The notes under the pieces: generated by a model
Seen by the model: the letters and a program-made list of their open reading frames with translations, nothing else
Told to the model about the DNA's origin: nothing
Databases searched by the model: none
Part shown: piece by piece, positions 1-64,000 of the stretch
Numbering within the stretch: position 1 is the first letter of the stretch
How the letters are laid out: every line of letters begins with the position of its first letter
DNA from: Symbiodinium sp. CCMP2592
Lineage: Eukaryota > Sar > Dinophyceae > Suessiales > Symbiodiniaceae
NCBI GenBank assembly: GCA_905221615.1
Contig: CAJNDT010006145.1
Location: 1 to 64,000, forward strand
DNA length: 64,000 nt
Reading direction: 5' to 3'
Made by a program: the position numbers and the translations under genes

Positions 1-764
1 TTGGGGGTGTGTAGCCAAACTCCGCGCTATTGGGGGGTTGAACGTTTAAAGCAATACAAGACCTTGTTTGGGGAATTGGGGGAAACCTGTTCGAGGGAAA
101 GCTAATACATATTGATTTATTAATTAGTATACTACTAGTTACTAGTACAGTAGTAGTACAGTTGTAGTACAGTAGTAGTACAGTAGTAGTACAGTAGTAG
201 TACAGTAGTAGCACAGTAGTAGTACAGTAGTAGTACAGTAGTAGTACAGTAGTAGTACAGTAGTAGTACAGTAGTAGTACAGTAGTAGTACAGTAGTAGT
301 GCAGCAGTAGTGCAGCAGTAGTAGTACAGCACCAGTGGACCCTTCTAATGGGGGGGGTGGGCATGGGGGTTTATTCAAGGTCAGGTTTTTCCGGGCGAGA
401 TCGGGTGAGCCTGTCTAATTGGGGGTGTGTAGCCAAACTCCGCGCTATTGGGGGGTTGAACGTTTAAAGCAATACAAGACCTTGTTTGGGGAATTGGGGG
501 AAACCTGTTCGAGGGAAAGCTAATACATATTGATTTATTAATTAGTATACTACTAGTTACTAGTACAGTAGTAGTACAGTAGTAGTACAGTAGTAGTACA
601 GTAGTAGTACAGTAGTAGTAAAGTAGTAGGACAGTAGTAGTACAGTAGTAGTACAGTAGTAGTACAGTAGTAGTACAGTAGTACTACAGTAGTAGTACAG
701 TAGTAGTGCAGTAGTAGTGCAGCAGTAGTAGTACAGTACCAGTAGACCCTTCTAATGGGGGGGG
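1..764. repeat. 418-bp satellite, copies 1 and 2, with GTAGTACA-type microsatellite
   Basis: The unit starting TTGGGGGTGTGTAGCC at 1 recurs at 419, a 418-bp period. Each unit has a unique-looking block of about 140 bp followed by a long GTAGTACA/GTAGTA microsatellite, then a run of eight G. Copy 2 is broken at 764 by the retrotransposon; its remainder resumes at 15979. Frames read through the microsatellite give only Tyr/Leu/Thr/Cys low-complexity products and are not genes. Confidence 0.95.
760..764. repeat. Target-site duplication GGGGG, left
   Basis: Five G immediately left of the LTR end TGAGCC match five G at 15974-15978 right of the other LTR. The uninterrupted satellite copy (about 350-357) has eight G followed by TGGGCATG. 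The left flank here has eight G and the right flank five G then TGGGCATG, as expected from a 5-bp duplication. Confidence 0.8.
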
Positions 765-1018
765 TGAGCCGATACACCCACAAGGAAATGCTCCTTGTTA
801 GGAGGTGTATGACCAGTTTATTCCCTAAGGATCAAAGGGCAGCGCCCTGCACACGGACAGTAGTTGTTTTGTCTTGCTACGCAAGGAGAGCTTGTCTTGT
901 CTCAATATGGTAAAACCACTGTGAGCCAATGGGCAGCGGAATGTATATGTATGAGCATGCAGCCATTGCTGTAGGTACCTGTTAGAGCTACCCCTTTAGA
1001 GGTTTATGGTTTCAAACA
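765..1018 (-). repeat. 3' LTR of the Copia-like element
   Basis: Positions 765-1006 read identical to 15724-15965 (242 bp). Beyond that both copies end in CAAACA but differ just before it: here TGGTTT, there CG. If CAAACA is the true edge, the LTR reads TG...CA on the sense strand, the canonical LTR termini. Confidence 0.9.
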
Positions 1019-1026
1019 GACACTAA

Positions 1027-1035
1027 TTTTCTTTT
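1027..1035 (-). other. Candidate polypurine tract
   Basis: The sense strand reads AAAAGAAAA eight bases upstream of the 3' LTR edge, where the plus-strand primer of an LTR retrotransposon is expected. It is short and A-rich, so it is only a candidate. Confidence 0.4.
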
Positions 1036-1314
1036 ACCGGAAGCATGGCCGCACATTCACACATATACTATTATGCCCACTGTCACAGTTGCGGAGTTTG
1101 GACTCATGATAAAAACAGCATATTGTTTATGCTAGGTATAGCACTGAAGTACACTGTTGAGGTCACTCCTTTTGCACACACTCATGCATGTTGGTCAGAG
1201 AGATCATCTGTACAAGATCAGGTCTGGTAATGTTCTTCTACCGAATTATGCAGCCCTTCATTGTGCTCTTGTTAGAGCTTTGTGAGTCACTGTTGTGAAA
1301 CTCTGAGAATTTTC

Positions 1315-4300
1315 TTATCTCAGATTCGGATCCAGGTTTGGATCATAGGCTCGAGCATAGACATTCGGATGTGGTTCATCCGGGTCTGAGTGATCTTCTT
1401 CGGAACTTGAAAAGATTCCGAGTAATCTGTTCTCAGCCCTGGTGAAGGCGGCGTCTGCAGTGTCATATCCATGGTTGGATGTAGTCGCCTTTGGCTCGGC
1501 CTTTGGTGCAGCTTGTGAGCTGATTGGAGTTGCCTCGGCTTTAGCCGGTTGTGGCTGCTTAGCCTTTGCCCGTTCGGCCCTTCTTCTTTCAAGCTGTCCG
1601 TCTGAGGACGCCCATGATCTTTCACTTTCATCTCCTGAGGGAGATAAGGCGTGGGCATGAAGGCTGTTCCAGTACTGTGCTGCAGAAGGAGTTAGGACTT
1701 CTTCATGGTCAGATTCTGACTGGTCTTCCTCAGAGCTTTGGTCGTCAAAAAGTGTCTCAAGGACATTTTTGAGGTTTTTATGTCTTCGCTCTATCTCTAG
1801 TGAGGAATGGACCAATTGATTGAAGACTGTTTTTGAGTCCTTCAGTGCTGTTAGAAGGATTTCCACTCTGGATAGAGTATCTTGGATGGTGTCAAGATGA
1901 TCCTTTCTTTCCTCCTTGTCTCTCTGGATAGAGTTTCGCAATGATTGTGCGATTCTGAGGAGGTCGAGATATTTCTCAATAGGCATAGTTACCGTATGAT
2001 TGTCATGTATGACAGTTGTTTCGTCGCTGCTCAAGTTCCTGAATAGGACTTCCACGACTGGTAGAAACTCCGTGCTCCACGGTTCCTCTTCATCATATGT
2101 TTCTACGTGCTGTTGCACGCGTTGTGTAAACTGCTCGGCTGCTTCTACCGTTGCATCGATAGAGCTGACGTGTCTTACTGCCATGTTTCGGCACATAGTG
2201 TTAATGGCCTGGCCTTGATTGGCTTCGCCAAGTGCAGCGTCTGCATGGTTGCAGAGTCCACTGTTATGGGCTTCTCTAGCTGCTTTTCGTTGAATGCGCC
2301 GATTTTGACCTCCTCTTCTGGTAGGACCTTTTGGTCTCGGAGGATCTGAAGGTACTGTTCCTTTCGCCTTTGGCGGAGGAGACTTAGGTGGAGGTGACAT
2401 GTTTGCCTTGTTAGGCACTGGTGGCATTGCCTTGGGCACTGACGACGATGAGGCACTTGCGAGTGCAGATGTACCTCTGGCTCTTGCCGAGGATCCCTTA
2501 GGGATTGATGTATAGGTAATCTGCATGGCTTCTTCGGCCATTTGTGAATGCAATGCATCACTGAATAATTGCCTCATATGAGGAGTAGTACTTGCATCGT
2601 CATAGGTTTGAAACCGTTCAATGTCCCTTTCGGTGCCACGTGATCGTGTATCACCTCTTTGAAAAGGATCGTTCCTGCGAATCTCCGCAACTTGTACTGC
2701 CTGGAGGCAGGTTTTACACAGCACCTTCCTTGAAACATCTTTTGCTTGCTTGAGCTGGTAACAGCTGTCTGAAAGATGGTAGACTTCGCTTCGGGAAGTG
2801 TGCCACACAGGTCGCAAATCCGTTGTTTCTCCAGAATTGACCCTGTTGGGTCCTAAAGGTTCACGCGTCTGTGGTTCATTCTCGGGTTCGAGAAATGGTG
2901 GTGGTCGTTTCGCTGCTGCTTTTGCATTTGATTGTTGGCGGTCCATACATCTGATGGGAGCCCTGGTGAGCTGCTTCCACATCCAGTGTAGGCCCATTAG
3001 CAGCAGAAACACATTCCACGCGATGCTGAAGACGGAGAAGTCTTGCTCACTGGTTAGTGAGTTGGGAAGTGAAGGTTCATCAGTCTTGATAGACTCTGCG
3101 TTCGCTCCACCGTGGTTACGGTGTCCGAACCAGCCCGACAACCCCGCTGCTGTGGCAGCTGTTCTGAGTGCCTTGCCGCTCGGAGCAGACGGTGGGCGTG
3201 ATGCCTTCCTTCTTCTCCTCCGGCTGGAGGATTCGTCCTCTTGTTCCTCTTCATCTCTCTGAGCAGACATCAAGTTTGATGTTTCTCTTTCGTGTTCTTC
3301 GATGTCACTTTTTGTTGGTGACGGTTCTTCTTCTAGTCCATCCAGCTCTTCCAAAGACATGTTGAGCTTGTCAACAATATTGGTTCTTTGAGGTCTGGAT
3401 CTCGATCTTGGTAGATCTTGTTGTGAAGAGGACGATGATGCCTGGCTCCTTCTTGGAGGAGAGCCTTCAGGCTCGCTGGGACGTTCAGGCTGTGGCCTTT
3501 CCCAGAATCTTCCATATCTGTGATAGCTACCTTGTGGTTGCTGTTTGTCGTACCAGCTGTTGCCGGATGAATACACAAATGAGTCTTTGTAATCCCAGTA
3601 TTCAGCATTACGCTTCTTGTAAGCCTGTCGCTTGTCAGCGATCTTCTGAACCTGGGCATCTGACCGGTTGTGTTTCCCTTTTGTAAGGATTGGTTGTATC
3701 GTGAAGCCCAAAGGGCTGTGCCAATCTTTGTCAGAGGGACTCAACCACAGGTCAAGGTTAGAAAAAGTTGAATAGTACTGCTTGACTGAGACAAACAGAC
3801 GGATATCGATATCCCTGTTTCTGTTCATGTCCTGCCACATATCTGAGACTCGTTCCCAGTATGTTCTTTCGGCGGCAGGTGTAGCATCTCTTGGACTAGG
3901 TGACGCCGTGTGCGGCGTTTTACTCCAGTCAAGGATATAACTGTTGATACAGTCGAGGTCAGCAACTTTCTTCGCCGGGTCCGGCGGTAGACGATCTGCA
4001 CGTGCCAGTCTGTGCTGGTCAGAGTTGTTCAAGCAGAGGTGTCGCACTTGTGAGTGCCTTCCTGCTATTCTGTTGAATGCTGCAAGTTTCTTCTCCAGGT
4101 ATAGAGAAAACAAACCGTTTCGCGGGTGAACGTCTCCACCTTTTAAGGTGAGCCTCGACGCAATATTATTGAGATCCCCCGCAATTACATCCGGTTTGAA
4201 AGGGAGAACCTCGTTGAGGAACGCGTTCACCAGTTCGCGCCTCTGTTCTTCCTTATGAGTCATGTATGAGTTGAAATGGACGATCGCGATGGTGATGACC

Positions 4301-7300
4301 TTGTAAGGCCCTTTTGTACACCACATCTCGTCAAGATCGTTTGATGCTTCTTGTGAGAAGATCTCTGCGTATGACTCAAAGTCTTCCTCTGGTGGCTCAT
4401 CACCCTCGACATGGCCGTTCCATTCACAGAGAACCGGCGAAGGGTCGAGGTCCGACAGTGTCAGACACGCCTCTGGTGAGAGGTAAGAGCCATCAGTGGG
4501 TCCATCCTTGTCAGGATTTTTACCCTTGAGAGGGTCATATCCGATAATCTTCATGTACTCATCTCTCGTCATCCTCTGGCCGGAATATGGGTGGACCCAT
4601 TCTTTTGCCTCCTTGATGGTACTGTGGTACCCAAAGGTGAGGCGGCATACCGCACCGTGGCATGCCCACAGTCGCTTCTTGGGACCACCAGCCTTAGGCT
4701 TCATTGTTCGGTGACGGTAAAAGTGGTGGACGAGAGAGATGTCTGTTGTTGGGTCACCCTTGACTCCAATATACATTGAGGGTGCCTCAGGCTCCTTGGG
4801 AGGAGAATGGATTAGCATCCCTCTGTATTCATGTTGTCGCATGGTTGCGATCGAATACTTTGACGCAAGTGCTCCTGCCTCGAGTACGAGGGTAATATGT
4901 GCTGAATTGTTGAAGCACATGTCAATAAGAGGGTGGTAATCGAATCCCTTCTCAGGTTTGAGTTTCTTTTTGGGATTCCCTGCTGGCACCGGCGCTCGAT
5001 CCATATTTCCCCAGTTGCATACCACTAGGCTTAGTGATACGCTGTCTGGGTTTGAGCCCTCTATGTATTCTCTCTTTTCGTTAACACCGGCCATCCTATT
5101 ACGAACTATCTCGTAATGTGCGTCGAGCACCAGTTTGTCTTCGTAGCCAGTAAGAGAGAGAAAAGAAGCCGGGTGGCTTGTTCTGGAGTCCTTGATATTG
5201 ATGTGACTCTTGTTAATGCTCTTGTATTCCTCCAGGGTTGGAGCTTCTGTTGAGCTGGTGTAAGAGTTAGGAGGATTATTCCTAATATCATCAAAGCTAC
5301 ATGGATCAACGCCTGGATGGGCTCTCATGAACAAATTCCTTGCGTGGTCACAGTACATGTTGATTTTCTGGACTGCCAAATCTACGTCCTCAGGTGTGAG
5401 GATGGCCTCGTATAAAACCTGACGCTCTTCTGAGGTCATTCCTGCTGACACTTTAGAGGTTTCGAGGCAATCGATTGGCAAGACGCACTCGCACATCTGT
5501 TGTTTACCCTGTGGGGTAAGTCGACAGTCTGCACATACAATCGTACCACAGGAATAGCAAAAATAGCCTGTAGGCTGGTTGCAAAGATCGCAGAGAGGAT
5601 TATCTGGTCGTGTCATCAGCCGTATCCTTTGGTTAAGACTCATGGCTGTCCTGCGTACTCCTACAAATCTCTCCTTGGTAGGAGGTGCAGAGGAGGAAGA
5701 TGCCGAATCTCTGGGTCTGTCCCACTCCTCTTCGTCAGGAGCCTCAGAATCCTTGATCATGAGTGGACTTCGGATTTTTCGATTCCATCGACTAACCCAG
5801 ATTCTCTCTTTCATTTCCTGTTGCATAGCCGGGTTAGACGATGACTTCGAGATTCGGTGCTTGCGATTTTCTCGAAGTCGAGCGCTGATGCGCTCATGTT
5901 CTCTTACGAGATCTTCCTCATCAGCAGGTTCCTCGTATTCGAGGTTGAGCTTGCTTCTGTTGACTCGATAATAACTTTCTGTTTCAGGATCGAAGAGAAC
6001 TAGGAATTTCTCCTTCTCCTTTTTAGGAGATTTTGGTTTCTGTGGCTCTTCGTCTGAACTCTGAACATATTCTGCTTCAGGCTTTGGTTGGTCAAGTTTG
6101 ACCTCCTTAAGTTTCTCTGTGATCTCTTCCGTGGGAGATTCTTTCTTCTCCTCCGACGCTGCAGGTGCAGAGTTCGTCTTGTGAGACGGATTAACATCAA
6201 CTCGGAGTTCTGAGGATGACGAAGATTTTGAGCTCTTTTCGCTTGATGCCGACTCATCGTCTGATTCTTCGTCACGATCCTGGTTAGGATCCGGTTCCTC
6301 AGGTTCCGTCTCTGTTCCAGAAGATTCTTCCTTGGGAGGAACTACGTTGGCGGAAGTATCCTGAACAGGTTCTGGAGGTTTGTGACCTGTCGTTATCTTA
6401 AGAACTTCGGTGGCGCTTCTGGTGCCGTCGGAGTTCCAGAGCTGTCCCATAAGACTGTCCGGATCCTTGTCAGCCTCGGCCTGCCGGGCGAGCTTGGATC
6501 TCGGATGGATCTCCTTTGCAGTAGTCTCCGTTTTCGGAGGTACCTCACCTGCAGAAGCGGTTTGCTCCAGGTTTGGAGCTGTGTCAGCCTCTGTCTTTGG
6601 CAGAGAAAAAGACTTCTTGTGAGAAGATCTAGCCTTGGGAGGCTCTGGTGGCAGATTTCGCCTTGCCACCTTTCGAAGTGCCGATTCGATTTCTCGGCCG
6701 TAATTTGCGCACCATTTCTTCGACTCGTAAGTCGCTGACGGCATCTGTTCGGAGCAATGGTCTGCCCACCATGGTCCGATGCTCTTGAGCTCATCGTATT
6801 GCGATGATACCCAGAGTGTTTCAGAGGGTGCGAATACGGCGCTAAGAGTACGGGCATGCACTACATCTGGTGTAGCAAACATCCCTACTTGCGACTGCCA
6901 CAGGTTTGTGACTTCGTTCACTACGTTATTTGCATCGAAGACCAGAAGCAGTGCCTTGTTGGCACGCAACATGGTCGGATTGGGATTCGCCAGGTTTAGC
7001 GTTGAGAACTGAACAGTGTCCCTGTTGGAACGACTGTTTTCATTCACAAGAGCTTGGAAATCTGGTGCTGTAACCACCTGCGCTAGGAGGTTTGATGGTA
7101 CCAGACCGTGCCTCAGGATTGAGGATAATGCCTGTAGGTCCGTGGCATGCATGATGTAACAAGGGTTGTTCTGTCGAACAAAATCCTCCATGCCGACGGG
7201 CCTCGGCGCGTTAGTGGAGAGACGCTGTGCATGGGACTGCACTGGATTGCTCCCCGTTGCCATGAAGTCTGAGATGGTCATGTGTGACCTTGGTCTCTCT

Positions 7301-8454
7301 TCTTCAGGATCTGGTTCTTCAGCTCTTGGTAGAGTTCGTCGTGAACCGTGTCCTCCCACTGCCGAAAGGAAAATTTTGCTCATGGTCAACACATTTGCAT
7401 CCGGTGGGATGTTAACGGCGGCATCTGTGGTTTCGGCCTTGCCATCTTTGTTATAAACCATGGTGACCACAAACCTAGACTTAGTGTTGAGGAGGACACC
7501 AAGCGCGATCTCTTGTGGTGTATACTGTGCGAGCTCTGCATCGGCCAACTTGAACATGTCCAGAAGATAATTGTGTTGGCCAGCAAAGAGATCTGGGCGC
7601 TGGTTCTGAAGGTGTCTTGTTGAGTGTGCCAACCACCTTCCGACTCTGTTGGTCTTGGAAAGAATGTGGAAGCACATCTCTGGTGAGAGACCTGTTACAT
7701 CTGCCAGTTTTGGCACTGAGGAGGAATAGTCATATTCTCCGGATCCATCAAGGCTCACACATTGTTCTACCTCCGGTGGGAGGCCTGTCTGAAGGTGATG
7801 TGCAAGCATCGTACAGAACTGGCGTGGATCACGAGCGTGATTACCGACGTTGTTATCCCAGTATACAAGGGGACTGTTGTCCCATGGTCCTTGAAGGACT
7901 CCTTCGTAGAGCCTGACTCCATGTCTGGAGTTTAGAGTGAGCCTTGCTCCACTCGCATGGCCATATCGTGAGATCAATTGAGCAAGATCTCTTGGATGCG
8001 GATTGAACACCTGTTGGTGACCCATGATGATGAATTGAGGCTCGTGATTTTTCTCACGTTTGTGAATTCGGTGTCCACCGTGTTCGGTGTTTCGACGTGA
8101 TGCTTCCCGACGAGACTCGGGGTACGAGCTATCCATGTGTGGATGTCGCTCATGGTACGCCTGCACTGCCCTGGGTAGGGCGTGTCCATCACGGCTACGG
8201 AAGTTTGATCGTGTGCTCATTACGGCACAATGACCAAACAGGATCAGGAACGCTTGGTTAGCCCGAAAGGCTGATTGCTGTGAGGCTCGAGGCTGAAAGC
8301 GGCTGCGGATGATACAGAACATATAATTCTCATGAACATGTCCGATCTTAATGAAAACGCAGCTCGCAGACACAAATTTTCTTTTAGACGGAAAACAGTC
8401 TAAATAGAAAATCCAGCACATGGTTGTGCTACCAGCAAACGAGACTACCACCAT
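1315..8454 (-). CDS. Third ORF of the Copia-like element: ART-like, zinc-finger-like, EEP nuclease, membrane and coiled-coil segments
   Basis: This open frame of 2379 codons lies between pol and the 3' LTR. A good start is the internal ATG at 8220 (MSTRSNFR), because the first 78 residues include RNase-H-side sequence and look unlike the rest. Visible parts, by residue from 8454: about 430-540, a segment with IMHATDLQALSSIL-RHGL resembling the ADP-ribosyl-transferase fold of Tpt1/KptA RNA 2'-phosphotransferases (weak); about 640-900, acidic Ser/Glu/Lys linker; about 953-985, CDLC...CYSC...CADC zinc-binding pattern; about 1140-1490, an endonuclease/exonuclease/phosphatase domain with VVCNWGN, LVLEAGAL, VIAGDLNN and a late SDQH; about 1804-1826, a hydrophobic membrane segment; about 2150-2245, a coiled coil. 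Extra 3' ORFs occur in some Copia lineages as env-like genes, but an EEP nuclease there is unusual. The exact function is unknown. Confidence 0.8.
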   Translation of the reverse strand: MVVVSFAGSTTMCWIFYLDCFPSKRKFVSASCVFIKIGHVHENYMFCIIRSRFQPRASQQSAFRANQAFLILFGHCAVMSTRSNFRSRDGHALPRAVQAYHERHPHMDSSYPESRREASRRNTEHGGHRIHKREKNHEPQFIIMGHQQVFNPHPRDLAQLISRYGHASGARLTLNSRHGVRLYEGVLQGPWDNSPLVYWDNNVGNHARDPRQFCTMLAHHLQTGLPPEVEQCVSLDGSGEYDYSSSVPKLADVTGLSPEMCFHILSKTNRVGRWLAHSTRHLQNQRPDLFAGQHNYLLDMFKLADAELAQYTPQEIALGVLLNTKSRFVVTMVYNKDGKAETTDAAVNIPPDANVLTMSKIFLSAVGGHGSRRTLPRAEEPDPEEERPRSHMTISDFMATGSNPVQSHAQRLSTNAPRPVGMEDFVRQNNPCYIMHATDLQALSSILRHGLVPSNLLAQVVTAPDFQALVNENSRSNRDTVQFSTLNLANPNPTMLRANKALLLVFDANNVVNEVTNLWQSQVGMFATPDVVHARTLSAVFAPSETLWVSSQYDELKSIGPWWADHCSEQMPSATYESKKWCANYGREIESALRKVARRNLPPEPPKARSSHKKSFSLPKTEADTAPNLEQTASAGEVPPKTETTAKEIHPRSKLARQAEADKDPDSLMGQLWNSDGTRSATEVLKITTGHKPPEPVQDTSANVVPPKEESSGTETEPEEPDPNQDRDEESDDESASSEKSSKSSSSSELRVDVNPSHKTNSAPAASEEKKESPTEEITEKLKEVKLDQPKPEAEYVQSSDEEPQKPKSPKKEKEKFLVLFDPETESYYRVNRSKLNLEYEEPADEEDLVREHERISARLRENRKHRISKSSSNPAMQQEMKERIWVSRWNRKIRSPLMIKDSEAPDEEEWDRPRDSASSSSAPPTKERFVGVRRTAMSLNQRIRLMTRPDNPLCDLCNQPTGYFCYSCGTIVCADCRLTPQGKQQMCECVLPIDCLETSKVSAGMTSEERQVLYEAILTPEDVDLAVQKINMYCDHARNLFMRAHPGVDPCSFDDIRNNPPNSYTSSTEAPTLEEYKSINKSHINIKDSRTSHPASFLSLTGYEDKLVLDAHYEIVRNRMAGVNEKREYIEGSNPDSVSLSLVVCNWGNMDRAPVPAGNPKKKLKPEKGFDYHPLIDMCFNNSAHITLVLEAGALASKYSIATMRQHEYRGMLIHSPPKEPEAPSMYIGVKGDPTTDISLVHHFYRHRTMKPKAGGPKKRLWACHGAVCRLTFGYHSTIKEAKEWVHPYSGQRMTRDEYMKIIGYDPLKGKNPDKDGPTDGSYLSPEACLTLSDLDPSPVLCEWNGHVEGDEPPEEDFESYAEIFSQEASNDLDEMWCTKGPYKVITIAIVHFNSYMTHKEEQRRELVNAFLNEVLPFKPDVIAGDLNNIASRLTLKGGDVHPRNGLFSLYLEKKLAAFNRIAGRHSQVRHLCLNNSDQHRLARADRLPPDPAKKVADLDCINSYILDWSKTPHTASPSPRDATPAAERTYWERVSDMWQDMNRNRDIDIRLFVSVKQYYSTFSNLDLWLSPSDKDWHSPLGFTIQPILTKGKHNRSDAQVQKIADKRQAYKKRNAEYWDYKDSFVYSSGNSWYDKQQPQGSYHRYGRFWERPQPERPSEPEGSPPRRSQASSSSSQQDLPRSRSRPQRTNIVDKLNMSLEELDGLEEEPSPTKSDIEEHERETSNLMSAQRDEEEQEDESSSRRRRRKASRPPSAPSGKALRTAATAAGLSGWFGHRNHGGANAESIKTDEPSLPNSLTSEQDFSVFSIAWNVFLLLMGLHWMWKQLTRAPIRCMDRQQSNAKAAAKRPPPFLEPENEPQTREPLGPNRVNSGETTDLRPVWHTSRSEVYHLSDSCYQLKQAKDVSRKVLCKTCLQAVQVAEIRRNDPFQRGDTRSRGTERDIERFQTYDDASTTPHMRQLFSDALHSQMAEEAMQITYTSIPKGSSARARGTSALASASSSSVPKAMPPVPNKANMSPPPKSPPPKAKGTVPSDPPRPKGPTRRGGQNRRIQRKAAREAHNSGLCNHADAALGEANQGQAINTMCRNMAVRHVSSIDATVEAAEQFTQRVQQHVETYDEEEPWSTEFLPVVEVLFRNLSSDETTVIHDNHTVTMPIEKYLDLLRIAQSLRNSIQRDKEERKDHLDTIQDTLSRVEILLTALKDSKTVFNQLVHSSLEIERRHKNLKNVLETLFDDQSSEEDQSESDHEEVLTPSAAQYWNSLHAHALSPSGDESERSWASSDGQLERRRAERAKAKQPQPAKAEATPISSQAAPKAEPKATTSNHGYDTADAAFTRAENRLLGIFSSSEEDHSDPDEPHPNVYARAYDPNLDPNLR

Positions 8455-8509
8455 ATTCCTTGGCAGTAAAATAATCGGTAAATCTCTGTTGAGATATCTA
8501 AAGATCCAG

Positions 8510-8653
8510 AGTTGGATTCCTTGCGAAGCTCATCAGGTTGCGCCGAGTGCTTTGTTAATGCATCTGGTAAATTCCCTGTTTCCAGAGCCTTGATAAGCGA
8601 TCTTCAGCAAGGAAAATAACATGTGCTCTCTGAGATGATTTGTCATCATTGTT
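8510..8653 (-). pseudogene. RNase H remnants between pol and ORF3
   Basis: In a frame other than pol's, the sense strand reads a DKSSQRAHVIFLAE segment (about 8597-8653) and then TGNLPDALTKHS (about 8510-8591). The second resembles the ADxLTK end of Copia RNase H. The pol frame stops at 8646 right after the reverse-transcriptase C-terminus. The catalytic middle of RNase H, normally about 100 residues with conserved acidic residues, is not present in any frame I can find. I infer at least two internal deletions. Confidence 0.6.
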
Positions 8654-11600
8654 CCTTGTTCAATTCTCGAATATCACCGATAGTAGGCTTGGCAGCCTTA
8701 CTCGCACACCGACTGAAGCGATAACAGATGTGAGCTTGAGTCCGGCTTTGTAGCCAGTTGATCTGTCCTAAAACACTTCTGTAAGCAGTGTGCTGCTGTG
8801 GTGTGCATTGTTGCTCATTGTTGAGCTTCTTATCAAAAACAATTTCCTCAAACTCCTTTTTGATCGATTCAATCACGGCCTTACGAAAGGTGTCATCACC
8901 GGCCATGCACAGGTCATCTACATGTAAACAGACTACTCCATGTACCTGTCTACCCTTGGCATTGTTGCCTGCTATGGGATCTAGGAGATAGTCAATCGCT
9001 GATTCCATGGTCTTAGGCTGAGACTTCTTGAGCTCAGCATCTGCTGTTGCAGACTTCTTACCATACAGAACATATGTACAGCGATCCGCACGGGTTGGCA
9101 CCAGGCCGTAAGACAGGAGTGCCTTATCAACGATGTTCCACCATCTTCGAGGTGCATCGTTAAGTCCATAAGCGGGTTTCTTCATCCTCGCTGCAATGTA
9201 GGGAGGATAACCTGCTTCAGGAGGAATCTGACAGATTATGTCTCTCGACTCATCATAGGCTTCACCCTGCAGAAAAGCAGTCTTTAGGTCGATGTGTGTC
9301 AGATTCCACAGCTTGTTAGCTGCTAGTTGAATCGCCAAGCGGAAACCTGGGCGACTCGCAGCAGGACTATCAGTTTGCTGTATGTCCTTTTGTCGATCCT
9401 GGAAACCTCTTAGGACCCATCGGGCCTTGCACTTAAGGAAGTTTCCGTCCTTATCTCTTTTTAGAGTCAGGACCCATCGACCAGTGACATAATTTCGGAT
9501 GTTTCCGAGTTTCCGTGTATCGACGAGCTCAAAGACATCATTGTCTAGCCAGCTCTGATATTCTGCTGCTTTCGCTTCATCAAACTGTTTCTTCATCTCA
9601 CGCTTTTCCTTGGCGGTTGCCTCCTTCCGTTGTGCCTTCTGGGTCAAATTTGCTGAGTTCCTGGGGGAACTTAGGGATAAGGCCTTGTCCTCTTCCGTGA
9701 GAAGATCATACTCTTCACGGATGTCAGATCGGAACCTTTTGGTGGGTTTATACCGTGTTCGGTCTGACCTCACTCTTGATGTTACCTCTCTGATGTCTAC
9801 GGGTCCGCCATGCATGTACCGAGGCATGGAGAAAGAACCTGTGTTACTGCACAGTTTCTGTTCTTCTGTGAGAAGGATCCAGTCCTTCTCATCTACGACC
9901 AGGTCACCTTCCTCATCAGAGTAATACCTTGTGTCTTCTGACTCGGCATCGCTCTCCGGTTCTGGTGAACCAGAGGTGTGAGGAGGAGCGGACGGTTGTC
10001 CGGGGTCGTCCGGGACCAGTTCTTCTTCAGAATCTTCTTCATCTTGTTGTAACGGAAGAATGGGTCCCTGTGGATGTGCCTTCGGTTTAGGTTTTGGTGT
10101 CGGCACCTGTGAAGGTGATTTCTGTTTGTGCGGCGAAACTTTCCTTTCCGATGAAGACCTTGGCGACACATCACCCCCCAGACGCCGAGGAGACGGAACG
10201 CGAGGAGGCGGATGCACGCGAGGCTTAGCCCGAGCAGGAGCCACGGGCTCATCGGAGGAAACGGCCGGTAGTCGCGGTGGAGGTATGGGAGGAGGAGGAC
10301 GCGACGGCGGCGTGCCGGGAGGCATCGGCTGATCTGGTTCCGGCATAGAGACATCGTCAGATGTGATCCGTGAGCGATTAGTGCTCATGGGTTCTGACGG
10401 GTCTGACGGCGAAACCTCTTCGTCCGACATGATAACATCCGGCGGTGTTCGCACGGACGGTGAAGTCTTGCCGCCTGTCATCTGGAAGAGCACCCCCGAG
10501 AAGGTTGATGGGTGTACTTTATTCCAGGAAACCTGGTGCGGCAAGCAACACGTCATAGTCGAATTGGGCTTCTTCTTGTTCCAGAAGACAAGAACGCCAT
10601 CAGTTACACTGGTGAGTGCTTTGACTGTTCCAAATGTACCTCTGTATAGAGTACACTGTTCGAAACCAGACCCTGGTAAGAGTCTTGATCTAAGGCGAGT
10701 AATGTCTGACACCAAGGCATCAAGGGACGGTGATGGTTTGGAATGATGCAATGGTAATTCAGTTTTACTCGATAAGGAATTTACTCTAGCAACAAGTGAT
10801 CTGATTTTCGGATCTTGCAGGAGTTTGGAATCCTTGAGAGGATTTGCTGTCAAAAGTGAATACTCTTGGTCAAGAAGTTCCGAAAGTCCCTGGAGGCATT
10901 CATCTCCAGAGTATCCTAGTATGTCTGTGACTAAAGAAAGATGAGATGCATATGTATCTCTCTTCAGGAATCTTGCCAAACACGAGGCAAAGGTCTCACA
11001 GAATTCATAAGGATACACTTGTGCGAGTTTCGTTTTAAGACCGTAGCCTTGAATACCCTTTTCGTCTCCTGGTGGAGATGTTGGAGATTTCGTTTTTGCA
11101 GAATGCCTCTGGAGAGGAGTTAGAACCTGCGGTGGCAGGTTGTGCATGAAAATCGAGGATTTCGATTCATAGTATCCTTTTGGATCTTTCATGCCATAGG
11201 CTTGTAGGTTACAGACCTCATAGCTGATCTTGCGGTTGGAAAACAGGCGTTTTGCTTCTGGTGAAGACCAGAGCCTGCTGTAGTATGGGTTCTCAAGAAC
11301 AAAGTAACGTCCGAGCTTCATTTGGTGGTCTGCGACCGATTCACAGAATTTTAAAACAGAAAGTCTCTTGGCAGAGCCTTTCTTCCACTGTGAGTACCAG
11401 CTAGACCACTGAGAGTGATCGGGTGACATAACAATAATAGTAGGTTCTTGTTCCTTGATGATCCTAAGAAGATTGGAGCGACCTTGCGGTTGCTCAAGAT
11501 CTAGACCACTACGCAAGTCGACTGGCTGACCTACTCGCAGACCTGACAGGGCAGCCTTGTGACTCATACGGGGAGATCCACCGTAGAGTTCTAGGAAGTC

Positions 11601-14600
11601 AATCTTCCCAGTGCTGGTGACCTGCCAGTGACACTCTTGATGCGGAACCGTTAGGTCTGTCGACTGCAGGGAAGCATCAAAGGTGACCATGCAACTTGCG
11701 TGGTCAGAACCTTCTGACGTCAGAGTTTCCTCATCAGGCGCGAGAGGAATCTCCACATCAGATGTTATGTCATAATTTTTCCTCAGTTTTGAGATATTAA
11801 CGCGGACGATGCGTGTTCCAAGATCCACACCTACCATGGATCCTCCGAGTTCGGAGATCACCTTTCCTTTTAGCCAAGATCCATGTTTGGACCCAGTTGA
11901 TCCAATCTTAGACTTATCCTCTGACCAGTAGAAAACCTTATCTCCCAAAGAGAAAGGTCCTTCGGTCATTGACAGTCTGGCCGCAAGATCTCTGCGCAGA
12001 TCATCAGATTGGCGTGCCTCTTGGTAAGCCCTGTTGGCAAGCTCCTTAATGGCTCTCGCAGTGACTTCCGTATCAGTTGGATTACCTGTCAACTGATTGG
12101 GATCAGCGTTCTCTGGTGTTATAACATCTCGAGGACGCCTACCAAAGGCCATTTCTAAAGGAGTAACTCCTCCATAGGTAATCGAAGAGTTTCTTGCCAA
12201 ACATGCTTGTCGAACGAGGTTGCCATACTTCATGGTGATTCCGTTATACTGCGGGTCACCATCCTTCAGGATCTGAAGTATGATCTTAATCTGATGCTTC
12301 AGCAATCTTACAGCAGCTTCGGCCCTGTTGGGCCATGGTGTTCCAGGTCCTGTTGCTACAGGCTTGATATTCTGCCGATTGTAATAAGCCTCCATTTTTG
12401 GAGTCATGAATGCTTGATCTCCAACTACAACCTTTGGGTTGATCTGAAATTTCTCAAAGTAGTCATTCATAATCGACATTGTAGTATGCTCTTCTTTATC
12501 CTGGACTACTTCGGAAGTCAACAGGTTTGTTGCTCCGTCATAGAGAATAAGAAATATTAAGCGACTATTCTTGCCGGGAATTGGAAGCTCACCGTGATCT
12601 ACGAAGGTGAGATCACCGAAAGTCTCTGATCTTAAACCGGAAATCTTCGCTCTTGAAGGAGCTCTCACGTGTTCCTGACAGGCTGAACACTTTTTGACCA
12701 GTTGGTCATATAGCTCATATATCTCCTTTGGGATCTGTAAGGCTTTCGTGCGTCGCTTGAACTGATCCGTACTCATATGACGGTGCTTAAGGTGAAGCTT
12801 ATAGAGTTCTACAGGGTCCTTAAGCTTCTCATGAATCCTGCGAAGAGCAATGGGAAGAGATGGCGATGGTTCTGCGACAATCTCTTCACCTGTAGGTGAG
12901 TCTGTACCAGGAGCCGGGTATTCTCTTGACTCAAGTGGTCTTACCTCCGTCCCGTCATCAGCTCCTGGGACCATAGACTTCTCCTCAACAGGAGGTTTGA
13001 CCGCATATTTGCGGGTTTTCTTCAGAAGGTTTTTAAGACCCTTTGGAGTCTTTGTCTTCGCAGGTGGAACCTCAAGTCTTTCTTCTTCTGGAGGTTCGTG
13101 CGGTGCAGATGATTCTGCAGGTTTGTCTCTAGAGCCTGATGATGGTTCCGATGGTTCGGAAGGCTCAGGAGCATCACCAGATGGTTCTGGTGGATCAGGT
13201 TTCTTGGCAGATGATTCTGCCGGATCAGATGGAAGAGGCTTCTTCTTACCTGGAATGCCCTTCGGTGGCGGATCAGCTGCTCCTTCAGGTGCTTTGTCGC
13301 AACCTTTGAGGAACGTATGAGGCTTTTTCTGTCCTGCGCAGGCTGGACAGCGACCTTCCGGGATCTTTTTATAAGATCTTCTTTCTTCCTTTGGCTTCTT
13401 AGCTCCTAGAGCAGTCTCCGTCGCACTAAACGACGTACCTGACTTAGGGAGATACTTCCTGGTGGAAGTGAAGCCTAGAAGGTCCAATACCAAATGGTTA
13501 TTGGTACTAATCGGAAGGGGGGTTTTGTACAAACCGAAAGCTTCACACGTTGCTAGGTCAGCTGTGGGACTACACTCGAGGGTCATTCTTAGATTCCTCA
13601 TCTGTTCAATGGAGAACAAAATGGGAACTCTCCCTTGGTCCAGAACTTCTATGGTTGTATCTCTTCTTGGAGTTGTGTTGAACCATAGAGTTACACGCTC
13701 CTTGATAAGAGCTGTTTCACTATCTGCGAAAGAGAACTTCGTGTTCGAAGGTGAGAAAGTGAAATCAATCATGCCTGGGGCACGTTGCTTCACGGCCTTG
13801 ATAAGCCTGTTCACCGCATAGCGGGAACCCATAGCCCTAGTACAACCTGAGTCAAGTATGACAAAGGTAGGGTTCTTATCAAGATTGATCCGCTCTGTGA
13901 GAGCAGATAGGACGGTGTGCTGCAACGGAAACACCGCTGTTGCAGTTTCAACACCTTGCCCCTCGGATGGTTCAAAGACCTGGGGCACGTAACTCACTGA
14001 TGAGTTGAACACGGGTTCTTGGTGCGCGCTCGGATCTGTGCCTCTACCTGATGATCCTGCTTGATTTCTTCTCTTCTTTCTCCGTGTTTTTCTTCGTGAG
14101 GCTTGTGATGCATAGTATGTATAAGACGTTTGATCGTCATAAGCGGCATAATTCCAACTGGAGTCAGTATAATAACTGTCCTCATACCATGAATCCCAGC
14201 TCGGTGCGGTGGAACTCTCATAGGCCTGTGGAGATCCAGTTTGGTCTCCTTGTAAGGAGGCAGACTTAGCTGTATCCTTACCCTTGCCTTTTGCCTTTGC
14301 CCTTGAAGGAGCTTCCTTTATCTCCTTTGTCCTTTCCTTTTCCTTTGCCTTTTCCACCTTTTCCTTTTTCCTTTCCTTTACCTTTACCGAAATAGCTGGA
14401 ATCAGTTGGATCATGTTCTGCCTGGTTGGCTCTCCCTTTTCCGCGGTATGACCTAAAACGGCCACGTCCTTTTCGCTTGCCACCCTTTGCTCTTCCCGGT
14501 GATCCGGGACGCATTCTTGGTCTTCTTCCCTTTTTGAATCTCCTTGCAACGAAGGCCTCATGGTCATCAACTGTCCAGAAGACAGCTTCTTCATCCTCGG

Positions 14601-14843
14601 CGGCAAGAAAGCCTTCCTCAAGGGTGTCTTCGTCTTGGAGCCAGAATCCATCGACTCCATCGTATTCACCCTGATCGAGGATGAGGAAGTTTCGACCTCC
14701 GCGTTTGCGGCGTTGGTCTCTCCTTCCATGGCGGTCCTTCTTGTGAGAAGAGTGCCGAATGTTGGGATCCTGCAGACCAGTTCTGGTCGTTGAGAACTGA
14801 TCGAACATGGTCTGCCGTACCACAGGGTACGTGTAGGTCTCAA
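8646..14843 (-). CDS. pol: Copia-like Pol polyprotein with embedded methyltransferase-like domain
   Basis: The open frame of 2065 codons has no ATG at its upstream end (it begins with TTG inside gag), so expression as a gag-pol fusion is likely. Domains by residue from 14843: about 324-336, aspartic protease VILDSGCTRAMGS; about 685-728, GAG-pre-integrase with His...CSAC; about 745-850, integrase core with D (TFVDHGEL), D (VVVGDQAF) and E (PWPNRAEAAV); about 1078-1240, methyltransferase-like FLELYGGS...SPDHSQWS...FVLENPYYSRLW; about 1480-1640, Pro/Ser/Asp-rich linker; about 1760-1995, reverse transcriptase with DLKTAFLQGE, KKPAYGLNDAPRRWW and the catalytic LHVDDL. The frame ends at a conserved-looking SVLGQINWLQSRTQ stretch where RNase H should begin. 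Neighbours are gag upstream, overlapping by 566 nt, and RNase H scraps downstream. Confidence 0.95.
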   Translation of the reverse strand: MRPTRTLWYGRPCSISSQRPELVCRIPTFGTLLTRRTAMEGETNAANAEVETSSSSIRVNTMESMDSGSKTKTPLRKAFLPPRMKKLSSGQLMTMRPSLQGDSKREEDQECVPDHREEQRVASEKDVAVLGHTAEKGEPTRQNMIQLIPAISVKVKERKKEKVEKAKEKERTKEIKEAPSRAKAKGKGKDTAKSASLQGDQTGSPQAYESSTAPSWDSWYEDSYYTDSSWNYAAYDDQTSYTYYASQASRRKTRRKKRRNQAGSSGRGTDPSAHQEPVFNSSVSYVPQVFEPSEGQGVETATAVFPLQHTVLSALTERINLDKNPTFVILDSGCTRAMGSRYAVNRLIKAVKQRAPGMIDFTFSPSNTKFSFADSETALIKERVTLWFNTTPRRDTTIEVLDQGRVPILFSIEQMRNLRMTLECSPTADLATCEAFGLYKTPLPISTNNHLVLDLLGFTSTRKYLPKSGTSFSATETALGAKKPKEERRSYKKIPEGRCPACAGQKKPHTFLKGCDKAPEGAADPPPKGIPGKKKPLPSDPAESSAKKPDPPEPSGDAPEPSEPSEPSSGSRDKPAESSAPHEPPEEERLEVPPAKTKTPKGLKNLLKKTRKYAVKPPVEEKSMVPGADDGTEVRPLESREYPAPGTDSPTGEEIVAEPSPSLPIALRRIHEKLKDPVELYKLHLKHRHMSTDQFKRRTKALQIPKEIYELYDQLVKKCSACQEHVRAPSRAKISGLRSETFGDLTFVDHGELPIPGKNSRLIFLILYDGATNLLTSEVVQDKEEHTTMSIMNDYFEKFQINPKVVVGDQAFMTPKMEAYYNRQNIKPVATGPGTPWPNRAEAAVRLLKHQIKIILQILKDGDPQYNGITMKYGNLVRQACLARNSSITYGGVTPLEMAFGRRPRDVITPENADPNQLTGNPTDTEVTARAIKELANRAYQEARQSDDLRRDLAARLSMTEGPFSLGDKVFYWSEDKSKIGSTGSKHGSWLKGKVISELGGSMVGVDLGTRIVRVNISKLRKNYDITSDVEIPLAPDEETLTSEGSDHASCMVTFDASLQSTDLTVPHQECHWQVTSTGKIDFLELYGGSPRMSHKAALSGLRVGQPVDLRSGLDLEQPQGRSNLLRIIKEQEPTIIVMSPDHSQWSSWYSQWKKGSAKRLSVLKFCESVADHQMKLGRYFVLENPYYSRLWSSPEAKRLFSNRKISYEVCNLQAYGMKDPKGYYESKSSIFMHNLPPQVLTPLQRHSAKTKSPTSPPGDEKGIQGYGLKTKLAQVYPYEFCETFASCLARFLKRDTYASHLSLVTDILGYSGDECLQGLSELLDQEYSLLTANPLKDSKLLQDPKIRSLVARVNSLSSKTELPLHHSKPSPSLDALVSDITRLRSRLLPGSGFEQCTLYRGTFGTVKALTSVTDGVLVFWNKKKPNSTMTCCLPHQVSWNKVHPSTFSGVLFQMTGGKTSPSVRTPPDVIMSDEEVSPSDPSEPMSTNRSRITSDDVSMPEPDQPMPPGTPPSRPPPPIPPPRLPAVSSDEPVAPARAKPRVHPPPRVPSPRRLGGDVSPRSSSERKVSPHKQKSPSQVPTPKPKPKAHPQGPILPLQQDEEDSEEELVPDDPGQPSAPPHTSGSPEPESDAESEDTRYYSDEEGDLVVDEKDWILLTEEQKLCSNTGSFSMPRYMHGGPVDIREVTSRVRSDRTRYKPTKRFRSDIREEYDLLTEEDKALSLSSPRNSANLTQKAQRKEATAKEKREMKKQFDEAKAAEYQSWLDNDVFELVDTRKLGNIRNYVTGRWVLTLKRDKDGNFLKCKARWVLRGFQDRQKDIQQTDSPAASRPGFRLAIQLAANKLWNLTHIDLKTAFLQGEAYDESRDIICQIPPEAGYPPYIAARMKKPAYGLNDAPRRWWNIVDKALLSYGLVPTRADRCTYVLYGKKSATADAELKKSQPKTMESAIDYLLDPIAGNNAKGRQVHGVVCLHVDDLCMAGDDTFRKAVIESIKKEFEEIVFDKKLNNEQQCTPQQHTAYRSVLGQINWLQSRTQAHICYRFSRCASKAAKPTIGDIRELNKEQ

Positions 14844-15621
14844 TTCGGTGACCTTGGTTGGTCAATGCTGTTACCAACCTCTCACGTTGCATCTCATTTA
14901 GGTCGGACTGCACTAGGAAGAGGAGAGCTAGGAGATTATCGTTCAGAGGAAACGCTCTTCGATGATTGTCAAGGCGTTCCTTGTTCCATGTTTCGAAATA
15001 GCGTGCGGCATATGTGTCTCTCTCGGCTGCATCCTGCATGCGCAAGAAGGTTTGGTCTGCCTGCACAGCTTGCATGAAATCTGGATGGGCATCCTCCAGA
15101 GCTATCTCTGGTAAGAGATCCATCCATGAGTTTTTCACGCGCTGTAGCACGATCTCAAACTTGGCAATCCAAGTCACAAAGTCTTGGTTGCCCTTCCATG
15201 CCTTGAATAGGCCGAGGAAACGCCACAGGAAAACGTACTGTTCTCCTTTCACGAAAAATGGACGCATCTTCTTCTTGAAGTAATCTACTCCATCTGGGGC
15301 TGCAAGCCTTTCTCGGTTCAGTGATTCCTTTTGTACTGCGGCCAATCCGGAGAGCCTCGTCTTGAGAGACGGACCTCTTTTGGTGTCATCCAGCGTTGTT
15401 ATGTCGCACCAGTCGTCAATCAACTGTTCATACTCAAACCACGAGGTGGTGCCATCATAGGCAGGCGCGATCTTGGGCGTTATGCCTAATGATGCAAGCA
15501 TGCGGTCAGATGTTGCATATGACTGTGCGACATAAGTGGCTGGACCTTGGGAGGTCTCTTCGTTCTCATATCCCCCGGAGGATTGGGAACTGTCGTCGGC
15601 TTCGCTATGCGAGCTCGACAT
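14278..15621 (-). CDS. gag: Gag-like protein of the Copia-like element
   Basis: The frame runs 447 residues from an ATG 102 bases inside the 5' LTR edge. Residues about 30-290 form the capsid-like region (YDGTTSWFEYEQLIDDW near the start, then a helical segment rich in Trp, Phe and Leu), comparable in position to the UBN2-type gag of Copia elements. Residues about 295-447 are highly basic with Lys-Gly repeats (KGKGKEKGKGGKGKGKGK), probably a nucleic-acid-binding tail replacing the usual CCHC knuckle, which I do not see. The frame ends at TAA within the Lys-Gly tract, just after a GGCAAAAGGC site where the pol frame takes over. Confidence 0.85.
   Translation of the reverse strand: MSSSHSEADDSSQSSGGYENEETSQGPATYVAQSYATSDRMLASLGITPKIAPAYDGTTSWFEYEQLIDDWCDITTLDDTKRGPSLKTRLSGLAAVQKESLNRERLAAPDGVDYFKKKMRPFFVKGEQYVFLWRFLGLFKAWKGNQDFVTWIAKFEIVLQRVKNSWMDLLPEIALEDAHPDFMQAVQADQTFLRMQDAAERDTYAARYFETWNKERLDNHRRAFPLNDNLLALLFLVQSDLNEMQRERLVTALTNQGHRIETYTYPVVRQTMFDQFSTTRTGLQDPNIRHSSHKKDRHGRRDQRRKRGGRNFLILDQGEYDGVDGFWLQDEDTLEEGFLAAEDEEAVFWTVDDHEAFVARRFKKGRRPRMRPGSPGRAKGGKRKGRGRFRSYRGKGRANQAEHDPTDSSYFGKGKGKEKGKGGKGKGKGKDKGDKGSSFKGKGKRQG
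14286..14295 (-). other. Gag/pol frame-change site (AAAA run)
   Basis: On the sense strand the run GGCAAAAGGC precedes the gag stop by nine bases. The gag frame reads GGC-AAA-AGG-CAA-GGG-TAA. Skipping one A gives GGC-AAG-GGT-AAG, which is the pol frame and keeps the same Lys-Gly-rich character. This is either a programmed +1 site or a one-base insertion in an A run. Confidence 0.6.
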
Positions 15622-15704
15622 TGTGCTGCCTCTTATCCGCTTGGTTAAGCGTTCGGCGAGGCCGACCGCTGTAGCGGACTTTGGGAGGCGGGCGGCCCTT
15701 TCCG

Positions 15705-15717
15705 GGCTCCGCTACCA
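15705..15717 (-). other. Primer-binding site
   Basis: Six bases downstream of the 5' LTR edge the sense strand reads TGGTAGCGGAGCC. This is complementary to a tRNA 3' end finishing in CCA and close to initiator-Met-type primer sites of Copia elements. Which tRNA is used is inference. Confidence 0.7.
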
Positions 15718-15723
15718 GAAAAC

Positions 15724-15973
15724 TGAGCCGATACACCCACAAGGAAATGCTCCTTGTTAGGAGGTGTATGACCAGTTTATTCCCTAAGGATCAAAGGGCA
15801 GCGCCCTGCACACGGACAGTAGTTGTTTTGTCTTGCTACGCAAGGAGAGCTTGTCTTGTCTCAATATGGTAAAACCACTGTGAGCCAATGGGCAGCGGAA
15901 TGTATATGTATGAGCATGCAGCCATTGCTGTAGGTACCTGTTAGAGCTACCCCTTTAGAGGTTTACGCAAACA
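15724..15973 (-). repeat. 5' LTR of the Copia-like element
   Basis: Positions 15724-15965 read identical to 765-1006. The next eight bases CGCAAACA end in the same CAAACA as the other LTR but lack its TGGTTT, so the two LTR edges differ by a small indel. On the sense strand it begins TGTTTGCG and ends GGCTCA. Confidence 0.9.
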
Positions 15974-15978
15974 GGGGG
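15974..15978. repeat. Target-site duplication GGGGG, right
   Basis: Five G directly follow the LTR edge, then TGGGCATG resumes the interrupted satellite unit. Confidence 0.8.
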
Positions 15979-16635
15979 TGGGCATGAGGGTTTATTCAAG
16001 GTCAGGTTCAAGGTCAGGTTCTTCCGGGCGAGATCGGGTGAGCCTGTTTAATTGGGGGTGTAGCCAAACTCCGCGCTATTGGGGGGTTGAACGTTTAAAG
16101 CAATACAAGACCTTGTTTGGGGAATTGGGGGAAACCTGTTCGAGGGAAAGCTAATACATATTGATTTATTAATTAGTATACTACTAGTTACTAGTACAGT
16201 AGTAGTACAGTATTAGTACAGTAGTAGTACAGTAGTAGTACAGTAGTAGTACAGTTGTAATACAGTTGTAGTACAGTAGTAGTACAGTAGTAGTACAGTA
16301 GTAGCACAGTTGTCGTTCAGTAGTAGTACAGTAGCAGTACAGTAGTAGTACAGTAGTAGTACAGTAGTAGTAGAGTAGTAGTACAGTAGTAGTACAGTAG
16401 TAGACAGTAGCAGTACAGTAGTAGTACAGTAGTAGTACAGTAGTTGTACAGTTGTAGTACAGTAGTAGTACAGTAGTAGTACAGTAGTAGTACAGTAGTG
16501 GTACAGTAGTAGTGCAGTAGTACAGTAGTAGTACAGTAGTAGTTGTCGTAGTAGTAGTAGTAGCAGTAGTAGTAGTAGTAGTGGTAGTGGTAGTGGTAGT
16601 GGTAGTGTACTAGGGTAGTACAGTAGTGGTACAGT
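15979..16635. repeat. 418-bp satellite, rest of copy 2 and copy 3 with expanded microsatellite
   Basis: The satellite continues TGGGCATGAGGG..., including an extra small duplication of AAGGTCAGGTTC. A third unit begins near 16043 and runs into a longer, less regular GTAGTACA tract (about 16192-16635) with GTGGTA variants at the end. Confidence 0.9.
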
Positions 16636-16639
16636 AGTA

Positions 16640-16798
16640 TTAAGTTTTTTTTTAAGCCCTTATTATGGCCTTATTAAGCCCTTATTAAAGCCATATTAAA
16701 GCTTTATTCGATTTTTATTTAAGGCTTATAAGAGTCTTATTAAGGCTTTATTAAGCCCTTATTAAAGCTTTATTAAGCCCTTATTAACAAAGATTCTA
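16640..16798. repeat. AT-rich degenerate repeat (TTATTAAGCCC)
   Basis: Imperfect repeats of TTATTAAGCCC and TATTAAAGC fill this stretch. It abuts the tRNA-like element on its 3' side, so it could be the tail of a SINE. No gene is seen. Confidence 0.6.
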
Positions 16799-16802
16799 AA
16801 TG

Positions 16803-16884
16803 ACACAGCTGGGGTTTGAGCCCGCCTTTTTTTTCCTGAAAGGCTTATCAGCCATCCGCTTACCCACTGAGCTATGGGCGACTA
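16803..16884 (-). pseudogene. tRNA-like element, probably a tRNA-derived SINE head
   Basis: The minus strand reads TAGCTCAGTGGGTAAGCGG, a good RNA polymerase III A box/D-arm. About 30 bases on it reads GGGCTCAAACCCC, a B-box/T-arm-like sequence, and a CTGATAA loop-like stretch lies between. The acceptor arms do not pair, the anticodon stem is poor, and a run of A sits in the variable region. It is therefore not a functional tRNA gene. Confidence 0.45.
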
Positions 16885-17043
16885 GAGGAAACTGGGGGCG
16901 GTCGTTCACTAGGGCGTATTGGGCAGGGTTGCGGGCTCAATCTCCGGCGGTGTCATTTGGGCTCTTTCCCAACCGGAATCGAAATTTTGAAATGACCAGT
17001 AACCGCCAAGAGCACAAGCAAAACCCAAAACCGTGCAAAGCCA

Positions 17044-18118
17044 GCTGACACTGCCTGAAACTGGCCGAAACTTGCTGATGTTGGATGATATTGCTGGATG
17101 AAACTGGCTGATCCTGATACTGACTGATGCCAGCTGATACTGGCCAACAGCTTGGCTGAGCCTGGATGATATTGGCTGATACTGGCTGAAACTGGCTGAT
17201 CCTGGCTGATACTGGCTGAAACTGGCTGATACGATGATACTGGCGCTGATCCTGGATGATATTGGCTGATCCTGGCTGATATTGGCTGATTCGGGTTGAA
17301 ACTGGCTGATCCTGGCTGATATCGGCTGATACTTGCTGAAACTGGCTGATACTTGCTGATGTTGGATCATCTTGGCTGATCCTGACATTACTGATGCCAA
17401 CTGATACTGGCCACTGGCTGATATTGGCTGTGCTGAAACTGCATGATATTGGATGATACTGGCTGATGCCAGCTGATACCGGCCAACAGCTTGGCTGATC
17501 CTGGCGATGCTCGCTGATATTGGCTGATACTTGCTGATGCTGGATGGTACGATATTGGCTGATACTGGCTGAAACTGGCTGATACCGGGATACTGGCTAA
17601 GACTGAAACTGGCTGATACTTGCTGATGCTGGATGATAATGGCTGATCCTGATACTGACTGATGCCAGCTGATACTGGCCAACAGCCTGGCTGATGCTGG
17701 CTGATATTGGCTGATACTGGCTGATACTGACCGGTACTGGCTGAGACTGGCTGATATCGGCTGATACTTGCTGATGCTGGCTGAAACTGGCGGATCCTGG
17801 CTGGTATTGGCTGATACTGGATGATATTAGCTGATACTGGCTGAAACTGGCTGATGCTGGCTGAAACTGGCTGATACTTGCTTATGCTGGATGATACTGG
17901 CTGATCCTGTCTGAGACTGGCTGATATTGGCTGAAACTAGCTGATACGGGCTGAAACTGGCTGATCCTGGCTGATACTAGCTGAAACTGGCTGGCCAACA
18001 GCTTGGCTGATCCTGGCGGATGCTCGCTGATATTGACTGATACTTGCTGATGCTGGATGGTACTGGCTGATCCTGGCGATATTGGCTGATACTGACTGAT
18101 TCTGGCTGAAACTGGCTG
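17044..18118. repeat. 10-bp minisatellite (TGGCTGATAC), left block
   Basis: Tandem variants of TGGCTGATAC, such as TGGCTGAAAC, TGGCTGATCC and TGGATGATAT, run continuously. Long minus-strand frames rich in Gln/Ser/Pro/Ile are by-products of the repeat. About the last 500 bp is closely repeated at 21215-21730. Confidence 0.9.
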
Positions 18119-21100
18119 GAGAAATCGCATTCTTTGAGAGGCCTTTGATAAAGAAATCATTACTTTCTTGAGGCCTGCGGAACCTTCCTGATCATTGCTT
18201 TTGCCAAACCCACAACCACTCCCCCATGCAGAGCTTTCCCTGATGATTGCTGATTGCAAAGCCAGAGGCACCTTCCGACCGCACACACCGGCGACCGGCC
18301 CTGCTAATCAGGACCCCAGAGCTTGCTCCTTTATTTGTGGAGTCAGGCACCCAAAGGGGGGTAGCGTTGCAGAACTTGAGAAATCGCATTCTTTGAGAGG
18401 CCTTTGATAAAGAAATCATTACTTTCTGGAGGCCTGCGGAACCTTACTGATCATTGCTTTTGCCAAACCCACAACCACTCCCCCATGCAGATTGCTGAGT
18501 GCAGAGCCAGAGGCACCTTCCGACCGGACACACCGGCGACCGGCCCTGCTGATCAGAGGCACCTTCCGACCGCACACACCGGCGACCGGCCCTGCTAATC
18601 AGGACCCCAGAGCTTGCTCCTTTATTTGTGGTGTCAGGCACCCAAAGGGGGGTAGCCTTGCAGAACTTGAGAAATCGCATTCTTTCAGAGGCCTTTGATA
18701 AAGAAATCATTACTTTCTGGAGGCCTGCGGAACCTTCCTGATCATTGCTTTTGCCAAACCCAGAACCACTTACCCATGCAGAGAGCTTTCTGTGATGATT
18801 GCTGATTGCAAAGCCAGAGGCACCTTCCGACCGCACACACCGGCGACCGGCCCTGCTAATCAGGACCCCAGAGCTTGCTCCTTTATTTGTGGTGTCAGGC
18901 ACCCAAAGGGGGGTAGCCTTGCAGAACTTGAGAAATCGCATTCTTTCAGAGGCCTTTGATAAAGAAATCATTACTTTCTTGAGGCCTGCGGTTTGGCCGG
19001 CACCAGAACTTTCCTGATCCCAGAACCACTTACCCATGCAGAGCTTTCTGTGATGATTGCTGATTGCAAAACCAGAGGCACCTTCCGACCGCACACACCG
19101 GCGACCGGCCCTGCTAATCAGGACCCCAGAGCTTGCTCCTTTATTTGTGGTGTCAGGCACCCAAAGGGGGGTAGCCTTGCAGAACTTGAGAAATCGCATT
19201 CTTTGAGAGGCCTTTGATAAAGAAATCATTACTTTCTGGAGGCCTGCGGAGCCTTCCTGATCATTGCTTTTGCCAAACCCACAACCACTCCCCCATGCAG
19301 AGCTTTCTGTGATGATTGCTGATTGCAAAGCCAGAGGCACCTTCCGACCGCACACACCGGCGACCGGCCCTGCTAATCAGGACCCCAGAGCTTGCTCCTT
19401 TATTTGTGGTGTCAGGCACCCAAAGGGGGGTAGCCTTGCAGAACTTGAGAAATCGCATTCTTTGAGAGGCCTTTGATAAAGAAATCATTACTTTCTGGAG
19501 GCCTGCAGTTTGGCCGGCAGCAGAACTTTCCTGATCATTGCTTTTGCCAAACCACAACCACTACCCCATGCAGAGCTTTCCCTGATGATTGCTGATTGCA
19601 AAGCCAGAGGCACCTTCCGACCGCACACACCGGCGACCGGCCCTGCTAATCAGGACCCCAGAGCTTGCTCCTTTATTTGTGGTGTCAGGCACCCAAAGGG
19701 GGGTAGCCTTGCAGAACTTGAGAAATCGCATTCTTTGAGAGGCCTTTGATAAAGAAATCATTACTTTCTGGAGGCCTGCGGAACTTTCCTGATCATTGCT
19801 TTTGCCAAACTCACAACCACTCCCCCATGCAGAGCTTTCCCTGATGATTGCTGATTGCAAAGCCAGAGGCACCTTCCGACCGCACACACCGGCGACCGGC
19901 CCTGCTAATCAGGACCCCAGACTTTATTTGTGGTGTCAGGCACCCAAAGGGGGGTAGCCTTGCAGAACTTGAGAAATCGCATTCTTTGAGAGGCCTTTGA
20001 TAAAGAAATCATTACTTTCTGGAGGCCTGCGGTTTGGCCGGCACCAGAACTTTCCTGATCCCAGAACCACTTACCCATGCAGAGCTTTCTGTGATGATTG
20101 CTGATTGCAAAACCAGAGGCACCTTCCGACCGCACACACCGGCGACCGGCCCTGCTAATCAGGACCCCAGAGCTTGCTCCTTTATTTGTGGTGTCAGGCA
20201 CCCAAAGGGGGGTAGCCTTGCAGAACTTGAGCAATCGCATTCTTTGAGAGGCCTTTGATAAAGAAATCATTACTTTCTTGAGGCCTGCGGAGCCTTCCTG
20301 ATCATTGCTTTTGCCAAACCCAGAACCACTGACCCATGCAGAGCTTTCCCTGATGATTGCTGATTGCAAAGCCAGAGGCACCTTCCGACCGCACACACCG
20401 GCGACCGGCCCTGCTAATCAGGACCCCAGAGCTTGCTTCTTTATTTGTGGTGTCAGGCACCCAAAGGGGGGTAGCCTTGCAGAACTTGAGAAATCGCATT
20501 CTTTGAGAGGCCTTTGACAAAGAAATCATTACTTTCTGGAGGCCTGCAGTTTGGCCGGCAGCAGAACTTTCCTGATCATTGCTTTTGCCAAACCCACAAC
20601 CACTACCCCATGCAGAGCTTTCCCTGATGATTGCTGATTGCAAAGCCAGAGGCACCTTCCGACCGCACACACCGGCAACCGGCCCTGCTAATCAGGACCC
20701 CAGAGCTTGCTCCTTTATTTGTGGTGTCAGGCACCCAAAGGGGGGTACACTCCCCCATGCAGAGCTTTCCCTGATGATTGCTGATTGCAAAGCCAGAAGC
20801 ACCTTCCGACCGGACACACCGGCAACCGGCCCTGCTAATCAGGACCCCAGAGCTTGCTCCTTTATTTGTGGTGTCAGGCACCCAAAGGGGGGTAGCCTTG
20901 CAGAACTTGAGAAATCGCATTCTTTCAGAGGCCTTTGATAAAGAAATCATTACTTTCTGGAGGCCTGCGGAACCTTCCTGATCATTGCTTTTGCCAAACC
21001 CAGAACCACTTACCCATGCAGAGCTAGCTTTCTGTGATGATTGCTGATTGCAAAGCCAGAGGCACCTTCCGACCGGACACACCGGCGACCGGCCCTGCTA

Positions 21101-21165
21101 ATCAGGACCCCAGAGCTTGCTCCTTTATTTGTGGTGTCAGGCACCCAAAGGGGGGTAGCCTTGCA
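18119..21165. repeat. Satellite array, unit about 260-290 bp, about 11 copies
   Basis: Each unit carries GAGAAATCGCATTCTTTGAG, a TTTTGCCAAACC segment, CCTTCCGACCGCACACACC and CACCCAAAGGGGGGTAGCC in that order. Units vary by small deletions and by the optional insert GTTTGGCCGGCA. Minus-strand frames stay open for up to about 300 codons because several units are near multiples of three. I see no independent sign of coding. Confidence 0.92.
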
Positions 21166-21893
21166 GATGCTGGATGATATTGGCTGATCCTGGCTGATAT
21201 TGGCTAACACTGGCTGAAACTGGCTGATACTTGCTGATGCTGGATGATAATGGCTGATCCTGATACTGACTGATGCCAGCTGATACTGGCCAACAGCCTG
21301 GCTGATGCTGGCTGATATTGGCTGATACTGGCTGATACTGACCGGTACTGGCTGAGACTGGCTGATATCGGCTGATACTTGCTGATGCTGGCTGAAACTG
21401 GCGGATTCTGGCTGGTATTGGCTGATACTGGATGATATTGGCTGATACTGGCTGAAACTGGCTGATGCTGGCTGAAACTGGCTGATACTTGCTTATGCTG
21501 GATGATACTGGCTGATCCTGGCTGAGACTGGCTGATATTGGCTGAAACTAGCTGATACGGGCTGAAACTGGCTCATCCTTGGCTGATACTGGCTGATACT
21601 AGCTGAAACTGGCTGGCCAACAGCTTGGCTGATCCTGGCGGATGCTCGCTGATATTGGCTGATACTTGCTGATGCTGGATGGTACTGGCTGATCCTGGCG
21701 ATATTGGCTGATACTGACTGATACTGGCTGAAACTGGCTGATACTGGCTGATCCTGGCTGATCCCGGCTGAAACTGGCTGATACTTGCTGATGCTGGATG
21801 ATATTGGCTGATACTTGCTGATGCTGGATGATAATGGCTGATCCTGATATTGGCTGATACTGGCTGATACTGACCGGTACTGGCTGAAACCGG
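21166..21893. repeat. 10-bp minisatellite (TGGCTGATAC), right block
   Basis: The same decamer array resumes immediately after a partial satellite unit. Its order of variants from about 21215 to 21730 follows that of 17610-18118, so the two blocks are a long-range duplication around the satellite. Confidence 0.9.
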
Positions 21894-21904
21894 CTGTTTC
21901 TTGC

Positions 21905-22615
21905 TCGACTCTTGGCTGGATTGTGCTTGCTTGTAGTACAACTTTGGTGCTGGAAATGCCTCATTACAGCTCCTGGCTGGATTGTGCTTGCTTGTAGAAC
22001 AACTTTAGTACTGGAAATGCGTCGTTTCGCTTCTGTGGACTGTGCTTGCTTGTGGTGCAACTTCAGTACTGGAAATGCCTCGTTGCGGCTTCTGGCCGGA
22101 TTGTGCTTGCTTGTAGTACAACTTTAGTATAGGAATTGCCTCGTTTCGGCTCCTGGCTGCATTGTGCTTGTGCTTGTAGCACAACTTTAGTGCTGGAAAT
22201 GTATCGTTTCGGCTCCTGGCTGGATTGTGCACTTGCTTGTTGTTCAGCTTCAGTACTGGGAATCGTTTCGGCTCCTGTGGATTGTCCTTGCTTGTAGTAC
22301 AACTTTAGTACTGGAAATGCCTCGTTTCGGCTCCTGCCTGCATTGTGCTTGTGCTTGCGTGCAATTTGTGCTGGACATGCCTCGTTTCGTTTCCTGGCTG
22401 GATTGTGTGCTTGCTTGTAGTGCAACTTTGGTGCTGGAATGCTTCGTTTCGGCTCCTGAATGGATTGTGCTTGCTTGTAGTACAACTTTAGTACTGGAAA
22501 TGCCTCGTTTCGGCTCCTGGCTGGATTGTGCTTGCTTCTAGTACAACTTTAGTACTGGAAATGCATCGTTTCGGCTGCTGGCTGGATTGTGCATTCTTGT
22601 AGTACAACTTTCGTA
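21905..22615. repeat. Tandem array, unit about 60 bp, about 11-12 copies
   Basis: The unit contains CTGGCTGGATTGTGCTTGC, GTACAACTTTAGTACTGG and AAATGCCTCGTTTCGGCTC. It directly follows the decamer array with no spacer of note. Confidence 0.9.
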
Positions 22616-22616
22616 G

Positions 22617-22672
<56 letters not shown>

Positions 22673-22800
22673 GTAGCACTACTACTCTTACTGGTATTGC
22701 TACTACTCCTCATCGCCACTGTCATCATCGCCAAGCTCATCGTCATCTAATCGTGATCATCATCATCATCATCATCGTCGTCAAGCTCATCAAAACCATC
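22616..22800. repeat. Microsatellites (TAC)n then ATC-rich
   Basis: About 20 TAC/ACT triplets (22616-22676) are followed by degenerate ATC/CATCGT triplets to about 22800. Confidence 0.9.
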
Positions 22801-22889
22801 ATAATCATCTGCATCTTCATCAATAGAAATTGCAAGTAAGATTACAACCCCTTTCTTATAAAAAAGCACATTTGGATGTTTTTTTGGGG

Positions 22890-23425
22890 GGATCCTGTTT
22901 AATCAGAGGACGGCTAATTACTTTGAAGGATTGGATCCTCTTTAATCAGGGGGTTATCTTTAAGAATTATTCAGGGCATAAGAAGGGTTGGGGGCTGTGG
23001 GGTCCTTACTAATCAGGGGCTGTAAGCTAGAAAACTAATTAGGGGGGTGCTGGTTGCTGTGAGGGATTAGACCCTTTTTAATCAGGGGGTTATCTTTAAG
23101 AATTATTCAGGGTCCATAAGAAGGGTTGGGGCCTGTGGGGTCCTAACTAATCAGGGGCTGTAAGCTAAAAAATTAATTAGGGGGGTGCTGGTTGCTGTGA
23201 GGGATTAGACCCTTTTTAATCAGGGGGTGATCTTTAAGAATTATTCAGGGTCCATAAGATGGGTTGGGGGCTGTGGGGTCCTAACTAATCAGGGGCTGCG
23301 AGCTAAAAAATTAATTAGGGGGGTGCTGGTTGCTGTGAGAGATTAGACCCTTTTTAATCAGGGGGTTATCTTTAAGAATTATTCAGGGTCCATAAGAAGG
23401 GCTGGGGGCTGTGGGGTATCCTGTC
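22890..23425. repeat. Tandem array, unit about 135 bp, about 4 copies
   Basis: Repeated blocks carry TATCTTTAAGAATTATTCAGG, GGGGCTGTGGGGTCC and AATTAGGGGGGTGCTGGTTG. Each unit also contains TAATCAGGGG, related to the CCTGTCTAATTGGGGG motif of the satellite at 1 and to sites at 23413 and 23498. Confidence 0.88.
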
Positions 23426-23635
23426 TAATTGGGGGGACATTTTATTTATTTTGGGTTCAATTGAAAGTCAATCAAATTGTTTCTGTGGATGGAACGAGCC
23501 TGTCTAATTGGGGGGGTTGTTTTTTCAATTTTTTATCCTTATTTGGGGTTCAATTAAAACACATACAAATCTGACCCCAACACCCGGCCCGTGCCTGCCT
23601 AATCAGGGGAAATTCCTAATCAGGTTCCTACATTA

Positions 23636-23710
23636 GGTGGTTGTCAAAATTATGGTCCCTTTTTGGGTCCCCAGTATAATAATGGGATCCTAATTTTGAC
23701 AATTACCCAC
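23636..23710. repeat. Foldback element, family A, copy 1
   Basis: Arms GTCAAAATTA and TAATTTTGAC face each other around a core of about 50 bp containing TTTTTGGGTCC and AGTATAATA. It is the first of three copies (others at 29642 and 33481). Confidence 0.8.
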
Positions 23711-23992
23711 ATCGTGAGAAACTGGAGCACCAAGACCAAGACTTACCCTCGCAAACCCGAGCCTTCGCTCTACTTATTTCGGGGTTTGGGGGTTTAGGGT
23801 TTGGTTTCTTTGCCTACGGAGCCTAAACCCTAAACCCTGAAAGAGAGGGTTGTTGGGGTGGGGTGTGTGTTTGATCGGCTTTTTTGGATTTCTATGGATG
23901 CTTTCTGCAAGTGAACAGGATGAGAAACTGTGGATTGAGGGTGTAGGGTGTAGGGTTACGCTAAGGCCCCTAAATGTCTAAGGCTTTTGTAT

Positions 23993-24102
23993 CGGAGGCC
24001 TCAAAAGGTGGGATGAAGGTAGGTAGGATTAAGGATCCCTCATATAAGAACTCTTATTTGGGAATATCCCACCTACCTTCATCCCACCTTTTGAGGCCTC
24101 CG
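23993..24102. repeat. Foldback element with perfect 32-bp arms
   Basis: The left arm (23993-24024, CGGAGGCCTCAAAAGG...) is an exact reverse complement of the right arm (24071-24102), with a 46-bp loop. The arm sequence includes GGTGGGATGAAGGTAGGT. Confidence 0.95.
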
Positions 24103-24161
24103 AATGTAGGGGTTTGGGATTTGTAGGCTTGAAGTTTCGGTGGCTGGATGATGTGGAACTG

Positions 24162-24960
24162 TCTACACCCGTACAGATGACAGCGACGGTAGAAGACAAA
24201 CAGAATCAGGAGGATGAGAATGAGAACCGGCGGCAACAGCCGTGACATCAAGCAGCGCTTTTAACCCGAACCCTCACCCATAACCCGACATCCTGATCTC
24301 TGAACCTTAAACCCTGAACTCTAACCTTGAACCATACATATCCAGTTTTTAGACAGACAGCAACAGCGATCTTGAACCCCAAACCCTAAGCCCTGAACTC
24401 TAACCTTGAACCCTACATATCCTTGTTGAACTGCAACAACCAGCCGCTTCTGAGGACCCGACCGTCCTTGAGGCTGAGGCAGCGCCACCCACTCGCAGCT
24501 TCGCTCAGAGTCCTGTGGCCACGAAGTTTCTGATGCTAGGTACCGAGTTATGTTTTTGGGTTTAGGGTTTAGGAATTTATAAGGAATATGAATTTAAATT
24601 TTCAATCCTATCCCGACCATGAACTAGAAACCTCTATACCCTAAACCCTAAACCCAACTATGAAGACGCTGAGGATGCAGCGCTGGGCTCTGCTGCGGCA
24701 AGAGGCGAGGTTTCAGCAGCTGCGCCTTGGCAGAGCGTTAGGTCCCAATACAAAAAAGGAGTTTGGAGTTTAGGGGTTTAGGGTTTACGGTTTAGGGGTT
24801 TAGGGTTTAGAGTGGAGGGTTTAGGGGTTAGGGTTCAGGGGTTAGGGCTAAACCCGGAACCCTAAGTCGTCGAAATCAAGGAGATGGGAGGCGGAACGAA
24901 TTCTGCAAAGGGAGCCCGGATTCGAAATGGCGGCTGCAGTTCTCGGCAACCTTCCGCCAC
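24162..24960 (+). CDS. Possible short exons upstream of the glycosyltransferase gene
   Basis: Three or four short open stretches with protein-like composition alternate with CCCTAAA-like tracts. They are about 24162-24235 (MTATVEDKQNQEDENE...), about 24424-24535 (VELQQPAASEDPTV...), about 24657-24745 (YEDAEDAALGSAAA...) and possibly 24880-24960. They lie on the same strand as the glycosyltransferase exons and could encode an N-terminal stem region. Splice junctions are not resolved. A minus-strand frame at 24054-24251 starts with a membrane-like segment (LILILLILFVF) and is an alternative reading. Confidence 0.35.
24765..24850. repeat. Interstitial telomere-like tract (TTTAGGG)
   Basis: Degenerate GGTTTAGGG repeats on the plus strand lie between exon-like stretches. 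TTTAGGG is the telomere unit known from plants and several dinoflagellates. Confidence 0.75.
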
Positions 24961-25000
24961 TGGGGCACAGCAGTTCTGGGTCTCCTTTTAATCTGAGCCA

Positions 25001-25114
25001 TTTACAGGTGGGTAGTTATAAGGTGGGTAGTTTCCCATAAGCCTTCCATACCACTCCTATAAGGTAAAGGGGGCCTTATGGGAGTACTATGGAAGAGGAA
25101 CTACTCACCTGTAA
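25001..25114. repeat. Foldback element
   Basis: TTACAGGTGGGTAGTT on the left faces AACTACTCACCTGTAA on the right. A second nested pair (CCCATAAG and CTTATGGG) lies inside. Confidence 0.8.
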
Positions 25115-25156
25115 GGGGCTTCTATTTAAACAGGTTCCATAACCAGGTGTTGTTAC

Positions 25157-25221
25157 TTTAGTAAGGGTTCAAGGATTTAAGGCCCAAACTTTAGGCCTTA
25201 AATCCTGGGACCCTTACTAAA
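25157..25221. repeat. Foldback element
   Basis: TTTAGTAAGGG faces CCCTTACTAAA, and the inner arms AGGATTTAAGGCC and GGCCTTAAATCCT also pair. Positions 25222-25799 that follow hold no gene I can support. Confidence 0.8.
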
Positions 25222-25799
25222 CCATGAAACTCTAAAGCCCCAAACCCTGACCCCCCACACACTCTCAAGATCAAGGGATGCTGAACTGTAAAGCCCTTGT
25301 AAGTCCGACCGAAAGCACCCAACTTGAGGTATACTCTTAAGGTTCCTCTACGGGCTTGTTGACTACTTAGTAGCTGAGTGGATACACTTTACACTGTGCG
25401 GGATAATATCACCACTATAGAACTGAAAGTGTACACTTTCTGGAGCCTAGGACCTCAGCGAAGGCTAGGTTCCTGAGTCATACCCTTTTGCACTTGTTCC
25501 TTTAGGGCCCCCTTATTAACACTGAATGCTAGGAAAAAGGGTACCCTCACTATTCAGGGGTCATTCGGGAACCTAGTTAGGGGTTATTGTAAAGGTACCT
25601 TTTAGGGGTTCCTTTACGTGTCCTTTAGGGGTTACGGTTTCGTTTATAGAGATCTCCACAACATGCATTTGCTGTTTATCCCTGAACCTATGCAAACCCT
25701 GACCAATCTATAAAGATTTCCAAAACAGTTTTCAAGCCTGATAAAGTCCCTGAACAGCCCATGCACAGACCTACCGAATCGAGGGCGCAAGTTTCGCAG

Positions 25800-28700
25800 C
25801 CACGGTCGCGTGTTGTGGTTGCCTCGCTCTTTGCCGGGAGCGAGTTTGCGCAGACCATGCTCCCTGCGCGAAGGACCCTGGCCTGGCTTGTGTGTGTTGT
25901 GTGGTTCAGGCTTTGTGTTTTCGGTTTTTGGTTGTACGGATCAGGCCGCATGCTTTTGTCTCTGTGTGCTTCATTTCCTGATAATTAACCCCTTGAAGAT
26001 TTGTGGTTCTCGATGACTTCGGAGTCTGTGGCTGACAAGGTTCTACACCCAAAACCCGAAACTGTGCAAATCTCTAATTTAAGGGACCTTCCTTTCGAAT
26101 GAGAAGGGTTCTGGTTCGGGCACTTTTAGAACATATCCAAGCTATCAACTGCATATGTCGCTGAGCGGGTGCCTGGATTGTGCTCGTCGTTATCTTTTTT
26201 AACTACCATCGTAAGGCCGTCAAAAGTCTGCCCTCGTTCGGGGCCGACAACTCCACAAACTCAATAACGACGGGTTTCAAATTGCAGACGGAGTTCAGAG
26301 AGCAAACCTGAGTTTTCGATCTACAAACCCGAATTGCCCAGTTTCAGTTTCCATCATGGGGACATGAGGTTAGCAGCTTGCTCCCTTTTGTCTGTTGTGA
26401 TAATGTGACTTCAGGTTTTCAGACGGGCCCAGTAATTTCGGACTCTTTGCACAAACCCGGGCCTCCCCCCGAAGGAATCACGAGCGATGGTGCGCACTAC
26501 ATGGCTACACGTACGCCTGCCTTGAGGAGAACATCGCAGGTAGAGCTGATCCCACGTGGTCCAAGCTTCCACATGTACCTTGTATGTATGCGCTGGGCAG
26601 GAATCTTTACTTCCCAAGTCCCAAAGTTAAAAGGTTCGAACATGTTCTAGACATAAAAACATAGCACCCACTTCCGAGTCGAAGGCGCCCATTTTACGCA
26701 GTTGTGAAACTACCCCCTCGGGAATGTTCAGAGGGACCCCAAAAAGCACATAAGCATAAGCGGGGATATCCCTACCTTATTGGGCTTCATTATAAGGGGG
26801 TTTATATGGGATATCCCTATCCTAATTTTTGCTTATGTGCTTTTTGGGGGCCCTAGTTCAGAGGGCAACATAATCCAGAAGGAACCAGCAGGTACGGTTG
26901 CTCATAAAGCGTTCAAGAAAAGTCGAGGTTCTGGAGCTCTTGAAGAAAGGTGCAGAGTTCGTCTTCTGGATGGATGCCGACTCCCTGTTCATCTCCGATG
27001 GCGTAGACTTGCAATGGGCTTGTGACCTTGGCAAAGACACTGGACTCTACAGAAAGATCAAGTTGCATTCATGTCTTCAGGAACTTCCCAATTGTCTTTT
27101 GGGAAAATTCTTTTTCTTTACGAAACTCCCAGTCATGCCTGTAGGATCCTATCAAAAGCCTGGTCCATGAAATTCCGCATAAGCCTGTTTTGGGATAGCC
27201 CCAAAACTAGGGTTTAAAAAGGGTTGAGGACACTAAACCCTAAACCGGTTTAGGGGTTTTAGGGTGTGGGGTTTAAGGGTTTAGGGTGACGGGTTTAAGA
27301 GGTTTTGGGTTTAGGGGTTTAGGGTTCAGGGTTTAGATCATAGCAACCCAGGTAAAACCACAGGAGACTGTATGAAACCCCACAACAACTTTATAAAATG
27401 GTTGAACAACCCTGGTAGTACAGTTGATGAAAGGCTTTAAGAGCTTCCGGAACAAGCGGTTCGAGAGCCCAGGACTTTGTGTTTGCAGGAGACCTCAATG
27501 TGGTCTTTAATGCCGGACACTTCCTGGCACGCCGCGGGGCGTGGGCTGAACGACTCCCGATCTTGATTTGCAAAGTGTTTTAGTGCTTAGGATGTGGGGG
27601 TTTAGCTTGAGGGGCTTAGGTTTTTGTTTTAGACACCCTGTGGTTGGTTATGCAACGTTGGCCTACTTTTACAGAAGCGTTCATTTTCACGCTATTTCCG
27701 GAAGGGGGGTACAGGAAGAGGTCGCAAAATACGAGTCCGAGTACCCTAAAAAACAACAAGGTCCCCAAGCTCTGTACTCTCATCCCGGTCACAAACCCTG
27801 AGGCCTGAAAACCGAAAGCCTAAACCCCAAGCTGTCTATGAAGTCCTTGCTTAAGCCCTCAGCCCTGAAGCCTCAACGCAAAACCCTAAAAAGCCCCAAA
27901 ACCCTCAACCCTAAACCCTAAACCCTAAACCCCTAAACTCTAAAACCCTAAACCCTAAACCCTAAACCCCTAAACTCTAAAACCCTAAACCCTAAACCCT
28001 AAAAGCCCCAAAACCCTCAACCAACGATAACTTCAAATCCCGAACCCTCGGCCCTGAAGCCGAAACCCTGAAGAAACCCCAAACCCTAAGCCTTAACACG
28101 AAGTTTGCAAGCCCCGAAGACTGCAGAAAACGTTGGAAACCCTAAGAACCGGAAAAACATAAACACACTCGCACTCCAATCCACGAATCCGTTTGAACCC
28201 TAAAACCCGAAACCCTAAACCCCAATTCCTTCACCTTGAACCCTAAACCCGAATTCCTAAACTAAAAGCTCCAAAACCTTAAAACCACACCCCTACAGCA
28301 GCTCCCTTAGACTAAACCCTTCGGTTAGCAACCCACATGGACCCCATTTAATGATGAGCCCTGCCCTACGGCTGATGATATAAATCCTGCATTATGTTAA
28401 GGACACTAAACTATGGGAATTATGGTATATTCCTTACTATGGGTCATGCAGGATTTATATCATCAACAGTATTCTAATCATTGAGGCCCCTAACCCTGAT
28501 GCAGACACTACACCCCTAAACGCGGAGGCTTCAAAACCCCAACACCTTAAACCCTTAAATAGAGCCTAAACCCCAAGACCCTCACGTAGACCCTAAACCC
28601 TCACAGAAACCCTAAAACCAAAAATGCCGAACCCTAGACCCTAAACCCTACACCTTATAGAACCCGAAACCCCAAGCCCGAGAATCAAAAAAGGGGAAAA

Positions 28701-31700
28701 GGAGGGACCCGTAATAAGGACCCCTAGGTATATACCCTTAATATAGCTATTATATACCCATTATATAGCCCATTATAGGGTAGGGGTCCCCATTCTTGGG
28801 TTCCCTCCTTTTCCCCTTTGAGAGAACCCAAGAGCACCTCAAGGATTCCTGAGCGATGCGTTTCGAATCCACCCTTGGCCAGCCGCCGGGCTGCCTTTAA
28901 ACTTCGGGCTCACAGTGGGCTTTAGGGTTTAGGGCCTATAGGGTTTGGGCTTTAGGGTTTAGGGCCTAGGGTTGGAGCTTTAGGGTTTGGGGCCTAGGGT
29001 GTACCAGCACAGTAAGGGACATACTTTTTAGGGTTGCTCATCGAATTTCCGTTTCATCTAGGGGTTGTTTTTGTTGGAGCTGGGACTTTCAAGGTTTTTG
29101 GGCGTTCTTCTGGTTGGCTCTTTAGACTTTAACTTTTTGGGTTTCTATATGCACTATAATAAGGAGGCTAAAAGTTTAACTTTTAGGAGGGGTTCAGAAG
29201 TCGGCCAAGAAGTTTGTGAGTGGGGTTCAGGCTCAGGGCTCTGGAGGTCTAACCCAGAAGGTCCATATATACTACCATTATGGAATTAGGTCCCAAAAGA
29301 CCATCCCCGTTATGGTTTCTGACACACCTAATTCCATAATAGCAGTGTATATGGACCCTCTTGGTAAGGTTTAGGGCTGCGGCAATAGCTCGAATGCCCA
29401 CTAGTACCCGTATTCCCTTTTTGTAGTCCTAGGTTCCTTACTAAGTTGCCCAATACCAAAACGGGCAGCCTTTTTTATTCCTAGGTTACTGGGCATCCTG
29501 GACAGAGTCTACGCCTCAGGGTTTTCGTGTTTACATAAGGTTTGAAATACACTTAAAGTTCATTAACGACATTAACGGTGAGGGATGTGGAAGACCATGC
29601 TAGACCCTAAACCCTAAGCCGCAGCCCTAAGCTACAGACGAGGGTGGTTGTCAAAATTAGGGTCCCTTTTTGGGTCCTTATTATAATACGGCACCTAATA
29701 TTTAGGGTACCCAAAAAGGGACCATAATTTTGACAACCACCCACGAAGGACTGGGAGGATAACGGCGCCATGATGATTTTGCTGGGCGGGGGATCCGCAG
29801 ACGAGCCTAGCAGCTGGCGAACGGCCTTCGAGCGCATGAAGGCAGGCGTCTTAAGGGTAGAGCACTTGGAGGGTCGGGGGACGTAGCAAGTAAGTAGTAA
29901 GTAGACTCATAAGTACCCTAAAAGGGATGCTAATTGGGGTTTCGGTACTTACAAGTCTATAAAATAACCAGTTACTAAGTCCCCCGACCCTCCAAGCAAA
30001 TGACTTAGTAGCTGAGGAGGTGACCTTTGACCTTTTGGGGTTTGTATAGGCCTACCACAACTGCAAAGGTTAACCTTTTTTTGGACTAGGGTATTCAGGG
30101 TATTCAGCCCCTAGGGATTCAAAAGTGCAAGTGCGGCTTCCGTTAAGGGTTCTTGCTTGGAGGGTTAAGGTAAAAGCCAGAAAGTTGGAATATGATTATC
30201 CTAACCTTTCTATGGTAAATTATAGGGTATCCTACCAAGAAACCATATTCCAACTTTCTGGAGTTCCCTGTAGGGGTTTCGAGTCCAGAGCTTGAGGCTT
30301 TCGGGCTTAGGGAGGAGACTTGAGGGGTTTGCGGTTCTATCAGCCCACAAAAGCTGAGAAGGTAATGCCATCTCCTTAGGGTCCCGGTACATGTATAGTT
30401 GTGCTGTAGTATAAGTAATGTAGCCGCAAACCGTGTTCTGATTATCGGGGCTCGTGCAAAGAGGTTGGGGAACCCTTCAATCTGGAGCCGTTCTGAGAAG
30501 AAGATTTATTCGTCTATGATGCCTCCCTGTTGCCCCAAACCCTACAAAAATAGTAGGTTATGACCCCTTAATTAGAGGGTCTGACCCTTAAAACGGTAGG
30601 TTTTTGGGTCCACAGGTCAGCCCCGTATAGACGTTATAAGGCCTTCAGACATAGTCAGTCAGGGACTGAGCCTACAACTCAGAGGTAGCGGTAAATTAGT
30701 TGGATAGACCCAATGTAAGCCCAAAAACCTTAAAGCCTTACTTTAGGGGCTTTAATACTTACCAATACTTTTTTTGTGATTCCTCATTATTAGCTATCGC
30801 ATAATGGCCTATTCTAATATTAAGGCTCCTATGTTAAGTCATTTCTTTGCCCTGAAGCATCCTGAAGCCTTGAAGGTACCGACCAGAAGCCCTGGAGAAT
30901 GCCACCGCGCCATGACGCAGCTGCTACCGCGCAGCGTGGCGGAGCACGTCCAGGTTGTGCCGCAACACTTGCTTCTAGGCATCGCAAAGCTTACAGCCTT
31001 ATGTCGCAAAACCCTAAACTTTTGCATCGTTAACCCTACCCCTAAATCCTAAAGCTTTTCGGAGGTTAAGTGTGTGAAGGCTTTTATCCGGCCATGGAGC
31101 CTGAGCCTATACCCTGGGATTGGAGTTGGGGGTATGTAGCTTTGGGGTCGCAAGGTATTTTTAGACCGTGACCACTTGAACCTTTTCTTTTCAACTCTAA
31201 AGACCCGACTGTAGTCCGTTAGGTTTAGGGTAAGGGCTCCGGGTACCAGCCGAATTCAAATTCTAAACCCTTAAAGACGTTAAGTCAACCCTTAAAGCCT
31301 AAACCGTAAACTCTTCAGGTTTTGGATGAAGGGAGTTTGGAGTTTGCAGACGCCAGCAAAGGCTCAATGCCTACGAGTGGCCACGAGGTGGGGGCGATCT
31401 GTCTTTGCTTCGGGGCGATCCGATCTTGCACTTTGCAGGCTGTTCGGCTGAGCCTGGGCTGCAACATGGTTTCGGGTTCGGGCCTAGTCGTCGATTAGGT
31501 AACTTTTAACTTTTTGAGGGTACTATATTCCATATCCAATCCCAATATACTCCCAAAGGTTAACCATTAATTCCCCAGGATACTCGACAAGTAGGATGAG
31601 AATCTGCTGGCTGCAGGGCTTCGGCTTCAAGTTGCACTATCACCTACGTACTTTTTGATGAAGTGATTCTTTGGCCTTGTAGACCAACTCGGTGCCACCC

Positions 31701-32084
31701 AGAATTGGTGATGTCTTCATGCGCGTAGCACTCGTGAAACTTGCAGCTGCACCCTCTTGGGCAAACCCTAAACCCTAAACGCCTGAACCCAAAACTTGTT
31801 TTGGGGTTTGGGGACACGAAGCCAGGGAGGGAGCCCTGCTTCAAACCGGCCAGCGCTGCTTTGCCCTGCCTGGGGATCCAAAGACCTACTGTTTTAGGGG
31901 TTGCACCCTGGAAGGGTTTGGGGATACAGGTAGCCCATGGTAGCCCCTATAAAGCCTCAAACCCCAAATGCCTAAGCCCCACAGCCTTAGTGCCGAGGAG
32001 CAAAAGACACAGCTGATTGCCAAGTTTGCGCCCTGCACTGGCGACCCGCTGCTCCTTTTGCATGCCAAGAGTCTGCCTGCCTGA
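25800..32084 (+). CDS. Family-34 glycosyltransferase (GMA12/MNN10-like), multi-exon, approximate
   Basis: Short exons read in order as a GT34 galactosyl/mannosyltransferase-like catalytic domain, an enzyme class acting in the Golgi or ER lumen. Approximate exons are: 25800-25870 (SRVVVASLFAGSEFAQ); 26475-26574 (NHERWCALHGYTYACLEENI, matching the Asn...HGY region of GT34, then PTWSKL); 26916-27045 (KKGAEFVFWMDADSLF, with the metal-binding DAD); 27466-27572 (DFVFAGDLNVVFNAGHFLAR, matching GDxNxxxNxG); 29745-29852 (DWEDNGAMMILLGG); 30890-30990 (AEHVQVVPQHLL); 31355-31470 (GDPILHFAGCSAEPG, matching GDxxxHFxGC); and possibly a last exon 31990-32084 ending in TGA. Introns hold telomere-like tracts and foldback elements. 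Exact splice sites are uncertain, and the N-terminal anchor is not identified. The order and spacing of motifs make chance unlikely. Confidence 0.7.
26733..26853. repeat. Foldback element inside a glycosyltransferase intron
   Basis: GGGACCCCAAAAAGCACATA faces TATGTGCTTTTTGGGGGCCC, with inner GATATCCC pairs. It lies between the HGY exon and the DAD exon. Confidence 0.9.
27225..27335. repeat. Interstitial telomere-like tract (TTTAGGG) in an intron
   Basis: Degenerate GGTTTAGGG and GGGTTTAAG repeats lie between the DAD exon and the GDLN exon of the glycosyltransferase. Confidence 0.75.
27895..28015. repeat. Interstitial telomere-like tract (CCCTAAA)
   Basis: Several near-perfect CCCTAAA units in tandem lie opposite in orientation to the tract at 27225. 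More scattered CCCTAAA copies follow to about 28650. No gene is seen in 28016-28370. Confidence 0.85.
28373..28465. repeat. Foldback element with perfect 20-bp arms
   Basis: TGATGATATAAATCCTGCAT (28373-28392) is exactly reverse-complemented at 28446-28465. Confidence 0.92.
28688..28820. repeat. Foldback element
   Basis: AAAGGGGAAAAGGAGGGACCC-like left arm faces GGGTTCCCTCCTTTTCCCC on the right. The core is rich in TATATACCC and TATAGCC, and GGACCCCTA pairs with TAGGGGTCC. Confidence 0.88.
29260..29358. repeat. Foldback element
   Basis: GGTCCATATATACT...CATTATGGAATTAGG faces CCTAATTCCATAATAG...GTGTATATGGACC with few mismatches. Confidence 0.88.
29642..29742. repeat. Foldback element, family A, copy 2, abutting an exon
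   Basis: GGGTGGTTGTCAAAATTAGG faces TAATTTTGACAACCACCC; the core again holds TTTTTGGGTCC and TTATAATA. The DWEDNGAMM exon begins within about 10 bases of its right end. Confidence 0.92.
29865..29996. repeat. Foldback element, family B, copy 1, abutting an exon
   Basis: CTTGGAGGGTCGGGGGA faces TCCCCCGACCCTCCAAG. Inner parts include TAAGTAGTAAGTAGAC and GTACTTACAAGTCTA. It begins about 12 bases after the preceding exon (RMKAGV). A near copy lies at 35521-35652. Confidence 0.92.
30177..30261. repeat. Foldback element, family C, copy 1
   Basis: Perfect 18-bp arms: CCAGAAAGTTGGAATATG at 30177-30194 and its reverse complement at 30244-30261. Confidence 0.92.
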
Positions 32085-32729
32085 GGAAAATCAAAGCACA
32101 GACACCTGCAGCTCTTTGTGGGTTACTTGCGGATTCTTTTATGGGTTCTATACTAGGTTTTGAGGTTCAGGGTTTAGAGGCTTCGGCTTCGTTTCAGCTT
32201 GAGGGTTTCTGGTGTAGCCTACCCGGTTCTGCTTCGGATCGTTTTTGCCCACTTTCAGGATTCTCAGGTGAGAAGAGGATAGGTCTCAGGGTTTAGGGTT
32301 TAGGTTTTGGGACCCGACGTGGATTTAGGTACCGCAAGAGACCAGCATTCACTTCGGGGTGCTGCTACAGAAAAGGTCTAAAACCTGCTTATGGTTCTTA
32401 GAAAAGGCTGTTAATTAAATATGCCCCTCACGAGTTTTTGTTAGTTAAAACACCTGTTTTATAGGTCTGGTAGGCATTAAAGACCCGCAGCAGGCTTCAG
32501 ATCTTTGCAAAAGCCCTGGCTAAGCACTGAGCCGATGGATTCCGCAGTCCTGTTTAGGGCTTCTGAATTTCAGGGTCGAGTTGAGAATGTAATACCTGAC
32601 TCCTGAACTACATGTAGATGCATTATCGTGTCGTTGATTCTTAGGACTTTAACGTCTTGGGTTTCTGTATGTACTATAACCAGTTTAAAATTTAGGAGGT
32701 TTAACTTTTAGGAGGTCGGCCAAGTGACG

Positions 32730-35520
32730 TCTACACAATGTATACGTTCTGCCAAGGCACCAAAGATCCCGCCAGGGAGCCGGACAACTTAGACGAGCTT
32801 TGAGGAGCAAAAAGACGTGCAGGTGTCGGGTTCCTTGTGATAGGAAGGTGCACATACGAATACCTCAACATGGGAGTTTCCGAAAATTAGGGGTACCTTG
32901 TTTTGGGGTCCTTATAGTAAGGATCCTACTTTTTAGGGTACTATATTCGGGACCCCTGTTTTCGGAAATTCCCACATACCGAAACAGTAGTCGAACCTGT
33001 GGAAGCCTTCATAATATGTTAAACCCCTCGCGCCTCATGAGCCCCATGTTTAGGGAACGGAAAAATTAAACCTATGTGAAACACCAGAAGGCCTTGGCAA
33101 AGCCCGTGAAGACCCCACCAAAGCAAACAAAGCATTGTAACCCGCGCTATCGGGATGCACGCTAGATTAGACCGTCTCAAGACGCTGACTGCTGAACCCT
33201 TAATCTGTTACAGTCACCAAAAGTCCCAAGTGCCGGGAAGATGGCGCGACTTCTTAAGGGAACTCCGGTGGACACCACAGAGGATCCGCAAAACGAATGG
33301 CTACAAGTAAGGTTCAGGTAGGGATCAACTCCATCGCCGGCGCGGTTTTGGGTACCTTGGTTTGTTCTGACGCTGGGATGGCACCTAAATATAAAACCCT
33401 AAATACCAAAGCCACAAGAAGACATGTTGCACAGTGCCACAAGTCCCTGAACAGCTCTGGAGCCCACGTAAGATCAGCATGTGGGTGGTTGTCAAAAAAG
33501 GGTTCGTTTTTGGGTCCTTAGTATAATACCACACCTATTATTCAGGATTCCAAAAAGGGGACCTTGATTTTGACAACTACTCATGTATCGAAGAGACTTC
33601 GCCAAACCTGCTGGCCGAATTCACGCTTTCTCAGTGGCTGGGCAGCTAACCTTGACCTTTCTGGTGCACATAAAGTCAAAATTACCATACTCAATTGGTT
33701 GATTGTGTTTGTGACAGGGAACTAAGCCTCGAATCGCCATCACAGCTATTTAAGACAAAGCCTCACATTATCCTTACGAAAATGTCCATGATCTATGAAG
33801 CCTGCACCGCGTCCTGTGAAGCACCGCTCCCAAGACTTCGACCGCGAGCTCGAAGTCTTCAATCCGTACACCCCCAAACCTCTGAACCACGTTAAACCTT
33901 ATAGCCTAGACCCTAGCCCCAAGCCCGAAGTCCCAAATCCTTAAACACCCCAAACCCCTGACAGCCCTCAGCCCCACGCCCATGCCTCCCAAAACCCCCG
34001 GAAGGCTTACCTGAAACCTCATAGCCCCAAACCCGAAGTCCCAAATCCTTAAATCCTAAAGCCCTAAAAGCCCTCAGCGCCACCCCTGTGCCTCCCAGAG
34101 ACTCCAATACCCCTTAATTAAGGAATATTCCTTAAATCATATTAGGGATCCTACTATAATTTAAGGTATATCCCTTAATTAAGGGATATTGGAGTCCCTG
34201 TGCCTCCCAAACCCCTGGAAGGCTTAAGCCCCGACCCGATACCTCCCAAACCCCTCAAAGCCAGACGTCCTACACTCGAAGGCCAAAGCCTGGGACCCAG
34301 AGCAAGCCCTTATCCCCTTTTTATAGGGTTCAGGTTCCCTTATAACCCCCTTTAAACCACAAAGGGCACCCTTGCTATTCCGAGGTTACTCTTAGGTCGA
34401 GAAGCCCTAAATCCGTAAACCCCCCCAGAATGAAGCACAGAAAGTTGGAAGATGGGGTTCAGGAGTAGTGCTAGGAATCCTTACATTTTTGCTTTAAGTA
34501 AGGGCATGAGGTCAATGATGTTCCAACTTTCTGGGTTCTTGCTAAGACCTGATGACCTCTAGGCCCTAATCCCCCCCAAGCCCTATTCCAGAACGTTTGG
34601 GGCTCAGGGCTTAAGGCGAAATGTCTAAAACCCGCAAGCCGTGTTATTAAAGGAAGCCATTCTGGTCCCGTTAATGGAACCCTGAGAGGAACCGCTCAAG
34701 GAACCCTTATCCCTGAACCCCAATCTATTAACGGGACCCTTAAGGAACCCTGAAACCCTAAACCCTAAACCCTAAACCAACCCCGAAACGCCCTAAACCC
34801 TAAAACCCTAAACCCTAAACTCTAAACCGTAACCCTTAACCCCGAACCCTGAAGGAAGCCTTGACCCTAAACCCTTAACGGAACCCCAAAACAACCTTTT
34901 AAAAAGACTTGGTGCCTGCAGGCTATGGCGAAGTCGGATGCTCATATTCGGCAGATCGCTCGCACGGTGAGGCTTGTGCTTCGGTCGTTTCAGGGTTGTT
35001 TGGTGGGTTTAGGGTTCAAGGTTTAAGTAAGGTTTAGGGGTTTATTGCAGGGTTTAGGGAGCCAAGTTGTTACCAAGACTACTAGTGCCCTGAAGTAGAG
35101 GCCTTGCGGCTAAACAGTGACTACTTTGGATATAGTCGGGTACAGTACAGGGTAGTTGTCTGCATGGCTGGCCGTGCTGCGAAGTTGTTTGCCTGGGGCT
35201 TTCGCCACGTGCTCGGCGCGGACGAGGACGTCCTGAAATGATCATGGGACTTAGTAATTAGGGTTATTATTGGGGTAACTATACTTATAAATACTTATCA
35301 CCCCAATTAAGGGACTTATAACTATAGTTACTAAGTCTCATGACCCTCTAAGTCTATTCCAGTACCCTTATAGTATCCCTTATAGTAACCCCTTTAAAGG
35401 AACCCTAGGAACCCTACCTCACTAAGTCCCATGATCCTCCAAGTCCTGGTGGTGGAATCGACTTCCACGCAAAAGGCAGCCAGGCTGAGGGCTGAGGCAG
35501 CCCAGACGGAGAAGGACCCA
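32730..35520 (+). CDS. Possible short exons of a further plus-strand gene
   Basis: Isolated protein-like stretches on the plus strand lie between foldbacks and telomere-like tracts: about 32738-32804 (MYTFCQGTKDPAREPDNLDEL then TGA), 33245-33310 (MARLLKGTPVDTTEDPQNEW), 34925-34970 (MAKSDAHIRQIART), 35165-35240 (AGRAAKLFAWGFRHVLGADE) and 35452-35520 (STQKAARLRAEAAQTEKD). They have no recognised domain, and splice sites are not resolved. They could belong to one gene downstream of the glycosyltransferase. Confidence 0.3.
32871..32974. repeat. Foldback element
   Basis: TGGGAGTTTCCGAAAA faces TTTTCGGAAATTCCCA, with inner GGGGTCC and GGACCCC pairs. Confidence 0.9.
33481..33583. repeat. Foldback element, family A, copy 3
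   Basis: GTGGGTGGTTGTCAAAA faces TTTTGACAACTACTCAT. The core is recognisably the same as in the copies at 23636 and 29642 (TTTTTGGGTCCTTAGTATAATA). Confidence 0.9.
34100..34195. repeat. Foldback element, family D, copy 1
   Basis: GACTCCAATACCCCTTAATT faces AATTAAGGGATATTGGAGTC around a core with ATTAGGGATCCTACTATAAT. Confidence 0.9.
34438..34533. repeat. Foldback element, family C, copy 2
   Basis: CAGAAAGTTGGAA and TTCCAACTTTCTG match the arm ends of the copy at 30177, but the core is different. Confidence 0.85.
34740..34860. repeat. Interstitial telomere-like tract (CCCTAAA)
   Basis: Tandem and near-tandem CCCTAAA units, degenerating outward. Confidence 0.8.
35240..35346. repeat. Foldback element, family B relative
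   Basis: TCATGGGACTTAGTAA faces TTACTAAGTCTCATGA. The core and the sequence ACTTAGTAA link it to the family-B copies at 29865 and 35521. Confidence 0.8.
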
Positions 35521-35652
35521 CTTGGAGGGTCGGGGGACTTAGTAAGTAGGTAGTAAGTAGACTTATAAGTACCCTAAAAGGAACCCTAGTTGGGGGTATG
35601 GTACTTATAAGTCTGTAAAATGACCAGTTACCAAGTCCCCCGACCCTCCAAG
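35521..35652. repeat. Foldback element, family B, copy 2, abutting an exon-like stretch
   Basis: CTTGGAGGGTCGGGGGACTT faces AAGTCCCCCGACCCTCCAAG. It is nearly the same length and sequence as the copy at 29865. It begins directly after the AAQTEKDP stretch. Confidence 0.93.
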
Positions 35653-35845
35653 CAGAGACTCCAATATCCCTTCATTCTTAATACCTAGGGTTCCTTTATT
35701 TAAGGGTTCCTTTAACGGGATCTATAAGGTTTCGGGTTTATGGGATTCGAATATCCCTTAATTAAGGAGTATACCTTAAATCATATAAGGGGTCCTACTA
35801 TAATTTAAGGAAGGACCCAGAGACTCCAATATCCCTTAATTAATT
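35653..35845. repeat. Foldback family D, nested or rearranged copies
   Basis: AGAGACTCCAATATCCCTT occurs twice (about 35653 and 35817) around ATATCCCTTAATTAAGG and ATCATATAAGGGGTCCTACTATAAT, the core of the family-D copy at 34100. The arrangement suggests one copy inserted into or recombined with another. Confidence 0.7.
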
Positions 35846-35924
35846 CATTGCCCCTTTGCACCGAACCAGAACCACAAGGTTTAGATCCACAGGGCTTTTT
35901 CGACAGAGTTGGCTTTTAAAGACG

Positions 35925-36232
35925 TTTACAGACTTTTAAAAACTTTCAAATGCAAGAAAAAACATTCTAAAAACTTTTAGAAGACTTTAAAAGACTTTTA
36001 GAAACTTTTAGAAGACTTTTGCAAACTTTAAAAGACTTTTCAAAACTTTAAAAGGCTTTTAAAATATTTAAAAGACTTTTAAAAACATTAAAATACATTT
36101 AAAAGCTTTAAAAATACTTTAAAAGACTTTTAAACGCTTTTAAAAGCTTTTACAAACTTTAAAAAGAATTTGAAAGACTTTTAAAGACTTTAAACAACTT
36201 TTAAAAATTTTTAAAAACTTTAAAACAAAAAA
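35925..36232. repeat. Degenerate AAAAGACTTTT array
   Basis: About 300 bp of imperfect ACTTTTAAAAG/AAAAGACTTTT repeats, each nearly self-complementary, with occasional substitutions. Confidence 0.85.
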
Positions 36233-36269
36233 AACTAATGTTTTTTCCGAGAAGACGAGGATGAAGAAG

Positions 36270-37090
36270 ACCTGGCACAGGGTTTACAGTTTCAGGGTCT
36301 TTAGGGTTTGGGGTTAGAAGGCAGAGTGCCATAGTATTAGGGGTTTGAGGGTAATGAAAGGGTTAGGGTTAGAGTTTCAGGGTCTTTATTATATTTAGGG
36401 TTTGGGGTTAGAAGGCAGAGTGCCATAGTATTAGGGGTTTGAGGGTAATGAAAGGGTTAGGGTTAGAGTTTCAGGGTCTTTATTATATTTAGGGTTTGGG
36501 GTTAGAAGGCAGAGTGCCATAGTATTAGGGGTTTGAGGGTAATGAAAGGGTTAGGGTTAGAGTTTCAGGGTCTTTATTATATTTAGGGTTTGGGGTTAGA
36601 AGGCAGAGTGCCATAGTATTAGGGGTTTGAGGGTAATGAAAGGGTTAGGGTTAGAGTTTCAGGGTCTTTATTATATTTAGGGTTTGGGGTTAGAAGGCAG
36701 AGTGCCATAGTATTAGGGGTTTGAGGGTAATGAAAGGGTTAGGGTTAGAGTTTCAGGGTCTTTAGTATTTAGGGTTTGGGGTTAGCAGGCAGAGTGCCAT
36801 AGTGTTAGGGTTTGAGGGTAATGAAAGGGTTAGGGTTAGAGTTTCAGGGTCTTTAGTATATTTAGGGTTTGGGGTTAGAAGGCAGAGTGCCATAGTATTA
36901 GGGGTTTGAGGGTAATGAAAGGGTTAGGGTTAGAGTTTCAGGGTCTTTAGTATATTTAGGGTTTGGGGTTAGGAGGCAGAGTGCCATAGTGTTAGGGTTT
37001 GAGGGTAATGAAAGGGTTAGGGTTAGAGTTTCAGGGTCTTTAGTATTTAGGGTTTGGGGCTAGAAGGCAGAGTGCCATAGTTTTAGGGTT
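36270..37090. repeat. 94-bp minisatellite carrying GGCAGAGTGCCA
   Basis: GAAGGCAGAGTGCCATAG recurs at about 36317, 36411, 36505, 36599 and 36693 with exact 94-bp spacing, then four more times (to 37062) with small indels. Each unit also holds TTAGGGTTTGGGGTTAG and GGGTTAGGGTTAGAGTTTC, so it joins telomere-like sequence with the dispersed motif of the region to the right. Confidence 0.95.
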
Positions 37091-37282
37091 TGATAGTATT
37101 AGGGATGCACAAATCGCGTGAAGTGGCTACGAACTGCTGGATGTTGCGCTTTTCTGCGTTGACCACACTGTCAAGCGAATCACGTGCAGGCGAAGCAGGG
37201 TACAGCTGGGTGACGCGACAACGTCTGGCACTCTGCCTTCCCAGCTGCTGGCACTCTGCCTTCCCGCCTCAAGATCCATTAA

Positions 37283-37768
37283 TTATTGCCACCCCAACTT
37301 TGCACAAAGCTGGTCGGTCAAAGGTATTGCTCCAGCATCAAGGTCAGGAAGTTCCCCCGGACCACCGAGACGGATGGCAACAAGTGAGAGGTGTTTCATC
37401 TGAAGGACAAACTGCCGTTGTTGTTCATCTTCGTCGTTCCAAACATAAACAAAATCACAAACGAGAGAAACGCGCGGCAACTCCAGCGGTTCTTCTCCTT
37501 CACCCACCTGATAACACTTCGGGAAGGGGCCTTGGTACCGTCGAAGAAGCCTGAGGCCTCCTGTAATGCGGGAGCCAATACGTGGCCAGTAACGCAGGTA
37601 GCGAACCATGATTTCCCAAGGCACGTCGTCATAAACTTCATTCCATCTCTCAGCTGGTTTCCACTGGTCAGGCGCTTTGGCCAATTTTTCGCAAGCGGTT
37701 TTGATCAAGATTGGGGAGAGCTCGCCTCTGAAGAAACACTCTCCTCGTTCGATCGGGGCGAAATGCAT
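37283..37768 (-). CDS. Unknown protein, 161 residues, probably a last exon
   Basis: The frame opens with ATG at 37768, five codons after an in-frame TAG. The sequence is mixed and protein-like (FRGELSPILIKTACEKLA, DDVPWEIMVRYLRYWPRI), with no recognised domain. It lies downstream of the 38-39 kb gene on the same strand, and the 280-bp space between may be an intron. The frame ends inside a pair of dispersed motifs' neighbourhood at 37250. Coding is likely from composition, but the gene boundary is uncertain. Confidence 0.5.
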   Translation of the reverse strand: MHFAPIERGECFFRGELSPILIKTACEKLAKAPDQWKPAERWNEVYDDVPWEIMVRYLRYWPRIGSRITGGLRLLRRYQGPFPKCYQVGEGEEPLELPRVSLVCDFVYVWNDEDEQQRQFVLQMKHLSLVAIRLGGPGELPDLDAGAIPLTDQLCAKLGWQ

Positions 37769-38048
37769 TGCTCTGGACGGCTACTGTTCAGTCACAAGCA
37801 CGCACGGCTTCAAACCACATGTGCTAGTTTGTGCGGCTTCCGGGTTGTGGCACTCGAAATGATTGTCCATGTGCTTGCACGTGACAAATTCCACATGTGT
37901 GAAAATGCGAACATGCTTTCGCAATCCGTCTTCCCCAAGCAGAAACACACAGTCTCTCGGACGCATTCCAATCTAGCAGGACCCGCTGCCATCAATGCAA
38001 GCACACAGACAGACACACAACTTTTCTTTGCAGCGCAGGATGAATCCT

Positions 38049-39236
38049 CTAGTTGTTGCCAGGCCTCCTGGTCGGGCCACAACAGGGCCTATGGTCAATG
38101 ACGTGTTGTCTGGCCTGCGCTTCTGTCATCTTGGAAGCCACACGTCCCCAGTGATAGGGTACGAGGTGGCTCCACTCGCCTTCAATGCCAGACACACATG
38201 GGTTCATGTAATGTGACACAACACACAGCAGATCAGGCAACCACATCGAAGCTATAACAAATGTTCCGAATCTTTCCAAGAGACCGCCGTCTGTCACACG
38301 AACTCGGAGAAACCATTTTGCTTTGTCAGTGCCACCAGGATTCGGGTCGTACTTCATCTCACCAGCGATCTTGGGACACTCCGGGCATTGAACAGGTGTC
38401 CATACCCCTTGGTAGTCAACACGGTTCGGCCGCCGCTGATGTTGGGGGCCACGGACTGCAACCTCCCGTGGCTCGAGTGCTGGGATAGGCACTGCAGGCA
38501 CCTCCGGCATCTCAGCAGGAGGGGCTGGCACTCTGCCTTCCTCGGGCTCCACGTGATCATCAGGCTCTGGGACAGGGATTGCAGCAGGCACCTCCGGCAT
38601 CTCAGCAGGAGGGGCTGGCACTCTGCCTTCCGCGGCCTCCACGTGATTATCAGGCTCCGGCTCCACCGGCACCTCAGCAGGAGGTGCTGGCACTCTGCCT
38701 TCTGCTCCCTCTTGACCACTTTCATCAGGAGGCGCGGGTTGCTTCCTGGGCAACATACGTGGGCGACAAATCTTTCTCTTGGCTTTCCGTTTGGCCTGTG
38801 GCTTGGCCTTTGCTTTGGTCTTTGCTTTGGCCTTGCCCTTTGCCTTGGCCTTTGCTTGCTGCGTCTTGATGGCCTGCCAGGTTTGATGCACCCTTTTGAT
38901 TCTGCGTTTTCTGACTGCGTCTGAGACCATTTTAAATTCCTGTTTGTCCTCAGCAAGCAGGTCGTCAAGAACCAGCTCATCAACAAAGTCCCCCATGATA
39001 ATGTCATCCTCATCCTCATCCTCTGTTGAATCTTTGGCTGTCGAATACATAGCCTCAATTTTGCGCATGAAATCCTCATCTTCCGGAAGGTGATGAGAAG
39101 CGATCAGGCTCATGAGCTTTGGACGGCGCATTCGTTGCAGCTCCTTTCGCTTTTTTTCGTCTACGTTTCCAGTCTGGGAGATCACATGCTCGGCGAGATT
39201 CTGGCAGTCTGCGAGAGTCCGACATGCTTGTGACAT
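38049..39236 (-). CDS. Unknown Lys/Ala- and Pro-rich protein with EGRVP repeats
   Basis: ATG at 39236 starts MSQACRTLADCQNLAEH; the frame is open slightly further upstream (to 39272) but without ATG. The N-terminal third is acidic (EDEDEDDIIMGDFVDEL). It is followed by a basic KAKAKGKAKAKTKAKAK tract, then three repeats of EGRVPAPPAE joined to Pro/Glu-rich spacers. The C-terminal 130 residues are more globular, with CPECP near their start and CVSGIEGEWSHLVPYHWG. Each EGRVP is an in-frame copy of the dispersed motif. The basic tract suggests nuclear or nucleic-acid-binding function (inference). Confidence 0.6.
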   Translation of the reverse strand: MSQACRTLADCQNLAEHVISQTGNVDEKKRKELQRMRRPKLMSLIASHHLPEDEDFMRKIEAMYSTAKDSTEDEDEDDIIMGDFVDELVLDDLLAEDKQEFKMVSDAVRKRRIKRVHQTWQAIKTQQAKAKAKGKAKAKTKAKAKPQAKRKAKRKICRPRMLPRKQPAPPDESGQEGAEGRVPAPPAEVPVEPEPDNHVEAAEGRVPAPPAEMPEVPAAIPVPEPDDHVEPEEGRVPAPPAEMPEVPAVPIPALEPREVAVRGPQHQRRPNRVDYQGVWTPVQCPECPKIAGEMKYDPNPGGTDKAKWFLRVRVTDGGLLERFGTFVIASMWLPDLLCVVSHYMNPCVSGIEGEWSHLVPYHWGRVASKMTEAQARQHVIDHRPCCGPTRRPGNN

Positions 39237-39342
39237 TTCCCTCAGTCGAGTCAGCAAAAACAAGCACAGCAAAACTTATATAAGTTTATTGTACTATTTA
39301 CTGTATGGGTCGACAGTTGACAGAATCCTAAATGAAAACATG

Positions 39343-42216
39343 TCACTTGGGATGCTGCAACATATAGGATAGAAGTGACACTGAGCTTGTAGCACAACGA
39401 CGGAGGCAAATGAAGCCATTCCAGAAGACTGCCTCTGTTTCGATGACTTCCCAATACTGGGGCTCATACAAATGAATCCAGCAGGCCTTGACGCTGGAAC
39501 CATCCGGGCACTCTGCCTTCAAAACAAAATATATCTCTCCTGTCGACTGGTCCTCATGCTGGACCACTGGCCACATGAGAGCAGCCCAGGTTTTTGCCCC
39601 AAGAGAGAGATAGCATGTCAAATCCAAGACATGGTTCAAGATCTTCAAAGGGGCTGCAAGGCTGCTAAACTTCCCAGCACGCAAGGGAACATGCTGAGAT
39701 GCCAGTCTTGCATCATTGTAGTGAATTAGCCATGACCACGCAGCTGATGCTCGTTCGAGTGTCTCTTCTGACAGGGTGTTCCATGTCTTGTCGCCGACAA
39801 TCTCGGTATACTGTGACGGCAGCTTGTGGACACATCCTCTGAAGCACAACTTTTGGCGCTTCCTGTCCACATTCCAAAACTCCCTTTCAAAATATTCCCG
39901 TTTGACTTTTGCCGGATGCCTGATTGAACGGCTTTCAAAGACGTTTGAATTCTCGATCACAGTTTGAATCGTGGAGTATGTTTGCTTGCGGGTTTTGTTC
40001 AACAAAGAATCATTACGAATCTTGTTGTGCACATCTTCCACAATCTTGTTGTCTGGCAGCGTCTGCACCAGAACACTCAGCAGGTGGGTTGCAGGGCATG
40101 CTGGTACCGATATTGTTACAGTCCTTTGAGCTGGCACTCTGCCCTCTTGCCCGTCTAACAAAATGTCACCAACTCCGGCACCGTCATCTGCTTCTTCAGG
40201 CACAGAATCCTCCATCTCCCCGTCCTGCTCTGTGTCAACATCATCCACGACAATGTCTTCTGACCCCGGAGGCGCCACTTCATATCCCTGTGCCTCCAAT
40301 GTGTCCAGAAAAAGTCTCGAAGGATGGCTGATTCCAACTTGCAGGTCTGTGAAGAGTTGCCGGGCATGAACACTTGGAGTGGACCGTGCCAATGTCGACT
40401 CCAACCTCAAGAGTGATGTGTGATGGCCCTTTGCCTTCAAAGCCGTGATCGTCCGAATTTCTGCATCAGGTGACAGCAATCCCGCATAGGCATCTGGTGG
40501 AAGTGAAAAAAGACTGCAAGTCCAGACCCTGTTCATCAGCAAATGCAAGCTCAACATCATGATTTTTTCTGCGGGCTCGTGTAAATCAGTATCCAGATGC
40601 TCCTTCCACAACTCGGTCTTCTGCAGGTTGGAGACAATCTGCAACAAATGTTTGTCTGCTTTCCAGGCATCATTCACTGTCATCAACTCGGCATAACCTC
40701 GACCATCCTGCGGCGATTTAACGTTTTTTACTTGTTTCCCATACCATGTCCACAACGGTTCGGTCACTTTGTACAATATCTTGGAGTGATCGAAAAGGTC
40801 TTCTGTCATGAGATAGTATGCCAACTTGAAGCCCCCCATGCTGGCTTTCAACAAGCTGAGTTCTTTCCGTGGATCAGTGGCACGACCAGCCTGTGACAGC
40901 TTTTGCAAATCACCCAGTGCATCTTCCTGCCTCTCACCATTGTCAGAGTCCGGCACTCTGCCTTCGGACTCTGGCACTCTGCCTTCGAAGAGCTCCTTGC
41001 CCGATTGTGTATTCGCCGAGTTGGAATACAGGCTGAGTCTTTCCCTTGAGCAAGGGCTGAAAGATTGATCTTCACCGAAATGATCAGCCAGCAGCATTTT
41101 GAGGACATGAAACTCATGAAGTTGCTCACAACATAGCTGGTTCCAGCTGAACCATCTGGAGGATTTCACCAAGCTGCCCTTCTTCATGAAGGATTCGACA
41201 TTTGCAAGCATATGTTCAATCTCATGCTCGTCACCGGATAGCTGCCTGTCTAAGTCATAGGCAATCTTATCTCGAAAAGCGTCCCACAACAAGCTTCTGC
41301 TCGGTGATGTGCAGGAAACAAAACTCGCCAGCATTTCCTTCTTCTGCTGGTAGAAACCACCACTTCCAAAGGGTTTATAATTCAGGGCAAAGATGTAAGA
41401 GGAGTGAAGTTGTGCTTTCAGGAAGAGTCCTTTGAGGCATCTCGACATGCTGTTTTTGAAATCTCGAATGGCCCTGTGAATCTTGTCACATTTCACATGA
41501 ATCATGTTTTCACGCATAGCATAGGCCATGCCAGCAAGTCCGATGCTGCCCTGGTCAAGGCCCAAGACCAGCAGTGGAATGTTCAGCCACCACTTCTCTG
41601 ACTCTGGCAAGACGGGGAGCACATTTGTGATCTCTCCATCCTCAGACATTGTCTTCAGAAAGGAGACATGAGGAAAAGCTGGTGGCACTCTGCCTTCTGG
41701 CACTCTGCCTTCTGGCACTCTGCCTTCAGCCGGATCCGGATTGTCCCTCAACCACTGAAAACAGCGGTCAATGTCATTGTCTTCTTTTCCAACTTGGAAA
41801 ACCACCCTGCTTTCATATCTTTTCACAGGCCTCTGCCCAAGAGAGGGGGCGATCTTGAAAGAGCCCAAATCCATTCGCCCTCTGTGCAAAATCCAGATTT
41901 GGTGACTGATCGCTTGAAGCTGCCTGAATGCAGCAATCCTTTCCAGCTTCTTTCGCTTTGATATGTGAAGAAGCAGGTCGTCGTCAAACCGGTCTTGTGG
42001 AGAAACTTGTCCAGTCTTCATCACTTGCATGGGTGCAAACACTGCAGCAGAAATCTCATTCGCCCAAGCCACTGTCACAAGACAATCGCTGGTGCTGTGA
42101 GTAGACCCATCGGCGATGAAGTTGATTTGTCGACAGTGCTGCATAGCAGTGATAGCTCTCTCCTGGTACAACCGATTGGTTCGAAGCTGCCACTCGTCAC
42201 AGCTGGACTCAGGCAC
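39343..42216 (-). CDS. Large unknown protein, 957 codons, possible transposase relative
   Basis: The open frame begins with GTG at 42216 right after a CAGCTCAG|G acceptor-like context, so this is probably an internal or last exon rather than a full gene. Conserved-looking blocks include FIADGSTHSTSD (residues about 34-45), LLVLGLDQGSIGLAGMAYAM (about 225-244) followed by HRAIRDF, and a C-terminal region with WSWLIHYNDARLASQHVPLR. The DGS and DQGS aspartates with a later HRxxRDF recall RNase-H-fold transposases, but I cannot place a third catalytic residue. EGRVP occurs seven times, including a triplet near residue 165 and two copies near 415. Neighbours are same-strand unknown proteins. Confidence 0.65.
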   Translation of the reverse strand: MPESSCDEWQLRTNRLYQERAITAMQHCRQINFIADGSTHSTSDCLVTVAWANEISAAVFAPMQVMKTGQVSPQDRFDDDLLLHISKRKKLERIAAFRQLQAISHQIWILHRGRMDLGSFKIAPSLGQRPVKRYESRVVFQVGKEDNDIDRCFQWLRDNPDPAEGRVPEGRVPEGRVPPAFPHVSFLKTMSEDGEITNVLPVLPESEKWWLNIPLLVLGLDQGSIGLAGMAYAMRENMIHVKCDKIHRAIRDFKNSMSRCLKGLFLKAQLHSSYIFALNYKPFGSGGFYQQKKEMLASFVSCTSPSRSLLWDAFRDKIAYDLDRQLSGDEHEIEHMLANVESFMKKGSLVKSSRWFSWNQLCCEQLHEFHVLKMLLADHFGEDQSFSPCSRERLSLYSNSANTQSGKELFEGRVPESEGRVPDSDNGERQEDALGDLQKLSQAGRATDPRKELSLLKASMGGFKLAYYLMTEDLFDHSKILYKVTEPLWTWYGKQVKNVKSPQDGRGYAELMTVNDAWKADKHLLQIVSNLQKTELWKEHLDTDLHEPAEKIMMLSLHLLMNRVWTCSLFSLPPDAYAGLLSPDAEIRTITALKAKGHHTSLLRLESTLARSTPSVHARQLFTDLQVGISHPSRLFLDTLEAQGYEVAPPGSEDIVVDDVDTEQDGEMEDSVPEEADDGAGVGDILLDGQEGRVPAQRTVTISVPACPATHLLSVLVQTLPDNKIVEDVHNKIRNDSLLNKTRKQTYSTIQTVIENSNVFESRSIRHPAKVKREYFEREFWNVDRKRQKLCFRGCVHKLPSQYTEIVGDKTWNTLSEETLERASAAWSWLIHYNDARLASQHVPLRAGKFSSLAAPLKILNHVLDLTCYLSLGAKTWAALMWPVVQHEDQSTGEIYFVLKAECPDGSSVKACWIHLYEPQYWEVIETEAVFWNGFICLRRCATSSVSLLSYMLQHPK

Positions 42217-42956
42217 ACCTGAGCTGGCAAGTCAAAGAGCGATTCGTTCACTTCAATAAATAGTTGAGATACAAGTACAACTTGGACTTCAACACCATGC
42301 GCAAGCAACACCATTCTTCGGCCTCCCATGGAAGAGTCCGGGTCACCCGGGCTTCGTCATTTTCGGGAGGGGCCACCTGGCACGTTAGCGCATGTGTCCA
42401 GATGTCATGGTCGGATGCCCGCCGACCGTTGGCCCCAACCCCCCCCTAGACTGCACGACCCTGGGGCCCTTTCCCTGGCTCCACACCCGGCCAACAGTGT
42501 GTCGGTAGCTGCCAAATTGGCGGGCATGCAGCTGCCGCTTGGTAGAGCAACACACACCAAACCCCATTCTGAACATGTTGGCACTCTGCCTTCGACAAAC
42601 ACAACCGAACAGCAAGCCAAGCAAGGTTCTCTGCTCAATAACACAACCATGTCCCAAGAACGGACGGCGTCCCTTCTTTGTTCGGAACCTGGAAGTCTGG
42701 CCCGGACAACACGATCCGAGGTCGCAGAAAATCCAGCTAGGTAAGGCAACCTTGAGGAGGTTCGACTGACACTCTAATTACTGTACTTCTGCTCGATATT
42801 TGGCCTCCCATGTTGCAAAGGGGGACACTCGGGTGCCGAGCTCGGACCCAGCCAGCACGTTAGCCCATGTGTCTGGCTGTCATCACCAGGTGTCCGCTCT
42901 GGTGGTTGGCCCCAAGTCCTCGTTCGGTTCCGTCTTCCACGGTCCCCCAAAGCGAC

Positions 42957-43127
42957 CCCATGCCCGGCCATCGGCATGCAAGCGCGGCTGGTGAATCAAA
43001 ACTGGACACACCGCGACTTGTTGGTAAGGTCCGTGTGACAACCCATGCCCGGCCATCGGCATGCAAGCGCGGCTGGTGAATCAAAACTGGACACACCGCG
43101 ACTTGTTGGTAAGGTTGGTGTGACAAA
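42957..43127. repeat. Tandem duplication of about 85 bp
   Basis: CCATGCCCGGCCATCGGCAT through GACTTGTTGGTAAGGT and GTGTGACAA occurs twice in a row (about 42957-43041 and 43042-43127) with almost no differences. Confidence 0.9.
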
Positions 43128-44275
43128 GAATTCACTATAATCTTAAACAACTGGCTAACAAAACAACATTCTACTATGAATGAGACGGAGGAACACACCA
43201 GCTCAACAACACAGCCATGTCCCAAGAACGGCCTCCCTTCTTTGTCCGGTATTGCTTCCGGTGACTTGCATGACTGCTTCGATGTCACCAGGTCACAGCC
43301 CCAGCCGGCGCATTAGCCCATGTGCCCGGCTGTCATCTACCCCCTGCCCCTGGGATAGGTTGGCCTCAAGGCTGTGACACAGGCAAACCGAACGCCTCAC
43401 ACATGGCCAATGGTGTGGGGAGCAACCCTGGTGGGGCAGGGGTTTACTCCTTAGGTAAGGCAACACCGAAGAGGTTCGACTGGCACTCTGCCTCGGCACT
43501 CTGCCTCTGTCGTCGATCCAAGAGAACAGAAAGCATGTGCTCAGCAGAAAGAGATATAGCCTAATCATGGGTTAGCGGCCTCCCCCATTTGCTGAAATCC
43601 ACCCCACTCGGCCAAGGTGGGTCGCCATGCTCACAGGGAATGAATTAAGATGACAGCGCTGTGCCGGATCCCGTCGCAGCTGTTGCTCAGCAGGCCATTT
43701 GGCACACCTGCGATGTAACAGATCCCGGAGACTTGGTTTGCTTCGGCGTAAACATCGCCCGCAACGCGCCGATAGAAACAAACCAGGCACAGGCCGAAAT
43801 CACCCTGTGAGTAGCAGGCTCTAGGCACAGCTGGCGGCTGGGGTAGTGGAAACTTACAGCAGGCTGCTACACTGCCACTACAGGCCATGCCAAACGATCA
43901 ACGATAGACCTGATCCCAGGGCCACTTGCGCGCAAAAGTGAGCACAGGCAAGAACTGAAGAAGGCACTATCTCACCCTTCTCTTTACAACACAACTCAAG
44001 CGGCCTCCCTTTTAGGATCTCACCGGGGGGGGAAGGACACACCCGCCCCCCATTTAAGCCACCCCCAGCAGGCGCATTAGCGCATCGCCCTGCTGTCATA
44101 CCCCTCGGGCTGTAGGGGAGTTGGCCCCAAGGGTGGCCGCCACGAGGCCACGCAGGCGTCAGTGGCCAAGCTTTCAGCTCCGGATGGATCGCTGCCCCCA
44201 ACACGGCCAACAAGATGGAACCTGGCAGGTCTCTAGGGCCCCCTCGGCCAGCCCGCTGCTCAGGTTTAGGTCGGG

Positions 44276-44957
44276 CAAGCGAATCGACAAGGACGTTTAT
44301 GATCAAAAGCAAGCACAGCAAACCACTAAACCCTACTAAACCCTGAGAAGTTTTACTGGCACTCTGCCTTTGGCACTCTGCCTTTCAAAAAATTGATCAC
44401 AACCTGACGTAATTGCTATAATACTCGATTCGGCCTCCCAAGTTGCAGAGGAGGACACTCGGGTGCAGACCTCGGACCCAGCCAGCACGTTAGCCCATGT
44501 CACACCGGGCCTCCCCTCCGAACCGCCCGAGCGATGCTCACGCAGAGACTAAGGAGCTCCCAGCCGGCACGTTAGCCCATGTGTCCGACTGTCATACAGA
44601 GAGCACAGAGCTCTCTGCGTTGGCCTCAAGAGCTCGAAAAACTCGATGCAGCGGCCCCCCAGCACCCGGCCAGCGGTGCTGCAGCACACAACTCGAACTG
44701 AATCTCGAAAGAAGCGTTCGGCGGAAGTGCACCGTGGGTAAGGGCAGGAGACTTGTAAGCTGCCCTGCACTACGTTCTTCCCTCAGAGCCCTGTGCGAGA
44801 CACAGCGAGTCCTGGGTAGCGGCCACACTCCACATGCCGGCAAGCGAATCGACAAGGATTTTCTGATCAACAGCAAGCGCAGCAAACCACTAAACCCTAC
44901 TAAACCCTGAGAAGTTTTACTGGCACTCTGCCTTTGGCACTCTGCCTTTCATAAATA
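44276..44957. repeat. Repeat pair of about 110 bp bearing doubled palindrome motif
   Basis: AAGCGAATCGACAAGGA through CAAACCACTAAACCCTACT and a doubled TGGCACTCTGCCTT occurs at about 44276-44390 and 44840-44957, with small differences between the two. Confidence 0.85.
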
Positions 44958-45432
44958 TTAAATGCACAACCTGACTTAAGCATCCCTTTCTGTAACGGCC
45001 TCCCCGGCGTCTTTGCAAAGACGAACGTGCTCTGACAGTCATGCGGACCGGAGACTTAGGCCACCCCCATTCGGCCGAGATATGGGGTCACCCCGCTCTG
45101 CCATGGGGATATGAGGCTCTCAACGACCACTAGCAGCTGCAAGCATTTGCCCGCGCTATGCTTATGTCGCCCTCTGCTCGCAAAGAAGCAGGACGTCGTG
45201 GTCGTCGTGGTGCCATCCCAGAGTTCGCAGCGGATACTTCTGCCCCCGACATTACCTTCTGCTGGACTTGGCCAACAGCTTGGCGCAAGAGCCGAACGTC
45301 GGGTCGGCCATGGCAAGAGCGGTAGTCGAATTTAGTTCGACTGTGGCGCGGGTACGTGGCATCAAATGAATGTGTGACAAAGAATTCACTAATCTTAAAC
45401 AACTGGTTAACAAAACAACATTCTACTCCATA

Positions 45433-46485
45433 TCAAATCACCAAGGAACCATGCAGGTCGCTGCGTTCGTCCTGGTTCTTGAGAATGAGGGCTTGTCGCA
45501 AAGAGGTCCCACTTTTTGCAGCGCCCTCTAGCAACTTCCAGATGCTTTTGATGTCCACAGTCTTTTTCAATGGAACACGCTTGCCCAGAAGTGCCCTGCG
45601 AGACGTCACAGGCACACCAGCATCATGTACACTCAAGTAGTGCCCAATGACATACACCTGGAGGCCGGCTGACAATGTCTCGGACAGACACTCATGTATG
45701 TGCATGAAGGCATTCACGACTGTCTTGGCAAATCCATGAGCCTGCCCCGACGGTTGAAGCGCTCTGTGTTTTTTTGCCATGGTTGCAAAGGCGATGATGT
45801 CGTAGATGCTAGTTTCAACCTCCTCCCAATCTCGTGGCACTCTGCCTTCAGATTCATCTCGGAGAGATGAAGACAGCGTCCTTGCATTGAACATAGATTC
45901 CCAAAGCTGACGCAAAGATCGGGACGTGTTGCCTGCCAGCGACTTCATCATCCAAGCGGCAAAGCCTGACACCAACCCAGCTGATTGAAGAAACCATGAC
46001 ACTCTGCCTTCATCCAACTGCATGACCAGAGGCTCATCACTGATAGTTTCACACACACGTACCATAGCATCATTCAGTTTTCTCTTGTACCATTCCCTGT
46101 GGGCGTCTGTCCTTGTGTCGAAGGATGCTTGCAACATGAATCGGGCCAAGGCTGTGGAAGATGCCACATCCTCCTGTACAGCATCAGGGTTTGGCACTCT
46201 GCCTTTTTGACTTTGCACATGTGACCCCCAGTTCGCAGCCAAGGGGGTCTTCCTGAGAAGATCACTGAAGAAGTTGTACCATTTGTGGTACTGTCGACGT
46301 TCTGAGCCGTTCCTGTTGCTCTCATCGAAAAACAAGTCCAGACGCCACCACAGTTCGCCCTGTGAGAGCCAAGCTGCTCTCGCTGGCAGTTTTGCATCAT
46401 TTTCCAAGTTAAGCAATTGCCCATCACGGAGCAATAGCATGACCCACAGTTTCAGAAGCATCACCGAAATCCTCCAAAGCAACAC
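45433..46485 (-). CDS. Unknown protein, 350 codons
   Basis: The frame opens with GTG at 46485 following a TACAG acceptor-like context; the first ATG is eight codons in. The sequence is globular in composition (WWRLDLFFDESNRNG, AHREWYKRKLNDAMVRVCE, FAKTVVNAFMHIHECLSE). In-frame motif copies read QKGRVP, DEGRVS and SEGRVP. DEGRVS at about 46005 shows a decayed motif (GACACTCTGCC on the plus strand). No family is recognised. It may be one exon of a gene continuing from the methyltransferase-like block upstream. Confidence 0.55.
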   Translation of the reverse strand: MLLWRISVMLLKLWVMLLLRDGQLLNLENDAKLPARAAWLSQGELWWRLDLFFDESNRNGSERRQYHKWYNFFSDLLRKTPLAANWGSHVQSQKGRVPNPDAVQEDVASSTALARFMLQASFDTRTDAHREWYKRKLNDAMVRVCETISDEPLVMQLDEGRVSWFLQSAGLVSGFAAWMMKSLAGNTSRSLRQLWESMFNARTLSSSLRDESEGRVPRDWEEVETSIYDIIAFATMAKKHRALQPSGQAHGFAKTVVNAFMHIHECLSETLSAGLQVYVIGHYLSVHDAGVPVTSRRALLGKRVPLKKTVDIKSIWKLLEGAAKSGTSLRQALILKNQDERSDLHGSLVI

Positions 46486-47042
46486 TGTACTTGAATCTTA
46501 CTAAATACTGACACACACCTGCACTTGTGTAACAAGCCCCAGTTCACAACACATTGAATTCTTAAGAAATCAACCCAAAGACTCACGATGACATGTCAGC
46601 AGCCACATCATGTCACTCGAACTTGAGACCAGGAAACTATCGCAGATGGCACTGAACTGACAACCACATGGAATGATTAACACAGGCCACCGATGCCTGC
46701 AACTGGAGGTCGAGACACCAGCCAGGTCATTGCCACCTGCACGACAGCAGCATACGAACTGAGACAATACCGACAAACACATCTGATCACGGAGTGACTG
46801 AAGCTCTCTACATTTTCATTGCACAGCTGCACCAGCTCGGATCACTCAGATCCTTCCACGAGGCGGCGAGGATTTTCCTCGGCACCTCGTGGAGGGAACG
46901 GACGGGGTCCAGGGCTCAACCCAGTCCCAACATTGGAAAGCAGAATACCAACAAGACAGAATGTCGAAAGATGAAGCAAGCTCATTTAACTCTAGAGAAT
47001 TATGGCACTCTGCCTTATTGGCACTCTGCCTTCAGCTACAAT
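46486..47042. other. Intergenic or intronic stretch
   Basis: No convincing coding frame. It holds two dispersed motif copies at 47003 and 47019. Confidence 0.5.
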
Positions 47043-48092
47043 TCATGTTGGGACATCCCTCATCATATGAAAGGCCACAGCCTTGCCGAACTCCGGGGTG
47101 TACTCCTCTGACACCTGAAGATCTTCAGGACGACCGGTGAACTTCTCACCATCTCGATCAACGCAACCAGCACTTCCTCTGACATGGGAAGGATAGCTGC
47201 GCCGCATACCATTGATGTGCTGACAGTTGCTCCACAGTTGAAGCGGTTTCAGGATGGGCTGGCCGAAGGCACCACCATAGGTTTTGACCTTCATAGCCTG
47301 GATCATTCCCATGACACGATCGACGAGTGGAATGTCGAACAGCATGCTGGAGCAAGGCTGCTCGATCACAAACCGGTTGTCATTCAAAGCCGCGAGCAAA
47401 GTCAACAGCAGCGTCACATACATGAAACGATTGCCTTCTTGGCATGCCAGCGATCGCTCAGGTTCTCCCATCCAGTCATTGGCAATGGACCTTCCAGTAC
47501 TGTATTTACAGAGTTGGACGAAGGAAGAGCATGGAGTTCCAAACCACAACAGGCCGTGTTTGTGTGTTTGACACACAGCATTGACAGCCAGGCGAAGTCC
47601 TCTCACAGAAAGAATATCATGATCTGTGCCGTACCTGATGTCCAAGGCTAGCCCCTGCCAGCCAGCACGGAGCATCTCCCGACTGAGGTTGCCCTGCCCT
47701 GCAAAGATCTCCAGGAAGTGGAACCTGGCACTCTGCCTTATGTTCCGCTTCCAATGACAAAAGTTGATGAGGAATCTCATCTGTTTCTTCCATGGCCACG
47801 AAGTCATGATGGGAAAAGTTTCTGATAACATTTGTTGCCAGATTGATATCATCCAGGAAAACCCACTGGCTTCAAGAATCACATCATAGTTGCACTCAGG
47901 CAGAACTTCATAAGGACCTTCATTATGGAACTCCAGAAGCGACGGGTCAACTTCGCAAAGGCGCAGAACATCCTGTCCTCTCGAAATGGCCAAGAATCTC
48001 TTCTCCAGTGCGATGTTTGCATCAAACTGCCGCCGAATGTCTGCTAACAGTCTTCTTCTTGTTTCAGCCGGGTCATCTGCTGCTGCAGACAT
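47043..48092 (-). CDS. C5-cytosine-methyltransferase-like protein
   Basis: ATG at 48092 (MSAAADDPAETRRR) is a plausible start; the frame stays open to an earlier ATG at 48200. Counting from 48200, motif I is FLEIFAGQGNLSREMLRAGW (about 162-181), motif IV with the catalytic Cys is FGTPCSSFVQL (about 216-226), motif VI is FVIEQPCSSMLF (about 275-286, Gln replacing the usual Asn-Val of ENV), and the C-terminal YTPEFGKAVAFHMM (about 366-379) resembles motif X. Catalytic residues are thus present, while the target-recognition region is short. The enzyme class transfers a methyl group from S-adenosylmethionine to DNA or RNA cytosine; the true substrate is unknown. One dispersed motif copy lies directly before motif I, read as RQSAR. 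Confidence 0.75.
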   Translation of the reverse strand: MSAAADDPAETRRRLLADIRRQFDANIALEKRFLAISRGQDVLRLCEVDPSLLEFHNEGPYEVLPECNYDVILEASGFSWMISIWQQMLSETFPIMTSWPWKKQMRFLINFCHWKRNIRQSARFHFLEIFAGQGNLSREMLRAGWQGLALDIRYGTDHDILSVRGLRLAVNAVCQTHKHGLLWFGTPCSSFVQLCKYSTGRSIANDWMGEPERSLACQEGNRFMYVTLLLTLLAALNDNRFVIEQPCSSMLFDIPLVDRVMGMIQAMKVKTYGGAFGQPILKPLQLWSNCQHINGMRRSYPSHVRGSAGCVDRDGEKFTGRPEDLQVSEEYTPEFGKAVAFHMMRDVPT

Positions 48093-48499
48093 GGCACTCC
48101 GAATTGCACTGTGCATGGCACTCTGTCCTATCCGCAAGAAAGTGTAACACCTTAACCTCAAGGGTGTTCGAATTAACAACGTAATTGTGAACCAGCACAT
48201 TCAGCAGTTGACACACTTGTGAGTCGATTGATCCATCACAACACAAGGATGAGACAGACATGATGCAATCACTCGTTGAAATTCACATGTGGCATAGTTG
48301 TTGCAGACCATGACTTCATGCTCAAGCAATCAAATACAGCACTGCCAGACCCTCACTCGATTCTCGTTTTTCTGGTACCGCACACAGCAGTCCATCCATC
48401 GTCCTCGACGATTCCGAGGCCACCGAGGTGGCAGACACAAGCATTCTTGGCACTCTGCCTTCTGTAAAGTTTCCAAGCTGTCATTGAAAGACATCAACC

Positions 48500-49510
48500 T
48501 TAGGGCCACCAGAAATCTTCAGGTGGCTCACAGTCGGAGGGTGGTTCTGAGGAGATATACCCCGATCGACGACCACGAATGCGAAATCCTCTGCCTTCAC
48601 CTGCAGAATCATACTGATTTGAGTCTGGGGACGACTGAGCTTCGTCCAGTGCGTCCATCTCCTCATTGTCTGACTCCTCACCTTCCTCCACATCTGAGGG
48701 GGCTCCATCATCCGCTGAGCCGCGCTGACTCCAGTCCGGGTCTTCTTCTGAGATGTGCCCATAATCAATACCCAAACGACCCCGCCCTCCAAGCTCACCA
48801 AGACGAACATCTAGAACACCTTCCTCAATCACATCTGAGTCTGAGGCGTGAATCTCACCTTCGGCACGAGCTGGCCCAGTCAACCAGGCATCCGGGCGAG
48901 ATTCCAAACGAAAAAACATTTGACCACGAACTCCACTTTCGAACTCATCTGGCACTCTGCCTTCCGGCACTCTGCCTTCTGGCACTCTGCCTTCAGTAGC
49001 TCCACTGTTGGCATTATTGTTAGGGCCAGGATAGCCATTTTCAGGCATCGGCCTTGGCGGCACTATTGGTGGCGGCGGGTTGTCTGGAGCATTGAAACAC
49101 ATGGCACAAATTCGCCGTCCCAACTGCCGACGTTGCATCTCTTCAGGGGTCAAGTTCTCAAGGGTGACCAGAACAATGCGGCCCTCCCTAACAGTAACCA
49201 CATCCGGCTCGAAGTTGATCATGATCGGGGTCTCCATAATGTCCAACGCTTCTGCCACAGCTTGGGCAATCTCAAACTCATGTCGCGCAGGGGCGGGAGG
49301 TCTTGGGCCAGGTGGGTAAGGTGGCCGATTCACAGGCGTTGGTGGCGGCGGACCCATTTGTGGCCCTGGCACTCTGCCTTCCGCCCCACCACCTTCTTCA
49401 CCAATGCCATTCACACCGGTTGGCGGCACTCTACGAGGCCGTCGCTTCGGAGTCCTCACCCCGCCGATCCTCCCCGCTGCTGCCGGTTTGGCCTTCGGTT
49501 TCGGTGCCAT
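48500..49510 (-). CDS. Acidic Pro-rich unknown protein with EGRVP triplet (left-arm copy)
   Basis: ATG at 49510 gives MAPKPKAKPAAAGR, a basic start, followed by Pro-rich sequence (GPQMGPPPPTPVNRPP). The middle domain of about 80 residues is better ordered (EFEIAQAVAEALDIMETPIM, then RRICAMCFNAPDNPPP). A triplet EGRVPEGRVPEGRVP follows, and the C-terminal third is highly acidic (VEEGEESDNEEMDALDEAQ), ending near FWWP. No family is recognised. The right-arm copy is at 60083-61093, with about seven residue differences by my reading. Confidence 0.6.
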   Translation of the reverse strand: MAPKPKAKPAAAGRIGGVRTPKRRPRRVPPTGVNGIGEEGGGAEGRVPGPQMGPPPPTPVNRPPYPPGPRPPAPARHEFEIAQAVAEALDIMETPIMINFEPDVVTVREGRIVLVTLENLTPEEMQRRQLGRRICAMCFNAPDNPPPPIVPPRPMPENGYPGPNNNANSGATEGRVPEGRVPEGRVPDEFESGVRGQMFFRLESRPDAWLTGPARAEGEIHASDSDVIEEGVLDVRLGELGGRGRLGIDYGHISEEDPDWSQRGSADDGAPSDVEEGEESDNEEMDALDEAQSSPDSNQYDSAGEGRGFRIRGRRSGYISSEPPSDCEPPEDFWWP

Positions 49511-49543
49511 GGTGCTTAACTTTAAATATCTTTGATCCAACAA

Positions 49544-50981
49544 GCTGCAAGCAACTATATGTGTTGGATAGTACGAACAGGTACTAGAAGTTGATTGTCA
49601 TGTCCGTTTCAATACCACATGCAATAGGTTCCACTGGACGACACAAGCATTTATGCACATGATCATTAGATTAACACATATTTGAAGACAGAGTGCTATT
49701 AATAGATGATGTAGTTTAATGTTCGAAAGCAGTATGCCCAATAATAAGTGTATGCATATAATCCATACATATATCTATATGTATGTATGTATGTTATACA
49801 TATACCTAGGTCTATGTGTAAACTTACCACACACAGTAACGGTTTAGGGTTTAAAAGAGCTTCAGGGTTTTAGGTTTTAAGGAGGTCCATGTTTTAAAGG
49901 TACTTCAAGGCAGAGTGCCACCTAGTTTATGCTTAATCATAAGATGTGTTACTACTCGTAGGGATTTGGTTGGGTTAGCTGGACTGTGCCGATTCAATGG
50001 GATTCGATATTGTATAACTAGCTCCCAAGATTCAATAAGCTCCAACAAGACTTTTGGGAGGGGATGCTACATGTGTGCAATTGTCTGGTACAGGGTCGGT
50101 GTGCCTTCAAAACGTGATGGCCCGAACACTAAGATTCAATAAGATTTTTTCGGGTAGTCCACAATCCTGCAAATGTCTTCTAAGATTCAATAAGATTTTT
50201 TGGGCGAGCTGGAGGCTGTGTCCCTTGTAAAACCGATAAGATTCAATAAGATTCAATAAGATTCAATAAGATTCAATAAGATTCAATAAGATTCAATAAG
50301 ATTCAATAAGATTCGGGGTAGGCCACAATTGTACAAATGTCTTCTAAGATTCAATAAGATTCAATAAGATTTTTTGGGGCGATCTGGAGTCGTGTCCCTT
50401 TTAAAAATGATGGACCAATAAGATTCAATAAGATTCAATAAGATTCAATAAGATTCAATAAGATTCAATAAGATTCAATAAGATTTTTCCGGGGCATGCC
50501 ACAAGTGTCACAAATGTCTTCTAAGATTTTGCAGGGCCTGTGGGGCGGTATGGGGATGGTGTCCCTTCAAAGGCCATATGTTTTTTTAAACACGGATGCA
50601 CCCCATTGCAGACTTCCGTGGTCCTTTGTTGGGTCCCTCCCAACTGGTGTTCTAGGACAGGTTGGATCCTGCCTTTGGCGCGGATTTGTCCACAGGCATC
50701 TGCAGTATCCTTGTGAAATCGACAGACCGCCTGGGATTACAAAGAGACATACATTCCTGATGGCATAATGCAACACAAGGCAACACAATCATGTCAATAC
50801 ATAATGATCATGGAACACATGTTACAACCCATGCACTCCGCCTTCAGAAACATGTCTGTGACAATGGCATTGCCACACCTCCAAAATTAATAAGACTCGA
50901 GGCCACATCACCGACAACACATACACATGAGCCAGTTATTGTGGCACTCTGCCTTGTTACCGAGCCACCTTGTCGACGCAA
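49544..50981. repeat. Gene-free stretch with telomere-like sequence and ATTCAATAAG arrays
   Basis: Positions 49730-49810 are TATATATG-rich, and 49840-49900 hold degraded GGTTTAGGG repeats. Two arrays of the 10-bp unit ATTCAATAAG lie at about 50231-50315 and 50415-50485, with single copies around them. One good dispersed motif lies at 49909 and another at 50943. Counterparts lie in the right arm (about 58650-59960) and after the gap (62481-63760). Confidence 0.85.
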
Positions 50982-52605
50982 TCAGTCCACCACGGGGTCG
51001 TTGACCTCAGGAGCTTCCTCTTCACGAGTGCGGTCGTCAACGAGTTGAGCTTGTATTTCCTGAACGATTGCGTCCACATCATTAGCATCATCTTCGACAG
51101 GAACAGGGGCATTGCTTCCCGTGGACCCCCTCGGACCCAAAAAGAACCTTGCCATAGAGGCTGAGCTCGCACACTTGAGAGGGCAAGCGGTGGCCTTGTT
51201 CCGCCCGGTCGACTCACAGTATCGATTGATACATTCGCTGTGAAAGAGGTGGCCACACGATAGCGCTTCCAATGCCTGCATTCCAGGGAAGCAACAGAAA
51301 AAGACACGTCATGTGAGAGGTACTGTTCTGAGGATTAGTGGAATGTACAAACAGGACAGGCACCACTATCAATGGTTCATTAACCAAAGGCAAACGAAAC
51401 CAGCCTGCCTGGCCCGGGTGCATCTCCGAATGGCAAATGACACAGAGGTCCTGGTTCCACCGTTTCGCAGGTCTGCTCGACTCATTCGGAGCATCCTCCT
51501 CCTCCTCCTCAAAGAAGGCACTGTCGTCGGCCTCGCGCTCGACCTCGGCCTCGACCTCGGCCCCGGCCTCGACCTCGGCCCCGGCCTCGGCCATGACCTC
51601 ATCATCGACCTCGACTGCGACCTCGTCCTGCGACTCTGTGTTTGGTGCCGTCGCCCTGGCCTTGGACTTGGCCTTGGCTTTCGACTTGCCCTTGGCTTTT
51701 GCTTTGGCTTTCGACTTGGGTGTCGCAAAGGGCACAACGGCATTCACGTCAGCACCGGCTGTCGAGTCACTGTTCGTGGAGGTGTCTGGCTCTGGCAACT
51801 CAACTGTTTGAGGTGCAGTGGTCACTTCTGCAGGAGGCATGACGATCTCCTGATCGGGCCTGATCTCTGCCTCTGCCGGCGCTAGACCATCGTCATCCAT
51901 GGCAGGAGCATTCCCATCAACTGGCACTCTGCCTTCCACAACCCTCGGCACTCTGTCTTGTTCACTTCCTGCAGCCTGGCTGCCTTCGGTTGCCTGGCTT
52001 GCATTGGAACCCGGAACGGCATGAGGGGAGGCAGGCGGCTGTTGAATCGGCACTCTGCCTTGTTCCCCAGCCGGGCTGCGACCCACAGCCTGGCTTGGAT
52101 TGGAACTAGGAGCAGTCGTTGGCAAAGGACCAGAACGGACCACGTCTGGCACTCTGCCTTCCGACGGCGGAACCGTTGGCGGGGCAGCTGGAGCAGGACT
52201 CGGATTGAAACTGAGACGTCCCTGCGTCTCAGTGGACTGCCTTGCTCTCGCTCTACGCCTGGCATAGGTCGTGACATCCTCGGTCATCCATGTGGACTGC
52301 CATCCACACTCCAAGGCAACCCTGTCAACAGAATGCTCAGACATATTCACCCCCAGTCCCAGAACCGGTTTGGCTATGCGGTTCCAACTGCTGCTATCGC
52401 AGACGGATTGACGCCTATGGGCATTCTCACATCGCTGACCAAGCAAGCTGTATTTCATATCGACCCTGAGTTCACTGACCTTTGTGGTCGGCTTCAGATT
52501 GGTCAATATGAAGAGCAGTTGCAGCGCTGTTTGTTGTGGCAGGTCAGCCGTGACCGCAGCATCCCATGCACTATGAACTCGCTCGAGCAGAGCTTTCACC
52601 TTCAC
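50982..52605 (-). CDS. RING-H2 protein with long low-complexity N-terminus (left arm), two exons
   Basis: Exons are 52605-51409 and 51275-50982, joined across a 133-bp GC-AG intron (51408-51276). Splicing after ...HPGQ restores CVIC...CGHLFHSEC...CPLKC, a RING-H2-like zinc-binding set (the last pair is spaced by three residues, not two). RING proteins are usually E3 ubiquitin ligases. The N-terminal 400 residues include Ser/Pro/Gln stretches, EGRVP copies, a KSKAKAKAKGKSKAKAKSKA-like basic tract, and an acidic EVEAGAEVEAEVE tract. The first exon starts with GTG just after a TGACTGAG acceptor-like site, downstream of an in-frame TAA, so an upstream exon must exist; the Gln-rich frame at 52666-53229 is the obvious candidate. 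Joined length is 496 residues. Confidence 0.8.
51276..51408 (-). other. GC-AG intron, 133 bp (left arm)
   Basis: On the sense strand the boundaries are CCGGGCCAG|GCAGGC and GGAATGCAG|GCATTGG. The six bases CAGGCA span both junctions, a direct-repeat pattern. GC donors and AG|G acceptors are characteristic of dinoflagellate introns. Confidence 0.85.
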
Positions 52606-52665
52606 CTCAGTCAGTAAGGCTTATCTAGGCTTTGTGGGGGGAGGGTTCAGGGATCATTGCTGACC

Positions 52666-53100
52666 TTAGGGATACTCTGTTGATTGACAAGCAGCCAGAG
52701 GGATCGAACGCAATGTCGTGGCGCTTCTCGGGATTGCATCTGCATCGGTAGTGGACGTTGCCAGCCGATCAATCCCGATCGTTGCTGCTTGCCTTGCTCT
52801 GTTCTTCTTGGTTTCCTTACGAATCCTCCTCACTTCTTGGTCTTCTGATTCCGACGAGGAGGAGTCGTTGGCACTCTGCCTTGATTCACCCACAGCAGCC
52901 ATCTGCTGCTGTTGCTGCATTTGCTGCATCTGCTGCATTTGCTGCATCTGTTGCTGCTGCTGCATCTGTTGCTGCTGTTGCAACATGAAAGGGTTCATCA
53001 TGGCCAGTGGGTTGTTCATTCCCATTGCTGGGTTCATTGCCCCCGGCATTGGGAACATCATCTGATCACTCACACGAGCGCTCTTCCTCGACTTTCCCAT
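52666..53100 (-). CDS. Gln/Met-repeat protein (left arm), probably an exon of the RING gene
   Basis: ATG at 53100 gives MGKSRKSARVSDQMM; the frame is open further up to 53229 without a better start. It carries a Met/Pro/Asn segment (GAMNPAMGMNNPLAMMNP) and then a QQQQQMQQQQQMQQMQQMQQ-type tract. A Ser/Glu-rich part and a basic stretch (EVRRIRKETKKNRARQ) follow. A dispersed motif copy inside reads as RQSAN and another sits 20 bases upstream of the ATG. It ends in TAA only 60 bases before the RING-protein frame. Confidence 0.55.
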   Translation of the reverse strand: MGKSRKSARVSDQMMFPMPGAMNPAMGMNNPLAMMNPFMLQQQQQMQQQQQMQQMQQMQQMQQQQQMAAVGESRQSANDSSSSESEDQEVRRIRKETKKNRARQAATIGIDRLATSTTDADAIPRSATTLRSIPLAACQSTEYP

Positions 53101-53285
53101 TGCTCTCGGCGACTGTCTCTGGCACTCTGCCTGGAAGCACCACTGCAGCACTAAGGGACTCGATCTTGAACACACATATGTTGATTGCGGCCAGGTCAAG
53201 AAATTCTTGCGCATCCACTCACTAGTCACTAGCGTCCGTACACACTACGTGGCATGGTCCCATCAACGGCCAGATAGCAAGCGTT

Positions 53286-53714
53286 TCAGCTTCCACAACT
53301 CACAATCACTTGCATCATGCATTCCAGCCTTGCCATAGTAGCCAACCACCTTGGACGCCAGCACCTGAAAGGTTTTATGGGGCTGTCACAGGAAACCAAG
53401 GTTGAACCAAGCAATTCACAGGCACAGTAATTAATCCATCGAGTTACTGCCGACATGACTGTATGCATAGGCATCGTCTTTGTTTTCCAAAACGGCAAGC
53501 TGAAATGTGCCAGATCAGACGGACCGCAAAAGTGACAACATTCAAACGCCCCAAGAAATGCGATTTCACATTGGCACTCTGCCTTTCCGGCACTCTGCCT
53601 AGTGACAGCGACACAAAAATGAATCTGAACAGGCCACACTGTTTGGTTGCACTCTGCCTTAGTCACACCGAGAACTCTCTGGCACTCTGCCTTGTGAAAG
53701 TCCCCAGTGCCCAA
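53286..53714 (-). other. Open frame of doubtful coding value (left arm)
   Basis: The 142-codon frame is conserved in both arms (55884-56312 on the right). It consists largely of motif copies read as KAECQ and RQSAG joined by Cys-rich sequence, with no domain. It may be untranslated or intronic. Confidence 0.3.
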
Positions 53715-53810
53715 GGACGAATGGGATGAAGAAGAGGAGGTCCACTAGATGGCTTTGTTTTGGCAACACAATTAAGAAACCTACTCGTTCAGCTCAATCA
53801 TTGACACTGA

Positions 53811-54797
53811 TCAATCCTGAAAGCCATCTGCAGTTACTCCCCAATCAGGAACGAAGTTCGCAGTGGTCTGGTAAACATCCACATACTCTTCATCTTCCGA
53901 TGGCGGGACATCATCACCCATCTGGCTCACCGCGTCTAGGTCTTCCCCCCTTGCCTTCTGTTCCAGCTTCTTCTTACAATACACAAGCATGGTGTAATTG
54001 TAAGCATCCCAAATCTTGCAGGACAAAGGCACAATCCAGCTCTGCAGGTCTTTGGGCTTGAATTTTTCCTTTGAGATGACATCTTCCGTCGTATAACCCT
54101 CAACGAGTGTCTTGGAGGCCTCAAACCAGTGCCAGTATGTCAGATTTTTTCCCTTGACTTTATCACGGCCATGTTTTGGCGGAGTGACATTGAACATGCA
54201 CTGGAGAATCTGCTCAATGACCGCCACCCCAGTTTCCCTCTGAAGCCACAGCTGCCAGTCCCCAGGCTCAGAATTGTTTGGAATCTCCTTCACGTTCTGG
54301 TCACACAACAGATCCCAGACAACCGCAGTTTTCGAGCCCTTCGACCGAAAGTTATTCCACGCCATGTCCTTTCTATCCACTGGCACGTTATTCTTCTCGC
54401 ATTCTCGGACTGTGATCTCATGGACAGCCATGAGCAGCTGGGTCATGACAGTCGTAGTCTTGCTGTTGAACTTCCGATCGTTGTGCTGGGGGTTGAACGG
54501 CTGATCTTGTGGCACCGGTCTCGCCATACGTGCCCGATTGGCGAGGCCGCCCACCTTCGAAGTCGTCACCGCCCTGTGACTGCATGGCAGCATTCCCCGC
54601 AACGCTCTGAGAGTTTTCTCCTCCTCAGTCTCTGGCTGCAAAAGCTCGGTTGGAACCTTGATCTTGTTTTGACCCCTTGGCACTCTGCCTTGGGGGTCCG
54701 TAATTCCGAGGTCCTCCTCCGCTTCCTAGAAAGGCTTCACCTCTCCAGGCACTGGCGCAGTCGCACTCTTGGGGTTTGCGGCAGCCTTCGGGCTCGG
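53811..54797 (-). pseudogene. Unknown gene, left-arm copy, with nonsense codon and cut 5' end
   Basis: The frame ends at 53811 and reads upstream through GRVPRGQNKIKVP to a TAG at 54726-54728, then continues as PVPGEVKPF and KAAANPKSATA to the palindrome centre. The right-arm copy has TTG (Leu) at the TAG position. The protein contains an ordered block (FNSKTTTVMTQLLMAVHEIT, then AVIEQILQCMFNVTPP) and an acidic tail (SEDEEYVDVYQTTANF). It differs from the right-arm copy at about 20 of 290 residues, much more than the other gene pairs. No family is recognised. Its true 5' end is missing because the sequence reverses at 54799. Confidence 0.65.
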
Positions 54798-54800
54798 GAC

Positions 54801-55787
54801 CCGAGCCCGAAGGCTGCCGCAAAACCCAAGAGTGCGACTGCGCCAGTGCCTGGAGAGGTGAAGCCTTTCTTGGAAGCGGAGGAGGACCTCGGAATTACGG
54901 ACCCCCAAGGCAGAGTGCCAAGGGGTCAAAACAAGATCAAGGTTCCAGCCGAGCTTTTGCAGCCAGAGACTGAGGAGGAGAAAACTCTCAGAGCGTTGCG
55001 GGGAATGCTGCCATGCAGTAACAGGGCGGTGACGACTTCGAAGGTGGGCCGCCTCGCCAATCGGGCACGTATGGCGAGACCGGTGCCACAAGATCAGCCG
55101 TTCAACCCCCAGCACAACGATCGGAAGTTCAACAGCAAGACTACGACTGTCATGACCCAGCTGCTCATGGCTGTCCATGAGATCACAGTCCGAGAATGCG
55201 AGAAGAATAACGTGCCAATGGAGAGAAAGGACATGGCGTGGAATGACTTTCGGTCGAAGGGCTCGAAAACTGCGGTTGTCTGGGAGCTGTTGCGTGACCA
55301 GGGCGTGAAGGAGATTCCAAACAATTCTGAGCCTGGGGACTGGCACCTGTGGCTTCAGAGGGAAACTGGGGTGGCGGTCATTGAGCAGATTCTCCAGTGC
55401 ATGTTCAATGTCACTCCGCCAGTTCATGGCCGTGATCGAGTCAAGGGAAAAGAGCTGACATACTGGCACTGGTGGCTGGCCTCCAAGAGACTCCTTGAGG
55501 TTTATACGACGGAAGATGTCATCTCAAAGGAAAAATTCAGGCCCAAAGACCTGCAGAGCTGGATTGTGCCTTTGTCCTGCAAGATTTGGGATGCTTACAA
55601 TTACACCATGCTTGTGTATTGTCAGAAGAAGCTGGAACAGAAGGCAAGGGGGGAAGACCTAGACGCGGTGAGCCAGATGGGTGATGATGTCCCGCCATCG
55701 GAAGATGAAGAGTATGTGGAGGTTTACCAGACCACTGCGAACTTCGTTCCTGATTGGGGAGTAACTGCAGATGGCTTTCAGGATTGA
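54801..55787 (+). CDS. Unknown gene, right-arm copy, 5' truncated at the palindrome centre
   Basis: The reading frame is open from the palindrome centre: PSPKAAAKPKSATAPVPGEV, then ITDPQGRVPRGQ, then the ordered block with MTQLLMAVHEITVRECEKNN and WELLRDQGVKEIPNN. Formally the frame extends left to 54129, but that part is antisense of the other copy and not real coding. The QGRVP is a dispersed motif in frame. No start codon is available, so the 5' end is lost at the junction. No domain is recognised; the tail is acidic and Ser/Glu-rich. Confidence 0.65.
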   Translation, partial: PSPKAAAKPKSATAPVPGEVKPFLEAEEDLGITDPQGRVPRGQNKIKVPAELLQPETEEEKTLRALRGMLPCSNRAVTTSKVGRLANRARMARPVPQDQPFNPQHNDRKFNSKTTTVMTQLLMAVHEITVRECEKNNVPMERKDMAWNDFRSKGSKTAVVWELLRDQGVKEIPNNSEPGDWHLWLQRETGVAVIEQILQCMFNVTPPVHGRDRVKGKELTYWHWWLASKRLLEVYTTEDVISKEKFRPKDLQSWIVPLSCKIWDAYNYTMLVYCQKKLEQKARGEDLDAVSQMGDDVPPSEDEEYVEVYQTTANFVPDWGVTADGFQD

Positions 55788-55883
55788 TCAGTGTCAATGA
55801 TTGAGCTGAACGAGTAGGTTTATTAATTGTGTTGCCAAAACACAGCCATCTAGTGGACCTCCTCTTCTTCATCCCATTCGTCC

Positions 55884-56312
55884 TTGGGCACTGGGGACTT
55901 TCACAAGGCAGAGTGCCAGAGAGTTCTCGGTGTGACTAATGCAGAGTGCCACCAAACAGTGTGGCCTGTTCAGATTCATTTTTGTGTCGCTGTCACTAGG
56001 CAGAGTGCCGGAAAGGCAGAGTGCCAATGTGAAATCGCATTTCTTGGGGCGTTTGAATGTTGTCACTTTTGCGGTCCGTCTGAGCTGGCACATTTCAGCT
56101 TGCCGTTTTGGAAAACAAAGACGATGCCTATGCATACAGTCATGTCGGCAGTAACTCGATGGATTAATTACTGTGCCTGTGAATTGATTGGTTCAACCTT
56201 GGTTTCCTGTGACAGCCCCATAAAAACTTTCAGGTGCTGGCGTCCAAGGTGGTTGGCTACTATGGCAAGGCTGGAATGCATGATGCAAGTGATTGTGAGT
56301 TGTGGAAGCTGA
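55884..56312 (+). other. Open frame of doubtful coding value (right arm)
   Basis: Mirror copy of 53286-53714. The motif at 55938 is mutated differently from its left-arm counterpart at 53647. Confidence 0.3.
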
Positions 56313-56497
56313 AACGCTTGCTATCTGGCCGTTGATGGGACCATGACACGTAGTGTGTACGGACTCTAGTGACTAGTGAGTGGATGCGCAAGAATTTCTT
56401 GACCTGGCCGCAATCAACATATGTGTGTTCAAGATCGAGTCCCTTAGTGCTGCAGTGGTGCTTCCAGGCAGAGTGCCAGAGACAGTCGCCGAGAGCA

Positions 56498-56932
56498 ATG
56501 GGAAAGTCGAGGAAGAGCGCTCGTGTGAGTGATCAGATGATGTCCCCAATGCCGGGGGCAATGAACCCAGCAATGGGAATGAACAACCCACTGGCCATGA
56601 TGAACCCTTTCATGTTGCAACAGCAGCAACAGATGCAGCAGCAGCAACAGATGCAGCAAATGCAGCAGATGCAGCAAATGCAGCAACAGAAGCAGATGGC
56701 TGCTGTGGGTGAATCAAGGCAGAGTGCCAACGACTCCTCCTCGTCGGAATCAGAAGACCAAGAAGTGAGGAGGATTCGTAAGGAAACCAAGAAGAACAGA
56801 GCAAGGCAAGCAGCAACGATCGGGATTGATCGGCTGGCAACGTCCACTACCGATGCAGATGCAATCCCGAGAAGCGCCACGACATTGCGTTCGATCACTC
56901 TGGCTGCTTGTCAATCAACAGAGTATCCCTAA
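56498..56932 (+). CDS. Gln/Met-repeat protein (right arm)
   Basis: Mirror copy of the frame at 52666-53100, starting at ATG 56498 (MGKSRKSARVSDQMM). It differs by about three residues (for example a Lys inside the Gln/Met tract). It ends 60 bases before the RING-protein exon, in the same arrangement. Confidence 0.55.
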   Translation: MGKSRKSARVSDQMMSPMPGAMNPAMGMNNPLAMMNPFMLQQQQQMQQQQQMQQMQQMQQMQQQKQMAAVGESRQSANDSSSSESEDQEVRRIRKETKKNRARQAATIGIDRLATSTTDADAIPRSATTLRSITLAACQSTEYP

Positions 56933-56992
56933 GGTCAGCAATGATCCCTGAACCCTCCCCCCACAAAGCCTAGATAAGCCTTACTGACTGAG

Positions 56993-58616
56993 GTGAAGGT
57001 GAAAGCTCTGCTCGAGCGAGTTCATAGTGCATGGGATGCTGCGGTCACGGCTGACCTGCCACAACAAACAGCGCTGCAACTGCTCTCCATATTGACCAAT
57101 CTGAAGCCGACCACAAAGGTCAGTGAACTCAGGGTCGATATGAAATACAGCTTGCTTGGTCAGCGATGTGAGAATGCCCATAGGCGTCAATCCGTCTGCG
57201 ATCGCAGCAGTTGGAACCGCATAGCCAAACCGGTTCTGGGACTGGGGGTGAATATGTCTGAGCATTCTGTTGACAGGGTTGCCTTGGAGTGTGGATGGCA
57301 GTCCACATGGATGACCGAGGCTGTCACGACCTATGCCAGGCGTAGAGCGAGAGCAAGGCAGTCCACTGAGACGCAGGGACGTCTCAGTTTCAATCCGAGT
57401 CCTGCTCCAGCTGCCCCGCAAACGGTTCCGCCGTCGGAAGGCAGAGTGCCAGACGTGGTCCGTTCTGGTCCTTTGCCAACGACTGCTCCTAGTTCCAATC
57501 CAAGCCAGGCTGTGGGTCGCAGCCCGGCTGGGGAACAAGGCAGAGTGCCGATTCAACAGCCGCCTGCCTCCCCTCATGCCGTGCCGGGTTCCAATGCAAG
57601 CCAGGCAACCGAAGGCAGCCAGGCTGCAGGAAGTGAACAAGACAGAGTGCCGAGGGTTGTGGAAGGCAGAGTGCCAGTTGATGGGAATGCTCCTGCCATG
57701 GATGACGATGGTCTAGCGCCGGCAGAGGCAGAGATCAGGCCCGATCAGGAGATCGTCATGCCTCCTGCAGAAGTGACCACTGCACCTCAAACAGTTGAGT
57801 TGCCAGAGCCAGACACCTCCACGAACAGTGTCTCGACAGCCGGTGCTGACGTGAATGCCGTTGTGCCCTTTGCGACACCCAAGTCGAAAGCCAAAGCAAA
57901 AGCCAAGGGCAAGTCGAAAGCCAAGGCCAAGTCCAAGGCCATGGCGACGGCACCAAACACAGAGTCGCAGGACGAGGTCGCAGTCGAGGTCGATGATGAG
58001 GTCATGGCCGAGGCCGGGGCCGAGGTCGAGGCCGGGGCCGAGGTCGAGGCCGAGGTCGAGCGCGAGGCCGACGACAGTGCCTTCTTTGAGGAGGAGGCGG
58101 AGGATGCTCCGAATGAGTCGAGCAGACCTGCGAACCGGTGGAACCAGGACCTCTGTGTCATTTGCCATTCGGAGATGCACCCGGGCCAGGCAGGCTGTTT
58201 TCGTTTGCCTTTGGTTAATGAACCATTGATAGTGGTGCCTGTCCTGTTTGTACATTCCACTAATCCTCAGAACAGTACCTCTCACATGACGTGTCTTTTT
58301 CTGTTGCTTCCCTGGAATGCAGGCATTGGAAGCGCTATCGTGTGGCCAACTCTTTCACAGCGAATGTATCAATCGATACTGTGAGTCGACCGGGCGGAAC
58401 AAGGCCACCGCTTGCCCTCTCAAGTGTGCGAGCTCAGCCTCTATGGCAAGGTTCTTTTTGGGTCCGAGGGGGTCCACGGGAAGCAATGCCCCTGTTCCTG
58501 TCGAAGATGATGCTAATGATGTGGACGCAATCGTTCAGGAAATACAAGCTCACCTCGTTGACGACCGCACTCGTGAAGAGGAAGCTCCTGAGGTCAACGA
58601 CCCCGTGGTGGACTGA
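56993..58616 (+). CDS. RING-H2 protein (right arm), two exons
   Basis: Exons are 56993-58189 and 58323-58616 with a 133-bp GC-AG intron (58190-58322) at the same site as the left arm. The joined frame is 496 residues. RING cysteines and histidines are all kept (CVIC, CGQLFHSEC, CPLKC) except that the position after CG is Gln where the left arm has His: the left reads CGHLFH and the right CGQLFH. This removes one zinc ligand in the right copy. About ten other residue differences occur along the first exon. The first exon again starts with GTG after a TGACTGAG acceptor-like site. Confidence 0.8.
58190..58322 (+). other. GC-AG intron, 133 bp (right arm)
   Basis: The boundaries CCAG|GCAGGC and TGCAG|GCATTG are identical to the left-arm intron. 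Confidence 0.85.
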
Positions 58617-60082
58617 TTGCGTCGACAAGGTGGCTCGGTAACAAGGCAGAGTGCCACAATAACTGGCTCATGTGTATGTGTTGTCGGTGATGTGGCCTCG
58701 AGTCTTATTAATTTTGGAGTTGTGGCAATGCCATTGTCACAGACATGTTTCTGAAGGCGGAGTGCCATGGGTTGTAACATGTGTTCCATGATCATTATGT
58801 ATTGACATGATTGTGTTGCCTTGTGTTGCATTATGCCATCAGGAATGTATGTCTCTTTGTAATCCCAGGCAGTCTGTCGATTTCACAAGGATACTGCAGA
58901 TGCCTGTGGACAAATCCGCGCCAAAGGCAGGATCCAACCTGTCCTAGAACACCAGTTGGGAGGGACCCAACAAAGGACCACGGAAGTCTGCAATGGGGTG
59001 CATCCGTGTTAAAAAAACATATGGCCTTTGAAGGGACACCATCCCCATACCGCCCCACAGGCCCTGCAAAATCTGAGAAGACATTTGTGACACTTGTGGC
59101 ATGCCCCGGAAAAATCTTATTGAATCTTATTGAATCTTATTGAATCTTATTGAATCTTATTGAATCTTATTGAATCTTATTGGTCCATCATTTTTAAAAG
59201 GGACACGACTCCAGATCGCCCCAAAAAATCTGATTGAATCTTATTGAATCTTAGAAGACATTTGTACAATTGTGGCCTACCCCGAAAAAATCTTATTGAA
59301 TCTTATTGAATCTTATTGAATCTTATTGAATCTTAGTGAATCTTATTGAATCTTATCGGTTTTACAAGGGACACAGCCTCCAGCTCGCCCAAAAAATCTT
59401 ATTGAATCTTAGAAGACATTTGCAGGATTGTGGACTACCCGAAAAAAATCTTATTGAATCTTAGTGTTCGGGCCATCACGTTTTGAAGGCACACCGACCC
59501 TGTACCAGACAATTGCACACATGTAGCATCCCCTCCCAAAAGTCTTGTTGGAGCTTATTGAATCTTGGGAGCTAGTTATACAATATCGAATCCCATTGAA
59601 TCGGCACAGTCCAGCTAACCCAAACAAATCCCTACGAGTAGTAACACATCTTATGATTAAGCATAAACTAGGTGGCACTCTGCCTTGAAGTACCTTTAAA
59701 CCATGGACCTCCTTAAAACCTAAAACCCTGAAGCTCTTTTAAACCCTAAACCGTTACTGTGTGTGGTAAGTTTACACATAAACCTAGGTATATGTATAAC
59801 ATACATACATACATATAGATATATGTATGGATTATATGCATACACTTATTATTGGGCATACTGCTTTCGAACATTAAACTACATCATCTATTAATAGCAC
59901 TCTGTCTTCAAATATGTGTTAATCTAATGATCATGTGCATAAATGCTTGTGTCGTCCAGTGGAACCTACTGCATGTGGTATTGAAACGGACATGACAATC
60001 AACTTCTAGTACCTGTTCGTACTATCCAACACATATAGTTGCTTGCAGCTTGTTGGATCAAAGATATTTAAAGTTAAGCACC
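58617..60082. repeat. Gene-free stretch, right-arm copy, with TTATTGAATC arrays
   Basis: Mirror of 49544-50981. Arrays of the 10-bp unit lie at about 59112-59180 and 59288-59365, with copy numbers and single substitutions different from the left arm. Degraded CCCTAAA repeats lie at about 59725-59755. Confidence 0.85.
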
Positions 60083-61093
60083 ATGGCACCGAAACCGAAG
60101 GCCAAACCGGCAGCAGCGGGGAGGATCGGCGGGGGGAGGACTCCGAAGCGACGGCCTCGTAGAGTGCCGCCAACCGGTGTGAATGGCATTGGTGAAGAAG
60201 GTGGTGGGGCGGAAGGCAGAGTGCCAGGGCCACAAATGGGTCCGCCGCCACCAACGCCTGTGAATCGGCCACCTTACCCACCTGGCCCAAGACCTCCCGC
60301 CCCTGCGCGCCATGAGTTTGAGATTGCCCAAGCTGTGGCAGAAGCGTTGGACATTATGGAGACCCCGATCATGATCAACTTCGAGCCGGATGTGGTTACT
60401 GTTAGGGAGGGCCGCATGGTTCTGGTCACCCTTGAGAACTTGACCCCTGAAGAGATGCAACGTCGGCAGTTGGGACGGCGAATTTGTGCCATGTGTTTCA
60501 ATGCTCCAGACAACCCGCCGCCACCAATAGTGCCGCCAAGGCCGATGCCTGAAAATGGCTATCCTGGCCCTAACAATAATGCCAACCGTGGAGCTACTGA
60601 AGGCAGAGTGCCAGAAGGCAGAGTGCCGGAAGGCAGAGTGCCAGATGAGTTCGAAAGTGGAGTTCGTGGTCAAATGTTTTTTCGTTTGGAATCTCGCCCG
60701 GATGCCTGGTTGACTGGGCCAGCTCGTGCCGAAGGTGAGATTCACGCCTCAGACTCAGATGTGATGGAGGAAGGTGTTCGAGATGTTCGTCTTGGTGAGC
60801 TTGGAGGGCGGGGTCGTTTGGGTATTGATTATGGGCACATCTCAGAAGAAGACCCGGACTGGAGTCAGCGCGGCTCAGCGGATGATGGAGCCCCCTCAGA
60901 TGTGGAGGAAGGTGAGGAGTCAGACAATGAGGAGAGGGACGCACTGGACGAAGCTCAGTCGTCCCCAGACTCAAATCAGTATGATTCTGCAGGTGAAGGC
61001 AGAGGATTTCGCATTCGTGGTCGTCGATCGGGGTATATCGCCTCAGAACCACCCTCCGACTGTGAGCCACCTGAAGATTTCTGGTGGCCCTAA
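60083..61093 (+). CDS. Acidic Pro-rich unknown protein with EGRVP triplet (right-arm copy)
   Basis: Mirror copy of 48500-49510, starting at ATG 60083 (MAPKPKAKPAAAGR) and ending near FWWP. All features are kept: Pro-rich start, RRICAMCFNAPDN, EGRVPEGRVPEGRVP and acidic tail. The few differences include Ile/Met, Ser/Arg and Leu/Arg replacements. Confidence 0.6.
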   Translation: MAPKPKAKPAAAGRIGGGRTPKRRPRRVPPTGVNGIGEEGGGAEGRVPGPQMGPPPPTPVNRPPYPPGPRPPAPARHEFEIAQAVAEALDIMETPIMINFEPDVVTVREGRMVLVTLENLTPEEMQRRQLGRRICAMCFNAPDNPPPPIVPPRPMPENGYPGPNNNANRGATEGRVPEGRVPEGRVPDEFESGVRGQMFFRLESRPDAWLTGPARAEGEIHASDSDVMEEGVRDVRLGELGGRGRLGIDYGHISEEDPDWSQRGSADDGAPSDVEEGEESDNEERDALDEAQSSPDSNQYDSAGEGRGFRIRGRRSGYIASEPPSDCEPPEDFWWP

Positions 61094-61500
61094 GGTTGAT
61101 GTCTTTCAATGACAGCTTGGAAACTTTACAGAAGGCAGAGTGCCAAGAATGCTTGTGTCTGCCACCTCGGTGGCCTCGGAATCGTCGAGGACGATGGATG
61201 GACTGCTGTGTGCGGTCCCAGAAAAACGAGAATCGAGTGAGGGTCTGGCAGTGCTGTATTTGATTGCTTGAGCATGAAGTCATGGTCTGCAACAACTATG
61301 CCACATGTGAATTTCAACGAGTGATTGCATCATGTCTGTCTCATCCTTGTGTTGTGATGGATCAATCGACTCACAAGTGTGTCAAGTGCTGAATGTGCTG
61401 GTTCACAATTACGTTGTTAATTCGAACACCCTTGAGGTTAAGGTGTTACACTTTCTTGCGGATAGGACAGAGTGCCTTGCACAGTGCAATTCGGAGTGCC

Positions 61501-62380
61501 ATGTCTGCAGCAGCAGATGACCCGGCTGAAACAAGAAGAAGACTGTTAGCAGACATTCGGCGGCAGTTTGATGCAAACATCGCACTGGAGAAGAGATTCT
61601 TGGCCATTTCGAGAGGACAGGATGTTCTGCGCCTTTGCGAAGTTGACCCGTCGCTTCTGGAGTTCCATAATGAAGGTCCTTATGACGTTCTGCCTGAGTG
61701 CAACTATGATGTGATTCTTGAAGCCAGTGGGTTTTCCTGGATGATATCAATCTGGCAACAAATGTTATCAGAAACTTTTCCCATCATGACTTCGGGGCCA
61801 TGGAAGAAACAGATGAGATTCCTCATCAACTTTTGTCATTGGAAGCGGAACATAAGGCAGAGTGCCAGGTTCCACTTCCTGGAGATCTTTGCAGGGCAGG
61901 GCAACCTCAGTCGGGAGATGCTCCGTGCTGGCTGGCAGGGGCTAGCCTTGGACATCATGTACGGCACAGATCATGATATTCTTTCTGTGAGAGGACTTCG
62001 CCTGGCTGTCAATGCTGTGTGTCAAACACACAAACACGGCCTGTTGTGGTTTGGAACTCCATGCTCTTCCTTCGTCCAACTCTGTAAATACAGTACTGGA
62101 AGGTCCATTGCCAAGGACTGGATGGGAGAACCTGAGCGATCGCTGGCATGCCAAGAAGGCAATCGTTTCATGTATGTGACGCTGCTGTTGACTTTGCTCG
62201 CGGCTTTGAATGAAAACCGGTTTGTGATCGAGCAGCCTTGCTCCAGCATGCTGTTCGACATTCCACTCGTCGATCGTGTCATGGGAATGATCCAGGCTAT
62301 GAAGGTCAAAACCTATGGTGGTGCCTTCGGCCAGCCCATCCTGAAACCGCTTCAACTGTGGAGCAACTGTCAGCACATCA
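61501..62380 (+). CDS. C5-cytosine-methyltransferase-like protein (right arm), cut by the gap
   Basis: Mirror copy of 47043-48092, from ATG 61501. Motif I FLEIFAGQGNLS, motif IV GTPCSSF and motif VI FVIEQPCSS are intact. The frame runs into the N gap at SNCQHI, so the motif-X-like C-terminus is not seen. It differs from the left copy at about five residues. Confidence 0.75.
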
Positions 62381-62480
62381 NNNNNNNNNNNNNNNNNNNN
62401 NNNNNNNNNNNNNNNNNNNNNNNNNNNNNNNNNNNNNNNNNNNNNNNNNNNNNNNNNNNNNNNNNNNNNNNNNNNNNNNN
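62381..62480. other. Assembly gap (100 N)
   Basis: Exactly 100 N, the conventional size for a gap of unknown length. Sequence before it belongs to the inverted arm; sequence after it is a direct repeat of 49664 onward, so the join skips or inverts sequence. Confidence 0.98.
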
Positions 62481-64000
62481 CATTAGATTAACACATATTT
62501 GAAGACAGAGTGCTATTAATAGATGATGTAGTTTAATGTTCGAAAGCAGTATGCCCAATAATAAGTGTATGCATATACTCCATACATATATCTATATGTA
62601 TGTATGTATGTTATACATATACCTAGGTCTATGTGTAAACTTACCACACACAGTAACGGTTTAGGGTTTAAAAGAGCTTCAGGGTTTTAGGTTGTAAGGA
62701 GGTCCATGGTTTAAAGGTACTTCAAGGCAGAGTGCCACCTAGTTTATGCTTAATCATAAGATGTGTTACTACTCGTAGGGATTTGGTTGGGTTAGCTGGA
62801 CTGTGCCGATTCAATGGGATTCGATATTGTATAACTAGCTCCCAAGATTCAATAAGCTCCAACAAGACTTTTGGGAGGGGATGCTACATGTGTGCAATTG
62901 TCTGGGACAGGGTCGGTGTGCCTTCAAAACGTGATGGCCCGAACACTAAGATTCAATAAGATTTTTTCGGGTAGTCCACAATCCTGCAAATGTCTTCTAA
63001 GATTCAATAAGATTTTTTGGGCGAGCTGGAGGCTGTGTCCCTTGTAAAACCGATAAGATTCAATATGGTTCAATAAGATTCAATAAGATTCAATAAGATT
63101 CAATAAGATTCAATAAGATTCAATAAGATTTTTTCGGGGTAGGCCACAATTGTACAAATGTCTTCTAAGATTCAATAAGATTCAATAAGATTTTTGGGGC
63201 GATCTGGAGTCGTGTCCCTTTTAAAAATGATGGACCAATAAGATTCAATAAGATTCAATAAGATTCAATAAGATTCAATAAGATTCAATAAGATTTTTCC
63301 GGGGCATGCCACAAGTGTCACAAATGTCTTCTAAGATTTTGCAGGGCCTGTGGGGCGGTATGGGGATGGTGTCCCTTCAAAGGCCATATGTTTTTTTAAA
63401 CACGGATGCACCCCATTGCAGCCTTCCGTGGTCCTTTGTTGGGTCCCTCCCAACTGGTGTTCTAGGACAGGTTGGATCCTGCCTTTGGCGCGGATTTGTC
63501 CACAGGCATCTGCAGTATCCTTGTGAAATCGACAGACCGCCTGGGATTACAAAGAGACATACATTACTGATGGCATAATGCAACACAAGGCAACACAATC
63601 ATGTCAATACATAATGATCATGGAACACATGTTACAACCCATGGCACTCCGCCTTCAGAAACATGTCTGTGACAATGGCATTGCCACACCTCCAAAATTA
63701 ATAAGACTCGAGGCAACATCACCGACAACACATACACATGAGCCAGTTATTGTGGCACTCTGCCTTGTTACCGAGCCACCTTGTCGACGCAATCAGTCCA
63801 CCACGGGGTCGTTGACCTCAGGAGCTTCCTCTTCACGAGTGCGGTCGTCAACGAGTTGAGCTTGTATTTCCTGAACGATTGCGTCCACATCATTAGCAGC
63901 ATCTTCGACAGGAACAGGGGCATTGCTTCCCGTGGACCCCCTCGGACCCAAAAAGAACCTTGCCATAGAGGCTGAGCTCGCACACTTGAGAGGGCAAGCG
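62481..64000. repeat. Third copy of 49664-51192, direct orientation
   Basis: The sequence follows the left arm from TTAGATTAACACATATTTGAAG through the ATTCAATAAG arrays and the RING gene's second exon. It has its own substitutions (for example GGGACAGGG for GGTACAGGG, and GCAGCCTTCCG for GCAGACTTCCG) and shorter second array, so it is not simply the left arm repeated. Confidence 0.95.
63793..64000 (-). CDS. RING-H2 protein second exon, third copy, partial
   Basis: The C-terminal frame ending at the TGA (63793-63795) is the same as in the other two copies (PEVNDPVVD end), with Asp-Ala instead of Asp-Asp in the VEDD stretch. It runs off the window before the zinc-binding residues. Confidence 0.75.
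   Translation of the reverse strand, partial: ACPLKCASSASMARFFLGPRGSTGSNAPVPVEDAANDVDAIVQEIQAQLVDDRTREEEAPEVNDPVVD

Follow-up and report, generated by a model that had tools for sequence, protein, structure and literature searches.

Layout of the window

The window (the whole stretch of 64,000 nucleotides analysed here) contains the left part of a large DNA transposon, followed by an inverted duplicate of it. The 11-letter sequence GGCACTCTGCC, called the word below, recurs throughout this part. Main and reversed orientations of the word are given relative to the gene-like ORFs. The features are as follows.

35,845-35,900, plus strand: left terminal inverted repeat, starting with TCATTGCCCCTTTGCACCGAACC; imperfect inverted match of about 52 bp to the right end of the C5318 copy
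35,845-54,798, minus strand: left part (about 60%) of one transposon copy, with the gene-like ORFs on the minus strand; aligned to the intact C5318 copy
36,300-37,093, minus strand: terminal minisatellite, 94-bp unit, 8.5 copies, nine reversed words (repeat and word searches)
37,227-37,260, plus strand: word doublet (word search)
38,049-39,275, minus strand: ORF of 408 aa, three words read as EGRVP, no Pfam match (ORF translation)
39,343-42,231, minus strand: ORF of 962 aa, six words read as EGRVP and one as KAEC; later portion of a gene present in fused form in P0009
42,232-45,432, minus strand: probable intron, seven main-orientation words, six of them in tight doublets
45,433-46,497, minus strand: ORF of 354 aa, two exact words (KGRVP, EGRVP) and one with one mismatch (EGRVS)
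47,043-48,200, minus strand: ORF of 385 aa, one exact word and one with one mismatch, each read as RQSA
48,500-49,597, minus strand: ORF of 365 aa, four words (all EGRVP), of which three form a tandem
49,909-49,919, minus strand: the sole reversed word outside the terminal minisatellite
51,214-52,620, minus strand: ORF of 468 aa, three exact words (EGRVP, QGRVP) and one with one mismatch (QDRVP)
53,811-54,725, minus strand: C-terminal part of an ORF of 1,293 aa, one word (QGRVP) here; complete in L033:2591-6469
54,799-64,000, no strand assigned: inverted duplicate of the left part and a further partial copy; not independent evidence

The 354-aa ORF matches the N-terminal part of P0009. Because the ORFs on both sides of 42,232-45,432 match successive parts of this protein, the segment between them is probably an intron. 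By eye, the 385-aa ORF resembles a cytosine methyltransferase; Pfam and PDB sequence searches gave no support for this likeness. For the N-terminal region of the 1,293-aa ORF, a protein-kinase-like fold is predicted. Positions 54,800-62,380 are an inverted duplicate (about 99%) of 47,213-54,798, and positions 62,481-64,000 are a further partial copy behind a gap of 100 N (62,381-62,480). The inverted duplicate at 54.8-64 kb is probably an assembly fold-back.

Density and shape of the word

A preliminary description of this DNA had reported dozens of near-identical copies of an interrupted palindrome between 36.3 and 64 kb. The density is real: we found 77 matches with at most one mismatch (68 exact and 9 with one mismatch), while 100 dinucleotide shuffles of the window gave 1.64 matches on average and 5 at most. 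The reported absence from the first 36 kb was also confirmed, since no match with at most one mismatch lies before position 36,000; six near-misses there each carry two mismatches. The range to 64 kb holds only as far as 54.8 kb. Because of the fold-back duplicate, the 24 matches beyond 54,799 (19 exact and 5 with one mismatch) are images of sites to the left, and the independent sites are 49 exact and 4 one-mismatch matches at 36.3-54.8 kb. As described, the sites lie in ORFs, in spacers and in the 94-bp minisatellite, as singlets, doublets or triplets, and their periods are 13-16 bp and in some cases 21-23 bp.

The 11-mer itself is an interrupted palindrome, but the conserved core is slightly longer. 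Among the 79 main-orientation sites of one intact element (exact or with a single mismatch), the word is preceded by T (57/79) and followed by T (72/79) and T (70/79), and these outer letters have no palindromic symmetry. A single strand with the word folds weakly (-4.4 kcal/mol), and the complementary strand gives -4.1 kcal/mol. In a literature search with GGCAGAGTGCC and GGCACTCTGCC, titles and the first parts of abstracts gave no relevant context, and the peptide GRVPEGRVP gave no match there.

The word is packed into one 31.4-kb transposon

The element is a multicopy DNA transposon of 31,447 bp with imperfect terminal inverted repeats of about 52 bp. An intact copy is located at C5318:1273895-1305341, and the window copy (35,845-54,798) was aligned against it. 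The left end was found in 11 fetched loci and in the window, with differing flanks, and the right end in 4 loci. In all three copies in which both ends were read, the element is bordered by a 5-bp target-site duplication (AAAAA, TAAGG and TTTAC). A wider search of titles and the first parts of abstracts found no description of this element.

The intact copy contains 84 exact words, 72 in the main orientation and 12 reversed, and 11 of the 12 reversed words sit inside the terminal minisatellite. Outside the minisatellite, the orientation ratio is thus 72:1 by words and 42:1 by clusters. The words are located in ORFs, in the probable intron and in spacers; 40 of the 72 main-orientation words lie inside the ten ORFs counted, and the other 32 are equally exact. 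All gene-like ORFs of the element run one way.

The genome-wide frequency, a check suggested in the preliminary description, is far from that of a control: the exact word occurs 20,442 times (10,552 + 9,890) as compared with 244 times (126 + 118) for the word read backwards. The evidence places these copies inside one multicopy element and not at large in the genome. In the 8.5 kb fetched around the C5318 element, there is no exact word, as against 84 inside. Similarly, among the matches listed for C1, no forward word precedes base 1,148,045, although the genome mean predicts about 11 for that stretch; from this base, 100 forward words lie within 39.5 kb, together with an ORF of the element. 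The genomic total corresponds to about 243 elements of 84 words, which is an estimate and not an element count. Therefore, duplication of a few source segments, which had been named as a possible source of all copies, largely accounts for the words genome-wide. It does not do so within the element: the 67 main-orientation words that remain when five in an internal duplication are subtracted from the 72 fall into 42 clusters with over 100 bp between them. The flanks of these clusters are mostly dissimilar, and some flanks are themselves repeated.

The element ORFs scanned, a set without the ORF c29000-30325 and the stretches between ORFs, gave no Pfam match, and thus none to the protein-primed DNA polymerase, retroviral-type integrase or capsid genes of Maverick/Polinton elements. 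As regards a transposase, the 962-aa ORF has conserved counterparts in 25 database proteins; none of the 15 members scanned matched a Pfam model above chance, and its fold model was poor.

The word within coding sequences and in relatives

Nine ORFs hold 35 words, of which 26 are read as GRVP; the other reading frames are RQSA and KAEC. All 26 GRVP sites are spelled GGC-AGA-GTG-CC, and no synonymous spelling of GRVP occurs in the nine ORFs. Elsewhere in the same ORFs, the share of these codons among those for the same amino acid is only 34% (GGC), 19% (AGA) and 42% (GTG). Within genes, the words are mostly placed at linkers, which read E/Q/K-G-R-V-P.

Relatives with about 40-50% identity in protein carry GRVP at both shared and differing places. 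Four relatives of the kinase-like gene, P0027, P0028, P0029 and P0033, have 5, 11, 11 and 3 GRVP, respectively. When the sites of the kinase-like ORF were compared with these four, GRVP was present at sites 484 and 674 in all four, at 317 in three, at 635 and 649 in two and at 1002 in one; at 310 and 791 it was present in none. The first 60 residues of P0029 contain GRVP, KAEC and RQSA, so that a single word is possible there only if it is GGCAGAGTGCC. More distant relatives have GVLP (five times in P0006) or GVVP (three times in P0005, five times in P0007), and none of the three has GRVP. These peptides lie largely at linkers where the family of the element has GRVP, a switch known from peptides alone. 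In six more distant relatives (P0008, P0009 and P0011-P0014), there is no repeated 4-mer peptide of this kind.

Copies of the element are very alike. For a 2.9-kb piece, 100% identity was reported in each of the 40 copies scored, and in this core all 30 fetched loci have the same seven words with no gain or loss of places, although the 30 include the window itself and were chosen as the hits most like it, which biases the sample to identity. Selection on the word is not measurable from copies so alike. The idea of a tiny mobile insertion finds no support in these loci as regards present-day mobility of the 11-mer. Unit number does vary between copies: L042 is 15 bp shorter (in frame), L041 is 13 bp shorter and C5318 is 14 bp shorter. 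Furthermore, linker d of the 962-aa protein is about 6 residues longer, with KAEC, than in relatives without the word.

Comparison with known systems

En/Spm and Ac carry subterminal transposase-binding repeats clustered near their ends. The word is likewise a short motif repeated inside a DNA transposon, with binding putative, but it spans the whole element including the genes. The palindromic elements of Rickettsia, about 100-150 bp long, lie in frame within genes across a bacterial genome; here too a palindromic unit is in frame in genes, but it measures 11-15 bp and stays within one transposon family. Bacterial DNA uptake sequences and HIP1 are short exact words, dense in coding and non-coding DNA alike as here, but they extend over whole genomes, whereas our word is packed into one element.

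The closest likeness is to the VANC targets. According to excerpts of the reports, the motifs targeted by VANC21 are short and dense, share one orientation and are specific to their family (PMC5735166). VANC targets of the VANDAL (MULE) transposons of Arabidopsis differ between related families, show tandem gain and loss, occur mostly as tandem arrays outside coding DNA and belong to elements of several kb (PMC5735166, PMC10398659). The word resembles them in being short, exact, confined to one family, dense and co-oriented, in its tandem gain and loss, and in that relatives carry different peptides. It differs in that many words are in frame in ORFs (40/72), most clusters lie dispersed, and the element has a length of 31 kb. 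VANC proteins bind their motif and remove methylation; no VANC-like domain was found in the element ORFs scanned with Pfam. Introners, small repeated gene inserts noted for many eukaryotes in an excerpt of PMC9860276, were ruled out, because introners are spliced out whereas the 11-16 bp unit is read through in open frames.

A proposed recognition tag and its alternatives

We propose, with a probability of roughly 0.45, that the word serves a giant TIR DNA transposon as a cis-acting recognition tag specific to its family. This reading is favoured by the confinement of the word to the element, its density and orientation, its invariant codons in ORFs, its presence at shared sites in relatives, the joint change to GVLP or GVVP in others and the parallel with VANC21 targets; the dispersed and often coding clusters, unlike VANC targets, and the six relatives with no such repeated peptide speak against it. 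A putative trans-acting factor with sequence specificity, most likely a product of the element itself, would read the word along the whole element, in duplex DNA or, less likely, in nascent RNA, and would thereby mark the element as self. By analogy with VANC proteins and VANDAL transposons, the tag would most likely serve to protect the element from silencing by the host; alternatively, the tag may recruit the transposition machinery. Selection for dense sites would have retained words at the least harmful places, which within genes are mostly linkers, and slippage of the 13-16 bp units would alter word number locally. If the specificity of the reader shifted, the words of a family would change together. 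Of the suggestions in the preliminary description, a binding site fits best, with a putative mechanism. A further proposal, which we regard as doubtful, is a nucleotide-level address code in nearly every gene and in the spacers: one exact, oriented word per family, kept to the letter against synonymous drift, rewritten together as families diverge (GRVP to GVVP or GVLP), serving coding-embedded self-recognition or anti-silencing and evolving with its putative reader.

The 72:1 orientation across ORFs, probable intron and spacers would also suit a tag at the RNA level, in which transcripts would present AAGGCAGAGUGCCA, with a stem of 4 bp and a loop of 3 bases, to an RNA-binding protein acting in export, stability, splicing or self-recognition. 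The single strand does fold, if weakly. However, the complementary strand folds about equally, and several one-mismatch words break the stem without compensation. Orientation is not decisive, because the targets of VANC, whose recognition takes place on DNA, are co-oriented as well (excerpt of PMC5735166). With every gene-like ORF in the same direction, the sense of the transcript and the polarity of the DNA are inseparable here. We consider this reading unlikely. Rather improbable, too, is a functionless micro-repeat with no reader, which template switching and slippage would have spread inside the element before the transposon amplified it. The varying unit number and the longer linker d agree with it. 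On the other hand, such a repeat would not keep a letter-perfect word at sites common to families only about 40-50% identical in protein, and the near-uniform orientation and the constancy of places in the core loci, biased though that sample is, also speak against it.

An oriented, dense and exact word could act as a Chi-like recombination or homogenisation signal that stimulates gene conversion and maintains the likeness of the copies, as the identical copies of the 2.9-kb piece might suggest; recent amplification alone explains this identity, and we judge such a signal very unlikely. That GRVP linkers are a docking or cleavage motif, with the DNA word as a by-product, is extremely improbable. 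The predominance of the GRVP frame and its recurrence in relatives favour a peptide signal, but the identity of codons and the equally exact non-coding copies largely refute it, and the word is also read in the RQSA and KAEC frames.

If the recognition tag is real, sequence-specific self-recognition of transposons would extend from plants to a dinoflagellate-like protist, and protein-coding sequence too could be placed under such a code, which would incidentally shape the proteins. For tests of this, the family offers near-identical copies in large number, the exact word, and relatives with seemingly different words. The 31-kb DNA transposons also form a family for which no Pfam model matches the ORFs scanned. 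As a warning, what looks like a short palindrome dispersed over a large genome can be a code internal to a single element and not a feature of the genome as a whole.

Distribution of the word

The window contains 68 exact copies of GGCACTCTGCC, the interrupted palindrome GGCA-CTC-TGCC (hereafter, the word), and nine copies with one mismatch, every one beyond position 36,300. In dinucleotide shuffles of the window, the mean number of matches was 1.64 and the maximum was 5. Thus, the dense occurrence of the word in the right part of the window, noted in the preliminary description, was confirmed. The right-hand third of this run of copies is not independent evidence, because 54,800-62,380 is an inverted image of 47,213-54,798 (about 99% identical), followed by a gap of 100 N and another partial copy. 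Within 54799-64000 there is a near-perfect palindrome, of which the 3,966-base arms show 55 differences and are separated by one base at the centre. The duplicate (54,799-64,000) is probably a fold-back error of the assembly. Genome-wide (1.098 Gb, 5,383 contigs), 20,442 exact copies were counted versus 244 for the same letters in backward order.

The word is carried by a giant transposon

A query of 2,938 bases taken from the window gave 585 candidate places at first look in the genome, and all 40 places scored were reported as 100% identical. Reading of 40 kb around one copy (loci L031-L034) gave a complete element of 31,447 bp (contig C5318, 1273895-1305341). It is bounded by imperfect inverted repeats of about 52 bp. 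Eleven fetched loci and the window have the same left end, with differing flanks, and four loci have the same right end. Five-bp duplications (AAAAA, TAAGG and TTTAC) were found in all three copies for which both ends were read. Because inverted ends occur in different flanks together with these duplications, the element is an unusually large DNA transposon.

In the C5318 stretch, 84 exact words lie within the element and none in the surrounding 8.5 kb; the words end at the element edges. On another contig (C1), the listing of forward words begins at base 1,148,045, although about 11 are expected before it from the genome mean; the first 100 listed places then span 39.5 kb, and an element ORF is present there. 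As an estimate only, 20,442 / 84 corresponds to about 243 element equivalents. Recent amplification of a single family of giant transposons best accounts for the genome-wide excess of the word.

In a 2.9-kb core, the same seven words were kept in 30 of 30 loci; these are the hits with the greatest similarity to the window, the window being one of the 30. A substitution is present in one word of locus L035, a more diverged copy (97.3% identical to the window over the main match). The number of tandem units varies among copies: L042 has 15 bp fewer (in frame), and the values for L041 and C5318 are 13 bp and 14 bp. Ten-bp repeats (ATAAGATTCA) at 50236-50485 also vary in length among copies.

Orientation and location within the element

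The following features of the element bear on the position of the words.
Terminal minisatellite, 94-bp unit: 11 reversed words in the C5318 copy
42.2-45.4 kb: probable intron of 3.2 kb
42232-45432 (the probable intron) and L034:2200-2950 (near the right end): repeated blocks of about 300 bp (GGCCTCCC ... GTTAGCCCATGTG ... GTTGGCC), often terminating in the word; no Rfam family fits the blocks of the window

Outside the minisatellite of the C5318 copy, the main orientation accounts for 72 exact words and the reversed orientation for one. For clusters more than 100 bp apart, the numbers were 42 and 1, a count that omits five words inside an internal 2.6-kb duplication of the element. When one mismatch was allowed, 79 main-orientation words gave the consensus T-GGCACTCTGCC-TT. 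The gene-like ORFs and the listed + words are on opposite strands, and therefore the ORF transcripts would carry AAGGCAGAGUGCCA. Of the 72 words, the ten ORFs counted contain 40; the other 32 include those in the probable intron, which is so regarded because the flanking ORFs match successive parts of one relative (P0009). Thus, the word occurs in coding DNA, non-coding DNA and a minisatellite, as had been described.

The conserved unit is the nucleotide word

Nine ORFs of the C5318 copy contain the word in frames that read GRVP (26 sites), RQSA (six) or KAEC (three). Among the nine RQSA and KAEC words, two precede the first likely start codon of a kinase-like ORF and four are in the c29000-30325 ORF, which is uncertain as a gene. 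All 26 GRVP sites are spelled GGC-AGA-GTG-CC, and no other GRVP spelling is present in the nine ORFs. Outside the word sites of the same ORFs, GGC, AGA and GTG account for 34%, 19% and 42% of the respective codons. Because the spelling is uniform despite this mixed usage, it is the nucleotide word, rather than the peptide, that is constrained or copied. The preference for the GRVP frame suggests that a mild, flexible pentapeptide is best tolerated.

A possible reader of the word

The words may be recognition sites of a putative element-specific trans-acting factor, which would recognize them as DNA or RNA. We consider this reading because the words are packed into one family, dense, co-oriented, nucleotide-exact and apparently changed in concert between families, other words apparently replacing this one in related families. 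The best described case is that of VANC21 and VANC6 from Arabidopsis (PMC5735166 and PMC10398659), of which the target motifs are short, family-specific, of high density and in one shared orientation, and differ among related VANDALs. Compared with these targets, the element word is likewise short, dense, co-oriented and packed into one family; in contrast, many element words are coding and most clusters are dispersed rather than tandem. We therefore propose by analogy that the word may work like the VANC system, and do not class the element as a member. It is still surprising that an oriented, nucleotide-exact word occurs 84 times in one element, genes included, and that it apparently gives way to other words in related families.

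Two other features of the element, an ORF and a gene, are not tied to the word. The 47043-48200 ORF has the signatures FAGQGNLS and GTPCSSF and appears cytosine methyltransferase-like by eye, with no Pfam match. Another gene has a kinase-like predicted fold.

Other features of the window

A spliced-leader sequence was looked for in the window and none was found. TTTAGGG-type repeats are present, and a Polarella glacialis protein (P0016) is a distant relative (31% over 59% of the query); together with the size of the genome, these suggest a dinoflagellate, perhaps of the Symbiodiniaceae. The left part of the window has the following features.
1315-15711, - strand: very long ORFs of 2,404, 2,071 and 477 aa; the 2,071-aa ORF matches RVT_2 (Copia-type) reverse transcriptase (E 8e-17)
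143-738 and 16192-16639: TAGTACAGTAG repeat arrays flanking these ORFs in the manner of an LTR-type element
18554-20894: 259-bp unit repeated in tandem (8.4 copies, 91%), plus partial 147-bp units
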